Assembly: GCF_900101095.1 (NCBI RefSeq)
Contig: NZ_FNFM01000008.1
Location: forward strand, 62,001-126,000
Direction of reading: 5' to 3'
DNA length: 64,000 bases
Origin: Actinopolyspora mzabensis
GTDB lineage: Bacteria > Actinomycetota > Actinomycetes > Mycobacteriales > Pseudonocardiaceae
The translations under genes were made by a program, and so were the position numbers. The notes beneath the pieces are model-generated. The model was not told the origin of the DNA. It searched no databases and worked only from the letters and a program-made list of their open reading frames with translations. Positions 1 through 64,000 of this stretch are shown here, piece after piece (position 1 is the stretch's first letter; each line of letters opens with the position of its first letter).

Positions 1-1
1 G

Positions 2-532
2 GAATGGCTGCTGGGGATCGTGGACTCGCCCGTTTCGAGGTGGCTGAGTCATCCGGTGCTGGCCTCGCTGCTGCTGGTGGGCTCGCTCTACGCGCTGTAC
101 CCGACCGGCCTGTTCCAGCTGATCATGCAGGAGCACTGGGCTCATACGATCATGAACGTCTACTTCCTGGGTAGCGGATACCTGTGGTTCTGGTCGGTCC
201 TCGGCCTCGACCGCACCCCCCGACGGGTACCGCAGCTGGCGCGACTGGGGGTGACGCTGGGCATGATGCCCGCCCTGGCCTTCTTCGGCGTGCTGGTGCT
301 GAGCATGTCCGACCCGATCGCGGGCAACTACTACCGCACGCTGGATCTGCCCTGGTCGGTGGATCCGATGGCGGCTCAGCAGGCGGGGGCGCTGATCGGG
401 TGGCTCGGCGGTGAGATTCCGCTGCTGCTGGTACTGATCGTGCTGCTCCGGCAGTGGCAGCGCGAGGAGGGCGACGATGACGACGCCGACTACCGGGGCA
501 TGCTCGCACGGCTGGAATCCACCAGAACGTGA
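2..532 (+). CDS. CtaG/CopD-type copper and cytochrome oxidase assembly protein, C-terminal part (5' truncated by window edge)
   Basis: This is the last 176 codons of a polytopic membrane protein of the actinobacterial CopD/CtaG family. The frame is open to the window edge (E-W-L-L-G-I precedes the first in-frame GTG at 20), so the start lies upstream. The typical CtaG C-terminal pattern is visible: SPVSRWLSHPVLA, SLYALYPTGLF, the His-rich stretch HWAHTIMNVYFL, and GGEIPLLLVLIVLL before an acidic tail ending YRGMLARL. At least four transmembrane segments remain. Family members are thought to take part in copper handling during assembly of heme-copper oxidases. This fits the Cu(I) ATPase and SigC-like genes a few kilobases away, although the FtsX/ABC pair lies between. 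The assignment is by pattern recall. Confidence 0.82.
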   Translation, partial: EWLLGIVDSPVSRWLSHPVLASLLLVGSLYALYPTGLFQLIMQEHWAHTIMNVYFLGSGYLWFWSVLGLDRTPRRVPQLARLGVTLGMMPALAFFGVLVLSMSDPIAGNYYRTLDLPWSVDPMAAQQAGALIGWLGGEIPLLLVLIVLLRQWQREEGDDDDADYRGMLARLESTRT

Positions 533-743
533 GCGAATCCGGCAGGACCCCGGTGAACCAGCCGCCCCTGATGCATCACCCGGGCCTGGCTCGGCGGCGA
601 CCATCGAGAGGGATCGATCCGCTGTGGCCGGCCTCTCCCCTCGACTCGACGGCTCCATGCACTGCGACCCGCACGGGCGCGGCCCAACAGCGGTCCTGTG
701 GGCGTCGATTTCGCGGGCGGTTTCAGGGGGTGTGGCACCGGCT

Positions 744-945
744 CCGGCGATTTCTCGCGAAATCGCCGGGCCCTTGGTGCCCCCAAGGCCCCCACGCCCG
801 CAGGGCGAACTCCCATCACCCTCGCAGTTGGCACCGCCGCGGGGTCTCCGGTGCGGCTCCCGCGAGGGAGGTCCGACGTCGGGTAGGTCGCTACCCGATG
901 TCGGACCTCCCCGCAGCGAGAGCCGTGCCGGAGGGTCCGACACGG
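744..945 (+). repeat. Composite repeat copy 1: TTTC-N4-GAAA palindrome plus TAGGTCGCTAC hairpin
   Basis: The gap 533-973 between two convergent genes holds no credible gene. It contains a palindrome at 744-769 (11-bp arms, core TTTCTCGCGAAA). About 120 nt further on is a long hairpin at 868-909, with 19-nt arms that have one G-T pair; its apex reads TAGGTCGCTAC. Outer sequence (about 850-865 with 912-930) can extend the stem. Blocks across the whole unit recur at 43027-43235, including GCAGGGCGAACTCC, TCTCCGGTGCGGCT and GGTCGCTACCCGATGTCGG. The hairpin could also end transcription of both neighbouring genes. Confidence 0.85.
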
Positions 946-973
946 AACCCGCTACACAACGGAACAGGCGAAC

Positions 974-3556
974 CTACTCTTCCGAGAGGGCCGCGGCCGG
1001 TTGGGCCTTGGCAGCCCGTCGGGCGGGCAGGACCGAGGCCAGCACCCCCGCGGGGATCGCGCAAGCGATCACCAGCAGCAGCCGCGCCCAGGGCACGGCG
1101 AACGAGACCGGCAGTCCGATGTTCTCGAACATCGCCGCCACCCCGCCGAAGGCGAACAGCACTCCTACCAGGGCTCCCAGCACGGTTCCGACCACGGCCA
1201 GCAGCACCGCCTCCAGCGCCAGGGTCCCCCGCAGCTGACCACGGGTCAGCCCGAGCGCGCGCAGCAGTGCGGACTCCCTGCCGCGTTCCAGCACCGACAG
1301 CCCGAGCGTGTTGGCGATACCGACCACCGCGATGATCACCGCGACCGCCAGCAGAGCGGTGACGATCAGCAGCAGCGTGTCGAGCACCTGGGTGAACTGC
1401 GCACGCTTCTGCACCGCTCCCCCGAGATCTATGGGTGTCGAGGTGCTCTCCTCGGCCAACGAGTTCAGCTCGCCGGTGTAGCTCGGCGTGTAGGTGTCGG
1501 AGGTGGCACGGGCCCAGATCTCGGTGGTATCGGTCTCGGCCCCCGTGGCGGCCAGATCGGAACGGGTCAGCAGGAACCCGGATCGGATCAGATCGGTGGA
1601 CGCCAACCGGAACGTGGCGGAGCTCTCCCCGATGGGCAGCTCAACACGGTCCCCTTCCGACCAACCCCAGCTGTCGAGGATGTTGGAGGGCACCAGCGCT
1701 GTTCCCCGCTGAAGCTTCTCCGCACCATGCCGGGAGACCTCGGCGAGCTTCGCGGGGGCGATCCCCATTGCGCGGAAGGTCGCGGGAGGAATGTCCTCGC
1801 GGGAGGCTCCCTCGGGCATGCTCGTCTCCGGCCGCTCCATCTCGAAACTGGCGCCGGACAGGGCGGCGGTGGCGGCCGTGCCCTCCAGGGCCGCGAGGCG
1901 CTGCCCCACCCCTTCGGGAACCGGTTGGCCCCGCTCCTCGGCTACGATCTTCACGTCCACCGGGTAGCGCTGATCGATCTGCTCGTTGGCGCCGTTCCGC
2001 GCACTGGCGGTACCGGTGAGCAGCAGCACGATCAGCCCGACGCCGATCATCAGCGCGGTACTGGTGGAGGAGGCCCGGTAGGGATTGCGCACGGCATTGC
2101 CACTGGCGAGCGTGCCCGTGGGGCCGAGCGAACGCATCAGGTAGCCGAACGCCCTGGCGACCGCGGGAATGAGCGTGGGCGTGAACAGCAGCACTCCCAC
2201 CACGGCCAGGAGTCCGCCGGGCACCGCCATGGTCATCGATCCGAGCAGGGCACCGCCGAGCAGGAAACCAGCGCCCGCCACGGTGAACACCACGGCGGAC
2301 ACCAATCGCGCTCGACCGATCCGACGGGAGGCCTGCTCGTCCGGCACGGGACGCAGCGCGGCGAGCGGCGCGACCCGCATCGCGCGTGCGGCGGGGGCCA
2401 GCGAGGCCAGGAAGGTCACCAGCAGTCCGGCCGCCACGGGCGCGGTCAGCGCCAGCGGGGTAATACCGAGCGCGCCGAAGTCGACCGGGGAGTCGGTCAG
2501 CCCCAGTGGCCAGCTCACCGTGGCCGAGACCAGCACGCCGAACACCGTGCCGATCACCGAGGTGACCAGCCCCACCAGCAGTGCCTCGAACAGCGCCGAG
2601 CGGCGGATCTGTCCCCGGGTGGCCCCGACGCACCGCAGCAGTGCGTACTGCCTGCTGCGCTGGGCGTGCAGCACCGAGAAGGTGTTGACGATGACGAACC
2701 CTGCCACGAACAGCGCGATCGCGCCGAACGGCAGCAGTACGGCGTTCAGTGCGACGGCCACTCTCCCGCTGAACAACTTCACCGCGTAGTCGGCCTGCTG
2801 CTGTCCGGTTCGGACCTTGACGTATTGGCCGGCGTCGAGCTTGCCGCGCAGCCGGTCGAGCACCGCCGAGGTATCGGCTCCGTCGGCCAGCAGCAGGTCG
2901 ATCGCGCGGTATTCGGTTGTCCCGAGTTGGTTCAGCAGCCCCTGGGGGGCGAAGACCGTGATGCGGCTGCCACCCGTGAGCACGTTGCTCCCGATGTCGA
3001 CCAGCCCCGAGACGGTGACCTCGCGCTTCGGCGGTGCCTTCTCGCTCTCTTCCTCCCGAGCCGAGACGTATCGCGGCTGCTGGAGGGTAAGGGTGTCTCC
3101 GGGAGAAAGATTCGCCGAGTCGGCGGCGCGCTCGCTGAGCACCACCTCGTCCGCGGCGTCCGCATAGCTGCCCTCAGCGAGCTCGTACCAGCGCAGTGCC
3201 TGTTGCTCGGGCAGCCGGTTCAGCTCCACCGAGTACCGCTCGCCCTTCCAGGAGGCATTGGCGTAGCTCTCGGTCCTGGGGACGGCCACGTCGACACCTT
3301 CGGTGTCCCGAACCTTCCGCAGGCGTTGCTGTCTTTTGTCGTTCTCGTTCCCCTCGGCGACCCTCGCCATTTGGTCGTCTACCACGACGTCGGCGGCCAG
3401 GTTGGGTGCTGCCACCATGTGCCGCACCGAGGACTGCATGGTGCCGGTGAACACGAGAGTGGCGGCGACGAATCCGACGCCCAGCACGATGGCGAGTCCG
3501 GCCGCCGTGAGCCGTCCGATGTTGTGTCGCAGTTGCAGCAGGGTGTTGCGCAGCAC
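974..3556 (-). CDS. FtsX-like ABC transporter permease (MacB-type)
   Basis: This is an 860-residue integral membrane subunit of an ABC exporter of the FtsX/MacB superfamily. An N-terminal transmembrane segment (about residues 15-37, GLAIVLGVGFVAATLVF) is followed by a large extracytoplasmic domain to about 250. A first FtsX domain with three helices lies near 270-400, a central pair of helices near 420-475, a second outer domain, and a second FtsX domain near 735-850. This duplicated layout is normal for actinobacterial permeases paired with a single ATPase. The GTG start lies 6 nt after the stop of the ATPase gene, with GGTGGGTGAGGG upstream, so the two are co-transcribed and probably coupled. 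The substrate is unknown; relatives export peptides or lipids or act on the envelope. Confidence 0.9.
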   Translation of the reverse strand: MLRNTLLQLRHNIGRLTAAGLAIVLGVGFVAATLVFTGTMQSSVRHMVAAPNLAADVVVDDQMARVAEGNENDKRQQRLRKVRDTEGVDVAVPRTESYANASWKGERYSVELNRLPEQQALRWYELAEGSYADAADEVVLSERAADSANLSPGDTLTLQQPRYVSAREEESEKAPPKREVTVSGLVDIGSNVLTGGSRITVFAPQGLLNQLGTTEYRAIDLLLADGADTSAVLDRLRGKLDAGQYVKVRTGQQQADYAVKLFSGRVAVALNAVLLPFGAIALFVAGFVIVNTFSVLHAQRSRQYALLRCVGATRGQIRRSALFEALLVGLVTSVIGTVFGVLVSATVSWPLGLTDSPVDFGALGITPLALTAPVAAGLLVTFLASLAPAARAMRVAPLAALRPVPDEQASRRIGRARLVSAVVFTVAGAGFLLGGALLGSMTMAVPGGLLAVVGVLLFTPTLIPAVARAFGYLMRSLGPTGTLASGNAVRNPYRASSTSTALMIGVGLIVLLLTGTASARNGANEQIDQRYPVDVKIVAEERGQPVPEGVGQRLAALEGTAATAALSGASFEMERPETSMPEGASREDIPPATFRAMGIAPAKLAEVSRHGAEKLQRGTALVPSNILDSWGWSEGDRVELPIGESSATFRLASTDLIRSGFLLTRSDLAATGAETDTTEIWARATSDTYTPSYTGELNSLAEESTSTPIDLGGAVQKRAQFTQVLDTLLLIVTALLAVAVIIAVVGIANTLGLSVLERGRESALLRALGLTRGQLRGTLALEAVLLAVVGTVLGALVGVLFAFGGVAAMFENIGLPVSFAVPWARLLLVIACAIPAGVLASVLPARRAAKAQPAAALSEE

Positions 3557-3562
3557 TGGCCC

Positions 3563-4390
3563 TCACCCACCCAACCGGCGCAGCGAGTCGAGCACCGCTT
3601 CCTGCGTGGGCTCCTCGATCCGGCCCGCGATGTTGCCGTCGGCCAGCAGCACCACGCTGTCCGCGTGGGACGCGGCGACCGGGTCGTGGGTGACCATCAC
3701 CACGGTCTGGCCGAACTGGCGTACCGAGCCGCGCAGGAACTCCAGCAGGTTCGCGCCGGACTTCGAGTCCAGCGCACCGGTGGGTTCGTCGGCGAAGACG
3801 ACCTCGGGGCGTGTTACCAGTGCGCGGGCCACCGCGACCCGCTGCTGCTGCCCGCCGGAGAGTTCGCTGGGCCGGTGGCGCAACCGCTGGTCGATGCCCA
3901 ACGACTCGGTGAGTTCGTTCAGCCACTGCCGGTCGGGTTTGCGACCGGACAGCTCCAGCGGCAGCAGGATGTTCTGCTCCGCCGTCAGGGTGGGCAGCAG
4001 GTTGAACGACTGGAACAGGAAGCCGATCCTGTCACGTCGCGTGAGGGTGAGCTGCTTGTCCGAGAGACCGGTCAGGTCGGTCTCTCCCAGCATCACCCGA
4101 CCCGAGGTAGGGGTGTCCAACCCGGCCAGGCAGTGCATCAGGGTGGACTTGCCGGAGCCGGAGGGCCCCATGATCGCGCTGAACCGTCCGCCCGCGAAGC
4201 CGATGTCGACGTTGTCCAGCGCGCGGACTCCTGCCTCACCACTACCGTAGACCTTGACCAGTGCCGATCCGCTGGTGGCGGGAGCGGGCTCCGATTCGGC
4301 GAGTTGGCCGGCGAAGCCGTGCTGTCCGTTGCCTCCGCCCTGTTCCGAAGGGGCGGCCGCGGGTTGCTGCGACCCGTTCGGGAAACTCAC
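3563..4390 (-). CDS. ABC transporter ATP-binding protein (LolD/MacB-type)
   Basis: This 275-residue nucleotide-binding subunit partners the downstream FtsX-like permease. Walker A is GPSGSGKST at about residues 75-83, the signature is LSGGQQQRVA, and Walker B is VVFADEPTGALDS, the sequence typical of the LolD/MacB export subfamily. The H-loop appears as MVTHDP. I chose the GTG at 4390 (V-S-F-P-N-G), which has GGGGG six bases upstream; the open frame continues further but without family similarity. The first 40 residues (Gln, Ala, Gly-rich) precede the ABC domain and look disordered. The upstream gap suggests this gene is first in a two-gene operon. Confidence 0.92.
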   Translation of the reverse strand: MSFPNGSQQPAAAPSEQGGGNGQHGFAGQLAESEPAPATSGSALVKVYGSGEAGVRALDNVDIGFAGGRFSAIMGPSGSGKSTLMHCLAGLDTPTSGRVMLGETDLTGLSDKQLTLTRRDRIGFLFQSFNLLPTLTAEQNILLPLELSGRKPDRQWLNELTESLGIDQRLRHRPSELSGGQQQRVAVARALVTRPEVVFADEPTGALDSKSGANLLEFLRGSVRQFGQTVVMVTHDPVAASHADSVVLLADGNIAGRIEEPTQEAVLDSLRRLGG

Positions 4391-4755
4391 GTGATTCCCC
4401 CATCGTGGTAACTGGATTACGAAACTGACTCTAACGTGACACTCCGAACACGGGGTGCCACGCATAACGTTCGGAAGGTGTGCGAAGAAACGGCCCCGGG
4501 CGGTCGATTCCCACGGCCACCTCGGGCGGGGAGCAGCACCGAGAGCGCACGGCGAGGAACTCGGCGGATTCACTCGGAACGCGTTCCCCGGGCCGCTCCG
4601 CGGGCCTTGGCGACTCTCCGGTGTGCACTGTCCCCAGTAAACCGGCCGGACTCGTGAACCACTTCCGGGAAGACCCCCAGACACCCCGGAATCTCCCCGG
4701 AGGGAACCCCGACGCGGGCGCTCCCCGAAGCGGACATTCCGGGGAGAGGGCGGTT
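4391..4755. other. Intergenic region upstream of the ABC exporter operon
   Basis: No gene was found in these 365 bases. The part nearest the ABC gene is relatively AT-rich (4400-4480) and probably holds its promoter. A short inverted repeat GTAAC-TGGA-TTAC lies at about 4408-4420. Nothing else could be identified. Confidence 0.4.
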
Positions 4756-7041
4756 TCACGCGGGAGTGAACCGGCGCAACCGCAGACTGTTGGAGACGAC
4801 GAACGCCGAGGACAGCGCCATGGCCGCACCCGCGATCAGCGGGTTGAGCAGTCCGCACACGGCCAGCGGCACGGCGGCCAGGTTGTAGCCGAACGCCCAA
4901 ACCAGGTTCCCCCGGATGGTGCCGAGCGTCCGCCTGGCGAGTTTCACCGAGTCCGGCACCGCCGTCAGTTCCTCGCGCACCAGGATGAGGTCGGCCGCCG
5001 AGATGGCCACGTCGGTGCCCGCACCCACGGCGAGCCCCAGTTCCGCCGTCGCCAGGGCGGGCGCGTCGTTGACCCCGTCGCCGACCATCGCCACCCGGCG
5101 TCCTTCGGCGCGCAGTCCTTCGACCGCCTCGACCTTCTGGTCCGGGAGCACGTCGGCCACGACCTCGCCGATCCCCACCTCCTCGGCGACGGAACGGGCC
5201 GTGGCCTCGTTGTCACCGGTCAACAGCACGGTCCGCATCCCGAGCCGCCGCAGCTCGGCCACGGCGGCCGGGGCGGAGGACTTGACCGCGTCGGCGAGCC
5301 CGAGCACCGCCACCACGACCCCGTCCCGCGCGACGAGGACGGTGGTCCTCCCGCTGCGCTGCCACTCCGCGTGGTGTCGCCGCACGTCCTCCGGAACGGT
5401 GATCCCGTTGTCGGTGAACAGCTTCACCCTGCCTGCCAGCATGTGGTGCCCGTCCACCTCGCCGTGCGCGCCCAGGCCGGGATCGTTGCCGAATCCCTCG
5501 ACAGCGGGCAGTTCCGCACCCTCCCCGAGTTCGGCGCGCGCGGCGGAGGTGATCGCGGCGGCGACCGCGTGCTCGGAGGCGTGCTCCAGTCCGCCCACCA
5601 GCCGAAGCACCTCGGAGCGCGGCACACCGGCGACGCAGTACACATCCCCGAGGGTCATGCTGCCGGTGGTGACCGTGCCGGTCTTGTCGAACACCACCGT
5701 GTCCACCGTCCTGGTGGCTTCCAGTGCCTGATACCCCTTGAGGAAGATGCCGAGCTGCGCGCCACGGCCGGAAGCGGCCATCAGGGCGGTCGGCGTGGCC
5801 AGCCCCAGCGCGCACGGACACGCTATGACCAGCACCGAGAGCGCGGCCGTGACGGAACGCTCGGCCGAACCGCCGAGCAGCAGCCAGCCCAGCAACGTCA
5901 GCACTGCCAGGCCGAGCACGGCGGGCACGAAGTAGGCCGAGATCCGGTCCGCCAACCGCTGGACGGCGGCCTTGCCGCTCTGCGCCTGCTCGACCAGCCG
6001 CATCATCCCCGCGAGCTGGGTGTCCCGGCCGACCCTGGTGGCCTCGGTGAGCAACCAGCCGGTGGTGACCGTGGTTCCTCCGGTGACCTCGTCGCCCTCG
6101 ACGACCTCTGCGGGCACCGACTCCCCGGTCATCGAGCTGCGGTCCACGGCGGCGCCGCCCCGCACCACGCGCCCGTCGGTGGCGATGGTTCCGCCGGGGC
6201 GGGTGACGAACCGGTCCCCCACCCGCAGTCGTTCGACCGGGACTTCCCGATGCGTGCCGTCCTCGTCCTGCACCAGGGCGGTCTTTGCGCCGAGCCGGGC
6301 GAGGGCGCGCAACGCGCCGCCCGCCCTGCGCTGCGCCTTGGCCTCGAAGTAGCGCCCGGCAAGCACGAAGGTGGTCACGCCGGCCGCCACTTCCAGGTAA
6401 GCGGCTCCGTCGGTGTTGAGCAGCAGCCAGAGCCCGGAGGCATCGGCGGGCGCCCCGCTCGGCGCGAACATCGCGTAGAGCGACCACACGCTCGCCGCGG
6501 TGATCCCGATGGAGACCAGCGTGTCCATCGAGGAGGCACCGTGCCGGGCGTTGCGCAGCGCGGCGCGGTGGAACGGCCAGGCCGCCCAGCCCGCCACGGG
6601 AAGCGCGAGCGCGATGATCAACCACTGCCAACCGGGAAAGCGCGCCTCGGGCAGCACCGTGAACAGGATCGCCAGGTCGGCCAGCGGCACGAACAGCACG
6701 ACCGAGACGACCAGCCTGCGCCACAGCTCGCGCAGCCTGGCTCGGGAATCGTCCGGGCTCTCCTCGGCGGGGCGCAGCACCTCGGCCTCGTACCCGGCCT
6801 TCGTGACCGTCTCGGTAAGCAGCTCGTCGGCGGCGCCCGCGGGGGCGGTGACGCTGGCACGGGCGGCGGCGTAGTTGACGCTGGCGTGCACCCCGTCGAG
6901 TTTGTTGAGCTTGCGCTCCACCCTGGTGGCGCACGCCGCGCAGGTCATACCGCTGACGGCCAGCTCGACACTCCGTTGTTGTTCGGCGGAGCTGCGCTGC
7001 TGTTCGGCGGACTCGGTTGAGGTGTCCGCGGACGTCGTCAT
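4756..7041 (-). CDS. Heavy-metal P1B-type ATPase, Cu(I) exporter type
   Basis: This 761-residue copper-type P-ATPase has one N-terminal heavy-metal domain (GMTCAACATRVE, about residues 30-45). The membrane metal site is CPC in VIACPCALGLATPTA, the phosphorylation site is DKTGT, and the hinge is MVGDGVNDAPALA. The helix 7-8 signatures FGYN and AMALSS...VVSNSLRLR are those of P1B-1 Cu(I) pumps. The nucleotide-domain motif reads SEHA where SEHP is expected. I chose ATG 7041 (M-T-T-S) because AAGGTGG lies just upstream; a GTG 24 nt earlier (7065) is in frame. It follows the anti-sigma gene by 73 nt on the same strand, so the two probably form an operon. In M. tuberculosis SigC is linked to the copper-type ATPase CtpB, and a SigC-like gene is divergent here. 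Confidence 0.93.
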   Translation of the reverse strand: MTTSADTSTESAEQQRSSAEQQRSVELAVSGMTCAACATRVERKLNKLDGVHASVNYAAARASVTAPAGAADELLTETVTKAGYEAEVLRPAEESPDDSRARLRELWRRLVVSVVLFVPLADLAILFTVLPEARFPGWQWLIIALALPVAGWAAWPFHRAALRNARHGASSMDTLVSIGITAASVWSLYAMFAPSGAPADASGLWLLLNTDGAAYLEVAAGVTTFVLAGRYFEAKAQRRAGGALRALARLGAKTALVQDEDGTHREVPVERLRVGDRFVTRPGGTIATDGRVVRGGAAVDRSSMTGESVPAEVVEGDEVTGGTTVTTGWLLTEATRVGRDTQLAGMMRLVEQAQSGKAAVQRLADRISAYFVPAVLGLAVLTLLGWLLLGGSAERSVTAALSVLVIACPCALGLATPTALMAASGRGAQLGIFLKGYQALEATRTVDTVVFDKTGTVTTGSMTLGDVYCVAGVPRSEVLRLVGGLEHASEHAVAAAITSAARAELGEGAELPAVEGFGNDPGLGAHGEVDGHHMLAGRVKLFTDNGITVPEDVRRHHAEWQRSGRTTVLVARDGVVVAVLGLADAVKSSAPAAVAELRRLGMRTVLLTGDNEATARSVAEEVGIGEVVADVLPDQKVEAVEGLRAEGRRVAMVGDGVNDAPALATAELGLAVGAGTDVAISAADLILVREELTAVPDSVKLARRTLGTIRGNLVWAFGYNLAAVPLAVCGLLNPLIAGAAMALSSAFVVSNSLRLRRFTPA

Positions 7042-7114
7042 CCGACCACCTTTCGTGCGGTTCACCGCGACGGGCGAAACTACCTCCAGCTTGAACCATG
7101 CCGTCCGTCACGTC

Positions 7115-7870
7115 TCACGCGCTCTCCCGATGCGCCACGGGAGGCGGAGCCGACTCGCTCGGCCCCTCGTCGAGCGCGTCCGTGGTGGTGTGCTCAGCCA
7201 CCTCGCGTTCGGCACCGTCGCCGGGGGACCGGCTCCCGGCCGCGGGCACACCGTCCGAGCCGTGCAGCAGCGCCAGCACCGCCACCAGTACCAGCCCGAG
7301 CAACACCGGCAGGTGGGAAATCACCCGTTCGGGGCCGACGCGGCCGGTGATCAGATCCACCAGGCACATCGCCCCGAGCACCCCGGTGAAACTCGCCAGC
7401 ACCGGCAGCTGGGCTGCCGCGTGCCCGGCACGCAGCGCTACCCAGGCCAACGCGACCGCCACCGCCGCGTTCCAAGCGCCGGTCTCGTGATCGAGGTGCG
7501 GCATCGTCGACCGGGCCCCGTCACCCACGCGAACTCCGACTCCGGTGAGCTGTAGCAGGGCCACCCCCAACTGCACCGCCGCCACCAGCGCCAGCAACCA
7601 GCGCAGGGCGGTTCGCGGTCGCCTCCCCGCCGCACCGCGCAACCGGTCCAGCAACCGGGGCCGCAGGGCGGGCAGCACGGTTTCGGTGACGTCGGGACCG
7701 GGCTCGGCGGGCATGATCCGCACCGCCCGGTGCAACTCCTCGAAACCCGCTCGGCGCCGTTCGCACGCGGCACAGCCGGCCAGGTGCTGCCGCACCAGTC
7801 GACGCTGCTCCTCGGTGGCCGCCCCGTCGAGCTCGGCGGAGAGGATCTCGACACTCGTCACGCAGTCCAC
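7115..7870 (-). CDS. Zinc-finger (zf-HC2) membrane anti-sigma factor
   Basis: This is a 251-residue protein with an N-terminal zinc-binding anti-sigma motif, H-x3-C-x2-C (HLAGCAAC, about residues 29-36). A cytoplasmic linker follows, then four hydrophobic segments between about residues 85 and 210 (RWLLALVAAVQLGVALLQL, AAVAVALAWVAL, FTGVLGAMCLVDLI, VLLGLVLVAVLALL), and an acidic tail. It is transcribed divergently from the ECF sigma gene starting at 8063 and is the likely antagonist of that factor. I chose GTG 7870 (V-D-C-V-T-S-V-E) by analogy to zf-HC2 proteins; GTG 7861 is an alternative, and no strong ribosome site separates them. The Cu(I) ATPase follows it, suggesting that the pair responds to copper or redox state. 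Confidence 0.85.
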   Translation of the reverse strand: MDCVTSVEILSAELDGAATEEQRRLVRQHLAGCAACERRRAGFEELHRAVRIMPAEPGPDVTETVLPALRPRLLDRLRGAAGRRPRTALRWLLALVAAVQLGVALLQLTGVGVRVGDGARSTMPHLDHETGAWNAAVAVALAWVALRAGHAAAQLPVLASFTGVLGAMCLVDLITGRVGPERVISHLPVLLGLVLVAVLALLHGSDGVPAAGSRSPGDGAEREVAEHTTTDALDEGPSESAPPPVAHRESA

Positions 7871-8062
7871 ACCGTGCTGGTCGTCGGTGACCTCCCGCTG
7901 GTTCCCGGCTCCCGCGCGGGGAGATCGGCGGGACACGCGTATCGTGCTGCACGGTAACGACGGTTCACGCCCGACTAGTCGGCACCGCCGCGGCTTACGT
8001 GGTCGAGTGAGCCGCACAACCGTGGCAGCGGGCGCGGGCCCGAAGTTCATTGGATATTGGGC

Positions 8063-8629
8063 GTGGACGACCAGGAACTCACACGCTGCGCGCTGGCGGC
8101 GAAGCAGGGGGACACCCACGCCGCGACCAGGTTCGTGCACGGCACGCAGCGGCAGGTCTGGCAGTTGCTGCGGCATCTGGCGGACGCGCACGTGGCGGAG
8201 GATCTCACCCAGGAGTGCTACCTGCGCGCGTTCCGCTCGCTGGCCACCTACCGCGGCCGCTCCTCGGCACGAACCTGGCTGCTGTCGATAGCTCGCAGGG
8301 TCGCAGCCGACCACATCCGGCACCGCGACCGCCGCCCGCGCACGGCCGACATCGCCGACTGGCAGCTCGCGGCGGAACTGGCCCAACCGCGAACCCTCTC
8401 CATACCGGAGGGATACGCGCTGCGCAGCGCGTTGGATACCCTCGACGAACGGCGCAGGGAGGCCTTCGTGCTGACGCAGCTGGTCGGGCTCAGCTACGAG
8501 GAAACCGCCGAAGTGGCGGGCTGCCGCACCGGCACCATCCGTTCCAGAGTGGCCCGGGCCCGCGCCGACCTGATCGACCGACTCCAGGAACATGATACGG
8601 GTCACAGCGCGGACTCCGGGGGATCATAG
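8063..8629 (+). CDS. sigC: ECF RNA polymerase sigma factor, SigC-like
   Basis: This is a 188-residue extracytoplasmic-function sigma factor. Region 2 carries VAEDLTQECYLRAF and then SSARTWLLSIARRVAADHIR, closely like M. tuberculosis SigC (DDLTQETFLRA, ARTWLLAIARHVVADHIRH). Region 4 shows DERRREAFVLTQLVGLSYEETAEVAG followed by the recognition helix GTIRSRVARARADL. No extra C-terminal domain is present. The start may be GTG 8063 or TTG 8057; neither has a convincing Shine-Dalgarno sequence. The 192-bp region shared with the divergent anti-sigma gene should hold autoregulated promoters. A copper-related regulon is inferred from known SigC biology and from the Cu(I) ATPase next door. Confidence 0.87.
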   Translation: MDDQELTRCALAAKQGDTHAATRFVHGTQRQVWQLLRHLADAHVAEDLTQECYLRAFRSLATYRGRSSARTWLLSIARRVAADHIRHRDRRPRTADIADWQLAAELAQPRTLSIPEGYALRSALDTLDERRREAFVLTQLVGLSYEETAEVAGCRTGTIRSRVARARADLIDRLQEHDTGHSADSGGS

Positions 8630-8699
8630 CGCTTTTCCGCTCGTAGCCGGGGCTGCGGTCGGCCGGGGACGGCCGTATCGAGCGGCTTCGCTCGGGTGA

Positions 8700-10070
<1,371 letters not shown>

Positions 10071-10083
10071 TTCGACGCGATTC

Positions 10084-10115
10084 CCGGGGTGGGCGGTGCA
10101 CCGCCCACCCCGGGA
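10084..10115 (+). terminator. Perfect 32-nt palindrome after serC, probable terminator
   Basis: Two perfect 16-nt arms begin CCCGGGGTGGGC, 14 bases after the serC stop codon. There is no T-run, so it is a GC-only hairpin of the type common in actinomycetes. Confidence 0.7.
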
Positions 10116-10437
10116 CCGGCTCCGGCGAGGTGACGGCGTCGCCGTCCGCCCCGATGCGCCGCGGCGATGCACCGCGCCGATGCCGAGGACTCACCGGCAC
10201 GGTCCCGAGCGATACGCCCGAGCCCGCGGCGACGGAGCGCCCGCCGCGGCTCGCCCGGGTAATCGAGACCACACGATTTTTCGCGGAATCAGGGTATTTC
10301 CACGGATGCGGCGGGGTACGCCCGTTCGGCAGGATCATCGTTACGACACTCGGCGCGTCCGTCCCACGGAGACCCCCCGTCGAGTTATCGTTATAGCTTG
10401 GTGATCTAAAATCAGCGGGAGGCGCGGGGAGGCACTT
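10116..10437 (+). promoter_or_regulatory. serC-sepH gap with probable sepH promoter
   Basis: No gene is visible here. Just before sepH the base composition turns AT-rich, and TAAAAT at 10407-10412 is a good -10 hexamer with a weak -35-like TTATCG 16 nt upstream. Two purine-rich ribosome sites (GGGAGG, GGGGAGG) lie between it and the ATG. Confidence 0.5.
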
Positions 10438-11451
10438 ATGCGAGCGCTGCGAGTGGTCGGGCTCGAAGAGGACGGTGAGACCGTCGTGTGTGAGGATCCC
10501 GACAACGGTGAACGCTTCGCGGTGCCCGCCGACGAGCGACTCCGCGCCGCGGCCCGGGGTGACCTCACCCGTCTCGGGCAGGTACAGATCGAGCTGGAAG
10601 CCCAGATGCGGCCGCGCGAGATCCAGACACGGGTTCGTGCGGGTGCTTCCGTCGAGGAAGTCGCCGCCGAGGCCGGAATTCCGCAGCAACGCGTGGAGCG
10701 CTACGCCTACCCGGTTTTACTGGAACGGGCCCAGGTCGCCGAGAAGGCCCAGCAGGCGCATCCGATCCGCGAGGACGGACCGGACGTGCAGACACTCGGC
10801 GAGATCATCTCGCAGACCTTCGGCATGCGGGGGCAGGACTACGGCGAGACCAGCTGGGACGCCTGGCGCGGCGAGGACGGCAAGTGGGTGGTCACGCTGC
10901 ACTGGCAGGCCGGCCGTACGGAGAACACCGCACACTGGACGTTCCACCCCGGCGCGCAGGGGGGCACGATCGCCGCGCTGGACGAGGACGCGCTCGATCT
11001 GCTCGATCCCGCACCGAACCGGCCACTGCGCACGGTACGTCCGGTAACCGAACTCGCCAGGGAAGCACTCGAGCTGGACCACTCCGAGCCGGAAGCGGAG
11101 GAGACCCACCCCGACGATCGGGAGCCCACCACTCCGTTGCTGGGAGACGCGGCCGAGCAGAACAACCTCGGCCTCGCCGAGAGTACCGCCGGAACCGCCC
11201 ACATCCCCGCCATGACGGCGGGGACACTACTCGGCTCCACCTCGCAGTCGAACGAGGCGGAGTTCGGAAGCGTGCTCCAGGGCTCCGAGACCGAGCAGTC
11301 CCCGGCAGTGCCGGACAACGGGGCCGAAGACGCGACGGCGGCGGACCCTGAGGACCTCGAGGACGACGCGGACACCAGGGAGGGACGCAAGAATCACCCG
11401 ATCGTTCCCTCCTGGGAGGACGTGCTGCTCGGCGTGCGGTCGAACCGATGA
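10438..11451 (+). CDS. sepH: Septation protein SepH (DUF3071)
   Basis: This 337-residue protein matches SepH, an FtsZ-binding regulator that stimulates Z-ring assembly in Streptomyces and mycobacteria. The conserved N-terminal DUF3071 domain covers about residues 1-190: MRALRVVGLEEDGETVVC, RPREIQTRVRAGASVEEVA with a helix-turn-helix-like segment, and the DYGETSWDAWRGEDGKWVV and HWTFHPGAQGGTI motifs. The rest is acidic, low in order and rich in Glu, Asp and Pro, ending in a short conserved patch SWEDVLLGVRSNR. The ATG is supported by GGGGAGG. Its place after serC matches Rv0883c. Confidence 0.93.
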   Translation: MRALRVVGLEEDGETVVCEDPDNGERFAVPADERLRAAARGDLTRLGQVQIELEAQMRPREIQTRVRAGASVEEVAAEAGIPQQRVERYAYPVLLERAQVAEKAQQAHPIREDGPDVQTLGEIISQTFGMRGQDYGETSWDAWRGEDGKWVVTLHWQAGRTENTAHWTFHPGAQGGTIAALDEDALDLLDPAPNRPLRTVRPVTELAREALELDHSEPEAEETHPDDREPTTPLLGDAAEQNNLGLAESTAGTAHIPAMTAGTLLGSTSQSNEAEFGSVLQGSETEQSPAVPDNGAEDATAADPEDLEDDADTREGRKNHPIVPSWEDVLLGVRSNR

Positions 11452-11565
11452 TCGAGAGCGAGACCGTGACCGGCGGACTACGTGCGGCGAGCGCCGGACG
11501 GCTGGTCGGTCGGCCGCGGGCGGGCGACTGCGAGTTCGGCGACGCCGGTTTCAGCGGCACCCGAG

Positions 11566-11916
11566 TCAGTGGCGGGAGGAGTCCTGTTCCGGACTCTGCT
11601 GCTCGTCGCCGGAGTTCCCGCCTCTCGATTCGAGGTGTCGTTGCCAGATACGGTCCCGCACTCCCGGCAGCGATCTGCCGATGAATCTGTTGCGGGGGCG
11701 TCCACCACCGGAGGAAACACCGTCCCCTGTGGACTTTCCACCGCCGGTGTCCGGGGAGAGCGCCCGCGCCACGAACCCCCCCGCGATGGAGACCGCGCCG
11801 ATCGTTCCCGCTATCCATGCGACGTAGTCCATCGCCACCAGCAATACCCCGGTGAGCAGGGCCACGAGGATCGACAAGAGGCCGACCAGGAACAACACGC
11901 GCGCGGACGGTGACAT
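11566..11916 (-). CDS. Small two-helix membrane protein (Rv0882-like)
   Basis: This is a predicted 116-residue membrane protein with two hydrophobic helices near the N terminus (VLFLVGLLSILVALLTGVLLVAM and WIAGTIGAVSIAGGFVA), followed by a hydrophilic, Gly/Ser/Arg-rich cytoplasmic tail. I place the start at ATG 11916 (M-S-P-S-A-R); an in-frame TTG lies 18 nt upstream. It converges with sepH. In M. tuberculosis the equivalent slot between sepH and the SpoU methyltransferase holds the membrane protein Rv0882, so it is probably that orthologue. No function is known. Confidence 0.72.
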   Translation of the reverse strand: MSPSARVLFLVGLLSILVALLTGVLLVAMDYVAWIAGTIGAVSIAGGFVARALSPDTGGGKSTGDGVSSGGGRPRNRFIGRSLPGVRDRIWQRHLESRGGNSGDEQQSPEQDSSRH

Positions 11917-12009
11917 GCCCTCGATTGTGCCCAACGGCCCAACGCGGAACCATGCTGACCGGGCCGAACCTTAGTTCCTCCGGATGGTGTAGGGCACGGG
12001 GAGGCCGAC

Positions 12010-12618
12010 TCACCCCAGCAGACTCAGCGGCAGGATCACCCAGGACGCCGCGACACCGAGCGCGACTCCGAAAGCCACCCAGCGCCAGGTGGGTACGGCG
12101 CGCCCGAGCCAGACCGACGGGGCGAATCCGCCCGTCACGGCGAGATTGACCGCGACTCCGAGCAGCGGGTTCACCTCGGCCAAGCCCAGCGAAACCACCA
12201 CCAGCACCAGGGCGATCAGCACCGCGATGAGGAGACTTACCGTCACGCCGGTGGGCCGGGCGGTGCGATCGACTGCTTCGCCCCGCGGGTCGGACCCCGC
12301 GACAATCCGCTGCCCACCGGGTTCGGGCACATTGCTCGGCTCACCGGTCAGCGGATCGAGATGCCGGACGGCACGGCCGCACTCCGCCGCCGCGCGCCCG
12401 GCGAGCAGCCGGCCACGACGCGCCGCCGCCCACAACGCCCGCTCGTCGAGGGGGTCCCCGCGGTTGATCCGCTCCATGACCTCGGCCCATTCGTACAGCG
12501 CCGCACAGAGCGTGGGGGAAAGCCCCAGGTGCTCCGGCTGCAGACCGAGCAGCCCGTCTCCCTCGACGAACCAGGGGCGCCCTCGGGCGACCCGGAGTTC
12601 CATGGTTTCCCCGACCAT
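12010..12618 (-). CDS. DUF2537 family membrane protein
   Basis: This 202-residue protein has a conserved cytoplasmic N-terminal region (ELRVARGRPWFVEGDG, LGLSPTLCAALYEWAEVMER). A middle segment reads AARRGRLLAGRAAAECGR, and three hydrophobic helices follow in the last 80 residues (VSLLIAVLIALVLVVVSLGL, LLGVAVNLAVTGGFAPSVWL, WVAFGVALGVAASWVILPL). This layout fits the actinobacterial DUF2537 family, whose function is unknown. ATG 12618 has GGGGGA upstream; a second in-frame ATG five codons later is possible. It sits between the small membrane protein and the RNA methyltransferase on the same strand. Confidence 0.75.
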   Translation of the reverse strand: MVGETMELRVARGRPWFVEGDGLLGLQPEHLGLSPTLCAALYEWAEVMERINRGDPLDERALWAAARRGRLLAGRAAAECGRAVRHLDPLTGEPSNVPEPGGQRIVAGSDPRGEAVDRTARPTGVTVSLLIAVLIALVLVVVSLGLAEVNPLLGVAVNLAVTGGFAPSVWLGRAVPTWRWVAFGVALGVAASWVILPLSLLG

Positions 12619-12864
12619 CGCGACGTCCCCCTACTGAGATTTTCCACCGGGGTGATGTTCTCCGGCAGGCCGGAACCGAGGATCACCCCCGCCGTCGGCA
12701 CAGCCGCGGAATCTCCCGACGTGCTCCCGCGCGGGAGCGCGGAGCTGATTCGACCGCCTGCTCGACTCCCCGGGCCCCGACTCCTCGGTCCCCTCGCCCC
12801 GGCCGCGCGAACGGCCGCCCACGAGGGGGATGGCCGCACGATCCCCCGCTCGGGGGATGCGGCC

Positions 12865-13671
12865 TCACGAGTCGGAGCGCATGGCGTGGAACACGATCGC
12901 GGCCGAGGCGGCGACGTTCAGCGAATCCACCTCGCGGGACATCGGGATGCCGACGGTGAGATCGGAGGACCGCAGGGCCTCCTCACTCAACCCGGGGCCC
13001 TCCGACCCCATCAGCACCGCCACCTTGCCCTCGGAGAGCCCCGCTCGTCCCACCGGAACGGCATCGGGACGGGGAGCCAACGCGGCCACCCGGAAACCGT
13101 TGGCACCGAGGCGCTCCAGATCGCCGGGCCAGTCCGTGAGTCTGGCGAACGGGACACGCAGTACGTGCCCCATCGAGACCCGGACGCTGCGGCGATAGAG
13201 CGGATCGGAGCAGCCTCGTCCCAGCAGCACCCCGTCGAGGCCCAGCCCGGCGGCGTTGCGGAACATGGCTCCGAGGTTCTCGTGGTCGACTACTCCCTCG
13301 AGCACGGCCAGCTTGCTGGAACGGCGAATCAGCTCGGCCGGATCGGGTTCGGGAGCACGGTCCGCCACCGCGAGTACGCCACGGTTGAGGTGGAAGCCCA
13401 CGATCCTGGCCAGCATGTCCGGCTCGACGATGTAGGCGGGGACGTCGAGCTCACGCAGCAGCGGTTCGAGGGTGTTTATCCGTTTGCGTTCCCCGAGCAA
13501 CCCCCGGACGGGGTAGGGCGAGGCGAGCAGCCGCTCCACCACCAGCCTGCCCTCGCCGATCACCAGTCCGCGCCCGCCGGGGCGATCGGGACGACGATCG
13601 GCGGTAGTCAGATCGCGGAAGTCGTCGACCGCGGGGTCCTCCGCATCGGTTACTTCGATCAGCCTGGCCAC
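12865..13671 (-). CDS. TrmH/SpoU-family RNA 2'-O-methyltransferase
   Basis: This 268-residue SPOUT methyltransferase probably uses S-adenosylmethionine to methylate a ribose in rRNA or tRNA. All three SpoU motifs are present: motif 1 in DHENLGAMFRNAAGLG, motif 2 in VLMGSEGPGLS, and motif 3 in IPMSREVDSLNVAASAAIV. An N-terminal substrate-binding region (about residues 1-105) precedes the catalytic domain. I chose GTG 13671 (V-A-R-L-I-E-V), which has GAGGA seven bases upstream; the open frame extends 28 codons further with no homology. Position and family match Rv0881. The target nucleotide cannot be read from sequence. Confidence 0.9.
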   Translation of the reverse strand: MARLIEVTDAEDPAVDDFRDLTTADRRPDRPGGRGLVIGEGRLVVERLLASPYPVRGLLGERKRINTLEPLLRELDVPAYIVEPDMLARIVGFHLNRGVLAVADRAPEPDPAELIRRSSKLAVLEGVVDHENLGAMFRNAAGLGLDGVLLGRGCSDPLYRRSVRVSMGHVLRVPFARLTDWPGDLERLGANGFRVAALAPRPDAVPVGRAGLSEGKVAVLMGSEGPGLSEEALRSSDLTVGIPMSREVDSLNVAASAAIVFHAMRSDS

Positions 13672-13881
13672 ACTTCGTATCCTCGCATCAGGGGGTGCCA
13701 CCTTCGACGACGACCGTGGTCGTGGCCGGTGTGCTCGTGGCCGGTGCCGAGCCACCCGCCCCGGTGGGCACGAGGATCGTGACCGGGCTCACTTAGCCAT
13801 GCGAACGAGACGGGCATAACCACCCGCCTTCACACGTTCGTGCTGAACGGGTGCGAGTTCCCGATCACGGAAGGCCGGCTC

Positions 13882-15198
13882 ATGAGCGACCCGCGACCGA
13901 GTGACGCTCCACCGAGCGGCGCCAGGCAGCAGCACAGCCACCGCGACGACGGAACACCCCACACCGAGACGGAGACCGGCGTCGACAACTCCGGACTGCG
14001 CCGCAAGGCACGGTTCGCCCTCATCCTCGGGGGACTGACCGCGTTCGGCCCGTTGACCATCGACATGTACTTACCCGCCCTGCCGGAGCTCACCAGGGAG
14101 CTGGGAGCCACCTCGGCACAGGGACAACTCACGCTGACCGCCGTGCTGCTCGGGCTCGCCTTCGGGCAACTGGTCGCGGGAACGGTCAGTGACTCGGTCG
14201 GAAGGCGCAAGCCGCTGCTGGTCGGGCTGGGGGTGTACTTCGCCACCTCCGTGCTGTGCGCGCTTTCCGGCGACGTGTACGCGCTGACCGCGTTACGGTT
14301 CCTGCAGGGCTTCGGTGCGGCCGCGGGAATGGTCATCGCCCGCGCCTCGGTACGCGACCTCTACTCCGGAGTGGAGGCCTCCCGGTTCTTCTCGTCGCTG
14401 ATGCTGGTCACCGGCCTGGCTCCCATTCTGGCGCCGGTCATCGGCGGGCAGGTACTCAACTTCACCAACTGGCGCGGGGTCTTCGTGGTGCTGGCGTCCT
14501 TCTCGGTGGTGCTGTTCCTGGTGACGGTAATGGCACTCCCCGAGACCAAACCGGGACGATGGCGCCAACCGCTGCGTCCCCGTTCCACAGCGCGCACCTT
14601 CGGCGGACTGCTGAGCAGCCCCTCCTTCCTGGGCAACGCCCTGGCGGCGGGACTGGCCATGGCCGCGATGTTCGCCTACGTCAGCGGTTCCTCGTACGTG
14701 CTGCAGGACATCTACGGGCTCTCCCCACAGGCGTACAGTCTGGCGTTCGGCAGCAACGCCCTGGGACTGGTCGCGGGCGGCCAGATCAACGCGCGGCTCG
14801 TCGGCAGGATCGCGACCGAGTCCCAGCTGTTGCTCTGCGCGCTGAGCGCGGCAGCGGTGGCCGGGTTGCTGCTGGTGGTCACCGTGGCCGTGGGGCTGCC
14901 ACTGCCCTTCCTGCTCGGCGCGCTGTTCGTAATGATCTCCAGCCTCGGATTCGTGATGCCCAACACGACGATGCTCGTACTCGCCGAACGCCAGGAGGTT
15001 TCCGGAAGCGCCTCGGCACTGCTCGGGGTCCTGCAGTTCGTGGTGGGTGCGTTGGCGGCCCCGCTGGTGGGGCTCGGCGGAGTCGGTTCGGCAATGCCCA
15101 TGTCACTGGTGATGTTCGGCGTGGTGCTCGCCTCGCTGACGGTCCACCTGACCCTGGGCAGACGGAGTACGAGCGCGGCGGCGCCCGCCGCGGGTTGA
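13882..15198 (+). CDS. Bcr/CflA-type MFS multidrug efflux transporter
   Basis: This 438-residue, 12-helix major facilitator protein belongs to the drug:H+ antiporter Bcr/CflA group. The signature LTIDMYLPALPELTRELG is in helix 1, GTVSDSVGRRKPLL is in the loop 2-3 motif, and RFLQGFGAAAGMVIARASVRDLYSG is in helices 4-5. A hydrophilic N-terminal extension of about 45 residues (His, Asp, Thr-rich) precedes helix 1. ATG 13882 has GGAAGG upstream. It is likely to export chloramphenicol-like or other hydrophobic compounds, but the substrate cannot be told. It is divergent from the methyltransferase. A 16-nt sequence is repeated twice in tandem just after its stop codon (15197-15228). Confidence 0.9.
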   Translation: MSDPRPSDAPPSGARQQHSHRDDGTPHTETETGVDNSGLRRKARFALILGGLTAFGPLTIDMYLPALPELTRELGATSAQGQLTLTAVLLGLAFGQLVAGTVSDSVGRRKPLLVGLGVYFATSVLCALSGDVYALTALRFLQGFGAAAGMVIARASVRDLYSGVEASRFFSSLMLVTGLAPILAPVIGGQVLNFTNWRGVFVVLASFSVVLFLVTVMALPETKPGRWRQPLRPRSTARTFGGLLSSPSFLGNALAAGLAMAAMFAYVSGSSYVLQDIYGLSPQAYSLAFGSNALGLVAGGQINARLVGRIATESQLLLCALSAAAVAGLLLVVTVAVGLPLPFLLGALFVMISSLGFVMPNTTMLVLAERQEVSGSASALLGVLQFVVGALAAPLVGLGGVGSAMPMSLVMFGVVLASLTVHLTLGRRSTSAAAPAAG

Positions 15199-15445
15199 CC
15201 GGCCGCGGCACTGACCGGCCGCGGCACTGACCGCTCCAGGGGCAGTACTCCGCCTTGCCGGGCACTCGCGATGGACCTCCGGCAGCAGCGAACACACAGC
15301 GTCTCCAGCCCTCTCCCTCGTTCGTCAGATCGTGCCACCATTTTGGCCGCTGGCATGGGCGGTCACCGGTGTGCCACTGTGAAATTCGGCGCTGACCAGC
15401 ACGGAAGCTGCCGATGTGCACACCGTTGGATCGGGGTGACGCGGC

Positions 15446-16942
15446 ATGGGAAAACAGAACGTAATCAGTCGGGCGTTCCGACCGGGCGATCGGCAGCGAT
15501 ACCGGGACAAAATGCAGCGCGGCCTGGACGCGCTGGCCCGGATGCTGGCTGAGGGCAACTTCTCCTTCCCCCACCAACAGATGGGGCTGGAGATGGAACT
15601 GAGCTTGGTGGACGGGGGCATGAGCCCCTCGATGTCCAACGCCGAGGTACTGGAGAAGATCGACGACCCCTCGTACACGACCGAACTGGGACAGCACAAC
15701 CTGGAAATCAACGTCCGCCCGCGAGCGCTGGCCGGCCGGGGAGCCCTCGAACTGGAGGACGAGCTGCGCGCTTCGCTGTTGAACGCCGACAGCAAGGCCC
15801 AGGACATCGGGGCCAAACTCGTCATGATCGGAACGCTGCCGACGCTGCGGAGCTCCCACTTCGATCCGCGTTGGCTGTCGCACCCCGCGCGTTACAGCCT
15901 GCTCAACCAGCAGATCTGCGCGGCACGCGGCGAGGAGATACTGCTGCACATGTCGGGCACCCCGCTCGGCGATCAGGACCAGGAGCGGCTGCGCTCGCAC
16001 GCGGATTCGATCCTGCCCTCCTCCGCATGCACCTCGGCGCAACTGCACCTGCAGGTGGCGCCGGAGGACTTCGCCGCGCACTGGAACGCGGCGCAGTGCC
16101 TGGCCGGAGTGCAGGTGGCAGTCGGGGCGAACTCACCGTTCCTGCTGGGCAAGGCACTCTGGCAGGAGACGCGTGTCCCGCTGTTCCAGCAGGCCACCGA
16201 CAGCAGACCCGAGGAGCTGAAGAACCAGGGAGTGCGGCCCCGCGTGTGGTTCGGGGAGCGCTGGATCACCTCCATCTTCGACCTGTTCGAGGAGAACGTG
16301 CGCTACTTCCCCTCGCTGATGCCGGAGCCGGAGGAGGAGGACCCGGTGGCCGCGTTGAACTCCGGGCGCGCCCCGACGCTTTCGGAACTGCGACTGCACA
16401 ACGGCACGATCTGGCGCTGGAACCGCCCGGTGTACGACCTGGTGGACGGGGTTCCGCACCTGCGGGTGGAGAACCGGGTGCTGCCCGCGGGACCGACAGT
16501 GGTAGACATGCTGGCCAACGCCGCGTTCTTCTACGGCGCACAACGCGCGCTGGCAGAACAGGACAGGCCGCTGTGGACCCAGATGTCGTTCGCCGCGGCG
16601 GAGGAGAACTTCTACAGCGGGGCCCGCCACGGGATGAACGCCCGCCTGTACTGGCCCGGCATGGGTTGGGTACCGGCCGACGAGTTGGTGCTGCGCAAGC
16701 TGCTTCCGATGGCCCACGAGGGGCTGGAGGCGTGCGGGGTCTCGGCAGCGGCCAGCCAACGCCACCTCGGCGTGCTGGAACAGCGCTGCAAGGCCCGGCA
16801 GACCGGCGCCGACTGGCAGCGCGAGACGGTGCTGCGCCTGCAGCGCAGCCGTGATCGCCAACCAGCCCTGGTGGAGATGCTGCGCCGCTACATCGCACTG
16901 GGTGACAGCGGCGAGCCCGTACACACCTGGCCGGTGGAATGA
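15446..16942 (+). CDS. Glutamate-cysteine ligase family protein (GCS2)
   Basis: This 498-residue protein of the GCS2 carboxylate-amine ligase superfamily would join glutamate, or a similar acid, to an amine using [14 protein letters not shown] (about residues 47-57) is the glutamate/Mg-binding motif, followed by [29 protein letters not shown] and the Arg-rich [14 protein letters not shown] and [13 protein letters not shown] regions that bind ATP. It is longer than EgtA or YbdK proteins and belongs to the group annotated simply as glutamate-cysteine ligase family. The start ATG 15446 has no good ribosome site. The true substrate is uncertain, since mycothiol producers lack glutathione; EgtA-like gamma-glutamylcysteine formation is possible. 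Confidence 0.83.
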
Positions 16943-17026
16943 GCCCACACCGGTGGGGCCGGGAGCCGCCCGGGCCCACCGGGTTCCGTCCCGAAGTACC
17001 CACCCGAGCCGAGCGCGCCGAAACTA

Positions 17027-17043
17027 TTGCTAGTAGTTTGCAA
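17027..17043 (+). promoter_or_regulatory. Candidate Nur (nickel-responsive Fur-family) box upstream of sodF
   Basis: The 17-mer reads TTGCTA-GTAGT-TTGCAA. This matches the Nur box described in Streptomyces (tTGCaa-N5-ttGCAA) at all but one position. An overlapping inverted repeat AAACTA...TAGTTT (17021-17039) adds the nested symmetry usual for Fur-family sites. It lies 48 nt before the ATG, where a promoter is expected. Confidence 0.65.
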
Positions 17044-17091
17044 CTGCGACAGACTTGCTACCGACACCCCATTGCGAAAGGGAGACGGTCA

Positions 17092-17721
17092 ATGGCGCAG
17101 TACGTGCTGCCCGAGTTGGACTACGACTACTCGGCGCTCGAACCCGCGATCGCCGGTGAGATCAACGAGTTGCACCACAGCAAGCACCACGCGGCTTACG
17201 TCAAGGGAGCCAACGACACGATCGAGAAGATCGCCGAGGCGCGTGAGAAGGGGGACTACTCGTCGATCGTCGGGCTGGAGACCACGCTGGCGTTCAACCT
17301 CGCGGGCCACTCACTGCACCTCGTGTGGTGGAAGATCCTGAGCCCGGACGGCGGCGACAAGCCGACCGGTGAGCTCGCGGCGGCCATTGACCAGGACTTC
17401 GGTTCCTTCGACAACTTCCGGGCCCAGATGGAGGCCGTCTCCACCACGATCCAGGGCAACGGATGGGGCGTGCTCGCGTGGGACCCGGTCGGGCAGCGAC
17501 TGATCACGCAACAGCTGCGCGATCACCACTCCAACCTGTCGATCGCCACCACCCCGCTGCTGGTGTTCGACATCTGGGAGCACGCCTACTACCTGCAGTA
17601 CAAGAACGTGAAGGCCGACTACGTCAAGCAGCTCTGGAACGTGGTCGACTGGGAAGAGGTCTCCCGCCGGTTCGCCGATGCTCGGGCCGGCTACAACGGG
17701 CTGCGGCTGCCGCAGTCCTGA
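17092..17721 (+). CDS. sodF: Superoxide dismutase, Fe/Mn family (sodF type)
   Basis: This 209-residue cytosolic enzyme dismutes superoxide. Metal ligands are seen in the family order: His in [14 protein letters not shown], His in [12 protein letters not shown], and the Asp and His of [15 protein letters not shown]. Other signatures are [15 protein letters not shown] and [15 protein letters not shown]. It closely resembles Streptomyces SodF (Fe form), although metal choice cannot be settled from sequence. ATG 17092 has GGGAGA seven bases upstream. In Streptomyces, Nur represses sodF when nickel is available and a nickel enzyme takes over. The Nur box here therefore predicts a sodN gene elsewhere in this genome. 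A strong terminator follows. Confidence 0.94.
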
Positions 17722-17837
17722 TCCCCGGCACGCCCCGGACCGGTCTCGGACGAGGCGGGTGTCCGAAGAACTCGCGGCCCCGCACTCGACTCCCGCGAAT
17801 CTCCGGCAGTGAATGCTCCGACAAGCCGAACTGCCGG

Positions 17838-17880
17838 AACTCGGGTTTCCCTCCCCCGGGAGGGAAACCCGAGTTTTTCT
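17838..17880 (+). terminator. Intrinsic terminator downstream of sodF
   Basis: A near-perfect inverted repeat (arms beginning AACTCGGGTTTCCCTCCC, very short loop) is followed by TTTTTCT. This is a classical rho-independent terminator, 117 bases after the sodF stop codon. Confidence 0.88.
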
Positions 17881-17950
17881 CTGCCTGGAGGCGGAGCGCT
17901 CCACTGCCACGGCTCCGTGGCGGGAGTTCGCCACCACGTCGAAGCGGCCC

Positions 17951-18141
17951 GGCGATTTCGTGGGAAATTTACGCACCCGGCGCCGCATCGCCGCCCCTGA
18001 GACTGCCGTCGGAAAGTCACCGTGGTCGCGGCAGCGTGGGTGTCTCGAGCGCGTGAGTCGGATGCATCGCCAGGCCGGGCCGCTCGCCGCCTAGGTCGCT
18101 ACTCAAGAGCCGGCCCGACGCTCCCAAGGCGCCGACTCACG
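17951..18141 (+). repeat. Composite repeat copy 2, with 90-nt hairpin unit at 18052-18141
   Basis: A degenerate palindrome (17951-17970, CGATTTCGTGGGAAATT) is followed 82 nt later by a 90-nt unit bounded by CGTGAGTCGG and its inverse CCGACTCACG. Near its middle is TAGGTCGCTAC (18092-18102), and GGGCC/GGCCC segments can pair internally. The same 90-nt unit occurs inverted at 20689-20778 with four mismatches. No target-site duplication is visible. It lies between the convergent sodF and MFS genes. Confidence 0.88.
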
Positions 18142-18186
18142 TGCCGGCCACCCGGCCAGGGCACCCCACACTCACCCGCGAACGAG

Positions 18187-18216
18187 AAGCCCCCGGCCCC
18201 ACGGACCGGGGGCTTT
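18187..18216. terminator. Hairpin terminator between convergent sodF and MFS genes
   Basis: AAGCCCCCGG pairs perfectly with CCGGGGGCTT across a short loop, and TTTC follows on the plus strand. It could serve both directions. Confidence 0.72.
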
Positions 18217-18260
18217 CGGTCCCCGAACTGACTGCCGCTCCCACCACGAAGCGACATCGT

Positions 18261-18279
18261 TTAGGTTAGCCTAACCTGC
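18261..18279. promoter_or_regulatory. Iron box (DtxR/IdeR-type operator) at the 3' end of the MFS gene
   Basis: TTAGGTTAGCCTAACCT is a perfect 15-bp palindrome extended by two bases. It agrees with the DtxR/IdeR/DmdR consensus TTAGGTTAGGCTAACCTAA at 16 of 19 positions. It overlaps the stop codon of the minus-strand MFS gene, and no gene starts beside it on either strand. The match is strong but the position is unexpected. Confidence 0.6.
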
Positions 18280-19602
18280 TTTCTCCGGCAACCCCGCGGA
18301 GCCGCTCTCCCGGTCCGAGTTCCGTGCCAGCACGATGGCACCCATCAGGCTCGCCAGCACCACGGCGACACCGCCCAGCAACAACGGCGCTCTGCCGTTG
18401 AAGATCTCCGCCAACCAGCCGGAGAGCAGCCCTCCGACCGGTCTGCCCCCGAGGAACAGCATCATGTAGAGCCCCATGACCCTGCCTCGCATCTCCGGGT
18501 CCACGGAGAGCTGCACAGTGGAATTGGCCGCCGTGGTGCAGGTCATCACGGCGATCCCGACGGGGATCAGCGCCACCGCGAAGCTGCGGTAGGAGGGCAT
18601 CAGCGAAGCCGTCGCCTCGAGGGCTCCGAACGCGGCTGCACCACCGAAGACCAGCCGCAACCGAGGCCGCCCACCTGCCCTCCGCGCGGCCAGCGAGGCA
18701 CCGGTGAGCGTGCCCACCGCCAGTGCTGTGATCAGCAAGCCGTATCCGGCGGCATCCCGGTCGAACACGTTGCGCGCGATCACCGCGAAGGCGTTCTCGA
18801 AGTTCATCCCGAACGTGCTCACGCAGCAGACCAGCGCCAGCACCACGATCAGCCGTGGACTCCGCGAGACGTAGCGCAGTCCCGCCAGGAGACTGCCGCT
18901 CCCCTCCGTGTTTCCCGAGGTCCGGTGCAGCCTGCTCGGGTCCATCAACAACAGACCGGCCACCACGGCGCCCGTACTCAACCCGTTGAGCAAAAAGACC
19001 GGCCCCGTACCGATCAGGGTTATCAGCACACCGGCGATCGCGGGACCGACGATGCGGGCGAGATTGAAGGTCATCGAGTTGAGGGCGACCGCGTTGGGCA
19101 GTTCCCGGGCCCCCACCATCTCGACCACGAAGGACTGCCGCACCGGGGCGTCGACGGCCGAGAAGCACCCCAGCCCCAGTGCCAGCGCGTAGACGTGCCA
19201 GAGCTCGACCACACCGCCGACGTCGAGCAGCCCCAGCACCACGCCGCACAGCCCCATCCCGCTCTGCACCGCCAGCAGCAGTCGACGCTTGTCGACCCGG
19301 TCGGCGATCACTCCGGCGTAGAGCGTGAACAGCAGCGTGGGCAGGAACTGCAACGCGACCGCCACCCCCAGCGCGGCCGGCGACCCGTCGGAGAGCTCGA
19401 GCACGAGCCAGTCCTGCGCGGCGCGCTGCATCCAGGTACCGGTCAGCGAGACTACCTGCCCGGAGGCGTAGTAGCGGTAGTTGCGTTCCCGCAGCGAACG
19501 AAACATCCCGCCGCGCGCCCGCCCGGCAGTGGATTCATCCGATACGGATGAGCGACTGCTCCGCTCCGGCCTGTCGGACTCCTGCTGGGCGGATTTGGAC
19601 AT
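18271..19602 (-). CDS. MFS transporter, EntS-like (MFS_3) exporter
   Basis: This is a 443-residue, 12-helix major facilitator of the EntS/MFS_3 type. The marks are RNYRYYASGQVVSLTGTWMQRAAQDWLVLELS at helix 1 (quoted here only as the first 10 and last 10: RNYRYYASGQ...DWLVLELS), GVIADRVDKRRLLL in the loop 2-3 motif, and DAPVRQSFVVEMVG in the central part. A 30-residue hydrophilic leader precedes helix 1. EntS-type proteins export siderophores or drugs. An iron box overlaps the stop codon, which is suggestive but not placed to regulate this gene. It follows marR on the same strand (gap 101 nt) and is probably controlled by it. The pair may correspond to Rv0880 and Rv0876c. Confidence 0.88.
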   Translation of the reverse strand: MSKSAQQESDRPERSSRSSVSDESTAGRARGGMFRSLRERNYRYYASGQVVSLTGTWMQRAAQDWLVLELSDGSPAALGVAVALQFLPTLLFTLYAGVIADRVDKRRLLLAVQSGMGLCGVVLGLLDVGGVVELWHVYALALGLGCFSAVDAPVRQSFVVEMVGARELPNAVALNSMTFNLARIVGPAIAGVLITLIGTGPVFLLNGLSTGAVVAGLLLMDPSRLHRTSGNTEGSGSLLAGLRYVSRSPRLIVVLALVCCVSTFGMNFENAFAVIARNVFDRDAAGYGLLITALAVGTLTGASLAARRAGGRPRLRLVFGGAAAFGALEATASLMPSYRSFAVALIPVGIAVMTCTTAANSTVQLSVDPEMRGRVMGLYMMLFLGGRPVGGLLSGWLAEIFNGRAPLLLGGVAVVLASLMGAIVLARNSDRESGSAGLPEKAG

Positions 19603-19703
19603 CTGCTGCGGTCAACCGTTCGGTTTGTCGGGGGTGTCGCTGCTCGTGTCGGCGCCGGACGCGCCGAGTGCTCGGCTCCACCGGTAACCAAGGCGGGAGG
19701 GCA

Positions 19704-20132
19704 TCACCGGGCCATCCGCTCGAGGATGCGCGCCGCGCTGGAGAGCGTGTCGCGCTCCTGGTCCGTGAGTTCCGCCAGCCGCAGATCGAGCCACTGCTCC
19801 CGCACGGAGACCTCCTGCTCCATGCGCTGGTTGCCCGCCTCGGTCAGCTCCACGATGGCCTGCCGACCGTCGGTGGGGTGCTGCCGTCGGTACACGAGAC
19901 CGAGATCCTCCAGCGCGGCGATGACCCTGGTCATGGAGGGAGGCTGCACCCCCTCGTGGGCGGCCAGTTCTCTGGGCGCCAAGGGGCCGTTCCGCCACAG
20001 GCAGGCCAGCGCCGACATCTGGGAGAGCGTCACACTGGACTCGGTCTGCGCACGCAACCGGCGGTTCAGGCGAACAATGGCGATGCGCAGTCTGCTCGCC
20101 AGAGTGCGCTCGCGTTCAGCCGTTTCAGACAC
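19704..20132 (-). CDS. MarR-family transcriptional regulator
   Basis: This 142-residue winged-helix regulator has the recognition region LAPRELAAHEGVQPPSMTRVIAALEDLGLV and the wing RRQHPTDGRQAIVELTEAG. It has no cysteine-based sensor near the N terminus, so a phenolic or drug-like ligand is more likely than an oxidant. The start is GTG 20132 (V-S-E-T). TAGACT lies 6 nt before the GTG, so the transcript is probably leaderless. An inverted repeat over this promoter suggests autorepression. It precedes the MFS gene on the same strand and matches Rv0880 by position. Confidence 0.9.
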   Translation of the reverse strand: MSETAERERTLASRLRIAIVRLNRRLRAQTESSVTLSQMSALACLWRNGPLAPRELAAHEGVQPPSMTRVIAALEDLGLVYRRQHPTDGRQAIVELTEAGNQRMEQEVSVREQWLDLRLAELTDQERDTLSSAARILERMAR

Positions 20133-20134
20133 CT

Positions 20135-20155
20135 CGTTAGTCTAGCAAAATAACG
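20135..20155 (-). promoter_or_regulatory. marR promoter with candidate autoregulatory operator
   Basis: The arms CGTTA and TAACG enclose 11 nt that include TAGACT, the likely -10 box on the minus strand, placed 6 nt before the GTG. MarR proteins usually repress their own promoter through such sites. Confidence 0.4.
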
Positions 20156-20333
20156 GACAATTCCGCCGCGACGCGGCAGTCCCACGAGGCTCCGGGTAAG
20201 CTGGTGACCCCCGCACCGCACCTCGTCGGCAGCGTCTGCGCCCCTCGACTCGCGGACGACGGAGCACGCGCCCGAACTCCCGGCGAAGGCGTCTCGCCCC
20301 CGAACGAATCCCGACCGAAGGAAGAGGACGACC

Positions 20334-20636
20334 GTGGCAGCGGACGACAACGACGCTCCCACCGGACCGCCCCGGATGCGCCCGGTCCCCTCCCTCCCGG
20401 CGAAACTCGCGGGCCCGACTCCGGTCGTGATCACCGGCACGGTGTGCTGGCTGGTGGCCGCCGTGGTGTTCGGCATGCTCGGCTGGACGGGCTCGGGTGT
20501 CGACGTACGGTTCTGGACCTGTGTTACCGGTGGTGCGCTGGGGATAATCGGCTACGGTGTCTTTCGCTGGCAGCGCTCGGCCTCGCGTCGCGGTTCCCGC
20601 GGTTCCTGGCAGGGACTCGCCGGACTCGACGGCTGA
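20334..20636 (+). CDS. DUF2530 small membrane protein
   Basis: This 100-residue protein has a Pro-rich cytoplasmic head and two hydrophobic helices (VVITGTVCWLVAAVVFGMLGW and FWTCVTGGALGIIGYGVF), then a basic tail WQRSASRRGSRGSW. It matches the actinobacterial DUF2530 family, and Rv0879c holds the corresponding place beside the MarR gene in M. tuberculosis. GTG 20334 has AGAGGA six bases upstream. It is divergent from marR and convergent with the large ATPase gene. The function is unknown. Confidence 0.8.
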   Translation: MAADDNDAPTGPPRMRPVPSLPAKLAGPTPVVITGTVCWLVAAVVFGMLGWTGSGVDVRFWTCVTGGALGIIGYGVFRWQRSASRRGSRGSWQGLAGLDG

Positions 20637-20688
20637 CATCTTTCGGAACCCATAGCAGCACCTGCCGTACGTGGCCGGTTAGCCGTCA

Positions 20689-20858
20689 CGTGAGTCGGCG
20701 CCTCGGGAGCGTTGGGCCGGCTCTTGAGTAGCGACCTACGCGGCGAGCGGCCCGGCCTCGCGATGCATCCGACTCACGCACCGGGGACACGCACGCTGCC
20801 TACCCGCATGGTCGCTTCCCGACGACGGTCTCCGGCGCGGCGATTTCGCGCGAAATCG
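20689..20858 (-). repeat. Composite repeat copy 3, inverted relative to copy 2
   Basis: The 90-nt unit at 20689-20778 is the reverse complement of 18052-18141 with four mismatches and keeps the same terminal CGTGAGTCGG/CCGACTCACG arms and the TAGGTCGCTAC core (20728-20738). A perfect palindrome CGATTTCGCGCGAAATCG lies at 20841-20858, 62 nt beyond, on the same side of the unit as in copy 2. Weaker similarity to copy 2 continues between the two parts. The element fills the gap between the convergent DUF2530 and sacsin-like genes. Confidence 0.9.
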
Positions 20859-20899
20859 ACACCGCCCCGAGGGGGCGCACCCCGCGCCGGACGGGCAAC

Positions 20900-23800
20900 T
20901 CAGCGGAGCAGCGTGGTGGCGTCCGGGTCGGCCAGCAGCGCCGCCAGGGTGAACCGGTCCTGCCAACGATCGACCGCCCAGGCCAGCGCCCGGGCCAACC
21001 CGTCCGAGCTTCGCTCGCTGTAGATCGCACCGGCGTTGTCGACCCACCAGTGCACCCGGTGCTCCCCTTCCGAAGTACGCACCCGCAGTCCGTCCCGCAG
21101 TTCGACCTCGCCGGGGGGCACGGGTATCCCGAGCAGTTCGCAGGCGCCCGGAACCCTGGCCACGTCCTGCCAGGACTGCGTGACGCCCTCCCCCAGAATC
21201 TCGACCACGCCCTGTTCGGAGGCCAGCGGCAGATCGAGCAGCTCGGCGAGCGCCTCGGCGTCGAACTCGTGCGAGTTTCCGCCCGCCACCACCAGAGCCG
21301 GTTCGAAGACCCCCAGCAACCACGGCTCGTCCAACACCACCGCGCGATCGGCGGAGACCACCGCCGAGCTGACCGACCGTACCGCTCGCGGCGGGTCGAC
21401 ATCGCCCGGATCGAGCCGCTCGCAGTCCACCGCCTCGGCCAACGCGCGGTGGGCACCCAGCGCCAGTCCCGCGCGCACCCGGCGCTCCGGGTCGGCGAGG
21501 CGCGCCACCAGGTCGGCGGCATCCGCGGTGTCGTGCACCGTCAGTTCGGCGCGTACCCCCACGAGCCGCAGGGTCCGTTCGTCGACACCGACATCGGGCA
21601 CCGGATCGTAGAGCCCCGCGAGCTGTTCGGCGTCCGCGAGCCGCCATTGCCTGGGGGAACGCCCACCCAGCACGGCGAACCGGGCTATCCACCAGGGGGT
21701 GTAGCCGTCGGGCTCGCGCAGGGCACGGGCGGTTTCGGGGTCGGCGGTGAGCAGGCGCAGTGCCGCGGGCCAGGCGTTCTCGGCGACCAGATCCAGATCC
21801 CGCACCCCGACGAACCGGTGGGGCGGCCACTCGTCCCCGCGCAGGCGCTCCAGCTCACGCCACCAGACCTCGGCGTCGGCCACCCCCTCGTGGGGTGAGG
21901 TGGGTTCTTCCTCGATCAGCACGGCGAACGAGTCCAGCACCCCCACGGAACGGAGCCGCTCGGCGGAGCACCGCTCGACCACGTGACCCGCGACGGTCTG
22001 CAACGGCGCGTCGGGGCCGACGGCGTGCGGATCGAGCACTTCCAGCAGCGCCGCTTCCGGCAGCAACAGCTCGTCGGCACGGCGCACCTCACCGTCGGAG
22101 TCCGGCAGCGCCAACGCGCCCAGCCAGTCGCGGTGGCCCGTCTCGCCCACCAGCCGAAGCACCGGCTCGGCCAGCCGCATGGGATCGGCTCCGGCTCGGG
22201 CATCGGCCACGCTGTTGTGCACCGCCTCGACCAGGGCAGGCGCGTCCAGCAGTTCGGAAGCGCCCGCGTGGTGCGCGCCGAGGCGTTCCAGCAGCGGGTG
22301 CACCGCCTCGGCCGCCGCGATCCGCAGCCCGGTGACGTCCAGTTCGGCCAGTGCGGCCACGGCTTCCTCCGCGCCGTCGCCGGGCAGCAGCAGGTCCCGC
22401 ACTCCGGTCACGGTTCGTCCGTCGGCCAGCGGAACCGGCAGCGCGGTGAGCTCTTCGCGTGCCGTGCGGTCGGTGCGCTCGATCGGCAGCAGCGCCTCGT
22501 ACAACCGCCACCACCATGCCGCGGGCCTGTCGAGTCCGGTCACGGCTTCGACGATCTCGGCCGCTCCCATGCGGTGCACGCCCAGCGAACGCAGCGCGGT
22601 GGCGTGCGGGGACTCCGAGAGGTTCGCCCCGAGCAGGCCGGGCACCACTTCGGCGAGCAGCTCGACCAGTTCGGGGGCGAACGGGTCCAACACGGTCGCG
22701 CGGTGGGGCGCGATCACCGAACCGTCGGCGGCGGGCAACCAATCGGCCTCGCTCAACCGCTCGACGACGTCGCGGCGCAACCGTTCGTCGGTGTCCGACA
22801 GCGGAAAGCCGGGTTGCGGCACCAGGGCGGACCGTTCGAGCGGTTCCAACCGCGACAGCAGCGGCGGGTAGGCAGCGGCGGCGCGTTCCAGCACCACCCT
22901 CGTGGCGGGGGACTCCGATACCCGCCTGCGGTCCGGTTCCACGGGTACGCCCGCCAACAACCGGGCGGGCAGCGAGAGCCGTTCCTCGGTGGGGGTGGGG
23001 GCGTGCAGCACGTCGTTGCGCGACGGCAGCACGGTACCGTCCGCGGCCAGCTCCACCGCCCAGCAGATCCACCAACGCGAGTGCTCGCGCTGCTCCACCC
23101 CTATGCCGGTGAGCGTGGACTCCGGCCACTCACCGGTGGCGCGTTCGAGCAGCCAGTGCCGGGTGCTTTCGGGGGTGCGCACCACCACCCTGTCCTCGGT
23201 GGAATCCGTGCGGGACCAGTGCCGGTCACCGATGTCGACGTGGTGCAACGCGGGCAGCGCCAGCAGCAGGTCCACCACCTGCTCCGCCATGTCGTCCAGC
23301 AGCTTCTCGCCGTCGATGTCGGAGCGCAGGGGAAGCACGACTTCGGTGTCGAACCCTTCGGGGGGCCGCTCGCCGGTCGGCCAACCGAGCCGCAGCACCG
23401 GCACCTGACCGCCGCGGGAGACCAGTTCCGTCACGGCGGCGGGCGGCTCCGAACTCGACTCGGCCAGCGCCGCCACCTCGTCCCGGGTCCGGGCGGCCGA
23501 GAACTCCACCCCGCCAAGGGCCGTGGTCAGCCGGGGGGCGTCGGTGACGGCCAGGACCGCCGCGAAGCCCACCCCGAACCTGCCGACGGACGGCTCGGCG
23601 CGTTTGGGCGAGGCGCGCAACGCCGTCAGCCCCGAGACGCCCGACCCGTCGAGCGGCTGCCCGGTGTTGGCCACTCTGAGCTCGCCGTCGGCGAGCCGGA
23701 CCGACAACCGTCCGGCAGTTCCGGCGGCGCGGGCCGCGTCCGAGGCGTTCTGGGCGAGCTCGACCAGCAGCCGGTCCCGATAGCCGCCCAGCCGGAGGTC

Positions 23801-23935
23801 CTCCTCGGCGTTGGCGTCCTCCCGGAACCGGGTGGGCGAGCCGCGCCAGGCATCCAGTACGGCGGCACGCAACGCCGCCGTGCCGAACGGATCGGACGAG
23901 TCGTCCGTGGCCACGTTGTCCGCTGAATCGCTCAA
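20900..23935 (-). CDS. Large sacsin/Hsp90-like ATP-binding protein
   Basis: This 1011-residue cytosolic protein has an N-terminal GHKL (Hsp90-like) ATPase fold of the sacsin N-terminal type. The N-box is LLVELAQNASDAARAAG (about residues 55-71), then LRVANTGQPLDGSGVSGL and the glycine lid VGRFGVGFAAVLAV. The remaining 750 residues hold no motif I recognise beyond repeated Leu- and Glu-rich segments. Actinobacterial homologues are annotated as sacsin N-terminal ATP-binding-like proteins or Hsp90-like chaperones, without known clients. The start is TTG 23935, with AGAGGA five bases upstream. It stands alone, convergent with DUF2530. A role in protein quality control is possible but unproven. 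Confidence 0.82.
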   Translation of the reverse strand: MSDSADNVATDDSSDPFGTAALRAAVLDAWRGSPTRFREDANAEEDLRLGGYRDRLLVELAQNASDAARAAGTAGRLSVRLADGELRVANTGQPLDGSGVSGLTALRASPKRAEPSVGRFGVGFAAVLAVTDAPRLTTALGGVEFSAARTRDEVAALAESSSEPPAAVTELVSRGGQVPVLRLGWPTGERPPEGFDTEVVLPLRSDIDGEKLLDDMAEQVVDLLLALPALHHVDIGDRHWSRTDSTEDRVVVRTPESTRHWLLERATGEWPESTLTGIGVEQREHSRWWICWAVELAADGTVLPSRNDVLHAPTPTEERLSLPARLLAGVPVEPDRRRVSESPATRVVLERAAAAYPPLLSRLEPLERSALVPQPGFPLSDTDERLRRDVVERLSEADWLPAADGSVIAPHRATVLDPFAPELVELLAEVVPGLLGANLSESPHATALRSLGVHRMGAAEIVEAVTGLDRPAAWWWRLYEALLPIERTDRTAREELTALPVPLADGRTVTGVRDLLLPGDGAEEAVAALAELDVTGLRIAAAEAVHPLLERLGAHHAGASELLDAPALVEAVHNSVADARAGADPMRLAEPVLRLVGETGHRDWLGALALPDSDGEVRRADELLLPEAALLEVLDPHAVGPDAPLQTVAGHVVERCSAERLRSVGVLDSFAVLIEEEPTSPHEGVADAEVWWRELERLRGDEWPPHRFVGVRDLDLVAENAWPAALRLLTADPETARALREPDGYTPWWIARFAVLGGRSPRQWRLADAEQLAGLYDPVPDVGVDERTLRLVGVRAELTVHDTADAADLVARLADPERRVRAGLALGAHRALAEAVDCERLDPGDVDPPRAVRSVSSAVVSADRAVVLDEPWLLGVFEPALVVAGGNSHEFDAEALAELLDLPLASEQGVVEILGEGVTQSWQDVARVPGACELLGIPVPPGEVELRDGLRVRTSEGEHRVHWWVDNAGAIYSERSSDGLARALAWAVDRWQDRFTLAALLADPDATTLLR

Positions 23936-24362
23936 CTTCGTCCTCTTGAACAGGCCGCTTTGCCGGGCTTTTCCCGCGGTTTCACTGTATCCTGCGAGGA
24001 CACCCGCTCACCGGACGGCGATCAGCGGCTCGGGGCGAGGCCACCGCGACGAGCGGCCCCGCCGACCACGTTCGAAGAGCATCACGATCGAGTCGGCTTC
24101 ACGTTCGAGCCCGGCGCGAGCGGATGACCGGTCCGTACCGCGGTTCGGGACGACCGCGGGAGCTTCCACGCGACCTCACCGAAGCGCTCACCGGACGGAA
24201 TCGCCGCGGCCGACTCCACCTGGACGGATCCGAACGTCCCGCGGCGAGGTGGGGACTCCACCCGGGCTCACTCGCGGGGCAACCAGCGAGGAGTGGGACG
24301 CGCGGCTCGGCACCCGGTGCCGGAGAACATCCGGCCGGAGAACATCAGTCAGGGGGACGAGC
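23936..24362. other. Intergenic region between the divergent sacsin-like and cupin genes
   Basis: No gene was recognised. The end near 23950-23995 is AT-richer and probably carries the promoter of the sacsin-like gene. The sequence GCTCACCGGACGG occurs twice (about 24006 and 24187), which may be chance. Confidence 0.35.
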
Positions 24363-24743
24363 ATGCAATCACTGGTATCGATGTCGTTCGCGGATCCCAC
24401 CGAGGTCCGCGAGTTCCCGCACGGCAGGCTGGAACTGTTCGACCTGCACGGTTCCGCCGTCGGAAGGTTCGTACTCGAACCCGGCTGGCATTGGTCGCGG
24501 GACGTGGCACCACTGGCGGGGACCGAGACCTGTCAGCAACGACATGTGGCCTACCTGCTCACCGGAAACCTGCACGTGGCCATGAACGACGGCCCCTACG
24601 GAGTGGTCAAGGCGGGCGAGGTGGTCCACATCGAACCGGGCCACGACGCCTGGACCGTGGGGGAGGAGATCGTCACGATCCTGGACTTCGCCGATGTCGC
24701 CACCTACGCGGTGGATTCGGCGGCGCTGCGAGCGGCGCACTGA
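24363..24743 (+). CDS. Small cupin-domain protein
   Basis: This 126-residue single-domain cupin has the two partly conserved cupin motifs. The first is around EPGWHWSRDVAPLAG...CQQRHVAYLLTGNLHV, here lacking the full His-x-His-x3-4-Glu set. The second is GEVVHIEPGHDAWTVGEE with a His in PGHDAW. It resembles short actinobacterial cupins of unknown activity, sometimes placed near stress genes. ATG 24363 has GGGGGA six bases upstream. A GC-rich hairpin follows directly. The incomplete metal site suggests a binding rather than a redox function, but this is an inference. Confidence 0.78.
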   Translation: MQSLVSMSFADPTEVREFPHGRLELFDLHGSAVGRFVLEPGWHWSRDVAPLAGTETCQQRHVAYLLTGNLHVAMNDGPYGVVKAGEVVHIEPGHDAWTVGEEIVTILDFADVATYAVDSAALRAAH

Positions 24744-24749
24744 CGAGCC

Positions 24750-24777
24750 GAGGCCCTCGGAAATCGCCGAGGGCCTC
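24750..24777 (+). terminator. Hairpin after the cupin gene
   Basis: GAGGCCCTCGG pairs perfectly with CCGAGGGCCTC across a 6-nt loop, seven bases after the stop codon. There is no T-run. Confidence 0.68.
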
Positions 24778-24978
24778 CACCGGCGGAACGAGCGCGCCGC
24801 CCCGGACATCGGGACGGCGCGCTGCGCTGGTGCGCTCTTCCGCCGTTCGGCGGCGAAGCCCGCGAGGGACACTCACCGGGGTCCGAGCGGCCCACTGCGG
24901 GGTTCACCGCGGCGGTCCACCGAGGGGTTCACCGCGGAAAGGGCCCCGCCGGGCCGGTTCGCGCTCGCGGGCCGGTCC

Positions 24979-25830
24979 TCACTTCGCGTCCCGGGACTCG
25001 AAGTCGAGGGACGTGTCGTCGTAGACCACCTCTGCCACCGGAATGGTGGAGGAGGTGTCCACTTCGCCCTCGGAATGAGCTCCGCAGCCGAACTCCACGT
25101 GTACGACACGCCCGTCGGCGGGCGAGACCGAGTTGGCACACACCCCGAAAGCCGCTCGCATGGATCCGGCCAGTGGCAGGAAGAAGCCGCAACTGCCGCA
25201 GGGGCCGGGTGCCAGCCGGGCGGTCTCGGTGTCGGGGCCGAACTCACCGGACTCCCAGCGCTCGGCCGCGTCGAGTCGCCCCTCTCTGCTGAGCACCCGT
25301 TGCCTGCCGCCACCCACCTCGTAGGCGAGTTCCGTCACCGGATCGTCGTCGCCGGGCAGGGTGCCCTCCACGAGCCTGGGATCGTCCTGCCCGCTGGGCA
25401 GCAGATCCCCCGCCCCCAGGTCTCCGGGGCGGATCCGTTCGCTCCACGGCAGCCACTCCGGAGCCACCAGTGCCTCCGGCCCGGGCAGTAACACCACCTC
25501 GCTGACCGTCACCGGGTCGTCGGGGCCGGAGGTGGCCACGGTCACCGCCCACCGCCAGCCGACGTAGCCCTGGTACGTCGTCTCGAAGTAGTGCGTGGCC
25601 GCGTGCTCGGACTCGTACTCGACACCGACGTGCTCCCCGACGGCCTCCCCGTTCGTCTCCATGACGAGGACCGGTGAGCCGGTGGGGTCGGTGCCGATTA
25701 CGGCCTCCTCCTCGGCGGCGGAACGCGCGGTCTCCACCGCCCCGGCGAGTTTCGGATCGGGTCGCCGCTCGCCCCCGGCAGCGGTGCTTGGCGCGGACGC
25801 CGTCTCGACGTCGCTGATCGGAGCAGGCAT
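24979..25830 (-). CDS. DUF3027 family protein (Rv0877-like)
   Basis: This 283-residue soluble protein belongs to the actinobacterial DUF3027 family. The conserved core includes AVETARSAAEEEA, VGEHVGVEYESEHAATHYFE, YQGYVGWRWAVTVA, VVLLPGPEALVAPEWLPWSERI, a Cys pair in GPCGSCGFFLPLAGS, and GVCANSVSPADGRVV...FGCGAHSE. The four conserved Cys/His positions near the C terminus could bind zinc. I chose ATG 25830 (M-P-A-P-I-S-D), with GGAAG ten bases upstream; the longer open frame has no family similarity. It is divergent from the glutaminyl cyclase-like gene. The function is unknown. Confidence 0.82.
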   Translation of the reverse strand: MPAPISDVETASAPSTAAGGERRPDPKLAGAVETARSAAEEEAVIGTDPTGSPVLVMETNGEAVGEHVGVEYESEHAATHYFETTYQGYVGWRWAVTVATSGPDDPVTVSEVVLLPGPEALVAPEWLPWSERIRPGDLGAGDLLPSGQDDPRLVEGTLPGDDDPVTELAYEVGGGRQRVLSREGRLDAAERWESGEFGPDTETARLAPGPCGSCGFFLPLAGSMRAAFGVCANSVSPADGRVVHVEFGCGAHSEGEVDTSSTIPVAEVVYDDTSLDFESRDAK

Positions 25831-25896
25831 AGGCGTCACACTTCCGATTGTGCCGCACGTGTTTTGCGGTGTATCCGGGCGTGCCACGCTTTCGGG

Positions 25897-26823
25897 GTGC
25901 GAATTCGGAGCAGGCGGACTCGAATCGGACCTCACCGACGGCTCCCCCTCCGCGAGAGGGGAATCCGTGCCGGAGGACGCCGGAGTCGAACCGGCAGGCT
26001 GCTGCTGGTATGCCTCGTTCCGCTGGTGATCCTGATGATTTCTCGATGCGGAACGCCGCAGCAACCAGAACAGCACGGCTACCAGGGCCGCGAGGAGAGC
26101 GAACAGGGCTTGTGGCACGTGGGCAGCGTGCCACACCTGCGTGCCGATGTGATCCACGTTCTGCCGCATGATCCGTCCTTGTTCACCCAGGGTCTGGAAA
26201 TTGACTCGGGGACACTCTACGAAAGCACCGGTAAACGCGGTGAATCGGTTCTGCGCGCGAAAAGCTTGACAACCGGGCGCGAGTCGGCCCGGGTCCGACT
26301 GCCGGACCGGTTCTTCGGCGAGGGCATCACCCTCACGGAGGACCGCGTCTGGCAGCTGACCTGGAAGTCCGGGACGGCGATACTGCGCGATCGTACCGAT
26401 CTCGGTGAGATCCGTCGCGTCGATTACCGGGGAGAGGGCTGGGGGCTGTGCTCCTTCGCGGACAGGCTGGTGATGAGCGACGGCACGGACGAGCTGACCT
26501 TCCGTGATCCGGATTCGTTCGCCGAGCGCGGCAGCGTGTCGGTGCGGCTGGGCGGCGAGCCGGTGACGGAGCTGAACGAACTGGAGTGCGTGGACGGCTC
26601 GGTGTGGGCCAACGTCTGGCGCACGGACAGGATAGTGCGTATCGACCCGAACACCGGCCGGGTGACCGCCGTGGTGGACGCGAGCGGCCTGCTCACCACC
26701 GAGCAGGCCGACAGGGCCGGCGTGCTCAACGGGATAGCGGCCACGGAGGAGTCGGGGCGGTTCCTGCTCACCGGCAAGAACTGGCCGAAGATGTTCCGGG
26801 TCCGCTTCGTGCCGGTGGAGTGA
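25897..26823 (+). CDS. Glutaminyl-peptide cyclotransferase-like secreted protein
   Basis: This roughly 308-residue protein of the plant-type glutamine cyclotransferase fold (five-bladed beta-propeller) would form N-terminal pyroglutamate. The mature part begins HVLPHDPSLFTQGLEI and shows LYESTGKRGESVLR, RFFGEGITLTEDRVWQLTWKSG, EGWGLC, ELNELECVDGSVWANVW and VLNGIAATEESGRFLLTGKNWPKMF, all family landmarks. An Arg-rich N terminus and the helix GRLLLVCLVPLVILMI suggest a signal anchor or signal peptide. The start is uncertain: GTG 25897 gives a charged leader, TTG 25864 is also in frame, and no ribosome site is clear. Confidence 0.82.
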   Translation: MRIRSRRTRIGPHRRLPLRERGIRAGGRRSRTGRLLLVCLVPLVILMISRCGTPQQPEQHGYQGREESEQGLWHVGSVPHLRADVIHVLPHDPSLFTQGLEIDSGTLYESTGKRGESVLRAKSLTTGRESARVRLPDRFFGEGITLTEDRVWQLTWKSGTAILRDRTDLGEIRRVDYRGEGWGLCSFADRLVMSDGTDELTFRDPDSFAERGSVSVRLGGEPVTELNELECVDGSVWANVWRTDRIVRIDPNTGRVTAVVDASGLLTTEQADRAGVLNGIAATEESGRFLLTGKNWPKMFRVRFVPVE

Positions 26824-26895
26824 CCTCGTGTGCCGAGCGCTCGCCCCGGGGCGGAGGGCCGCGGACGCGCCGTGCGCGACCGGACCCAGATGCCC

Positions 26896-27000
26896 GGCGG
26901 GACCGAAGTGCGCGGCGGGGACCGAAGCGCGCGGCGGGGACCGAAGCGCGCGGCGGGGACCGAAGCGCGCGGCGGGGACCGAAGCGCGCGGCGGGGACCG
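26896..27000 (+). repeat. 19-nt tandem repeat, five units plus a partial
   Basis: Four identical 19-nt units beginning GGCGGGGACCGAAGCGCGC (26914-26989) follow one 18-nt variant (26896-26913) and precede a truncated unit. The array lies between the cyclase-like gene and the DUF2771 lipoprotein gene. Open frames reading through it (Gly, Arg, Ala-rich) have no family resemblance and are not called as genes. Confidence 0.92.
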
Positions 27001-27041
27001 GGCCGGGCGGAGCGTGCCGGGGGGGTCGTAAGGTCAGCGGC

Positions 27042-27536
27042 GTGCGCCGAGGACTGACAGCACTGCTCTTGCTGACCCCCTTGTTACTGGCGGGCTGTGC
27101 CGCACCGGACGAACCGGGCGTGACGTTCTACTCGCACGGCGAGTCCGTACGGGTATCGCCGGTGCAGTACTGCGAACGGCTCGCCAGAGAGTGCAGCGAG
27201 CCGGAGCCGGAGGCCGCTGGTGAGCTGCCGATGCCCGCCGGCTATCCGCTGCAGATCTCGGTTCCCGACGAGGTCTCCTCCGCGCCGTGGCAGGTGGTGT
27301 TCACCTACCTGAGTGACTCCGGGGAGCGGTTGCGAGGCCGCAGCGGCGTTATGAGCGGCGAGGACAAGCAACACGCGTACACCCTCAGACTGCCCGAGGA
27401 CGGGGCACGGCTGGACCGGGTGGAGGTGCAGCGGTACGGCACGGTGAGTGTCAACCAGACCGGTCAACTGCAGTTCGTCATCGGCGGAACCTGGGTGGTG
27501 GGTAACTCACGAGAACAGGAACCGATAACGAGCTGA
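27042..27536 (+). CDS. DUF2771 lipoprotein
   Basis: This 164-residue predicted lipoprotein has a signal peptide RRGLTALLLLTPLLLAGC with lipobox L-A-G-C at about residues 16-19. The mature domain has a Cys pair (QYCERLARECSEP), the motif YPLQISVPDEVSSAPWQVV and a C-terminal FVIGGTWVV. It fits the actinobacterial DUF2771 family, and Rv0875c is the likely counterpart by position. GTG 27042 has no ribosome site, but TAAGGT ends seven bases before it, so a leaderless transcript is likely. It is convergent with cspB. The function is unknown. Confidence 0.8.
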   Translation: MRRGLTALLLLTPLLLAGCAAPDEPGVTFYSHGESVRVSPVQYCERLARECSEPEPEAAGELPMPAGYPLQISVPDEVSSAPWQVVFTYLSDSGERLRGRSGVMSGEDKQHAYTLRLPEDGARLDRVEVQRYGTVSVNQTGQLQFVIGGTWVVGNSREQEPITS

Positions 27537-27605
27537 GCGCGATGCCCGGGCCCGTCGCCTCACCGTGACCGTCTCGCATCGGATGCCGTGCGGGGGCAGG
27601 AGCTT

Positions 27606-28001
27606 TCAGGAGCCGCCCGGATCGAGCTCGCGGGCCACGGCACGCACGACCCCACCGACCCGCTTGGCCACCTTCTTGTCCGGGTAACGCCCCTTGTCGA
27701 GCTCGGGCAGCACACTGGCTTCGAGCAGCTTGATCATGTCGTCGACCATGCCGTGCAACTCGTCGGCGGGGCGTCGACGGGCTTCCACCACCGAGGGGGG
27801 CGGATCGAGCAGTTGCACCCGGAGCGCCTGGGGACCACGGCGGCCCTGGGCCAGGTCGAAGTCGACCCGTTGCCCCGTCTTGAGCGCCTCAACCCCGGAC
27901 GGCAGCGCGGAGGCCCGCACGTACACGTCCTCCCCACCGTCCTGGGTCACGAAGCCGAAGCCCTTGTTCGCGTCGTACCACTTGACCCTGCCGGTCGGCA
28001 C
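27606..28001 (-). CDS. cspB: Cold-shock domain protein CspB (long actinobacterial form)
   Basis: This 131-residue protein has an N-terminal cold-shock domain: [21 protein letters not shown] with RNP1 (KGFGFV) and RNP2 (DVYVRAS). A C-terminal extension of about 60 residues ([22 protein letters not shown]...VARELDPGG) is specific to the actinobacterial CspB form, as in Rv0871. It should bind single-stranded RNA or DNA and act as an RNA chaperone. I chose GTG 28001 (V-P-T-G), which aligns with the family start; GTG 28010 is an alternative with AGGG upstream. It is convergent with the lipoprotein gene. Confidence 0.9.
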
Positions 28002-28476
28002 AGTCCTCACCGTTCCCTGTCAGATACGTGTTCCCGGCCATGCGGCACTGCTACCGCGCGGTTCCGGGAAACGTTGTTACCTACATTCGATTGTTGCCAC
28101 TGAGCGTCGGCGCCGATCGGAAACTGCTCCGGCACGACGAACGCGCCCCGGATACGCCACCTCCTCACGGCCACTGCGAGCCTGTTGCGGCGATTGCGTT
28201 CCAGGACGCGTCGAATTCAAGCGTACCTGCCCCTGAGCGCACGACAACGCCACAGGCTGCGTGGCGCCCGATCGGCGACCTCACGCCGTGGAGTTCCCCG
28301 GCACCCCGCGTAGCCGAAACCGGTGGACAGCCCCACCACGAAACGCCCCTCGGCCGGCTCGGCCCCTCGGTTGCGGGCCCTCGGTTGCGGCCCCTCGGTT
28401 GCGGGCCCTCGGTTGCGGCCACTCGGTGAGCGGGGACCGGCCGAGGGCGCGCGAGGAGCTTCAATAGGCTGGTCGC
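28002..28476. other. Intergenic region between cspB and the small membrane protein gene
   Basis: No gene is supported in these 475 bases. The part near cspB (28020-28110) is AT-richer and probably its promoter and leader region. The part before 28477 holds a 14-nt tandem repeat, listed separately. Confidence 0.4.
28365..28420 (+). repeat. 14-nt tandem repeat, four units
   Basis: Four contiguous 14-nt units of CCTCGGTTGCGGSC alternate GC and CC at the last two positions, giving a 28-nt higher-order period. A partial unit follows at 28421. The array ends about 45 nt upstream of the likely promoter of the small membrane protein gene. Confidence 0.92.
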
Positions 28477-28695
28477 ATGACAGCACCCGCACGCGGCGTC
28501 GTGATACCGGTGGCAGTGGGGATGTTCTGTGCCGGACTGGCGGTCATCCTGGTGATCTTCGGACTGTGGGCCGCGGGCTACGGTGATCTGCCCTGGTGGC
28601 TCAACGCGTGCGCGATGCTGTGTCCGCTGGGCCTGGGGGTCGCGCTGGTCTCGCTGTTGGTGCGGGGCACCCGGAGATCCTTGACGCGAAACTGA
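28477..28695 (+). CDS. Small two-helix membrane protein
   Basis: This 72-residue protein is nearly all hydrophobic: VVIPVAVGMFCAGLAVILVIFGLWAAG, then LNACAMLCPLGLGVALVSLLV, and a basic tail GTRRSLTRN. The first helix is long enough to span the membrane, and the Arg-rich tail should be cytoplasmic. I do not recognise the family with certainty. TAGGCT ends six bases before ATG 28477, so the transcript is probably leaderless. It lies 54 nt before the R2-like oxidase gene on the same strand and may be co-expressed with it. Confidence 0.72.
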   Translation: MTAPARGVVIPVAVGMFCAGLAVILVIFGLWAAGYGDLPWWLNACAMLCPLGLGVALVSLLVRGTRRSLTRN

Positions 28696-28749
28696 CGCGT
28701 ATCGAAAATACTCGGTGTTGCCCTCGTCACAACTCGTGAAGGTGAAACC

Positions 28750-29742
28750 ATGAGCAGCACCGCGGCGGACCGAAACCCGGCACAGCGCACCGACTTCCAC
28801 TCGCTGCGCGCGGGTGGCGTCAACTGGGACGCGTTACCACTGCGGCTGTTCGACAAGGGCAACGCGAAGTTCTGGAACCCGGCCGAGATCGACTTCAGTC
28901 GCGACGCCGCCGACTTCCGAGAACTCACCGAGCAGGAACAGCAGGGGGTAGCGCTGCTCTGCGCCCAGTTCATCGCGGGCGAGGAGGCGGTCACCGAGGA
29001 TCTGCAGCCGTTCATCTCGGCGATGGGCTCCGAGGGACGGTTCGCCGACGAGATCTACCTCACGCAGTTCGCCTTCGAGGAGAGCAAGCACACCCAGGGG
29101 TTCAGACTCTGGCTGGACGCCGTCGGCCTCACCGAGGACCTGCATCCGTACGTGGCGGAGAACCCGGGTTACCGTGCGATCTTCTACGAGGCCCTGCCGG
29201 AGTCGCTGAACACGCTGCACCGGGACCCGAGCCCGGCCAACCAGGTGCGCGCCTCGGTTACCTACAACCACGTCGTGGAGGGAACACTGGCGCTGACCGG
29301 CTACTACGCCTGGAACAAGATCTGCAAGGAACGCGACATCCTGCCCGGCATGCGGGAACTGATCCGCCGGATCGGCGACGACGAACGCCGTCACATGGCC
29401 TGGGGAACGTTCACCTGCCGCCGACACGTGGCAGCGGACGAGCGCAACTGGGAGCTCGTGCAGCAGCGGATGGACGAGCTGTTGCCCTACGCGGTCGAGC
29501 AGATCCAGTGGCGCCCCGACTGGGCGGGCGACCAGGAACCGTTCGGTCTCGACCTCGACGAACTCTCCGCCTACGCCTCCGACCGAGCGGGCAGGCGACT
29601 TGGTGCGATCTCGGCGGCACGGGGGGTCGACGTGGCGAGCATCGACGTGGACGCCGCCCCGGAACGGTTGGAGGAGCAGTTCGGCGCGGAGGACGCCGCG
29701 GTGCTGGAGCGGATCGCCCCGGGCGAGGCGAACGGTTCGTGA
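28750..29742 (+). CDS. R2-like ligand-binding oxidase (R2lox)
   Basis: This 330-residue ferritin-like protein is very similar to M. tuberculosis Rv0233, a homologue of ribonucleotide reductase R2 that is not a reductase subunit. R2lox proteins carry a Mn/Fe cofactor, bind a fatty-acid-like ligand and form a Val-Tyr ether cross-link. Ligand residues can be read at E79 (AGEEAVTED), E111 and H114 (FEESKHTQ), E177 (VVEGTL), and E212/H215 ([12 protein letters not shown]). The cross-link pair would be V81 and Y172, with the 91-residue spacing of the characterised enzyme. The start ATG 28750 has GAAGGTGAAA upstream. The native substrate is unknown. Confidence 0.94.
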
Positions 29743-29762
29743 CGCCGACCGGGGCCCGTTTC

Positions 29763-29784
29763 GTCGATTTCGCGCGAAATCGAC
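29763..29784. repeat. Solo perfect 22-nt palindrome of the TTTC-N4-GAAA family
   Basis: This is a perfect palindrome with core GATTTCGCGCGAAATC, 21 nt after the R2lox stop codon. No TAGGTCGCTAC partner is found within 200 nt. Confidence 0.9.
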
Positions 29785-29912
29785 GGTCCGACAGCCGGGG
29801 CCGGTCGTAGCCGTTTCGTTACCGACCCCCCGAAACGATCTCGCTCTCGGCGACGATGTCGCGGACAGCGTGCACCGGCACGCTGTCCGTAATCGACAGA
29901 GAGGTTGCACAG

Positions 29913-30593
29913 ATGTATCAGCAGCCGGGACAGGCTGCCCCGAAGAACGGCATGGGGATCACCGCTCTGGTGCTGGCGATAATCGGAATCCTGCTGGCGT
30001 GGATCCCGGTCATCGGTTTCTTCGGCTTCATCCTGGGGGCACTGGCGATCATCTTCGGGATCATCGGCGTGGTGCGCGGCCACAAGGGCGCTGCCACCAA
30101 CCTGGTGATGAGCTACATCGGACTGGCACTGGGGGTGGCCGCGTTCATCGTTTCGATCGTCGTCTTCGTCAGCTTCACCAACGCGGTCAACGATCAACTC
30201 GACGAGATGAACAGCGGCCCGGGACAGAGCACTCAGGAGCAGGCGGCGCCCTCGTCGAGCGCGAGCTCCGACGGGCAGGGGCAGTCCTCCGGCGACGGCC
30301 AGGACGCTGCCGGCTCGGGCAAGGTGATCTACGAGGTCACGGGCTCGGGAGGCGCGAGCTCGATCACCTACGGCAAGGGCACCCAGACGAGTCAGCAGAC
30401 CAACGCCGAACTGCCCTGGAGCAAGGAGACCGGGGAAGCCGACAACGTGCAGTTCTACTCGCTGTCCGCGCAGAACGGACAGAGCGGCGGCGACATCACC
30501 TGCAAGATCACCGTCGACGGCGAGGTCCTGGCCGAGAACACCAGCAACGGTCAGTACGCGGTGGTCACCTGCAACGGCAACACCGGATTCTGA
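29913..30593 (+). CDS. DUF4190/MmpS-like membrane protein
   Basis: This 226-residue protein begins with a short Gln/Pro/Ala head and three hydrophobic helices between about residues 14 and 88 (GMGITALVLAIIGILLAWIP, FGFILGALAIIFGIIGVV, LALGVAAFIVSIVVFVSF), the DUF4190 pattern. A Ser/Gln/Gly-rich linker (about 95-130) leads to an external beta-rich domain (KVIYEVTGSGGASSITYGKG, CKITVDGEVLAENTSNGQYAVVTC) that resembles the MmpS C-terminal domain. Two Cys residues in that domain could form a disulfide. ATG 29913 has GAGAGG upstream. The role is unknown; MmpS proteins assist MmpL lipid or siderophore exporters, but none is nearby. Confidence 0.8.
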   Translation: MYQQPGQAAPKNGMGITALVLAIIGILLAWIPVIGFFGFILGALAIIFGIIGVVRGHKGAATNLVMSYIGLALGVAAFIVSIVVFVSFTNAVNDQLDEMNSGPGQSTQEQAAPSSSASSDGQGQSSGDGQDAAGSGKVIYEVTGSGGASSITYGKGTQTSQQTNAELPWSKETGEADNVQFYSLSAQNGQSGGDITCKITVDGEVLAENTSNGQYAVVTCNGNTGF

Positions 30594-30643
30594 GCGAGGT
30601 CATCCGAGCGCGCCGGCCGTCTACGAGATGAGCCGATCTCGTG

Positions 30644-30681
30644 CCTCGGGTGTCCTTCGACCGGTCGAAGGACACCCGAGG
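30644..30681. terminator. Perfect 38-nt palindrome after the DUF4190 gene
   Basis: Two perfect 19-nt arms (starting CCTCGGGTGTCCTTC) lie 51 nt after the stop codon. The structure is GC-only with no T-run and works equally in both directions. Confidence 0.75.
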
Positions 30682-30720
30682 CAACCGCGCCGGGCGCACC
30701 GAAACGACCCGTCGGTCCGT

Positions 30721-30738
30721 CGATTTCTCGCGAAATCG
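30721..30738. repeat. Solo palindrome of the TTTC-N4-GAAA family
   Basis: CGATTTCTCGCGAAATCG, with the same TCGC centre as copies 1 and 4. It lies within about 15 nt of the point where similarity to a hydrolase gene begins. Confidence 0.88.
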
Positions 30739-30749
30739 CCGATGGTCCG

Positions 30750-30962
30750 GCCACAAGCCTGGTGGTCCGGCCTTCCACCACACTCACGACGTCGGAATGG
30801 TCATCGGCGACCGCTTCGTCGGATTGGAAACCGTTCTCGACCGGGTCGAGGAGCCGGACGCAGTGGCCCTCTCCGTGGAGTACCGGCTGGTTCCCGAATA
30901 TCCGGCCCCGGCAACGATCGAGGACTGCTACCCCGGGCTCGTCTGGACCGCTTCCGGGGAAC
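30750..30962 (+). pseudogene. Remnant of an alpha/beta hydrolase (HSL family)
   Basis: The translation from about 30753 reads PGGPAFHHTHDVGMVIGD, then VALSVEYRLVPEYPAPAT and IEDCYPGLVWTA. These are the oxyanion-hole region and following strand of hormone-sensitive-lipase-type esterases. The HGGG motif has become HDVG, there is no start codon with a ribosome site, and similarity stops before the GxSxG nucleophile elbow. I call it a decayed fragment of about 70 codons. The similarity begins next to a TTTC-N4-GAAA palindrome, suggesting that the 5' part was lost near that repeat. Confidence 0.7.
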
Positions 30963-31183
30963 CACGGTCGTCTCGGTCGACCGTCCGAAGTGTGCGGTGG
31001 TAGTCACTCGGCATGCGTGACTTCGCCGGATTTCGTAGCTCGTTCGTCTGACAGAGCGCGCGGGTCGTGGACCGCGGCTCGACGCCACGGCACTCTGGTT
31101 GCCGGCACGAGAGCGTTGCCGCCCACTCGTCTTCCCGTCGCGAGCGGAGTACCTGCTGGGCGGTTTCCGGTGAGGGAGAAAGC

Positions 31184-31426
31184 GTGGTCGACAGCGGCGA
31201 TTGGAAGATCCAGGACAGCGTGCACCGCGATGCCAAGGTCTTCCGGGAAGTCCTCGAAGGCGAGGACCGCACAGCGTTCGAACGGGAATTCCGGGGCGCA
31301 CTGTGGGAAGTCACCGAGGACGGCTTGCTCCGGCGCAGGGACGAGCACGGCGTTCACCGGGAAACCGATTCGGGGCTGCGGGTGGACGGCTGCTGGCGAA
31401 GTACCGAGTCATCTGGTCGGAAGTAG
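31184..31426 (+). CDS. Short hypothetical protein, DUF6247-like patch
   Basis: This is an 80-residue open frame from GTG 31184 with GGGAGA upstream. The segment FREVLEGEDRTAFEREFRGALWEV resembles the core of small actinobacterial DUF6247 proteins, which often sit beside RelE-type toxins. The rest (RRRDEHGVHRETDSGLRVDGCW) is unfamiliar. No toxin partner is seen, and the region 30962-31183 upstream holds no gene. It may be a real small gene or another decayed remnant next to the hydrolase fragment. Confidence 0.4.
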   Translation: MVDSGDWKIQDSVHRDAKVFREVLEGEDRTAFEREFRGALWEVTEDGLLRRRDEHGVHRETDSGLRVDGCWRSTESSGRK

Positions 31427-31517
31427 CTGATGACGCTTAGCCCTGGCGGGGTGACCCCGGCGCACCGGCACGTTGCCCGCACCGGTAACCACCGGGGCCA
31501 CACCGGTCACCGCCGAC

Positions 31518-33170
31518 TCAACCGAGCCCGAGCATCTCCTTCGCCCGCTCCCGCATCTCGACCTTGCGGACCTTGCCGGTCACCGTCATGGGGAACTCGT
31601 CGACCACCCGCACGTAGCGCGGAATCTTGTAGTGCGCCAGTTCTCCGGTGCAGAACTCCCGCAGCGCCTCGGGGGTGAGTTCCTCTGCGCCCTCCCGCAG
31701 CCGGACCCAGACCATCAGCTCCTCGCCGTAGCGCTCGTCCGGCACTCCGATCACCTGGGCGTCCAAGATGTCCGGATGCGTGTACAGGAACTCCTCCACC
31801 TCGCGGGGATAGATGTTCTCACCGCCCCGGATGATCATGTCCTTGATGCGGCCGGTGACGCTGACGTAGCCGTACTCGTCCATCACGGCCAGATCGCCGG
31901 TGTGCATCCAGCGTGCGGAGTCGATCACCTCGGCGGTCTTGTCCGGCTCGTTCCAGTAGCCGAGCATCACCGAGTATCCGCGCGTGCACAGCTCACCCGA
32001 CTCGCCACACGGCACGGTCAGTCCGGTGTCCGGATCGACGATCTTGACCTCCAGGTGCGGCCCCACCCTGCCCACGGTGGAGACCCGCCGGTGCAGCGAG
32101 TCGTCGGCCCTGGTCTGCACCGACACCGGCGAGGTCTCCGTCATCCCGTAGCAGATGGCGACCTCGCTCATCCCCATCCGCTCGATGACCTGCTTCATCA
32201 CCTCCGCCGGGCAGGGCGAGCCCGCCATGATGCCGGTACGCAGCGAGGAGAGATCGTACTCCGCGAAGTCGGGCAGATCCAGCTCGGCGATGAACATCGT
32301 CGGCACGCCGTACAACGAGGTGCAGCGCTCGGCCTGAACCGCACCGAGCGCCGAGGGCGCGTCGAATCCCTCGGAGGGAATGATCATGGCGGCACCGTGG
32401 CTGGTGCAGGCCAGATTGCCCATGACCATCCCGAAGCAGTGGTAGAACGGCGGAACGATCGCCACCCGGTCCCGCTCGGTGTAGCCGCACAGTTCGCCGA
32501 CGAAGAAACCGTTGTTGAGGATGTTGTGGTGCGACAGCGTCGCGCCCTTGGGGAAACCGGTCGTTCCGGAGGTGTACTGGATGTTGATCGGGTCGTCGGC
32601 GGACAGCTCCTCCTCGGTGCGACGCAGCCGTGCGGGATCGAGCGGATACCGGAACAGCTCGTCCCATTCCGGGCTTCCGAGGAAGACCACCCGCTCCAGA
32701 TCGGGGCAACTCGGGCGGACCCGTCCGACCATGTCCACGTAGTCGGAGGTCTTGAACCGTTCCGCCGAGATCAGCATGCGGACCCCGGACTGGCCGAGCA
32801 CGTACTCCAGCTCGTGCGCCCGGTAGGAGGGGTTGATGTTGACCAGGATCGCGCCGATCCGCGCGGTGGCGTACTGCACCAGTGTCCACTCGGCACGGTT
32901 CGGCGCCCAGACGCCGACCCGGTCTCCCTTGACCAGCCCGCTCTCCAGCAGACCGATGGCGAGCGCGTCCACCTCGGTGACGAACTCGCGGTAGGTCCAA
33001 CGACGTCCGGTGGCGAACTCGACCATCGCGTCCCGTTCCGGGAACCGTTCCGCGGTGTGCAGCAGGTTGGCACCGATGGTCTCGCCGATTAGCGGGGCAT
33101 CGGAGGTCCCCGAGGAATAGCTGGGGCTGGTGGTCGGAACAGCGGGTTCCGCGCGGTCGGTGTGCGACAC
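31518..33170 (-). CDS. AMP-binding acyl-CoA synthetase (FadD-type)
   Basis: This 550-residue ANL-superfamily enzyme activates a fatty acid with ATP and forms the CoA thioester. The P-loop-like motif is [18 protein letters not shown]. Further motifs are [50 protein letters not shown] (seen from [11 protein letters not shown] to [12 protein letters not shown]) and the catalytic lysine near the C terminus in [14 protein letters not shown]. The length and motifs match medium- to long-chain synthetases. GTG 33170 (V-S-H-T-D) is preceded by GGAGG five bases away. It stands alone, convergent with the remnants and divergent from phzF. The chain length cannot be told. Confidence 0.92.
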
Positions 33171-33314
33171 GGCTACCTCCGATACTCCGTTCAGGGCAGT
33201 GGAACCGCATGATTGCGCACTGTCGCGACGGCGTCGAGGGGTCACGGGGTTTCGGTGCCGAGCACGTCGAAAAACCTGGACGACGAGCTCCTACCGGCCA
33301 CTAGAATGCTGATC

Positions 33315-34094
33315 ATGCGGAGCTACCTCGTCGACTCCTTCACCGACACCCCCTTCGGCGGCAATCCGGCGGCGGTCGTGCTGCTCGACGAACCCGCCGA
33401 TCCGGCCTGGATGCAGGCGGTGGCGGCCGAGTTCAACCAGAGCGAGACCGCGTTCGTGGTCACCGGGGGCGACGAGCACGCAGCGAAACCACTGCGCTGG
33501 TTCAGCCCCACCACCGAAGTGGACCTCTGCGGGCACGCCACGCTCGCCGCGGCGCACGTGCTCGGCGGTTCGCAGCGGTTCAACACCCGCAGCGGTGAGC
33601 TGACCTGCACAGCTACCACCGACGGCACGGTGGAGATGGACTTCCCCGTGCGGCCGAACGAACCGGTCGACGTCCCCGTCGTGGCCGCGCTCGGCGACAT
33701 CGCCCCCGAACGGGTGATCGCCGTGGCCCGCAGCAACACCGACCTGCTGGTTCACCTCGACGACGCGGGACTGGTGCGCGAGCTGCGCCCAGACCTGTCC
33801 GAAGTACTTCGAATCACCGAGCGCGGCGTGATCGTCACCGCCGCGAGCGACCGACCGGAGGTGGACTTCGTCAGCAGGTTCTTCGCCCCCGCCGTGGGGG
33901 CGCCCGAGGATCCGGTCACCGGATCGGCCCACTGCTCGCTGGCCCCGTGGTGGGCGGAGCGGCTGGGACGCACGGAGCTGGTGGGTGAACAGGCATCGGC
34001 ACGCGGTGGAACGGTGCGGGCCAGGCTGGAGGGGCGACGGGTGGTGCTGGGAGGCCGGGCGGTGACCGTGCTGGATGGAACCCTCGCGGCGTGA
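33315..34094 (+). CDS. PhzF-family isomerase/epimerase-like protein
   Basis: This 259-residue protein has the two-domain PhzF (diaminopimelate epimerase-like) fold. Motifs are YLVDSFTDTPFGGNPAAVVLL, the catalytic Glu in EFNQSETAFV (about residue 45), LRWFSPTTEVDLCGHATLAAAHVL, FFAPAVGAPEDPVTGSAHCSLAPWW and GRAVTVLDGTL. Characterised members isomerise phenazine precursors, but most, as here, stand alone with unknown substrates. ATG 33315 has no ribosome site. TAGAAT at 33302-33307 would put transcription start on or next to the A of that ATG, so a leaderless message is likely. Confidence 0.9.
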   Translation: MRSYLVDSFTDTPFGGNPAAVVLLDEPADPAWMQAVAAEFNQSETAFVVTGGDEHAAKPLRWFSPTTEVDLCGHATLAAAHVLGGSQRFNTRSGELTCTATTDGTVEMDFPVRPNEPVDVPVVAALGDIAPERVIAVARSNTDLLVHLDDAGLVRELRPDLSEVLRITERGVIVTAASDRPEVDFVSRFFAPAVGAPEDPVTGSAHCSLAPWWAERLGRTELVGEQASARGGTVRARLEGRRVVLGGRAVTVLDGTLAA

Positions 34095-34222
34095 CGGCGC
34101 GGCGGGACGACACGGCGGAAGGGTCGGCTGCGCTGCGAACCGACCGCGAAACCGGAACTCCCCCGGAAAACTGGGGGATTCTCCCCGAACCGGCCCACAC
34201 CGGGAGCTGGCATCGTGGTGTC

Positions 34223-34624
34223 ATGCGACTGCTTCTCAACATCGTCTGGCTGGTGCTCAGCGGCTTCTGGATGGCGCTCGGCTACGTCTTCGCCGGGATA
34301 CTGCTGTGCGTGACGATCATCGGCATCCCGTTCGGCATCGCCTCGTTCCGGATGGCCAACTTCGCGCTGTGGCCCTTCGGGCGGCAACTGGTCGACGAAC
34401 GCGACTCGGGGGCGTTCTCGGCGATCGGCAACGTGCTGTGGATCATCCTGGCAGGCTGGTGGCTGGCGCTGGGACACATCTCCACGGGAGTGGCGATGTG
34501 CCTCACGATCATCGGAATCCCGCTGGGCATCGCCAGTTTCAAGCTCGTCCCCGTCTCGCTGGTGCCGTTCGGCAAGCGGATCGTGGACACCGATGACGCC
34601 CACGCGCTGGTGCCGCGTCGGTGA
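34223..34624 (+). CDS. YccF-domain inner-membrane protein
   Basis: This 133-residue membrane protein is built of two YccF repeats. The first has LLLNIVWLVLSGFWMALGY, TIIGIPFGIASFRMANFALWPFGRQLV. The second has IGNVLWIILAGWWLALGH, TIIGIPLGIASFKLVPVSLVPFGKRIV. Each repeat has two hydrophobic segments, and the TIIGIP turn is the family signature. The function is unknown. I chose ATG 34223; the open frame begins earlier but shows no family similarity, and no ribosome site is evident. It is separated from phzF by 128 nt. Confidence 0.88.
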   Translation: MRLLLNIVWLVLSGFWMALGYVFAGILLCVTIIGIPFGIASFRMANFALWPFGRQLVDERDSGAFSAIGNVLWIILAGWWLALGHISTGVAMCLTIIGIPLGIASFKLVPVSLVPFGKRIVDTDDAHALVPRR

Positions 34625-34934
34625 CGGTGCGGCCCGCTCGACTCCCGGTCGACCTGTCGGCGAGTCGGCGGTCACCTCGCGTTGTCGAAAAGCCTCGGAG
34701 AGGTCGAACGAGCCCGATCGGCGCGGCAGCGCCGACACCTACCCCCGGTGTTCGGCACCGCCGCGACCTCCATCGGAGCAATGTGGCCTTCCTCTGGGCG
34801 ACATCGTGCGGCCTCCGGCGTGCCGAGCGGGTGCCCGCTCGGGCTCGTGCCGCGCACGCCCGCCCGGGCGGAAGGCGCCGGTCCGAGGCGCCCGGTCGAG
34901 GACGAACGGTCCCCGATCAGTCGAAGGAGCCGGA
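34625..34934. other. Intergenic region between convergent yccF-like and HAD genes
   Basis: These 310 bases contain no gene, no member of the palindrome family and no strong terminator that I can see. Confidence 0.35.
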
Positions 34935-35726
34935 TCAGTCGAAGGGGTTGGCCACGCGCCCGGCCAGATCCGCCACGGAGTCGATGACCTTGGTGGGGCG
35001 GTACGGGAAGTGCTCGGCGGTGTCGCGGTCCGAGATTCCGGACAGCACCAGGATCGTCTGCAACCCCGACTCCAGTCCGGAGCGGACATCGGTGTCCATC
35101 CGGTCACCGATCATCAGGGTGTTCTCCGAATGGGCCTTGAGCTCCCGCAGTGCCGAACGCATCATCAGCGGGTTCGGTTTGCCGATGTAGTAGGGCTCGC
35201 GCCCGGTCACTCGCTCGATGAGCGCGGCGACCGCTCCCGTGGCGGGCAGCGTGCCCTCGCGGCTGGGGCCCTTCTCGTCCGGATTGGTCGCGATGAACCG
35301 GGCACCGCCCTCGACGAGTCGGATGGCCTTGGTGATCGCCTCGAAGCTGTAGGTGCGGGTCTCACCGAGCACCACGTAGTCGGGCTCGCGGTCGGTGAGC
35401 ACGTAGCCGATGTCGTGCAGCGCGGTGGTGAGTCCGGACTCGCCCACCACGTAGGCCGAGCCGCCGGGGCGCTGCTGGTCCAGGAACTGCGCGGTGGCCA
35501 GCGCGGAGGTCCAGATCGACGACTCCGGCACGTCCAACCCGCTGCGCTGCAGCCGCGCCCGCAGGTCTCGCCTGGTGTAGACGGAGTTGTTGGTGAACAC
35601 CATGAAGGGGAGCCCGTGCTGGTGCAGGTCGGCGAGGAACTCGTTCGCACCGGGAACCATGTGTTCCTCGTGCACCAGCACGCCGTCCATGTCCATCAGG
35701 TAGGTCCAGGGGGATATCTCAGTCAC
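34935..35726 (-). CDS. HAD-IIA family hydrolase (NagD-like phosphatase)
   Basis: This 263-residue haloacid-dehalogenase-type phosphatase has motif 1 YLMDMDGVLVHEE (nucleophile and acid Asp), motif 2 MVFTNNSVYTRR, the Lys in GKPNPLMM, and motif 4 LMIGDRMDTDVRSGLESG. The C2 cap between motifs 2 and 3 marks the NagD/AraL group, which acts on sugar or nucleotide phosphates. The start is probably GTG 35726 (V-T-E-I-S-P-W), with GAGGG just before it; GTG 35741 is also in frame and would overlap modC. The modC stop codon lies seven bases upstream, so it is translated as the last gene of the mod operon. No link to molybdenum is known. Confidence 0.88.
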   Translation of the reverse strand: MTEISPWTYLMDMDGVLVHEEHMVPGANEFLADLHQHGLPFMVFTNNSVYTRRDLRARLQRSGLDVPESSIWTSALATAQFLDQQRPGGSAYVVGESGLTTALHDIGYVLTDREPDYVVLGETRTYSFEAITKAIRLVEGGARFIATNPDEKGPSREGTLPATGAVAALIERVTGREPYYIGKPNPLMMRSALRELKAHSENTLMIGDRMDTDVRSGLESGLQTILVLSGISDRDTAEHFPYRPTKVIDSVADLAGRVANPFD

Positions 35727-35733
35727 CCCTCGA

Positions 35734-36936
35734 TCATCCACCGGAAACCGGGTGTATGGCCACTTCGGTGGCCTTGACCGCGAAAAAAACTTCGTCTTCG
35801 ATCCGCAGTCCCAGCTCGGCGACGGCGGCGGGGGTGATGTCGGCGGCCAGGGCGGCCTCCGGGCCGTACGAGTCGGTCTCGCCGCGAAGCCTGATCACGT
35901 CGCCGAGCGGTTCCATACCGACCACCCGCACCGGGATCGCGTTGCGCGGGCTCCCCTCGGGAACCGAGGGGTAGACCGCCACCGCTTTCGGGGAGAACAC
36001 GGCGGCGGCGGGCTCACCGGGGGTGGTCGGTTCGACCACGCTGCCGTGCAGTGCCCTGCCCCGCGGTGTCCGTACGGTCTCGCCGGTGGCGGTGCCGGTG
36101 ATCAGGTTGAGACCGGCGATCCGCGCGGTGAACGCGGTCCTGGGTCGGGACAGCACCCGTTGGGTGCTGCCCCGCTCGACCACGGCACCCCGGTCGAGCA
36201 CCAGGACCTGGTCGGCGAGCACCACCGCGTCGAGCACGTCGTGGGTCACGAGCACGCAGGGCCGTCGCTGCTGCCCCAGCACCCGGTGCAGCAGTCCCCG
36301 CATGGCGGGGGCCGCCGCCACGTCCAGGGCGGACAGCGGCTCGTCGAGCAGCAACAGCTCGGGGTCGGCGGCCAGTGCCCGTGCCAGCGCGACCCGCTGC
36401 GCCTGTCCGCCGGAGAGCTCGGCCGGTTTGCGGTCGCCGAGATCGCCGGTCTCGGTTCGCCGCAGCCATTCCAGTGCGGCGCGCCGTGCCGGTTTGGTGC
36501 GGACGCCGGAGGCGCGCATCCCGAATGCCACGTTGTCCAGCGCCGTGAGGTGCGGGAACAGCATCGCCCGCTGAGCGAGCAGCCCGACGCCGCGGCGGTG
36601 GGTGGGGACGTCGATCCGACGTCGGGTGTCCAGCCAGGTGTGGTTCGCGAGCCGGATCCTGCCGTGTTCCGGGCGGACGGATCCGGTCAGCGCGGTCAGC
36701 AGCGTGGACTTGCCCGCCCCGTTGGGGCCGAGCACGGCCAGCACTTCGCCGGGCGGTACCCCACAGGACAGTTCGAGGGTGAACTCGCCGCGCCGCAGCC
36801 GAACCTCGGCCGCCAGCCCGCCGTGCTCGCCCGCTTCTCCCCCCTCGGGCGGGTCGACCTGGGACGGCGCGGGGGCCTCCCCGGCACGCCGGGAACCGTC
36901 GGTAGCACGGTCAGGGCCGTCGGTACGGTCAGACAC
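35734..36936 (-). CDS. modC: Molybdate ABC transporter ATP-binding protein
   Basis: This 400-residue ATPase drives molybdate import with ModB and ModA. Walker A is GPNGAGKST, the signature is ELSGGQAQRVALARAL, and Walker B is LLLLDEPLSALD, with H-loop VTHDVLD. The C-terminal part (about residues 300-400) carries a TOBE/Mop-like domain (IPVRVVGMEPLGDVIRLRGE...DEVFFAVKATEVAIHP) that can bind molybdate and regulate transport. A 40-residue charged leader precedes the ABC fold. The start GTG 36936 overlaps the end of modB by 8 bases and has AAGG upstream, so translation is coupled. Confidence 0.93.
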   Translation of the reverse strand: MSDRTDGPDRATDGSRRAGEAPAPSQVDPPEGGEAGEHGGLAAEVRLRRGEFTLELSCGVPPGEVLAVLGPNGAGKSTLLTALTGSVRPEHGRIRLANHTWLDTRRRIDVPTHRRGVGLLAQRAMLFPHLTALDNVAFGMRASGVRTKPARRAALEWLRRTETGDLGDRKPAELSGGQAQRVALARALAADPELLLLDEPLSALDVAAAPAMRGLLHRVLGQQRRPCVLVTHDVLDAVVLADQVLVLDRGAVVERGSTQRVLSRPRTAFTARIAGLNLITGTATGETVRTPRGRALHGSVVEPTTPGEPAAAVFSPKAVAVYPSVPEGSPRNAIPVRVVGMEPLGDVIRLRGETDSYGPEAALAADITPAAVAELGLRIEDEVFFAVKATEVAIHPVSGG

Positions 36937-37768
36937 GTCCTTCCACCGCCTTCGGTCGGGCGACGAGGATGACCAACAGCGCGATGGCCACCAGCAGCAG
37001 CGACATCGCCACGGCGGCATCCACGTCGGCCTGCGCTTCGGTGTAGATGGCCAGCGGCAGCGTGCGGGTGGTGCCGCGCAGGCTTCCCGCGAAGGTGATG
37101 GTGGCCCCGAACTCGCCGAGGGCACGTGCGAAGGTCAGCACCAGACCGGACCCCAGTGGGGGAAGCAGCATGGGCAGTGTGACGCGCCGGAAGGTCAGCC
37201 ACGGCCCGGCCCCCAGGGTGGCCGAGATCCGCTCGTACTCGCTTCCCGCCGCGCGCAGCGCTCCTTCCAGGCTCACCACCAGGAACGGCATGGCGACGAA
37301 GGTCTGCGCCAGCACCACGGCGGTGGTGGTGTACGGCAGGGTCAGTCCGAACCAGTCGCGCAGCAGTTCGCCGAGGGGACCGGTGCGGCCCAGCAGGTAG
37401 AGCAGTGCCAGGCCACCGACCACCGGCGGCAGCACCAGCGGCAGCAGCACGCACCCGCGCACGAGCCGCAGCCCGGGAAAGCGGGAACGTGCCAGCACCA
37501 CGGCCAGTGGCCCGCCGAGCAGCAGCGCCAGCACGGTCGCGATCAGTGCGGTACGCACCGACAGCTCCAGCGCGGTCAGCGCCGCCGGGCTGGTGAGCAG
37601 GGCGGGCAGCCGAGCGGGGTCGATTCGGGCGAACAGGCCGAGTACCGGCAGTACGATCAGCGCCAGCGCCAGCAGGGCGGGCGACCACAGCGGCAGGGGC
37701 ACCCCCACCGGCCGCTCCCCGCCCCGCGCGCCGGGAAGACGGATACGTCGTGCCACCGAGTCGCTCAC
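36929..37768 (-). CDS. modB: Molybdate ABC transporter permease
   Basis: This 279-residue, five- to six-helix permease has the ModB signature ALGEFGATITFAGSLRGTTRTLPLAIY, which includes the EAA-type coupling loop that docks ModC. Other family parts are LPLVLPPVVGGLALLYLLGR and TFVAMPFLVVSLEGALR. The first 30 residues are hydrophilic, followed by the first helix (LLALALIVLPVLGLFA). GTG 37768 overlaps the modA stop codon (GTGA), and the C terminus overlaps modC, so the three genes form one tightly coupled operon. Confidence 0.94.
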   Translation of the reverse strand: MSDSVARRIRLPGARGGERPVGVPLPLWSPALLALALIVLPVLGLFARIDPARLPALLTSPAALTALELSVRTALIATVLALLLGGPLAVVLARSRFPGLRLVRGCVLLPLVLPPVVGGLALLYLLGRTGPLGELLRDWFGLTLPYTTTAVVLAQTFVAMPFLVVSLEGALRAAGSEYERISATLGAGPWLTFRRVTLPMLLPPLGSGLVLTFARALGEFGATITFAGSLRGTTRTLPLAIYTEAQADVDAAVAMSLLLVAIALLVILVARPKAVEGRV

Positions 37769-38529
37769 GGTGCACCGAAGCCGTACTCGCCGAGGATCCG
37801 CCGTCCCCGCTCACCGCGTACGAATTCGACGAACCGGCCCGCGAGTTCCGGGTGCTCCGCCGCGGCCAGGCGGGCGATCGGGTACTCGTTGGTCACTTCG
37901 TCGGAGGCCGGGAAGTCGATCGCCTTCACCTCGTCACCGGCGGAACTCGCGTCGGTGACGTAGACGAGTCCGGCGTCGGCCTCGCCCGCGACGACCTTGT
38001 GCAGCACGTCCTTGACGTCGCTCTCCTCGCTGACCGGGTCGAGCCGCACTCCGGAGACGGATTCGACCTCTTCGGTCGCCGAACCGCACGGCACCCGCGG
38101 GGCGCAGACGACGAGCGAGGTTTCGGCGTTGGTGAGGTCGGCGAACGACTCGACTCCCGCCGGGTTGCCCGGGGGAACCACTATGGTCAGTTGGTTGGTG
38201 GCGAAGGTGCGGGGATCACCCGCCAGCGCGCCGGTCCGCCGCACCTTGCTCATCATGTCGGTGTTCGCGGAGGCGAACACGTCGCCGCCGCTGCCCTGCC
38301 TGATCTGCTCCGCGAGCAGCGAGGAGCCCTGGAAGTTGAACCGGATGTCGACGTCGGGGTTGCGCTTCGAGAACTCGTCGCCGATCTCGCGGAAGGATTC
38401 GGTCAGCGACGCGGCGGCCAGCACCGTCAGGGTGTTCCGCTCGCCCGAGGCGGCGCCGCAGCCGCTGAGCAGGGACAGCAGGACCACCAGCACCGCCGTC
38501 GGCGCCGCGCCGCGAGGCGTGCGGTTCAT
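37765..38529 (-). CDS. modA: Molybdate-binding lipoprotein
   Basis: This 254-residue periplasmic-type binding protein is anchored as a lipoprotein: the signal sequence PTAVLVVLLSLLSGC has lipobox L-S-G-C. The mature part starts LTVLAAASLTESFREIG, the ModA motif with the oxyanion-binding Ser. It continues FNFQGSSLLAEQIRQG, GDVFASAN, GDPRTFATNQLTIVVPPGNP and ADAGLVYVTDA, all typical of ModA. ATG 38529 is preceded by GGAGGTGGG and overlaps the stop codon of the upstream regulator gene (ATGA). Confidence 0.94.
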   Translation of the reverse strand: MNRTPRGAAPTAVLVVLLSLLSGCGAASGERNTLTVLAAASLTESFREIGDEFSKRNPDVDIRFNFQGSSLLAEQIRQGSGGDVFASANTDMMSKVRRTGALAGDPRTFATNQLTIVVPPGNPAGVESFADLTNAETSLVVCAPRVPCGSATEEVESVSGVRLDPVSEESDVKDVLHKVVAGEADAGLVYVTDASSAGDEVKAIDFPASDEVTNEYPIARLAAAEHPELAGRFVEFVRGERGRRILGEYGFGAP

Positions 38530-38930
38530 CGCCCACCTCCGGGGGTCTCGATCACCACGGCGGTGGACTTGACCACGGCCACCGCCAGCACTCCAGGGCG
38601 GAGCCCGAGATCGGTCACCGCTTCGGTGCTCAACAGCGAAACCACCCGCTGCGAGCCGCACTGGAGCTCCACCTGCGACATGACGGTGTCCGAGGTGACC
38701 TCGGTGACCAGCCCGACGAAACGGTTGCGCGCGGAACGCTCGATCCCGGAGGGGTCGCGGGCGGCTCTGGCTCTGGCGCGGGCGAATTCGGCCAGCACCG
38801 AGCCCTCCACCACCAGGCGCCCGGAACCGTCCGACTCGGCGGGCAGTTGCTGCGCGTCGACCCAACGTCGAACGGTGTCGTCGCTGACCCCGAGCAGTTC
38901 CGCTGCTTCGGAAACACGATATTGCGGCAC
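38526..38930 (-). CDS. HTH-Mop (ModE-like) molybdate-responsive regulator
   Basis: This 134-residue protein joins an N-terminal excisionase/MerR-like helix-turn-helix (YRVSEAAELLGVSDDTVRRWVD) to a C-terminal single Mop/TOBE domain (RNRFVGLVTEVTSDTVMSQVELQCG...LGLRPGVLAVAVVKSTAVVIETP) that binds molybdate. As the first gene of the modABC operon it probably represses molybdate uptake when molybdate is abundant. The start is GTG 38930 (V-P-Q-Y-R) or GTG 38939. Neither has a ribosome site; TAACGT ends six bases before 38930, so the message may be leaderless. It is divergent from moaA. Confidence 0.85.
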   Translation of the reverse strand: MPQYRVSEAAELLGVSDDTVRRWVDAQQLPAESDGSGRLVVEGSVLAEFARARARAARDPSGIERSARNRFVGLVTEVTSDTVMSQVELQCGSQRVVSLLSTEAVTDLGLRPGVLAVAVVKSTAVVIETPGGGR

Positions 38931-39115
38931 GAAACACACGTTAAACTCGTGAATGCGGTTTGATCCAGCGGTTTTGTTCCGCTTCCACGGATCTAAAACA
39001 ATTTCGTGTTTTTCTCCGAACTCCGCGCGGCCGCGGCCTTACCGATTGAGCCCACCGGCACAAAACCGGTTCGTGCGATCGAATTCGCCCCGACTTGGCG
39101 GTTACGCTGAGCGGT

Positions 39116-40174
39116 GTGACTTCCGTGGACCTGGGCATCCCGGTCGCCCGCCGGACGATCGACACGTCGGCGCGTCCGGATACGCCGTACCTGGTCGACC
39201 GCTTCGGACGGATCGCGACCGACCTGCGGGTGTCCCTGATAGACAAGTGCAATCTGCGCTGCACCTACTGCATGCCCGCCGAGGGTTTGCCGTGGATGAA
39301 GCGGTCCGAGATGCTCGACACCGGGGAGATGATCCGGCTCATCGAGCTCGCGGTGCGCGAACTCGGAGTTACCAACGTCCGCTTCACGGGTGGTGAACCG
39401 TTGCTGCGGCAGGACCTGGTGGACATCATCACCGCCACCAGCGAGTTGCCGCAGGCTCCCAAGACCTCGCTTACCACCAACGGCATCAACCTCGGCAGGT
39501 TCGCCGAGCAGCTGGCCACCGCCGGGCTGGACCGGGTGAACATCTCGCTGGACACCCTGGATCGGGAGACGTTCCACCGGCTGACGCGCCGGGACCGGTT
39601 CGACGACGTGCTGGACGGACTGCGTGCGGCCAAGGACTCCGGACTGGAACCGGTGAAGGTCAACGCCGTACTGCTGCGGAACACCAACGATCACGAGGCG
39701 TGCGATCTGCTACGGTTCTGCCTGGAACGGGGCTATCAGCTGCGGTTCATCGAACAGATGCCGCTGGATCCACAACACGGCTGGGACCGCGAGGAGATGA
39801 TCACCGCGGACGAGATCCTGCGGATGCTGGGTGAGGAGTTCACCCTCACCCCGTACAGCGCCGAACGAGGTTCGGCTCCGGCCGAACGCTGGCTCGTCGA
39901 CGGTGGGCCCGCCACGGTCGGAGTGATCGGCTCGGTCACCAGACCGTTCTGCGCCACGTGCGACCGCACCAGGTTGACGGCCGACGGACAGCTGCGCTCC
40001 TGCCTGTTCTCGCAGACCGAGACCGACCTGCGTGACCCCATGCGGGAGGGCGCCGACAACGAGGAACTCGCCCGACTGTGGCGGGAGACCATGTGGGCCA
40101 AGGCCGCCGGTCACGGCATGGACGAGGAGGGCTTCGCGCAGCCTTCCCGCCCGATGAGCTCGATCGGCGGTTAG
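39116..40174 (+). CDS. moaA: GTP 3',8-cyclase MoaA (radical SAM)
   Basis: This 352-residue radical SAM enzyme carries out the first step of molybdenum cofactor synthesis, converting GTP to 3',8-cyclo-GTP. The N-terminal cluster motif is CNLRCTYCMPAEG, followed by VRFTGGEPLLRQDLV. The C-terminal cluster Cys residues are in RPFCATCDRTRLTADGQLRSCLF (Cys of FCATC and SCLF). The essential C-terminal Gly-Gly is present (SSIGG). I chose GTG 39116 (V-T-S-V-D) because TACGCT ends seven bases before it, consistent with a leaderless message; the open frame extends seven codons further. The gap shared with the mod operon is AT-rich and probably holds both promoters. Confidence 0.94.
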   Translation: MTSVDLGIPVARRTIDTSARPDTPYLVDRFGRIATDLRVSLIDKCNLRCTYCMPAEGLPWMKRSEMLDTGEMIRLIELAVRELGVTNVRFTGGEPLLRQDLVDIITATSELPQAPKTSLTTNGINLGRFAEQLATAGLDRVNISLDTLDRETFHRLTRRDRFDDVLDGLRAAKDSGLEPVKVNAVLLRNTNDHEACDLLRFCLERGYQLRFIEQMPLDPQHGWDREEMITADEILRMLGEEFTLTPYSAERGSAPAERWLVDGGPATVGVIGSVTRPFCATCDRTRLTADGQLRSCLFSQTETDLRDPMREGADNEELARLWRETMWAKAAGHGMDEEGFAQPSRPMSSIGG

Positions 40175-40294
40175 AACTTTCCCAAGCGCTGCTCGCCCGA
40201 TGGGCCGGGCGGCACCGACCGGCGCGCGTCCGGACACCCGGGTCGACAGGGCATCCGACGAGCCGATACGGCATCCCGAAAGGACTTCCGGCCG

Positions 40295-40645
40295 ATGATG
40301 GACGACCGGCAAGAAGCACAGCTCGTCCCCCCGGAGCCCGTGGAATCACCGCCGGCGGGCTCCGCCGCGGCGGCGACGGTCGCGGTGCGGGTGCGGTACT
40401 TCGCGGGAGCGCGCGCGGCGGCCGGAATCGCGGAGGAGACGCTGCGGGTGAGCCCGAGCGCCGCTGCGAGGCCGGTGTCCGCGGCTGACGTGATCCGAGC
40501 CGTGCTGGCGGCGCACGAGGAACCGTTGGCCCGGGTCGTCCGAGCGTGCGGTTTCCTGCTCGACGGGGTGGCCGTGCGGGACGAGGCCGTGCCGGTTCCG
40601 GACGGAGCCGAGTTCGACGTGTTGCCGCCGTTCGCGGGCGGCTGA
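40295..40645 (+). CDS. moaD: Molybdopterin synthase small subunit MoaD
   Basis: This ubiquitin-like sulfur carrier of 116 residues becomes thiocarboxylated on its C-terminal Gly-Gly (PPFAGG) and donates sulfur to the pterin with MoaE. The core is VAVRVRYFAGARAAAGIAEE and VRACGFLLDGVAVRDEAVPVPDG, with EFDVLPPFAGG at the end. A hydrophilic 25-residue leader precedes the fold, longer than usual. ATG 40295 (or 40298) has AAAGGA about 12 bases upstream. It is 120 nt after moaA, as in M. tuberculosis moaA2-moaD2. Confidence 0.9.
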   Translation: MMDDRQEAQLVPPEPVESPPAGSAAAATVAVRVRYFAGARAAAGIAEETLRVSPSAAARPVSAADVIRAVLAAHEEPLARVVRACGFLLDGVAVRDEAVPVPDGAEFDVLPPFAGG

Positions 40646-41171
40646 GCGGGTCCGCATCGTGCCGACTCCCCCGCCCCTCGACTTCGCACCAGCGGCTGTC
40701 GAGCACAGCCTGCGAACCCCCTGGCTGCGAACCCCCTGACTGGTAATCCCCGAGTGGGCCCCCGGCTGGGACAACAGCGACGTGGAACCGACACGCCGGA
40801 GGCCATGTCTCGGCGTGTCCGACTAGCTCTTTTGTGTGATTTTACCGGGATCTCACCGCCGAGTTTCCGACGCCACGTCTTCCGCATTCCACAACCGGGT
40901 GAGGGATCACCCGATGAACCGTTTTCGACCGCGCTTCGCGACCACCGAACAGCTGTGAGTGTCGGAACCGTCCGGCGCGCAACTTCCTTCCACACGGCGA
41001 CAAAAAATGACAGAGTGGACCTACCACACTGGATCTGTGGAATCGAAACCGGGTCTGCAAAGGTGACTCAGGCCTCACCGCGAGTGATCGATATCGACTC
41101 GGAAACGGCTTGATAACAACGCCGTGCGCTGCACAAATACCCCTGATCGAGTGACCCCGAAACCATGTTAC
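40646..41171. other. Intergenic region between moaD and rpfA, upstream part
   Basis: No gene is recognised. TGCGAACCCCCTG occurs twice close together (about 40708-40740). From 40820 the sequence is unusually AT-rich for this genome, as expected for a long regulatory region. The rpfA-proximal part is described under the CRP site and the riboswitch. Confidence 0.4.
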
Positions 41172-41187
41172 TGTGACTAGCGTCACA
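41172..41187. promoter_or_regulatory. Perfect CRP-type operator TGTGA-N6-TCACA upstream of rpfA
   Basis: TGTGACTAGCGTCACA matches the CRP/GlxR/Cmr consensus exactly. It lies 245 nt before the rpfA start codon and about 35 nt before a possible -10 box (TACTGT, 41222-41227). In M. tuberculosis, rpfA is a known target of the CRP protein Rv3676. Confidence 0.78.
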
Positions 41188-41269
41188 TTCCATTAAGTTT
41201 CCGTTCGCTCGCGCGATTACGTACTGTTCCCATCGGTCGGCCCCGAACCGGCCGGAACAACGAAAAACC

Positions 41270-41425
41270 GGGAAGTCCGCAGCGCCGAGCTCTGCCCGGC
41301 GGGCTTCCTACCCCCGAACGAAACGAAACCGGGCAGGGACGGGAAACCACTGGAGTCCCCCGAAGCTCCACGGAATCCGGGTTCTCTTCGGAGCCGCCGG
41401 AAATCCCGCAGGCGCGGCAGGAGAG
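41270..41425 (+). ncRNA. Probable c-di-AMP (ydaO/yuaA) riboswitch in the rpfA leader
   Basis: The leader is structured and contains blocks like those of actinobacterial ydaO elements: GCCGAGCTCTGCCCGG, GGGACGGGAAACCACTGG, CGGAATC, and CGCAGGCG near the end. Helices visible by eye are CTGCCCGG (41292-41299) with CCGGGCAG (41329-41336), TGGAG with CTCCA (41351-41355 and 41366-41370), and a closing GCGCC/GGCGC pair (41282-41286 and 41411-41415). rpfA of streptomycetes and mycobacteria is known to carry this riboswitch. Boundaries are approximate. Confidence 0.55.
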
Positions 41426-41431
41426 AGGGAC

Positions 41432-42097
41432 ATGGCTCGTTACAAGGGCAAGCATCGTAAGTCGTCGAATTTCACTCGCAACGCTGCCCGGGTGGCCGTC
41501 GCGGGTGCTGTGGTGGCCACGCCGCTCGCGGTGGCCGCTCCGGCCAGTGCCGCGGACTGGGACGAACTCGCCCAGTGCGAATCCAGCGGGGACTGGCACA
41601 TCAACACCGGAAACGGTTTCTACGGCGGCCTGCAGTTCACCCCTTCGACGTGGTCGGCCTTCGGCGGTGACCAGTACGCGCCGAACGCCCACCAGGCCAG
41701 CCGTGCCGAGCAGATCGCCATCGCCAAGAAGGTACTGGCCCAGCAGGGTCCCGGTGCCTGGCCGGGCTGCACCGCCAAGACCAACTGGGTCAGCGGCAGC
41801 ACGGACAGCGCGGGCACCGTCTCCGAGGACTCCGCCGCCCAGGAACAGGCAGCCGCGCCGCAGGAATCCGCCCCGAAGCAGGAGCAACCCGCCGAGACCG
41901 AGTCGGACTCCGGGCAGCAGTCCCAGCAGTCCACGGTGCGTTCGAACGGCGCCGACTACACCGTCCGCTCCGGCGACACGCTGAGCGAGATCGGCAAGCA
42001 GTTCGGCGTGAACTACCAGGACATCTACGAGCGCAACAGCGACGTCCTGGAGAGCGCCGACCTGATCTTCCCGGGTCAGCAGCTCGACATCCGCTGA
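41432..42097 (+). CDS. rpfA: Resuscitation-promoting factor with LysM domain
   Basis: This 221-residue secreted peptidoglycan hydrolase promotes regrowth of dormant cells. A signal peptide ending ASAADWDELA is cleaved after about residue 41 (A-S-A). The catalytic Rpf domain follows: WDELAQCESSGDWHINTGNG with the catalytic Glu in QCESSG, YGGLQFTPSTWSAFGG, and QIAIAKKVLAQQGPGAWPGC. A Gln/Glu/Ser-rich linker (about 130-170) leads to a C-terminal LysM domain (DYTVRSGDTLSEIGKQFGVN...IFPGQQLDI). ATG 41432 has GGAGAGAGG upstream. The gene sits between moaD and moaE functions, as in M. tuberculosis. Expression is likely controlled by CRP and the leader riboswitch. Confidence 0.96.
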   Translation: MARYKGKHRKSSNFTRNAARVAVAGAVVATPLAVAAPASAADWDELAQCESSGDWHINTGNGFYGGLQFTPSTWSAFGGDQYAPNAHQASRAEQIAIAKKVLAQQGPGAWPGCTAKTNWVSGSTDSAGTVSEDSAAQEQAAAPQESAPKQEQPAETESDSGQQSQQSTVRSNGADYTVRSGDTLSEIGKQFGVNYQDIYERNSDVLESADLIFPGQQLDIR

Positions 42098-42118
42098 TGA
42101 CGCGGTAGCCGAAACACG

Positions 42119-42143
42119 GCCGGGCTCCACAGCGGAGCCCGGC
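42119..42143 (+). terminator. Hairpin after rpfA
   Basis: GCCGGGCTCC pairs perfectly with GGAGCCCGGC over a 5-nt loop, 21 bases after the rpfA stop codon. There is no T-run. Confidence 0.7.
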
Positions 42144-42384
42144 GCCCGGACGCGAACCGGTTCTCGGGATCGAGGGAGCGAGCACCGGCCCGGCTTTAGC
42201 CGGGAGCGCGGAAGCCGGGCAACCGAAGCTCGGGGCCTCGTCGCCTTCCCCCAGCGGCGGGGCCCCGTTCTTGTCCGTCGCACGGCCCCTCACTGGCTCA
42301 CACGGCTCTTCGGAGGCGGTTGGACATCCTTTCGGCCGCGGCACCAGAATGGATCATGGTTCCGGGGCGAGCGAAGGGAACGCA

Positions 42385-42958
42385 GTGCTCGAAGCCGTAC
42401 TCCGGGCGGTGGTTACACCCGCTTCGATGGCAGTGTTCGTGGTGCTGGCGCTACTGGGGGGTGCGCTGCACGGCAGGCTCGCACGAGCCGCCGGAACGCG
42501 AAAGATCCCGACCCTGGCCGCGACGACAGCACTGGCCGCCGGGACGGCGGTGACTCTCACCCCGCAGAGCGGACCTGAGTTCGGCCTGTCCGCGCGCCGG
42601 ATCTTCGCCTGCCCACTCGGTTGGCCGGACAGCTCGGGACTGCTGGATCTGCCCATGCCGACCCAGAGCTCGTTGAACTCGCTGGTGCTGCTGCCGTTCG
42701 GGGTGTGCGCCGGGTTGGCCGTACGGGATCGGTTGCAAACGGCCGCTGTCGTGGCTGTGATACTGCTGTTGCCCGCCCTGGTGGAGGCCAGTCAGGGGTT
42801 CACGCTGTTCGTTCGGCACTGCAAGCACGCAGGACTGGTTCGACAACGTCAGCGGCGGACTGTTGGGGCTGGCACTGGTGCTGCTCGTGCGAGCGATCAT
42901 CGGAGCGTTCCCCGGCGCGCGACGCCGCGACGGTTCGAGTACCGAACAAGGACGGTGA
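42385..42958 (+). pseudogene. VanZ-like membrane protein gene, disrupted by a +1 frameshift
   Basis: The frame from GTG 42385 (with GAAGGGA upstream) encodes a VanZ-like protein with helices VTPASMAVFVVLALLGG, TTALAAGTAVTL and LNSLVLLPFGVCAGLAV and the motif LPALVEASQGFTLF. After HC near 42822 the frame changes. In the next frame the expected ending STQDWFDNVSGGLLGL, ALVLLVRAIIGAFPGARR follows, stopping at 42958. One extra A at about 42823-42824 explains the shift. VanZ-like proteins are small polytopic proteins linked to glycopeptide or envelope tolerance. A real pseudogene or a sequencing error are equally possible. It is the only gene between rpfA and the Mog-MoaE gene. Confidence 0.82.
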
Positions 42959-42974
42959 GCCCATGCGGGCGGCT

Positions 42975-42992
42975 CGATTTCTCGCGAAACCG
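42975..42992. repeat. Solo palindrome, TTTC-N4-GAAA family, one arm mutated
   Basis: CGATTTCTCGCGAAACCG, 35 nt upstream of a second member that belongs to composite copy 4. Confidence 0.8.
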
Positions 42993-43026
42993 CGGGCCGA
43001 TGGGTCGGTGCGGTCCCGGCTGGCGT

Positions 43027-43235
43027 CGATTTCTCGCGAAATCGCCGCGCCGCTTCGACGCAGGTCGAGCTCCGAGCACCCTCGCAGGGCGAACTCCGAC
43101 CACCCTCGCCACCGGCGCCGCCGCGGGTTCTCCGGTGCGGCTCTCGCGAGGAAGGCCCGACGTTGTGTAGGTCGCTACCCGATGTCGGGCCTCCCGCAGC
43201 GAGGGCCGTGCCAGAGGTTCCGCCACCCGCACCGC
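43027..43235 (+). repeat. Composite repeat copy 4, direct repeat of copy 1
   Basis: A perfect palindrome CGATTTCTCGCGAAATCG (43027-43044) is followed 124 nt later by TAGGTCGCTAC (43168-43178), at the apex of a hairpin with arms 43153-43170 and 43175-43192 that has three mismatches. The flanks match copy 1 in several blocks, such as GCAGGGCGAACTCCGACC, CTCCGGTGCGGCT and GCAGCGAGGGCCGTGCC. It fills the gap between the convergent vanZ-like and mog-moaE genes. The whole 42959-43262 interval holds no gene. Confidence 0.88.
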
Positions 43236-43262
43236 CACGCAAACCGAGCCGACGCGGTCCCC

Positions 43263-44249
43263 TCAAGGGCAGTTGACCCACTCTTCCTGCCCATCGTCGA
43301 AGACCTGCCGCTTCCACACCGGAAGCCGCCGCTTCACCTCGTCCACCAGCTCCGCGCAGGCGTCGAAGCCCTGCTTGCGGTGTTCGGCCGAGACCGCGCA
43401 GCCCAGCGCCACGTCCCCGATCCCCAGCATCCCGGTGCGGTGCTGCACCGCCAGCGCGCGCACTCCGTCCGAGCGGGAGAGCACGTCGGCCGCCACCTCC
43501 GAGATCACGTCCGCGGCCGAGGGATGACCGGTGTACTCCAACTCCTGGACCCCGCGCCCACCGTCGTGGTCGCGGACGGCGCCCGCGAAGGTGACCACGG
43601 CACCGGCCGCGCGATGCTCCACCAGCTCGGCGAGCCGGGCCACGTCGATGCTCTCCTCGGTCATTCCCGCGAGCACGACTCCGTCCGCACCGACACTCGC
43701 GACCGGGTTCGCCGTCGCGGGCTCGGCCGTAGCGCTCCCGGGGTTCGCGACAGCGGACAGCTCCGAGTCGCGGTGATGATCACCACCGCGCAGCTGCTCC
43801 AACGCGTGCTCCAGCACGCCGTCCAGCACCTGAAGACCGTCCCGCACGCCCCCGCGCGAGCCGGGGAGGTTGACGACGAGCGTGCCGCTCGCCACACCGG
43901 CCAGTCCGCGCGAGAGGATCGCGGTGGGAACCTCGGGGAGTCCGGCCTCGCGCAGGGCGTCCGCCAGGCCCGGTACGGGGAAGTCCAGCACCCGGGCGGT
44001 CATCTCGGGAGTTCGGTCGGTGGGGCTGATTCCCGTTCCGCCAGTGGTCAGCACGACCTCCACCCCTTCGGAGACGGCCGACCGCAGCGCTTCCCCCACG
44101 GGCTCGCCGTCGCCGACGACCTCCGCGTCGGGCACCCGGAAACCGCGCTGTCGCAGCCAGTCCACGATGAGGGGGCCGGTTCGGTCCTCGTAGACTCCCC
44201 GCGCCGCGCGGTTGGAGGCGGCGATCACTCGGGCGCTTCGTTGGGTCAT
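43263..44249 (-). CDS. Fused Mog-MoaE: molybdopterin adenylyltransferase/insertase-like domain plus molybdopterin synthase large subunit
   Basis: This 328-residue protein carries two cofactor-synthesis domains in one chain. Residues about 1-160 are a MogA/MoaB-type domain (ARVIAASNRAARGVYEDRTG, VLTTGGTGISPTDRTPE, NLPGSRGGVRDGL). A 35-residue Ala/Ser/Glu-rich linker follows. From about 195 there is MoaE: AAGAVVTFAGAVRDHDGGRG, YTGHPSA, HRTGMLGIGDVALGCAVSAEHR and VKRRLPVWKRQVF, with the catalytic lysines in the last motif. MoaE would pair with MoaD (40295). M. tuberculosis encodes the two as separate genes (moaE2, mog). ATG 44249 has GGAGAGA upstream. It follows moaC on the same strand. Confidence 0.93.
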   Translation of the reverse strand: MTQRSARVIAASNRAARGVYEDRTGPLIVDWLRQRGFRVPDAEVVGDGEPVGEALRSAVSEGVEVVLTTGGTGISPTDRTPEMTARVLDFPVPGLADALREAGLPEVPTAILSRGLAGVASGTLVVNLPGSRGGVRDGLQVLDGVLEHALEQLRGGDHHRDSELSAVANPGSATAEPATANPVASVGADGVVLAGMTEESIDVARLAELVEHRAAGAVVTFAGAVRDHDGGRGVQELEYTGHPSAADVISEVAADVLSRSDGVRALAVQHRTGMLGIGDVALGCAVSAEHRKQGFDACAELVDEVKRRLPVWKRQVFDDGQEEWVNCP

Positions 44250-44316
44250 GATTCTCTCCCCTGCTGCCTGCCGCTCTGCCGGGTGCTCCTCCCCGGTGCT
44301 GATTCCGACGCGGTGC

Positions 44317-44808
44317 TCATTCCGGGTGGTCCGGCCGGGTCCACACCCCGGTTTTACCGCCCTCCTTGCGCTCGACGCGCACCTCGTCGAGCACGGCGGC
44401 CGGATCCACCGCCTTGATCATGTCGTGCAGCGCCAGTCCGGCGCCGGTGACGGCGGTGAGGGCTTCCATCTCGACCCCGGTGCGATCGGTGGTACGGACG
44501 GTGGCGGTTATCCGCACCTCCCGCTCGGCGGTTTCGAGTTCGACCCGTACTCCGGCGATCGCGATGGGGTGGCACAGCGGCACGAGGTCCGGGGTGCGCT
44601 TGGCGGCCATGATGCCCGCGATGCGAGCCGTGGCGAGCGCGTCTCCCTTCGGAAGGTCGTCCCGTCGGAGCTGTTCGATCACGGCCGCCGTCGTACGCAC
44701 CACCCCGGAGGCCACCGCGCTGCGGGCGCTGCTGTCCTTGTCGGCGACGTCGACCATCCGCGCGGCACCGGACTCGTCCACGTGGCTGAACTCGTGCTGT
44801 GTCGCCAT
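44317..44808 (-). CDS. moaC: Cyclic pyranopterin monophosphate synthase
   Basis: This 163-residue MoaC performs the second step of cofactor synthesis, turning 3',8-cyclo-GTP into cyclic pyranopterin monophosphate. Motifs are FSHVDESGAARMVDV, GDALATARIAGIMAAKRTPDLVPLCHPI (key part TPDLVPLCHPI), GVEMEALTAVTGAGLALHDMIKA and ERKEGGKTG. All active-site His, Glu, Asp and Lys positions appear intact. ATG 44808 begins the family-standard N terminus. It lies 67 nt before the fused mog-moaE gene and 93 nt after malic enzyme on the same strand. Confidence 0.95.
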   Translation of the reverse strand: MATQHEFSHVDESGAARMVDVADKDSSARSAVASGVVRTTAAVIEQLRRDDLPKGDALATARIAGIMAAKRTPDLVPLCHPIAIAGVRVELETAEREVRITATVRTTDRTGVEMEALTAVTGAGLALHDMIKAVDPAAVLDEVRVERKEGGKTGVWTRPDHPE

Positions 44809-44901
44809 GCGGCGAGCCTAGACGATCGGCACCGGCGCGACACAGGTGCGCGGCCGCCGCCGGCTACGGCGACGGCCGCACTGTGGGCCGGTAGCGCTTC
44901 G

Positions 44902-46389
44902 TCAGATATCGGCTTCCTCGTCGAGTTCCGCGAAGCTCGGCGCCACCGCGCCCACCACGGTGCCGCCGGTGGCACCGCCCTGCACTGCCGGGGTGACCGG
45001 CTCGCCGGAGACGGCGACCCTGCGGACGGCGTCCGCCACGGCGGGCGCGACCGTGGTGTCGAACACGCTGGGCACGATGAACGAGGCGTTCACCCGGTCA
45101 TTTACGTCCACCACGTCGGCGATGGCGTTGGAAGCGGCCAGCATCATGTCGTCGGTGATGTCGTGCGCGTGCGCGTCCAGCAGCCCCCGGAAGAACCCGG
45201 GGAAGGCCAGCACGTTGTTGATCTGGTTCGGATAGTCGCTGCGGCCGGTGGCGACCACGGTGGCGTGTCGCTGCGCGACCAGCGGATCCACCTCGGGGTC
45301 GGGATTGGCCAGCGCGAACACGATCGCGTCGTCGTTCATGGCGGCCACGTCGTCCTCGCTGAGCAGGTTCGGCGCGGACACCCCGATGAACACGTCGGCA
45401 CCCCGAACCGCGTCGCTCAGCGAGCCGGTGCGCCCCGCGGCGTTCGTCTGCTCCGCGATGGAGCGCAGGTGTTCGTCGGCGTCCTGCCGCTCGCTGTGCA
45501 CGATGCCGTCGATATCGACCGCGATGATGTCGGCGGGGTCCTTCTTGCGCAGCAACCGGATGATCGCGGATCCCGCGGCACCCACGCCGCAGACCACCAC
45601 CCGAGAGTCCGAGAGATCCTTGTCCACCACCCGCAGCGCGTTGCGCAGCGCCCCGAGCACGACGATGGCGGTGCCGTGCTGGTCGTCGTGGAAGACGGGG
45701 ATGTCGAGCTTCTCCCGGAGCCTGGCCTCGATCTCGAAACAACGCGGCGCCGCGATGTCCTCGAGGTTGATGCCCCCGTAGACGGGAGCGAGCAGCTCCG
45801 CGGCCCGGATTATCTCCTCGGTGTCCTGGGTGTCCAGACACACCGGCCAGGCGTTGACCCCGGCGAACTTCTTGAACAGCGCGGCCTTGCCCTCCATCAC
45901 GGGCAGGGCGGCCTCGGGGCCGATGTTGCCGAGTCCGAGGACGGCCGAGCCGTCGGTTAATACCGCGACGGAGCTGCGTTTGACGGTCAGTCGGCGCGCG
46001 TCCTCGGGATTCTTCGCGATGGCGGTGCACACCCGTGCCACACCCGGGGTGTAGGCACGGGAGAGGTCGTCACGATTGGCCAGTGCGACCTTCGAGTTGA
46101 CCTCGATCTTGCCGCCGAGGTGCACCAGGAAGGTCCGATCGGAGACCTTGCGAACGTGCATGCCCGGCAACGCCTCGAGAACCTCGGTGATGTCCTCGGC
46201 GTGATCGGCGGACAACGAGTTGCAGGTGATGTCCACCACGATGCGGTCGGAGTGCGACTCCACCACGTCGAACGCGGTGATGACCGCCCCGGTACGACCG
46301 ACCGCGGTGGTGAGATCACCGGCGGCGTTCGCCGAGGGCGGTGCCTCGACGCGAACGGTGATCGAATAGCCCGGACCTGGAACCGGCAT
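44902..46389 (-). CDS. NAD-dependent malic enzyme with N-terminal ACT-like domain
   Basis: This 495-residue malic enzyme decarboxylates malate to pyruvate. An N-terminal ACT-type domain ([10 protein letters not shown]..., about residues 1-85) precedes the catalytic part, which shows [54 protein letters not shown] and [17 protein letters not shown] with the metal-binding DD. The cofactor-binding motif is [17 protein letters not shown], and [11 protein letters not shown] follows. The ACT domain suggests allosteric control by a small molecule. Cofactor preference for NAD is by family and not proven. ATG 46389 lies inside a short ribosome-site-poor leader. The link with the downstream moaC is positional only. 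Confidence 0.94.
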
Positions 46390-46696
46390 GTAGCACCTCT
46401 GTCAGTGATGAGCTCTCGCGAAACCCTGTGGCAGCTCCGAGACTAGAACTCACCATCGCGGCACCACGGCGACCCCGTCCCAACGGGCCTCGTTCACCAC
46501 CGGTCGACGCCCCGGCATCCCCGGTCAGCCGGCTTCTCACGGCGGCCCGCCCGCCGGGACCTCTCCCGGCCCCCGGCCGCGTGTGGGCGATCCGACACCG
46601 CGGCATCGGGGCGCGCGGGGCGGAGAACACGGGGCCGGGACACCGGCGTACACCATGGGTGGGCGGGGCGAGGACCGTTCGCGTGCGCGAGTACCG
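46390..46696. other. Intergenic region upstream of malic enzyme
   Basis: This gap lies between the small conserved gene and malic enzyme, both on the minus strand. No gene, repeat or clear promoter motif was recognised in the 307 bases. Confidence 0.35.
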
Positions 46697-46891
46697 CTAC
46701 GAGCTCTTGTTGATCCTGGTCTCGGGGTGGTGGTACGGCACGGCTCCCTCCGGCAGCGGGAAGGTGACCTCCCCGAACGGGGACATGGCGCCCTGCCGAT
46801 CGGCCAGGAACTCGGTCACCGGGTGTCCGACCTCGTCGTGCGGCCACTCCGGGTCGATGCGCTCACGTTTGGACTTGCTCGCGTCGGCCAC
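46697..46891 (-). CDS. Small conserved hydrophilic protein
   Basis: This 64-residue protein starts at GTG 46891, with a perfect AAGGAGG five bases upstream, which strongly supports translation. The sequence is charged at the N terminus (ADASKSKRERIDPEWPHDEVGHP) and has TEFLADRQGAMSPFGEVTFPLPEGAVPYHHPETR near the end (key part GEVTFPLPEGAVPYHHP). There is no membrane segment or cysteine. The neighbourhood suggests equivalence to Rv0863, but I cannot confirm the family. The function is unknown. Confidence 0.8.
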   Translation of the reverse strand: MADASKSKRERIDPEWPHDEVGHPVTEFLADRQGAMSPFGEVTFPLPEGAVPYHHPETRINKSS

Positions 46892-47085
46892 GCCAACCTC
46901 CTTCGGGTTTCCCGCCGCGTACGCCCGGTGATCACGGCCGGAACCGAGCTGCGAAAGGGTTTTCGAACTTTCCTGCTCGAGGCACAGTCTGCCTGATCCG
47001 GGGTGTTGCTCCCACCACCCCCGAACGGCGAGTGCCGTTTACCACACCCCACCGGGTAGCCATCCGCACGGGTATGTTGGAACGG

Positions 47086-49386
47086 ATGCCCGTGGATCCA
47101 GCCGCGAACGAACCGCCCCCCGAAAGCACCGATTCGCTGGCCGAGCTACTGCGTGCCCGCGACGACCGGCAGCTGCTCGCGCTGCTGCGTTCGCGGCCGG
47201 ACCTGGCGACCCCGCCTCCTACGGACTCCGCGGTACTCGCGGCACGCGCGACGGTGCGTTCCTCGGTCACGCGCGCCTGCGAGGATCTGGACTCGTTCAG
47301 CCTGAATGTGCTGGAGGCCCTGGTGCTGCTGGACGCCGACGAGCGAAGCGTGTCGCTGGAGCGGCTCACCGGTTTCTTCGGCGGCGAGGCCACTCGGGAA
47401 CAGCTGCGGTCACGAGTCGATCCGCTGCGGGAGCGCGCCCTGGTGTGGGGGCCGGACGAGGCGCTCCGCACCGCGGTCACGGTGCGGGAAACCATCGGCG
47501 CCCACCCCGCGGGGCTGGGGGCCGAACTCGACGGACTGTCCGAACAACGCGCCCGCGAGGTCCTGGCGGAACTCGACGACGAGGAGCGCGGCGTCGTGAG
47601 CAAACTCGCGGGTGATTCCCCGATCGGGCGCACGGGGCAGGCCAAACCCGGCGCGGAGCGTTCGGACACCCCGATCGGTCGGCTGCTGCTTCGCGGTCTG
47701 CTGCTCCGGCGGGACGAGAACACCGTCGAACTTCCCCGCGAGCTCGGGCTCGCCGCACGAGGCGACCGCCCGATGGGAAACGTGGCGACGACGGAACCGG
47801 TGCCGGAACTCGACGAGCACGGCCAACAGCGCATCAACGGCACGGCCGCCGGTGAGGCGCTGGAGTTGAACCGCCACGTCGAGCTGTTGCTGGAGAGCTG
47901 GGGACAGGAGCCTCCGGACGTGCTGCGTTCCGGCGGAGTGGGGGTGCGTGACGTCCGCGAGCTGGCCAGGAAGCTGGAGAGCGACGAGACGCGCGCCGCG
48001 CTGGTGGTGGAGCTGGCCGTTGGGACCGGGCTGATCGACACCAGCCCCGATGAGGATCCGCAGTGGGTTCCGACGGTGCAGGCCGATGTGTGGTTGGCCG
48101 CCTCCCCGGAACACCGCTGGGCGCTGCTGGCCGGCTCCTGGCTGGAACTGCCCCGGTTGCCCGGGCTGATCGGTTCGCGTGACGCGCGGGATAGACTGCT
48201 TGGGCCCCTGTCCGAGGGACTGCGCCGTTCCTCGGCGCCCCGGGACCGGCGGCGCGTGCTGGAGTTGCTGGACGAACAGCCCGGCGGATGGGGATTCCGG
48301 CGGGAGGACGACGTGGCCGCCGTACTCGCCTGGCGCGCGCCGCGACGCGGCGGCTCGATGCGCGATGAACTTGTGGCCTGGACTCTTCGGGAGGCGAGGG
48401 CGCTGGGGATCGTCGCGCTCGGGGGACTTTCCTCGGCCGGGCGTGCGTTGCTGACCGGCGACGAGAGCGCTGCTGCCGGGGTGATGGCCGCGGCGATCCC
48501 GGAACCGGTCGATCACGTGCTGGTGCAGGCCGATCTGACCGTGGTGGCGCCGGGCAGGTTGGAACCGGAGCTGGCCACCGAGCTGAACCTGGTGGCCGAC
48601 GTGGAGTCGGCGGGCAGCGCCACGGTGTACCGGGTGAGCGAGTCGAGCGTCCGGCGAGCGCTCGACGCCGGGCGCAGCAGCGAACAGCTGCGGGAACTGT
48701 TCGAACAGCGTTCCCGCACTCCGGTGCCGCAGGGGCTGACCTACCTCATCGACGACACGGCCCGCAGGCACGGCAAACTGCGCGCGGGAACGACTTCGTC
48801 CTTTCTGCGCTGCGACGATCCCGTGGTACTCACCGAGGTTCTCGGCAAGCAGCAGCTGGCCCACCTGGGGTTGCGCCGGATCGCCCCGACCGTGCTGATC
48901 AGTCCACTGCCGCTGGAGGAGCTCGTCGACGAGCTGCGCGGCAACGGGTACGCGCCGGTGGCGGAGAGCGCCGACGGCGGGGTGCTGGACCTGAGTCGGG
49001 GACCGCAGCGGATCAAGGGCCGGGGCAGGTACGGCGGAGCACGCGGCGAACCGAGCAATTCCACCCGCCCGGACGAGCAGCAGCTCACCGAACGGGTGCG
49101 CACCCTGCGGGCGGGGGATCAAGCAGCCGCCACCCGGGGCAACACCATCACCCCCGAGCGCGGCAGGCCCAGCGCGAACGCGACGCTGGAACTGCTGCGG
49201 GAGGCGGCGCGCCAGAGCCACAGCGTGTGGCTGGGTTTCGTGGACGCCCAGGGCGGGGCGACGCAGCGGATCGTGCGGCCGGTGAGCGTCGGCGGCGGCG
49301 TGTTGCAGGGATTCGACTCCACCCGCGATGAGCTGGGTGACTTCCCGCTGCACCGGATCACCTCGGTGGCGGTGGTCGAGCGGTGA
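47086..49386 (+). CDS. XPB/Ssl2 N-terminal-domain protein (Helicase_C_3, Rv0862c-like)
   Basis: This 766-residue soluble protein resembles the helicase-associated domain that precedes the motor in eukaryotic XPB/Ssl2, without any Walker motifs. Recognisable parts are the N-terminal LAELLRARDDRQLLALLRSRPDLATPP, a winged-helix-like repeat region, VLVQADLTVVAPGRLEPELATELNLVADVES, and a C-terminal WYL-like segment, VWLGFVDAQGGATQRIVRPVSV. In M. tuberculosis it adjoins XPB (Rv0861c); here 11 kb separate them. The start is ATG 47086. TATGTT ends seven bases before it, so the message is probably leaderless; ATG 47074 is an alternative. It may act with XPB in DNA repair or transcription. Confidence 0.85.
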   Translation: MPVDPAANEPPPESTDSLAELLRARDDRQLLALLRSRPDLATPPPTDSAVLAARATVRSSVTRACEDLDSFSLNVLEALVLLDADERSVSLERLTGFFGGEATREQLRSRVDPLRERALVWGPDEALRTAVTVRETIGAHPAGLGAELDGLSEQRAREVLAELDDEERGVVSKLAGDSPIGRTGQAKPGAERSDTPIGRLLLRGLLLRRDENTVELPRELGLAARGDRPMGNVATTEPVPELDEHGQQRINGTAAGEALELNRHVELLLESWGQEPPDVLRSGGVGVRDVRELARKLESDETRAALVVELAVGTGLIDTSPDEDPQWVPTVQADVWLAASPEHRWALLAGSWLELPRLPGLIGSRDARDRLLGPLSEGLRRSSAPRDRRRVLELLDEQPGGWGFRREDDVAAVLAWRAPRRGGSMRDELVAWTLREARALGIVALGGLSSAGRALLTGDESAAAGVMAAAIPEPVDHVLVQADLTVVAPGRLEPELATELNLVADVESAGSATVYRVSESSVRRALDAGRSSEQLRELFEQRSRTPVPQGLTYLIDDTARRHGKLRAGTTSSFLRCDDPVVLTEVLGKQQLAHLGLRRIAPTVLISPLPLEELVDELRGNGYAPVAESADGGVLDLSRGPQRIKGRGRYGGARGEPSNSTRPDEQQLTERVRTLRAGDQAAATRGNTITPERGRPSANATLELLREAARQSHSVWLGFVDAQGGATQRIVRPVSVGGGVLQGFDSTRDELGDFPLHRITSVAVVER

Positions 49387-49579
49387 GCAGCTCGTCCGAG
49401 GAGCCCGCGGCGGAACTCGCGTGATCGGACACGCCCCGGCCCGTGGTCGACACCTCCGCAGTGAGGGATCGCTCCGGCGGGGCACCGACGCGGCGAACCG
49501 AGCTCGCGGAACTCGGCTCACGTACCGGGATGTCCGGCCGGGCGGGCCGAACCACCGGCCACCGGGGAGGGCGAACCGA

Positions 49580-50188
49580 TCAGCTCTGCGAGGTCGCCAT
49601 CCGCTGCCGCATCGCGTGCTGCACGAGCGTGATCAGGGTGTTCTTGGTGGACTCCTTGTCCCTGGCGTCGCATCCCAGGATCGGCACGGATTCGTCGATG
49701 GTCAGCGCCTCCCGCACGTCCTCGAGGCGGTGGTGCAGCACCCCGTCGAAGGTGTTGACCGCCACCACGTAGGGCAGCTGACGATCGTCGAAGAAATCGA
49801 TCGAGGCGAAGGCATCGGCGAGACGGCGGGTGTCCACGAGCACCACCGCGCCGATGGCGCCCCGGACCAAGTCGTCCCACATGAACCAGAAGCGGTGCTG
49901 GCCGGGGGTTCCGAACAGATACAGGATCAGCTCGGAATCCAACGAGACCCTGCCGAAGTCCATGGCGACCGTGGTGGTCACCTTGCCCGGCGTGGCCGTG
50001 AGGTCGTCGACCCCGACGCTGGCCTCGGTCATGACCGCTTCGGTGGTCAACGGGAGGATCTCGGAGACCGATCCGACCAGGGTCGTCTTGCCGACCCCGA
50101 AACCACCGGCGACCACGATCTTCGTCGAGGTCTTTCCACCACCGTCTCCACCGTTCATCGCGTGGGGATCAGAGCCTGCGAAGCCCAC
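49580..50188 (-). CDS. Conservon GTP-binding protein CvnD
   Basis: This 202-residue small GTPase of the actinobacterial conservon family has the P-loop VVAGGFGVGKTTLVGSVSE, a switch region TTTVAMDFGRV, YLFGTPGQHRFWFMWDDL and the base-recognition motif VNTFDG. It is the final, output-type component of the conservon, thought to act with CvnA-C like a G-protein switch at the membrane. GTG 50188 (V-G-F-A-G-S) overlaps the cvnC stop codon by 20 bases and has AAAGGG upstream; the fold starts about 22 residues later. The order cvnA-B-C-D on one strand is complete. Confidence 0.92.
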   Translation of the reverse strand: MGFAGSDPHAMNGGDGGGKTSTKIVVAGGFGVGKTTLVGSVSEILPLTTEAVMTEASVGVDDLTATPGKVTTTVAMDFGRVSLDSELILYLFGTPGQHRFWFMWDDLVRGAIGAVVLVDTRRLADAFASIDFFDDRQLPYVVAVNTFDGVLHHRLEDVREALTIDESVPILGCDARDKESTKNTLITLVQHAMRQRMATSQS

Positions 50189-50918
50189 TGAGCACCCTTT
50201 CCAAGAACTCCATGGACGGCCGGTCGCCCACGACCATTCCACTATCGTGAATCTCGACCAGGCCGAGACTGGCCATATCGCCGATCAGCACTCGCACCAC
50301 TCCCAGCGGAAGCCGTAGGTGCGCCGAGATCTCGGCGATCGAACGGGCATCCGTGCACAGGCCACAGATCGACCGGTGTTCCGGTGTGGCCTGAGCACTC
50401 TGCGTGCGACCTCGCTCGCTGGTCGAGACCAGGGTCTCGATCGCGAGTTCGTAGTCGCTCCGGGTACGCCCGCGTGTCCGGGCGTACGGCCGCATCAGCG
50501 AGCCTTCTTCCTCCGTGTCCTCGCCCGAGGTGCCGTCCTGTCCCGGGATGGAGGGCATCGAGGAGGAAATCGACGGCATGGACTGCGACAGCGGTGACAT
50601 CGGCTGCGAAATGGACGGCATGGACATCGGGCCGCCGCCCGAAGCGTCCTTACCGCCGCGCGAACCCTGGCCGGAGGCGGCTTCGCCGTACTCCGAGCGG
50701 TAGTCGGAGCCGAAGAGATCCGCACCCGGCCCGCCGAAGAGTCCACGCTGGTACTCCTCGGTACTGGCGGCTTCGCCGCCACGCGGCGTGTGCTGCCCTC
50801 CGGCGCCCCCCTCCGGAGCTTCACCGAGGAAGTCCTGCTGCCAGTCGTCACCCATCCGTTGGCTGTAGAGCCGGAACAGGTCCCCGTCCCAGTTCGGGTT
50901 GGCCCCCTCGCTCATCAT
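50169..50918 (-). CDS. Conservon DUF742 protein CvnC
   Basis: This is a 249-residue protein. The conserved DUF742 winged-helix domain is C-terminal (about residues 140-249: RPYARTRGRTRSDYELAIETLV, HRSICGLCTDARSIAEISAHLRLPLGVVRVLIGDM). It is preceded by a long low-complexity half that is Gly, Ser, Glu-rich and contains short Met-Pro-Ser repeats (SMPSISQPMSPLSQ, SMPSISSSMPSIPG). Most CvnC proteins are about 120 residues, so this N-terminal extension is unusual. ATG 50918 and ATG 50915 are both possible, with GGGAG upstream. It lies 28 nt after cvnB. Confidence 0.88.
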   Translation of the reverse strand: MMSEGANPNWDGDLFRLYSQRMGDDWQQDFLGEAPEGGAGGQHTPRGGEAASTEEYQRGLFGGPGADLFGSDYRSEYGEAASGQGSRGGKDASGGGPMSMPSISQPMSPLSQSMPSISSSMPSIPGQDGTSGEDTEEEGSLMRPYARTRGRTRSDYELAIETLVSTSERGRTQSAQATPEHRSICGLCTDARSIAEISAHLRLPLGVVRVLIGDMASLGLVEIHDSGMVVGDRPSMEFLERVLSGLRRL

Positions 50919-50946
50919 GAGCTCCCAACGTCAGCCTCGGCTGATC

Positions 50947-51375
50947 TCATCGACCCATACCCTGCAACTGAGCGCGCAGCTCAGGGGTGAGCTGTCGTCC
51001 GACACGCTCCACCAACAGGGTCATCTCGTAAGCCACCAGACCGATGTCGGCATTGGGCGCGGCCAACACCGCCAGGCAGGATCCGTCACTGATCGACATC
51101 AGGAACAGGTAGCCCTGTTCCATCTCGACGACCGTCTGGGTGACGTCACCCGCCTCGAAACAACGCGCGGCGCCTTGGGTAAGACTGACCAGCCCTGACG
51201 CGACGGCGGACAACTGCTCCGCACGGTCTCGGGGCAGACCCTGCGATCCTGCGAGCAACAGACCGTCCGCGGAGACCACGACAGAGTGCGCCACGCCGGG
51301 TACCCGACGCACGAAGTCGGTGATCAGCCAACTGAAGCTGTTGCTGCTCATGGGTTGTTGGGCGGACCCGGTCAC
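50947..51375 (-). CDS. Conservon roadblock/LC7 protein CvnB
   Basis: This 142-residue roadblock/LC7 (MglB-like) protein is a likely regulator of the CvnD GTPase. Motifs are [45 protein letters not shown]-type helix (here [18 protein letters not shown]) and a C-terminal [21 protein letters not shown] 51375 overlaps the cvnA stop codon (GTGA); the nearby ATG (M-S-S-N-S) at about 51351 is an alternative. Two-hydrophobic-strand topology is typical for this fold, with no membrane segment. Confidence 0.93.
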
Positions 51376-54300
51376 TCCTGCTCCTCGGGACGGCTCGGAA
51401 TCGAGCGGGACTGTTCGGTCGACTCTGGTTCGACCTTTGCGTGCCTACCACGTCGCACGCCTTGCTGGAAATTGGACATTCTGCCACGGACGGCCGAAGC
51501 CGACCGGGGCACTGCCGGTTTGCCAGGTGGCGGCGACTGGTGTTCTGTCGCCGAGCCCGGAACAAGATTCGACTTCGGTTTGCGCTTGGGCAATCCCGCC
51601 GAGGTTTGTTCCTGTTCCTGCTCGGTCTGCTGTACGAGGGCTTCGGCGGCCTCCCATCCGGCGTCGCCTGCACCCCATCCCGGGTCCTCGCCCGATTGAC
51701 GGGCGTCGGCCACCCGGTTGCGTTGTTCGCGTGTGGCAGCCCTGCGGCCGGAGAAGGCGCGCATAGCGGTTTCCGAGCTGTTGGAACCGCCGCCGTCGGC
51801 CGCGGGTTCGGGCTCCGGTGCGGTGGCGGACCTGCCGGGTTCCTCGGGCGGTACCCGCCGTTCGTACCCCTCGGGCTGGGCGGGCCGCGAAGACGGCTCA
51901 CGCTGCCCGGCCGAATCAGGAACGCTCGGTTGGGAACCATTCCGCGACTCGCCTCCGGTAACACCAGCATCGAGATCGCCACCAGACGATACCGTGTGGT
52001 TCATACCATTACGTCGCGAGTCACCGCCATGATCACCGGTGAACGTGGAACGTCCCGGCCAACCGATCGCGTCGTCGACCAGCTCGGAGTCGGAGGGCAG
52101 TTCGGAGTTGTTCTCCAGAGCGGAACGCCCCGTAGCAGCGGGTTCCGCGTCGTCCTCACGGAACCACTGCGAGAGCACCGCTTCGTAGATGGGCAGCCGT
52201 TCGGTCGGGGTGTCGTCCATCTCCGGCGCACCCGAGTCGGAACCGAGTCCGACAGCGGGTACCTGCTCGGTGATGCCGGTGTCCCCCATGGCTCCGGACG
52301 GCCCCGCGTCGGCGGGCTCGTCCTCCGACGCTGGGCCGGGCCAGGACATGTGCTCGGTCTTCTGCGACTCGAACGGACTGTGGAACAGGTCAGGAGAATC
52401 CCCCAGCCCCGGAGGCGCGGCGCACTGCCCCTCGTACTCGTCCTCGTGCTCGCCCGGAAAGTCCGATTCGGCCACTCGGGACGACTCGTCCGGGCCGGGC
52501 CAACCCACCGTGGGTTGGTCATCGCGGCGACGTTCCGGTTCGTCCGGATAACCACGCGATTCGGAATCGTTCTCCCAGCGCGGCACCTCGGTGACTCCGT
52601 AGGCGTCCCCCGAGGACAACCGCACCGAATAGTTCGGAGTCTCCGGCGGTTCCGAATCCGGTGACCAGGACTCCGGCTGTTCCGCCGGCCACGGGGTCCG
52701 CGTGGTCGATTCCGCCTCCAGCGCCGCCGGGCTGTCCGGGGCGGAGTCGCGTTCGTCGAGTTCCGGGGAGTTCGAGGGGAACTGCTGGTGATAGCCGTTG
52801 TTGGCCTGCGGTTGGTCGAACTGGGCCGCACGCTCGGCACCGCCGAACGCCGCGGCGAGCCCGGCGTTGGAGCCGGTCTCGCCCATGCCGTCCCGCGACT
52901 GCTCGCGCGGCATGTCGGGCATCGGCATGGGGCCGTTCGGGGTGAGCTGCACGATCAGCTCGCCCGGCAACCGGACGGTGGCGGTGGCGCCGCCCTCGAG
53001 GTCACCGTTGTTCTGCAGTTCGACCGTGACGTGGTGCCTACGCGCGAGCTGACCGACGACGTAGAGGCCCATTCGCCGCGAGACCGCCACGTCGATGTCC
53101 GGCGGGCGAACCAACCGGTCGTTGATCTCGTCGAGCTGCTCCGCGTCGACACCCACACCGCGGTCACGGATCTCCAGCACGAGCTCCTGCCTGCGATAGG
53201 CGGTGCGCACGGTGACCTCGGTGTCCGGGTTGGAGTAGACGGTGGCGTTCTCCAGCAGCTCCGCGATGAGGTGCACGATGTCGTTGACCACGCGCCCCTG
53301 CATCGCCAACTCGGGCGTCTCCCCGATGACCACCCGCGCGTACTGCTCCACCTCGGAGACGGAAGCGCCGATGACCTCGCTGAGCGGTACCGGGCGCACC
53401 GTCCGGCGGGTCAGATCGGTGCCGCCGAGAACGAGCAGGTTCTCGTTGTTGCGGCGCATCCGGGTGGCGAGGTGGTCCAGTTCGAACAGCTGGCTGAGCT
53501 GGTCCGGGTCCTGTTCGTCCTGTTCCAGCCGGTCGATCAGCGACAGTTGGCGCTGCACCAGCGTCTGGCTGCGACGTGCCAGGTTGACGAACAAGTCGTT
53601 GACGTTGTTGCGCAGCAGGGCCTGTTCGGAGGCCAGGCGCAGCGCCTGCGCGTGCACCGCGTCGAAGGAACGCGCCACCCTGCCGATCTCCTCGGTGGTG
53701 TGCACCGGGATCGGGTCGATGCGGCTGCGCTCGCCCAGGTCCGGATTGTCGTCCTCGAGGATGGACTCGACTGCCTCCGGGAGCCGGTTGTCGGCCACGT
53801 TCAGCGCGGAACGCCGCAGTGTGCGCAGCGGCAGCAGCAGTGAACGCGCCACTATGAGGGCGATGGCGAACGCCGCGATCAACACGAGGAGTACCAGCAC
53901 CACCACGACATAGGTCTGGGTGCGAGCGGCGCCGGCGAGCTGGTCCGCCTCGTTCTGCAGCTGCTGCCGGAGTTCCGACTCAACCTGGTAGGTGAGGTTC
54001 ACCGCCTGCGTCGCGGTACGCATCCACTCCTGGGCGTTTATATCGTCCAGCCCCTCACCCTGCTGAGCCTGCACGATGGCAGTTTCTTGCAGGTCACGAG
54101 CCTGGCCGACCGCGAGCCCCGAGACGGTGTCGTTGTAGCGCTGAACCTGGGCGTTGGTGGCGCGCTTGCGGAACTCCTCCAGCGCGGCCTCCATGCTCGC
54201 GTCGGTGGCGAGCAGCTGCCGCTGGCCACCGATGCCGAACTCGCCGCTCTCCAACGCCGAGAGCAGTCTGGCGCGTTTGACCGATTCCTGCTCCTTGACC

Positions 54301-55061
54301 CGGGACAGCGCGTTCGTAGCCCGGTAGAGCCGAACAACACCCTCGTTGTTGATCCTGGTGACGGCGCGCTCCCCGAGCGCGATCAGGTTGTCCAGGGAGG
54401 CACTGTAGGCACGCAGCGCGGCCTTGGCCGGGTAGGCGGTCTCGTCGGTGACCGAGCGCAGCGCCTGCAGCCGGTCCAACCGGTTGACCGCTTGCTCGTA
54501 GGAGGAGGCAACAGCGGTGTTGCCCCGCTGGTTGGCCTCGTCGATCGCCGAGCGGAACCGTTCGACCGCGGCGTCCACGGCGTCGCGCTGCTCGGTGAGC
54601 TGGGAACGTTCGCCACCGCGTCCGGCCGCGATATAGGCCACCGTGAGGTCGCGCTCGCGCTGTAACTCGTGCACGACCTCGGCGGATCTGGTGTCCAGAG
54701 TGACCTGCTGCCGCATCCGGAGCAGTTGCTGGGTCTGGTTGTAGTCGGAGACGACCTGCAGCGCACCGAACACCAGCGCTGCCAGCGCCGGAACGAGCAG
54801 AACCACCAGCAGCTTGGTACGCAGGCGCCAGTTGCGCATCCGCAGCCCACCCGAGGGCCGCTCCTCGGAGTGATCGTCGACCGGACCGCTGCTGCCGTTC
54901 GCAGCGGGTGCATCCCCCGGCGCACCCGTTTCACTCGCGGTCGCGGTTTCCGCACCCGTCATCAATGGGTGTGAACCCGCTGACCCCGTCCCGGTCGACC
55001 GATCGGGGCCTTTGTTTCCTCCGGCCACTCGTGGCTTCCTCATTCCGACAGTTACGGGCAC
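51372..55061 (-). CDS. Conservon membrane sensor kinase-like protein CvnA (NIT-HAMP-HATPase)
   Basis: This 1229-residue protein is the sensor of the conservon. After a hydrophilic head of about 75 residues, the first transmembrane helix ([21 protein letters not shown]) opens a helical extracellular NIT-type sensor (about 110-380). A second helix ([21 protein letters not shown]) and a HAMP region follow. The cytoplasmic part holds a coiled dimer region ([23 protein letters not shown]) and an HATPase fold with [19 protein letters not shown] and the G-box [14 protein letters not shown]. There is no canonical HisKA phospho-acceptor. The last 480 residues are acidic, Pro/Ser/Glu-rich and probably disordered. 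GTG 55061 has GGAGA upstream. NIT domains bind nitrate/nitrite in some proteins, so the ligand may be an anion. Confidence 0.9.
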
Positions 55062-55543
55062 GTGTCGTCTCCGCAGTGCGGACAGTCGACACCGAAAACA
55101 CGGAAAGTGCAGCTCAGGGGATGGTCGTCACCCTGACATCCCGAACGCACCACCCTTGGAGCCGGGGCTGCGCGACTCCTACGGGCGGCCTCAGCGTACT
55201 GGCGCGCACCACGATCGGGAAAGTGGGGCGCTATACGTACCGTTATTCACACTATTGCCAGGATTAGACCTTTAGAGGGTAATCACCGGGTTAGATCGGC
55301 ACAGCGAGCTACCTCTCACCCTTTACTGTGAGATAAAACACACCTGGGAGCGCGAGCGCCTGAGATCAATCGCACTTGTTATGCGAAAGAGATTCATTGT
55401 TCGCACTGTGTGTCCAAATAGCTCATTGAGTATCGCTCGTATGGTGGTGTAATTATTGAGCTGTTGACTCTTAGTACCGGAACCGTGAAAGTAATGAGCT
55501 GTTCGCCGTCCCGTTCAGATCACCCGAAAGAGCATTGCTGACC
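55062..55543. promoter_or_regulatory. Divergent promoter region between the conservon and the ABC operon
   Basis: This 482-bp gap is AT-richer than the rest of the window, especially 55200-55500, and has no gene. It must carry the promoters of cvnA and of the ABC operon. TTGACT at about 55463 could be a -35 element. The heptamer AGCTGTT occurs twice about 40 nt apart (about 55459 and 55497), possibly an operator pair before the ABC operon. Confidence 0.45.
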
Positions 55544-56566
55544 ATGGTTCGACCTGTTACGCGCGGCGGCCCCAGCGGCCGCTCACTGTCCCGGAGAGCG
55601 CTGGCGCTCGCTGCCGGAATCGGCCTGTTCCTGACCTCCGGCTGCGGTCTGCTGAGCGGCTCGGAAGGCAACGAGGACACGAACTCCGGGATGACCACCA
55701 TCAACCTGGGCACCATGCCCGCGGTTGACGTGGCGCCACTGCAACTGGCCAAGAACAAGGGCTACTTCGCCGAAGAGGGGCTGAAGATCAACACCAGCAC
55801 CATCGCCGGTGGTGCGCAAGGAATCCCGAAGATCGCCAGTGGTGAGCTGGACGTCACCTTCGGCAACTGGGTCTCGTTCATCCGGGCCAAGCAGCAGGAC
55901 AAGGTGGACGTCAAGGCCATCTCGGACGCCTACCAGGCCACCAAGGGCACCTTCCTGCTGATGCACATGCCGGACGGCTCGGTGCAGCAGCCCGCCGACC
56001 TCGAGGGCAAGAAGGTGGCCGTGAACACCCGGGCCAACCTCAACGAACTCACCGCGGTGAGCGCGCTGGAGACCCGAGGGGTCGACACCAGCAAGATCGA
56101 GTTCGTCACGATGGACTTCCCGGACATGCCCTCCGCACTGGAGCGGGGCGATGTCGCCGCGGCCTCGGTGATCGAACCCTTCATCTCCCGCGCCAACCAG
56201 CTCGGCGCGGAGACCCTGCTGGACCAGGCCTCCGGCCCGACCGCGAACATGCCGATCGCGGGTTACGCCGCCACCAGCCAGTGGGTCGAGCAGAACTCCG
56301 AAGCCGCCGCCAAGTTCCAGCGCGTGATGTCGAAGGCCCAGGCCGAGGCCAACGGGGATCGCAACACGGTCGAGGAACTGCTGCCGCAGTACACCAAGAT
56401 CAAGCCCAAGACGGCCTCGCTGGTCACGATCGGCACCTACCCGTCGACACTCGAAGCCAGCAGGCTCAAGAGCGTCGTGAGCCTGATGGAGAACAACGGG
56501 GAGCTCCCGGCGAACCAGTTCGACATCAAGACGATGCTCTACCAGGCACCCGAGAGCAACGAGTGA
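55544..56566 (+). CDS. NitT/TauT-type ABC transporter substrate-binding lipoprotein
   Basis: This 340-residue binding protein has a twin-basic N terminus and a lipoprotein signal (LALAAGIGLFLTSGCG, lipobox T-S-G-C). The mature part reads TINLGTMPAVDVAPLQLAKNKGYFAEEGLKI, the classic start of SsuA/TauA/ThiY-type proteins (first 20 only: TINLGTMPAVDVAPLQLAKN). Further landmarks are GELDVTFGNWVSFIRAKQQ, ADLEGKKVAVNTRANLNEL and ERGDVAAASVIEPFI. The ligand could be a sulfonate, nitrate, taurine or a pyrimidine; no decisive motif is visible. The start ATG 55544 was chosen over an in-frame TTG at 55535; GAAAGAG lies upstream. A strong hairpin separates it from the permease genes, so it is likely made in excess. 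Confidence 0.88.
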   Translation: MVRPVTRGGPSGRSLSRRALALAAGIGLFLTSGCGLLSGSEGNEDTNSGMTTINLGTMPAVDVAPLQLAKNKGYFAEEGLKINTSTIAGGAQGIPKIASGELDVTFGNWVSFIRAKQQDKVDVKAISDAYQATKGTFLLMHMPDGSVQQPADLEGKKVAVNTRANLNELTAVSALETRGVDTSKIEFVTMDFPDMPSALERGDVAAASVIEPFISRANQLGAETLLDQASGPTANMPIAGYAATSQWVEQNSEAAAKFQRVMSKAQAEANGDRNTVEELLPQYTKIKPKTASLVTIGTYPSTLEASRLKSVVSLMENNGELPANQFDIKTMLYQAPESNE

Positions 56567-56585
56567 CCTGAGGACGAGCAACGAA

Positions 56586-56614
56586 GCCGGGCCGCCGAAC
56601 GCGGCCCGGCATTT
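56586..56614 (+). terminator. Hairpin attenuator between the binding-protein and permease genes
   Basis: GCCGGGCCGC pairs perfectly with GCGGCCCGGC over 5 nt, followed by ATTTG. It is a likely partial terminator that keeps the binding protein above the permeases. Confidence 0.75.
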
Positions 56615-56753
56615 GCTTGCCGCTCGACTGATCGAGGTTTTCCGCCCGGGAGGGCGAGGCGTTCGCCGGGCCGAAGCTCCCGGCGGGAGCGACTCGTAAC
56701 AGTGTCCCGGATCGACGGATCCCGGCCAAACCATCGGAACCAGTCAGGAAATC

Positions 56754-57518
56754 ATGCGTAACACCTTACGCGCGCTGATCGGGGTCGCCGTCTTTCTCGT
56801 GATTTGCGAGATCGTCGGCCGTTCCGGTCTGGCGCCACAGCAGTATCTCCCACCTCCGTCCACCGTGCTGCAGGAACTCGTGCGGATGCTCGGCGAGCAG
56901 GACTTCCTGCGCGACGTGGTCGCCACCGTCCTGGCATGGCTGATCGCGCTGTTCTGCTGCGCTGTGATCGCCGTGCCCGGCGGGCTGTTGCTCGGCAGCG
57001 TGCCGTTGCTGCGCACCGCGGTGACGGCACTGATCGAATTCCTTCGCCCCGTACCCTCGGTCGCGCTGATCCCGCTGGTGGTGGTCGTGGCGGCGGGCAG
57101 TCCCGCGGGCAAGATCTTTCTAGCAGTCTACGCCGGTCTGTGGCCACTGTTGTTCAACACGATCTACGCCATCGGTGAGATCGACGACCAGTTGCTCGAG
57201 TCCGCCCGGGCGTTCCGGATCTCGCGAACGCAGGTGCTGCTGCGTGTGAAGCTGCCCAACGTGATCCCGTTCGTGTTCACCGGTCTGCGACTGTCCGCGA
57301 GCACCGCACTGATCGTGCTGATCAGCGCCGAGATGCTCATGGGCAGCAACGGGGGAATCGGCCACTACATCTACCTGGCCAGCAGCGGTGCGGGCCGGAT
57401 GGATCAGGTACTGGCGGGAACCCTGGTCGCGGGCGTGTTCGGCTACCTGATCAACGCGGGCATGGCCGGCGCGCAACGGAAGTGGATCACCTGGGCCCCG
57501 GCGGGAGGAACATCATGA
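56754..57518 (+). CDS. ABC transporter permease, NitT/TauT type (first)
   Basis: This 254-residue permease has six hydrophobic helices and the EAA-type coupling loop ESARAFRISRTQVLLRVKLPN. Other family parts are LAPQQYLPPPSTVLQEL, EFLRPVPSVALIPLVVVVAAG and LRLSASTALIVLISAEML. It pairs with the second permease as a heterodimer, unusual because SsuC/TauC proteins commonly act as homodimers. ATG 56754 has no strong ribosome site. Its end overlaps the start of the second permease gene by 4 bases (ATGA). Confidence 0.9.
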   Translation: MRNTLRALIGVAVFLVICEIVGRSGLAPQQYLPPPSTVLQELVRMLGEQDFLRDVVATVLAWLIALFCCAVIAVPGGLLLGSVPLLRTAVTALIEFLRPVPSVALIPLVVVVAAGSPAGKIFLAVYAGLWPLLFNTIYAIGEIDDQLLESARAFRISRTQVLLRVKLPNVIPFVFTGLRLSASTALIVLISAEMLMGSNGGIGHYIYLASSGAGRMDQVLAGTLVAGVFGYLINAGMAGAQRKWITWAPAGGTS

Positions 57519-58321
57519 GCACCGAAGGAACCAGGGTCCGCGCTCGTGGTCGGCTGACCGGGGCCGCGCTGCAACTCACGGTACTGATCGTGTGCGTGCT
57601 GCTTTGGCAGCTGATCACCGTCGGCGGTGACAACACGTTCTTCCCCACCCCGTTCCAGATCGTCACCAGGACCTGGGAACTGTGGTTCAGCGGTGGGATC
57701 GGCACGCTCTTCCTGACCGAAGCCGCGTTCGACGACGTGCTGCCCAGCATCGGCAGGTTGCTGCTCGGATGGCTGATCGCCGGAGTCGGCGGAGTGGCTC
57801 TCGGCCTGGCGCTGGGGCGTTCGCGCAACGCGCTCGCCTACGTGGGGCCGCTGTTGTCCTTCGCGCGGTCCATCCCGCCCCCGGCGCTGCTGCCGGTGTT
57901 CATGGTGCTGTTCAGCATCGGCTTCAAAATGCAGCTGGCCACGATCGTCTTCGGCTGCGTGTGGCCGATCCTGCTCAACAGCGCCGACGGCGCGCGTTCG
58001 GTGGACGTCACCAAGACCGAGACCGCTCGCGCCTTCCGGATATCCCGTCCGCTCTGGTTCGGCTCGGTGGTGCTTCCCAGCGCCGTGCCGAAGATCTTCG
58101 CGGGTCTGCGGATCAGCCTCTCGCTGGCGCTGATCATGATGGTGATCTCGGAGCTGGTCGGAGCCAGCGACGGCCTGGGCCACGCGATGGTGCTGGCGCG
58201 CGACCAACTCGACTACGAACAGCTCTGGGGCGGAATCGTACTCATCGGCGTTCTCGGCTACGTGCTGAACGCGATCCTCTCGGCTGTCGAGAGCCGTGTC
58301 CTCAAGGCGGTGCCGCAATGA
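57515..58321 (+). CDS. ABC transporter permease, NitT/TauT type (second)
   Basis: This 268-residue permease is similar to the first. The motifs are TFFPTPFQIVTRTWELW, SFARSIPPPALLPVFMVLFSIGFKMQ, the coupling loop ETARAFRISRPLWFGSVVLPSAVPK and LALIMMVISELVGAS. GGGAGGAA lies upstream of ATG 57515, and the start and end overlap neighbouring genes by 4 bases (ATGA), giving tight coupling. The two permeases probably arose from duplication and form one channel. Confidence 0.9.
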   Translation: MSTEGTRVRARGRLTGAALQLTVLIVCVLLWQLITVGGDNTFFPTPFQIVTRTWELWFSGGIGTLFLTEAAFDDVLPSIGRLLLGWLIAGVGGVALGLALGRSRNALAYVGPLLSFARSIPPPALLPVFMVLFSIGFKMQLATIVFGCVWPILLNSADGARSVDVTKTETARAFRISRPLWFGSVVLPSAVPKIFAGLRISLSLALIMMVISELVGASDGLGHAMVLARDQLDYEQLWGGIVLIGVLGYVLNAILSAVESRVLKAVPQ

Positions 58322-59592
58322 CCAACACCCCGACAGTGGAGCAATCCGAACCGATAACCGACAGGAGCGACACCGTGCCGAAGATGCTGGAAGTCACGGG
58401 GTTGGGCCACACCTACGCGGGCAGTCAACAGCACACCGCGATCGGCGACGTGTCCTTCGACGTGGAGTCGGGCCAGTTGGCCTGCATCGTCGGCCCCTCG
58501 GGATGCGGCAAGTCGACGCTGCTGCGCTGCCTCGCCTCCCTGATCGCGCCGAGTCGCGGCGAGGTGCGGATGCACGGCGACCTGGTGCGAGGTGTGCCGG
58601 AGGACCTGGCTGTGGTCTTCCAGGACTACAGCCGCTCGCTTTTTCCGTGGATGAGTGTGCGCGGCAACATCGAGTTCCCGCTGCGCTCCCGCGGTATCGG
58701 CAAGTCCGAGCGCCGGGAACGGGCGGAACAGACGCTGCGATGGGTGGGACTGGCCGGTTCGGAACGCAAGTATCCCTGGCAGCTCTCCGGCGGCATGCAG
58801 CAGCGCGTTGCCATCGCCCGGGCACTGGCCTGCCGTCCCGCGCTGTTGCTGATGGACGAGCCGTTCGCCTCGGTGGACGCGCAGACCAGGTTCGAGCTCG
58901 AGGACCTGCTGCTGCAGGTGCGCAAGGAGCAGGACACGACGATTCTGCTGGTCACCCACGACATCGACGAGAGCGTGTACCTCAGCGACCGGGTGTTGGT
59001 GCTCTCGAAGTCCCCGGCCTCCATAGTGGCCGATCTGCCGGTCGAACTCGGTGAGGATCGCGACCAGATCAGTACGCGCGAATCGGAGACTTTCGTTCAG
59101 CTGCGTGGCGAGATAGCCAGGCTGTTGCGAAACCGCGAGCAGCAGGCCGACTCGGACGGTTCCGCGACCAACCGCGAACCGAGCACCGAGGCCGGGGAGA
59201 CCGGCGAGACCGGCGACGAACGTGGTTCCGGGGAAGCTCCGCAAGCCCCGGCCGATCGAACCGGGGACACGACGCCGGATACCGACACGGACTCGACTTC
59301 GACGGCGGACTCGTCCGGTGAGGCCGAACCGGACTCCGGGGCGACCCTGGACTCCGAGACGGCACCGGAGCAGGCCGAGGAACGACCCCGGACGGAAGAA
59401 TCCGCTCACGAGGAAGAACCGGACTCCCGCACGGAATCGGCCGAGGCCGGTGAGGCGGATTCGGGAACGGACGCGGCTTCCGAAACCGAGGCGAGTTCCA
59501 GGACCGCGGCGGTGTCGGAAACCGAGGGTGGGGAGTCCGAACCGGAATCGGCCGACTCCACGGCGGAATCGGCGGTGCGCGAGTCGCGCTGA
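58318..59592 (+). CDS. ABC transporter ATPase with a long acidic C-terminal tail
   Basis: This 424-residue protein combines a standard SsuB/TauB-type ATPase (about residues 25-265) with a tail of about 150 residues. The ATPase has Walker A VGPSGCGKST, signature QLSGGMQQRVAIARAL, Walker B LLLMDEPFASVD and H-loop VTHDID. The tail is almost entirely Glu, Asp, Ser, Thr, Ala and Gly (for example GETGETGDERGSGEAP and EADSGTDAASETEASS) with few basic residues and no predicted fold. Such a tail is not part of the family. It could reflect salt adaptation or a regulatory disordered region. ATG 58318 overlaps the previous stop codon. A strong terminator follows. Confidence 0.9.
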   Translation: MTNTPTVEQSEPITDRSDTVPKMLEVTGLGHTYAGSQQHTAIGDVSFDVESGQLACIVGPSGCGKSTLLRCLASLIAPSRGEVRMHGDLVRGVPEDLAVVFQDYSRSLFPWMSVRGNIEFPLRSRGIGKSERRERAEQTLRWVGLAGSERKYPWQLSGGMQQRVAIARALACRPALLLMDEPFASVDAQTRFELEDLLLQVRKEQDTTILLVTHDIDESVYLSDRVLVLSKSPASIVADLPVELGEDRDQISTRESETFVQLRGEIARLLRNREQQADSDGSATNREPSTEAGETGETGDERGSGEAPQAPADRTGDTTPDTDTDSTSTADSSGEAEPDSGATLDSETAPEQAEERPRTEESAHEEEPDSRTESAEAGEADSGTDAASETEASSRTAAVSETEGGESEPESADSTAESAVRESR

Positions 59593-59608
59593 CCCGTCCC
59601 GGACACGA

Positions 59609-59644
59609 GGATCCGTCCGCCACCGAGCGGTGGCGGACGGATCC
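59609..59644. terminator. Strong bidirectional terminator between the ABC operon and the anchored protein gene
   Basis: Two perfect 16-nt arms (GGATCCGTCCGCCACC) enclose a 4-nt loop in the gap between convergent genes. There is no T-run. Confidence 0.8.
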
Positions 59645-59730
59645 GGTCACCCGATGGCGCCCGAGAACGCGCCGCCGGTATCGAACGAGCCGCCGCGAGC
59701 TCGTTCGCGGGAGTGGTCCGACCCGGTACT

Positions 59731-60375
59731 TCAGCCCTTACCGTTGATTTCCTTCATGCACACCGTGCGGGCGGGCTCGGGGTAGATCGCGTAGTAGGAA
59801 CCGGGAGCGCAGACGGCCTTGTCGGCCTTGTCGGCGACCTTGGTGACGTTCCGGGTGGCGTTTTCGGACTCGCAGTCGACCTTGGTGTCCAGGTGCTGCT
59901 TGTCCTGCATCCACAGACAGTCCCCGACGGTGACGTCCATGACCATGCAGTAGACGTCGCTCTCGATGGTCAGCACCTCGTAAGCCCGATTATCGGAGCA
60001 GCTCTCGTCGGTGAGGTGTTTGACGATCTTGTAGTCCGAGGCCTGGGACCCGCACGCGACCTTCTCCTCCTCGAAGCTCTGCAGGCTCGCGTCGACCAGG
60101 TCGATACAGTCACCCTTCTCGAGGTTCGGTCCCGTGAAGCCCGAGACCGCTTCGGTGATGTTCGACCGTAGCGGTCCGAGAGCGAACGTCCCGAGAACTC
60201 CGAGCAGCACCGCCACGCCGAGCGTGGTGAGTGTGATCACCAGCGGTTTACGCGCCTTGCCCTCCCCTGCTTCGGAGGTGGGCTGCTCTTCCTCGGCTTC
60301 GAGGGCGGGCTCCGCTGCTGCCCGCTGCTCTTCGGGCGGTTCCGCCGGATCGGGTGGTTGCGATGGAGTACTCAC
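59731..60375 (-). CDS. Membrane-anchored Cys-rich protein (LppU-like)
   Basis: This roughly 214-residue protein has an acidic, Pro/Glu-rich cytoplasmic head, a single helix (LVITLTTLGVAVLLGVLGTFAL) and an external domain with seven cysteines (EKGDCIDLVD, KVACGSQASDY, ESCSDN, YCMVMDVTVGDCLWM, DCESENA, AVCAPGSYYA, RTVCMKEI). This pattern resembles actinobacterial LppU/SCO3897-type proteins, whose role is unknown. I chose GTG 60375 (V-S-T-P-S-Q-P-P), which has AGAGGA five bases upstream. ATG 60435 gives 20 more residues and is possible. It is convergent with the ABC operon. Confidence 0.75.
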   Translation of the reverse strand: MSTPSQPPDPAEPPEEQRAAAEPALEAEEEQPTSEAGEGKARKPLVITLTTLGVAVLLGVLGTFALGPLRSNITEAVSGFTGPNLEKGDCIDLVDASLQSFEEEKVACGSQASDYKIVKHLTDESCSDNRAYEVLTIESDVYCMVMDVTVGDCLWMQDKQHLDTKVDCESENATRNVTKVADKADKAVCAPGSYYAIYPEPARTVCMKEINGKG

Positions 60376-60752
60376 GCCGTCCTCTTCGATAGCTTTCACT
60401 CTTTCGGACGAAGAAGGTACTGGAGTCTGCGACATGCCGGGAGCTCGTTTTCCGGCGAACCGGACAAGTGTTGTGGCAATGGAATCTCACCGCAACAGGA
60501 GTTTTGTCCCCCGCACCGCCGCACGCGGAACGAACTCGCGAAGCCGTCGCGCTCCCCGTTTCCGCGGGAGCGGGCGCCGGTCCCACGAGAGATCGACATC
60601 CACTCCACCGGCCACCTCGACGGGTACCGTGGTGCGCGACACTGTGGCACGCTCCCTCGGCGGTGGAATACTCGACGGTCGGCAACCCGTTGCGTCGGTG
60701 GTGTCCCCGCCGCGCACACCAGCACCGATCCAGTTCAGCCAGGAGCGAGCAC
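60376..60752. other. Divergent region between the anchored protein and XPB genes
   Basis: The region holds promoters for both genes but no gene of its own that I can support. If ATG 60435 is used for the neighbouring protein, the first 60 bases are coding. I found no SOS box or other recognisable operator. Confidence 0.35.
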
Positions 60753-62417
60753 GTGACCGACGGACCGCTGATCGTCCAATCGGACAAGACCATCCTGCTG
60801 GAGGTAGATCACCCCGGGGCCGAGCAGGCCCGAACCGCGATCGCACCGTTCGCCGAATTGGAACGCGCACCGGAACACGTCCACACCTACCGGGTAACCC
60901 CGCTCGCGCTCTGGAACGCGCGGGCCGCGGGGCACGACCCCGAGCAGGTGGTCGACGCGTTGGTCAACAACTCCAGGTACCCGGTTCCGCAGCCGCTGCT
61001 CGTCGACATCGTCGAGACGATGGGGCGTTACGGCAGGCTGGAGCTGTCCAACGACCCGGCGCACGGCCTGGTGCTGACGGCGCGTGATCGTGCCGTGCTC
61101 GAAGAGGTGCTTCGCAGCAAGAAAGTCAAACCCATGGTGGGGTCACGCCTGGACGACGACACCGTGGTGGTGCATCCCAGCGAACGCGGCAGGCTCAAGC
61201 AGACCCTGCTCAAACTGGGATGGCCCGCCGAGGACCTGGCGGGTTACGTGGACGGCGAGGCCCACGCGATCTCGCTGCGGCAGCACGGCTGGCAACTGCG
61301 TGACTACCAGCGGCAGGCCGTGGACTCCTTCTGGGCAGGGGGCTCGGGAGTGGTGGTGCTGCCCTGCGGCGCCGGTAAGACGCTGGTCGGCGCGGCGGCC
61401 ATGGCGGAGGCGGGGGCGACCACGCTGATCCTGGTCACCAACACGGTCGCCGGGCGACAGTGGAAGCGCGAGCTGGTGGAACGAACCTCGCTGACCGAGG
61501 ACGAGATCGGCGAGTACTCCGGTGAGCAGAAGGAGATCCGGCCGGTCACCATCGCCACTTACCAGGTGATAACCCGCAAGTCCAAGGGCGAGTACCAGCA
61601 CCTCGACCTGTTCGAGTCCCGGGACTGGGGCCTGATCGTCTACGACGAGGTGCACCTGCTTCCCGCGCCGGTGTTCCGAATGACCGCCGATCTCCAGTCC
61701 AGGCGTCGCCTCGGCCTGACCGCCACCCTCGTGCGGGAGGACGGACGGGAGAGCGACGTGTTCTCGCTGATCGGCCCCAAGCGGTTCGACGCGCCGTGGA
61801 AGGACATCGAGGCGCAGGGCTGGATCGCGCCCGCCGACTGCGTCGAGGTGCGCGTGACGCTGACCGAGAACGAACGCCTCGAGTACGCCACCGCCGAGGC
61901 CGAGGAACGCTACAAGGTGTGTGCCACCGCACGTACCAAGGCGTCGGTGGTACGGGCCATCCTGGATCAGCACCCCGGCGAGCCCGCGCTCGTCATCGGG
62001 GCCTACCTGGAACAACTGCACGAGCTGGGCCAGGAGCTGGACGCCCCGATCATCGAGGGCTCGACCAGGAACAGGGAGCGCGAGGCCCTCTACGACTCCT
62101 TCCGGCGCGGTGAGATCAACCGGCTGGTGGTATCCAAGGTCGCCAACTTCTCCATCGACCTCCCGGAGGCCTCGGTGGCCGTGCAGGTGTCCGGCACGTT
62201 CGGTTCACGGCAGGAGGAGGCCCAACGGCTGGGCAGACTGCTGCGGCCGAAGACGGAAGGTGGCCAGGCACACTTCTACTCGGTGGTTGCCAGGGACACC
62301 CTGGACACCGACTACGCTGCACACCGGCAACGCTTCCTCACCGAACAGGGCTATGCCTACCGGATAGTGGACTCCGAGGACCTGCTGGGCCCGACCGTTC
62401 CCGATGTGGACGGGTGA
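60753..62417 (+). CDS. DNA repair helicase XPB
   Basis: This 554-residue bacterial XPB is a superfamily 2 DNA helicase. An N-terminal domain (about residues 1-165) and damage-recognition-like region precede the motor. Walker A is VLPCGAGKTLVGA, motif II is YDEVHLLPAPVFR (DEVH), motif III is GLTATLVREDGRE, and the second motor domain has VIGAYLEQLHELG, VVSKVANFSIDLPEA and motif VI QEEAQRLGRLLRPK. Mycobacterial XPB is a 3' to 5' DNA helicase with repair and possible transcription roles. GTG 60753 has AGGAG upstream. The associated N-terminal-domain protein, adjacent in M. tuberculosis, is 11 kb away here. Confidence 0.95.
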   Translation: MTDGPLIVQSDKTILLEVDHPGAEQARTAIAPFAELERAPEHVHTYRVTPLALWNARAAGHDPEQVVDALVNNSRYPVPQPLLVDIVETMGRYGRLELSNDPAHGLVLTARDRAVLEEVLRSKKVKPMVGSRLDDDTVVVHPSERGRLKQTLLKLGWPAEDLAGYVDGEAHAISLRQHGWQLRDYQRQAVDSFWAGGSGVVVLPCGAGKTLVGAAAMAEAGATTLILVTNTVAGRQWKRELVERTSLTEDEIGEYSGEQKEIRPVTIATYQVITRKSKGEYQHLDLFESRDWGLIVYDEVHLLPAPVFRMTADLQSRRRLGLTATLVREDGRESDVFSLIGPKRFDAPWKDIEAQGWIAPADCVEVRVTLTENERLEYATAEAEERYKVCATARTKASVVRAILDQHPGEPALVIGAYLEQLHELGQELDAPIIEGSTRNREREALYDSFRRGEINRLVVSKVANFSIDLPEASVAVQVSGTFGSRQEEAQRLGRLLRPKTEGGQAHFYSVVARDTLDTDYAAHRQRFLTEQGYAYRIVDSEDLLGPTVPDVDG

Positions 62418-62528
62418 GAGGCGATTGCCCCGCTCCTGGGGGCGCGGGGTACGGCTCGTGGTGAGCCGGTCCCGCTTCGACGCCCGTAGTTGGACACCAC
62501 CGCAGGCGGAGGATGCTGGAGGGCCAGG

Positions 62529-63125
62529 ATGAGCACCGGGAACGACGCGACACCCACGATAGGCGGGGCTCACCGCTTCGTCGGGTTGGCCGAGAACCTG
62601 GAACGGTACGCGGGAACACCGTCCGAGGCGGAACCACCGAACGTGCACGGCCCCGATCGTGGCTACGGTCTGGTGTTTTTCCACCTGGAAAAATACCACC
62701 TCAGCTCCGTGATCAGTTCCGGGCTGCGTTTCCAACCGATCGGTGCCGAGCCCGCGCAGGAACTGGCGTGCACGGTCTACCGGGAACAGGCCGAGGCGGC
62801 CCGGTACCTGGTGGACATCTCGGCGGAGCTGTTGGTACGGAACGGGACTCACCTGGTGCCGGACCAGCTCGTGCCGAACGACAAACCGCTGCTGGCCGGG
62901 ACCGAGTTCCACGCGCTGCTGGCGGGTGGGCACCCACTCTTCCCTCCCGAGTTCACCCGGTTCACCGACGCGCAGGGGGTGGAACAGCTGCAGGTGTTCA
63001 CGCTGCTGCCGGTCACCCTGGGTGAACTGAACTTCGCGCTCGACCGGGGCGTCGCGGCGCTGCGGCAGCAGTGGGCACGCTTCGAGGTCGACGTCTTCGA
63101 CATCGGCAGGCCGAGCGTGGCCTGA
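62529..63125 (+). CDS. Suppressor-of-fused (SUFU) domain protein
   Basis: This 198-residue cytosolic protein resembles bacterial SUFU-domain proteins. The central motif is PAQELACTVYREQAEAARYLV, with HLVPDQLVPNDKPLLAGTEF and VEQLQVFTLLPVTLGELNFAL, ending RFEVDVFDIGRPS. Bacterial SUFU proteins are often immunity proteins for polymorphic toxins or stand alone. No toxin gene is next to it, so the stand-alone role is unknown. ATG 62529 has GGAGG seven bases upstream. A strong hairpin follows its stop codon. Confidence 0.82.
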   Translation: MSTGNDATPTIGGAHRFVGLAENLERYAGTPSEAEPPNVHGPDRGYGLVFFHLEKYHLSSVISSGLRFQPIGAEPAQELACTVYREQAEAARYLVDISAELLVRNGTHLVPDQLVPNDKPLLAGTEFHALLAGGHPLFPPEFTRFTDAQGVEQLQVFTLLPVTLGELNFALDRGVAALRQQWARFEVDVFDIGRPSVA

Positions 63126-63130
63126 CCCCG

Positions 63131-63169
63131 ACCACACCGCCCGGCGGTGACCACCGCCGACGGTGTGGT
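63131..63169 (+). terminator. Hairpin terminator after the SUFU-domain gene
   Basis: ACCACACCG and CGGTGTGGT form the outer stem, and GGCGGT and ACCGCC form the inner stem around a GACC loop. It begins five bases after the stop codon and is followed by GTTG. Confidence 0.75.
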
Positions 63170-63221
63170 GTTGACTCCAACCCCGTGCCCGGGTTGGTAC
63201 GCACGTGCCAGGATCGAAGTC

Positions 63222-64000
63222 ATGTGCTCCACCGATGACGAACTCGACCTGGCCGAGCTCGACGCGGTACGCGTCTACAGTCTGCCGATGCGTACGAGGT
63301 TTCGGGGAGTCACGACCAGACAGGGCGTGCTGCTCAGCGGGCCCGCGGGCTGGGGGGAGTTCTGCCCGTTCGAGGACTACTCGGACGTGGATTCCGCACC
63401 CTGGCTGCGCGCCGCCCTGGAGAGTTGCTTCGAGAGCTGGCCCGAGCCGCGGCGGGACGCCGTGCCGGTCAACTGCACCGTTCCGGCCGTGGATCCGGAG
63501 CGGGCGCACCGGATCGTGGCGGACTCCGGTTGTCGTACCGCGAAGGTCAAGGTGGCCGAAACGGGACAGCCGGAGTCGGCCGACATCGAACGGTTGGTGG
63601 CGGTGCGGGCCGCGCTGGGCAGCTCCGGGGCCGTCCGGGTGGACGCCAACGCCGCCTGGGACATCGACACGGCGGTGCGGCGGATACGAGAGCTCGACCG
63701 CGCCGCTTCCGGCCTGGAGTACGTCGAACAGCCCTGCCCCACGGTGCCGGAGCTGGCGGCCGTACGGCGGCGGGTGGACGTGCGCATCGCGGTGGATGAA
63801 TCGATTCGGCGGGCGGCGGACCCGCTGCGGGTGGCGGTCGCGGAGGCGGCCGATGTGGCGGTGATCAAGGCGACCCCGCTGGGCGGGGTCCGACGCGCGC
63901 TCCGGGTGGCCGAGGCCTGCGGACTTCCCTGCGTGGTCTCCTCCGCGGTGGAGAGCAGCGTGGGGTTGGCCGCTCAGCTCGCCCTAGCCGGGGCACTCCC
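63222..64000 (+). CDS. menC: o-Succinylbenzoate synthase MenC (3' truncated by window edge)
   Basis: The first 259 codons of an enolase-superfamily enzyme are visible, and the frame is open to the window edge. MenC makes o-succinylbenzoate in menaquinone synthesis. Catalytic lysines are in RTAKVKVAE (K108/K110) and VIKATPLGG (K216). Metal ligands are D141 (VRVDANAAWD), E169 (LEYVEQPC) and D192 (IAVDESIRR). The family ending VVSSAVESSVGLAAQLALAG is present at the truncation. ATG 63222 was chosen; AGGATC lies upstream. Menaquinone is the respiratory quinone of actinobacteria. No other men gene is in the window. Confidence 0.93.
   Translation, partial: MCSTDDELDLAELDAVRVYSLPMRTRFRGVTTRQGVLLSGPAGWGEFCPFEDYSDVDSAPWLRAALESCFESWPEPRRDAVPVNCTVPAVDPERAHRIVADSGCRTAKVKVAETGQPESADIERLVAVRAALGSSGAVRVDANAAWDIDTAVRRIRELDRAASGLEYVEQPCPTVPELAAVRRRVDVRIAVDESIRRAADPLRVAVAEAADVAVIKATPLGGVRRALRVAEACGLPCVVSSAVESSVGLAAQLALAGAL

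Follow-up and report, generated by a model that had tools for sequence, protein, structure and literature searches.

Large REP-like hairpins lie just past stop codons in Actinopolyspora mzabensis and related genera

REP palindromes tagged with GTAG/GTGG or with CGTC have been described mainly between unidirectional and convergent ORFs, near 3' ends (PMC3733652), and a published search rule looks for a secondary structure with GTAG or GTGG 0-2 nt upstream (PMC6006769). A sequence-only reading of the DNA studied here, which held that no described family has such parts, was therefore too categorical. GTAG-tagged REPs measure 20-40 bp and have a linked Y1/RAYT transposase; CGTC-tagged REPs have a stem of 8-9 bp, with A-T first and second, and a loop of 4-5 nt, and five host phyla are listed for them (PMC3733652). 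The word 'Actinobacteria' does not occur in the main text of that 2013 survey.

Two alternative types of long, imperfect hairpin, A and B, are dispersed in the genome of the actinomycete A. mzabensis. They resemble GTAG-tagged REPs (PMC3733652, PMC6006769) in their GTAG/GTGG foot, in their many dispersed intergenic copies with several types per genome, and in their occurrence mostly in unidirectional and convergent gaps, close to 3' ends. They differ in length, being ~104-115 nt and thus three to five times longer, in an internal architecture that is conserved across genera, in being oriented, for the most part, the same way relative to the upstream gene, and in their hosts, which are actinomycetes. 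With IS200/IS605 elements (PMC6006769) they share a hairpin strand biased to the lagging-strand template and a hairpin associated with a tetranucleotide guide; unlike these, the A and B elements have no linked transposase gene, and no autonomous copy was found. What looks new is a REP-like hairpin of unusually large size compared with the known short mobile repeats, the REP kind itself being known.

The window, that is the whole stretch analysed (64,000 nt; positions 62,001 to 126,000 of contig NZ_FNFM01000008.1), contains four elements at the places where the sequence-only reading had seen them, all between convergent genes, and its convergent gaps number 11, as first counted. The motif TAGGTCGCTA occurs four times in it, over both strands, and ATTTCN4GAAAT six times, with 0 of each in 100 dinucleotide shuffles. 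Taken on the strand opposite to that of the first reading, each element is a hairpin of ~104-115 nt located 3' of a gene of the same orientation, matched end to end by model R1 (type A, 104 positions) or R2 (type B, 115 positions). The four flanking gene pairs were checked against Pfam, and the remaining genes were called by a purpose-written gene finder.

The first type A hairpin (835..938, minus strand; R1 match at L048:2835-2938, 108.4 bits) starts 35 nt past the stop of an FtsX-like permease gene (974-3556, minus strand; Pfam FtsX) and has a predicted RNA fold of -76.9 kcal/mol (z -7.2); a short palindrome (hereafter P), GGCGATTTC-N4-GAAATCGCC, lies on its 3' side at 746..767. The second type A hairpin (43119..43221, minus strand; L050:5119-5221, 125.6 bits; fold -58.5 kcal/mol, z -4.6) starts 41 nt past the stop of a Mog-MoaE gene (43263-44249, minus strand; Pfam MoCF_biosynth and MoaE), with P at 43029..43042 on the 3' side. 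A type B hairpin at 20676..20790 (plus strand; R2 match at L049:2676-2790, 139.5 bits; fold -64.3 kcal/mol, z -4.2) starts 39 nt past the stop of a DUF2530 gene (20334-20636, plus strand; Pfam DUF2530), and P follows on its 3' side at 20843..20856. The other type B hairpin (18040..18154, minus strand; L049:40-154, 114.8 bits) starts 116 nt past the stop of an MFS gene (18271-19602, minus strand; Pfam MFS), has a fold z of only -1.2 and carries on its 3' side a P with degenerate flanks (17955..17968). Between this MFS stop codon and the element lies a GC-rich inverted repeat (18190..18212, minus strand), an intrinsic-terminator-like hairpin that, judged by eye from the sequence, looks like the gene's own terminator.

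These four elements belong to a large repeat population. TAGGTCGCTA occurs 75 times genome-wide, versus 7 for its reversed control, and it is only one apical-loop allele, found in 28 of 61 model-detected elements. The 61 elements are the model hits in 45 of 86 stretches of the same genome (884 kb), one per place, accepted from 28 bits for type A and from 59.9 bits for type B, with weaker rows and opposite-strand duplicates dropped. They lie mostly in fixed orientation just past a stop codon: 39 of the 61 start 15-60 nt past a same-strand stop (20 in convergent and 19 in tandem gaps), whereas 2000 runs of random placement averaged 3.2 and never exceeded 10. Tandem or convergent gaps hold 59 of the 61, an intergenic, near-3'-end placement like that of REPs, and 12 are preceded on the 5' side by a gene of the opposite strand; in some convergent gaps two elements stand head to head. 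The same placement recurs in a sample of other named genera (80 of 120 stretches used), where 58 of 82 pattern matches lie past a same-strand stop, 44 of these 58 by 25-52 nt, and 20 of the 82 have an opposite-strand gene 5'.

In most copies, the tetranucleotide GTGG/GTAG is followed one base on by the long imperfect hairpin. This foot is present in 25 of 36 type A copies (the exceptions include TTGG in 8 of the 36), in 22 of 36 scored type B copies (TTAG in 12 of the 36) and in 24 of 27 copies from other genera. Across genera, the structure of type A is constrained. Its covariation was reached by 0 of 500 shuffles on three measures, and by 4 and 32 of 500 on two others; in the cross-genus alignment, counted over 27 main and 8 weaker extra matches fitted to the model structure, 24 of 34 pairs show two-sided changes, and on each of the five measures 0 of 500 shuffles reached the observed value. 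For type B, a two-sided change was seen at 1 of 25 pairs, and z was -1.2 in one of three folded copies.

The sense strand of the elements is biased to the lagging-strand template in all four single-contig genomes analysed, among the matches listed and with dnaA taken as the origin. Co-orientation with the fork was observed for 73 of 107 elements in G005 (the best 107 of 131 matches), where the bias is weaker, for 32 of 43 in G003 (the best 43 of 140), for 81 of 101 in G022 (the best 101 of 117) and for 22 of 22 in G021 at E 1e-6 (33 matches at 0.001). For genes, the corresponding counts, in stretches of the three genomes other than G021, are 126 of 239, 35 of 69 and 40 of 73.

A Y1 transposase domain (PF01797) was searched for in nine genomes and gave no match in four of them (G022, G008, G023 and G051), all of which carry elements; G022 has 117 type A matches. 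In the remaining five genomes 11 Y1 loci were found, some of them pieces of one gene; none contained a convincing element, with one weak match per model (E 0.05 and 0.03). Among these loci, a transposase flanked by elements was thus not found; likewise, among the predicted proteins adjoining elements in the longer gaps of relatives, no transposase was recognised by eye. A and B depart from REPs both in size and in the linked Y1/RAYT transposase. The fork orientation in G022, together with the outcome of its Y1 search, raises the question of which enzyme moves the elements.

We give roughly even chances to the reading that they are oversized REP-like, single-strand-mobilised hairpins of Pseudonocardiaceae that occupy the terminator slot, with a putative mobilising enzyme and a presumed role in termination. 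The repeat would be copied, now or formerly, by an HUH-type enzyme whose substrate is the lagging-strand template in folded, single-stranded form, much as for IS200/IS605 and TnpA(REP). Insertions in the interval from the stop codon to the site of the native terminator would be retained because the transcribed hairpin would itself act as a 3' end, either as a terminator or as an exonuclease block. The hairpins would then probably end up as tail ends of gene messages.

Six genera besides Actinopolyspora also carry type A. Outside the family, 393 further genomes of the class yielded no match at E 1e-6, a weak search because ten candidates were scored per genome, and blastn with one element as query detected none in phages or plasmids. 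Copy numbers are uneven within the genus: G007 has 3 type A and 2 type B matches, and the other nine members have at least 65 of type A (65 candidates scored) and 34-60 of type B, the R2 search having covered 41 genomes, G050 and G051 not among them. Gene ends gain, lose and swap elements between close relatives. Where G000 and G005 both have an element, the types differ at 5 of 9 sites, and for G000 and G006 the figure is 4 of 9; the type B call at C4:158095 in G000 is a weak partial match of 59.9 bits. One A/B chimera was found, joined at TAGCGACCTA. Absence in a relative means a score below the model cut-offs, and degenerate remnants occur at the C4:14450 orthologues; therefore, not all absences are empty sites.

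Such uneven numbers and turnover, together with the REP-like foot, would also be expected of a purely selfish single-strand-mobilised repeat without function, left at gene ends only since insertions in genes and promoters were removed. However, neutral insertions in 3' flanks should fill the whole gap, and the distance to the stop is narrow both here and in other genera; we consider this explanation possible though rather doubtful. A more far-reaching version of the mobile reading, in which a replication-coupled family of large hairpins in several actinomycete genera is targeted to, or fixed at, sites just past stops, is moved by an enzyme other than RAYT/Y1 and provides A and B as interchangeable 3'-end cassettes replacing native terminators, strikes us as unlikely.

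Gene ends without elements lend support to the terminator slot invoked by the preferred reading of REP-like hairpins. In element-free gaps, 28% of 219 gene ends have a 44-nt segment within 110 nt past the stop that reaches -25 kcal/mol, and on the same measure 4% of 76 divergent upstream regions do so; the value for gene ends in element-holding gaps is 7 of 43 (16%), which speaks in neither direction. Where G000, G005 and G006 have, by eye, a hairpin past the stop at the C4:130871 orthologue, G008 carries a type B element. Like intrinsic terminators, A and B put a strong hairpin within a few tens of nucleotides downstream of the stop codon; unlike them, they are much longer, repeated and conserved in sequence, and no U tract was seen by eye at the end of the folded hairpins. 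These data suggest that repeats of the REP kind can reach ~100 nt, keep their structure from genus to genus and stay at a set orientation and distance relative to stops. A single gene end with hairpin A, B or neither in close relatives constitutes a natural experiment on the exchange of bacterial 3' ends. The hosts include genera known for antibiotic producers, in which defined 3' ends are useful parts.

The conserved unpaired and apical positions inside the covarying stems, including an apical GUAG-N4-CUAC hairpin, and the mostly fixed orientation to the gene would also suit a cis-acting 3'-UTR regulatory RNA, a structured tail on a regulon-like set of mRNAs recognised through its internal loops and apical hairpin by a protein or small RNA. 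We hold this to be quite improbable: the sets of host genes are not the same in close relatives, the host genes of the four window elements have, judging from Pfam, no common pathway, and the apical sequence varies between genera. In addition, nothing in Rfam 15 reached its gathering score, either in the window or in five loci of other genera, so that a known structured RNA family was set aside; below threshold only MIR918 (E 0.0013, 30 bits versus 268) and IRES_Bip appeared, both taken as chance.

The sequence-only reading had placed the elements only between convergent genes and proposed that they act where transcription collides, as bidirectional terminators or in topology control. The restriction is at odds with the genome-wide counts, both for the 75 TAGGTCGCTA copies (convergent gaps 39, tandem 33, divergent 3) and for the 61 elements (26, 33 and 2, respectively). 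By intergenic length there is indeed a convergent excess, 26 of 61 versus a simulated mean of 11.7 and maximum of 24, and many hairpins are recognised by the model on either strand. Yet the excess vanishes once gene 3' ends are the unit of counting (23 of 244 convergent ends versus 23 of 267 tandem gaps of at least 100 nt), and each element is oriented to one gene. This equal rate rules out convergence as the organising principle and makes a role in collision very improbable; the mobile element and the RNA function in termination or processing proposed alongside it were the right kinds of idea. Least credible of all is a folded single-stranded recombination site, integron attC-like and exchanged by a site-specific recombinase, which would account for long imperfect hairpins in fixed orientation past stop codons, for A/B exchange at one gene end and for the chimera, but for which no attC-type R boxes were seen at the hairpin base (by eye) and gene order around the elements is kept in the compared contig, so that genes do not move as cassettes.

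The P palindrome is a separate, clade-level repeat located 3' of the hairpin. The composite design proposed from the window survives in so far as a large hairpin and a short palindrome recur at preferred spacings in the genome and in two close relatives; as an inseparable unit it fails, since palindromes stand alone in the window at 29767..29780 (a same-strand gap, 24 nt past the stop of a ribonucleotide-reductase small-chain-like gene, 28750-29742) and at 30723..30736 (a convergent gap), and two relatives, G003 and G008, carry hairpins largely without P. Of the 75 TAGGTCGCTA copies, 44 have TTTC-N4-GAAA within 250 nt and 31 do not. The palindrome occurs 254 times genome-wide, versus 0 in the control. 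Of the 108 palindromes in the 884 kb, 58 have none of the 61 elements within 300 nt; the 50 that do are all on the 3' side of an element, clustering at ~+55-64 and +79-89 nt. Among elements in stretches of relatives, P occurs 3' of the hairpin and no more than 250 nt away in 10 of 11 cases in G005 and 11 of 12 in G006; the corresponding figures are just 1 of 6 for G003 and 1 of 9 for G008.

P may represent another REP-like repeat, CGTC-tagged and spread within a single clade of the genus, where it often lies ~60 or 85 nt 3' of hairpins. Strict CGTC is found at one end of 94 of 161 palindromes, at both ends of 4 and at neither of 63, and at least 24 additional ends have TGTC or CCTC, an unpaired tag as in CGTC-tagged REPs. 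Like these (PMC3733652), P forms a hairpin with a 4-nt loop, has many copies and is sometimes paired; its stem is shorter and shifted by one base (6-7 bp, starting by eye with G or A before ATTTC), and its host phylum is outside the five listed. A second, degenerate P copy lies at 42977-42990, 52 nt from the palindrome at 43029..43042. Genome-wide, G008 has 60 TAGGTCGCTA and 0 ATTTCN4GAAAT, and 160 kb of it contain 7 looser TTTC-N4-GAAA.

All four composite elements that the sequence-only reading had described in the window, each pairing a palindrome of core TTTC-N4-GAAA with a hairpin carrying TAGGTCGCTAC, were recovered, and its figure of about 11 convergent gaps agrees with the 11 counted from our own gene calls. 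Neither the TAGGTCGCTAC core motif (four occurrences in the window) nor the palindrome, counted as ATTTCN4GAAAT (six occurrences), appeared in 100 dinucleotide shuffles of the window. Pfam matches support CtaG and FtsX as flanking genes of the first element, Fe/Mn superoxide dismutase and MFS for the second, DUF2530 for the third, where the sacsin match is weak and below its cut-off, and Mog-MoaE for the fourth. To the left of the fourth element, the nearest confident Pfam-supported gene encodes a transglycosylase-LysM protein (41432-42097, + strand), presumably resuscitation-promoting-factor-like, perhaps followed by a VanZ-like frame (42271-43170, + strand; Pfam E 0.035, below cut-off). This frame crosses the palindrome and half of the element, and its stop is the TAG within TAGGTCGCTA, so that a genuine gene here would now owe its stop codon to the element. 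Three of the four elements start 35, 39 and 41 nt past a stop codon, and the remaining one lies 116 nt past its stop, behind an intrinsic-terminator-like hairpin (18190-18212).

The proposed confinement of the elements to gaps between convergent genes does not extend to the genome. The 5.0 Mb assembly (24 contigs) holds 75 copies of TAGGTCGCTA versus 7 of the reversed control, and 254 of ATTTCN4GAAAT versus 0. All 75 copies were covered by 1.70 Mb, in which genes were called with a home-made codon-pair gene finder, and since 33 occupy tandem and 3 divergent gaps, next to 39 in convergent ones, exclusivity fails. Covariance models of the two hairpin types, R1 for type A (104 positions) and R2 for type B (115 positions), detected 61 elements (40 A and 21 B) in 884,525 bases (contigs C3, C4 and C13:1-300000), the TAG core being present in 28. 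These lie in 26 convergent, 33 tandem and 2 divergent gaps. A convergent excess is real as a count (26 of 61; simulated mean 11.7, maximum 24), but the rates are equal per gene end: elements occupy 23 of 244 convergent 3' ends and, among tandem gaps of 100 nt or more, 23 of 267.

The elements are a repeat shared across the family and set at a nearly constant position behind stop codons, with a REP-like foot, a replication fork bias and exchange between relatives. On the TAGCGACCTA strand the 5' neighbour is a same-strand gene for 63 of the 75 copies, and in 52 of these 63, of both types, the stop codon lies 57-101 nt 5' of the TAGCGACCTA motif. Among the model-detected elements, 39 of 61 start 15-60 nt past a same-strand stop, whereas 2000 random placements averaged 3.2 and never gave more than 10; for 12 the 5' neighbour is a gene on the opposite strand, its start being 41-64 nt away in five of them. 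A pattern scan of named genomes recovered at least 120 stretches, the 80 listed coming from Saccharopolyspora, Amycolatopsis, Prauserella and Halopolyspora; of 82 matches in these 80, 58 have a same-strand 5' neighbour (44 at 25-52 nt), 20 an opposite-strand one and 4 none within the stretch. On contigs C3 and C4, a strong local hairpin (at most -25 kcal/mol) occupies the stop-proximal place in 28% of 219 element-free gene ends and 16% of 43 ends in element-bearing gaps; 4% of 76 divergent upstream regions have one. We infer a 3'-end role for the elements.

Individual copies fold as one long hairpin, with z below -2 in six of seven tested and -1.2 in one type B copy. Type A is under structural constraint: paired cells reach 92% in its alignment, and none of 500 shuffles attains its value for paired cells, for two-sided cells or for covariation score, while 4 attain its count of two-sided pairs and 32 its count of further pair types. 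Across genera, 24 of 34 type A pairs show two-sided changes and no shuffle of 500 reaches any of five measures, in an alignment fitted to the model with 8 weaker extra matches among its 35 rows. Type B shows two-sided change in 1 of 25 pairs, its copies being too alike for a good test.

A GTGG or GTAG tetranucleotide precedes the hairpin by one base in 25 of the 36 type A copies and 22 of the 36 type B copies that were scored, and 24 of 27 type A elements from other genera have a GTRG foot, in agreement with the published REP search rule (PMC6006769). The Y1_Tnp profile had no match in G022, G008, G023 or G051, and in the other five genomes the 11 Y1 loci all lack a convincing element at their flanks. 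The elements are REP-like in working, yet they are not REP members, because of their size and the lack of a linked Y1/RAYT transposase. The 20-40 nt leader between stop and hairpin, like the 3' trailer, looks like a string of short units that end in GTGG or GTAG and may mark the joints of repeated insertions. In some gaps two elements stand head to head (C13:136128/136345, C14:472296/472511, C15:352583/352801), enclosing a third palindrome of the AAGCGGC...GCCGCTT kind.

Taking dnaA as the origin, the sense strand is co-oriented with the fork in 73 of 107 listed matches (131 in all) in G005 and 32 of 43 (140 in all) in G003, both of the genus, and, in two further genomes, in 81 of 101 (117 in all) in G022 and 22 of 22 at E 1e-6 (33 at E 0.001) in G021. 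Genes on that strand number 126 of 239 in the G005 stretch, 35 of 69 in that of G003 and 40 of 73 in those of G022. Fork-opposed elements still have a same-strand stop on their 5' side in five of six assessable cases; therefore orientation to the gene is the stricter of the two rules, and co-orientation with the fork is a bias. The co-oriented strand corresponds to the lagging-strand template, the strand that IS200/IS605-type enzymes would be expected to use (PMC6006769), and the elements may be mobilised as single strands. Among the matches listed, the dnaA-distal fifth of the chromosome has almost no type A (1 of 107 in G005, 0 of 43 in G003).

Turnover was assessed by syntenic comparison of contig C4 with G005 and G006 (92% identity), G003 (86%) and G008 (82%). 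The gap beside moaE holds an element in all five genomes. Sites occupied in both the source genome and a relative carry the other type in 5 of 9 cases for G005 (one a weak partial match in the source genome) and 4 of 9 for G006; three source elements are undetected in each of these relatives, and one G005 and two G006 elements are undetected in the source. In the chimera L065:16377-16523, a type B 5' half is fused at TAGCGACCTA to a type A 3' half. At the orthologue of C4:130871, G008 has a type B element in place of the terminator-like hairpin of the source genome, G005 and G006, and at C4:106809 G003 and G008 carry an element, the other three having none in gaps of 93-94 nt.

R1 found type A throughout the genus, in 10 of 10 genomes (at least 65 matches in each except G007, which has 3), and in six other genera of the family, with 7-61 matches among the candidates scored and 117 in G022 from a wider list, and none in the remaining 45 genomes of that search. 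Among 41 genomes, R2 placed type B only in the genus and G022. A class-wide search of 393 other genomes, scoring the best ten candidates per genome, gave no match at E 1e-6, and none of the papers listed for intergenic, palindromic or REP repeats in Actinopolyspora, Saccharopolyspora or Pseudonocardiaceae describes these elements. The smallest genome of the genus, G007, is almost repeat-free (3 A, 2 B, 2 palindromes, 1 TAGGTCGCTA).

The pairing of palindrome and hairpin is a clade feature. The palindrome lies within 250 nt downstream of 41 of the 61 elements, and 50 of 108 palindromes are within 300 nt of an element, always on its 3' side; in stretches of relatives it accompanies 10 of 11 elements in G005 and 11 of 12 in G006, and a single element in each of G003 (of 6) and G008 (of 9). 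Counts of TAGGTCGCTA and ATTTCN4GAAAT are uncoupled across the 10 genomes of the genus (60/0 in G008, 29/2 in G004, 63/415 in G001). Of 14 elements from other genera judged by eye, 8 have another kind of short palindrome (AAGCGGC or ATGCGCC type) shortly 3' of the hairpin, and an AAGCGG-type one is near 1 of 9 in G008. Of 161 TTTC-N4-GAAA palindromes, 94 bear CGTC at one end and 4 at both, and the tag faces away from the hairpin in 22 of the 24 cases that could be scored; the palindrome resembles CGTC-tagged REPs (PMC3733652) in tag, but differs in stem. TTTC-N4-GAAA palindromes recur in pairs spaced 52-53 nt (among others C4:47338 and 47390, C3:172630 and 172683), and sometimes about 33 nt.
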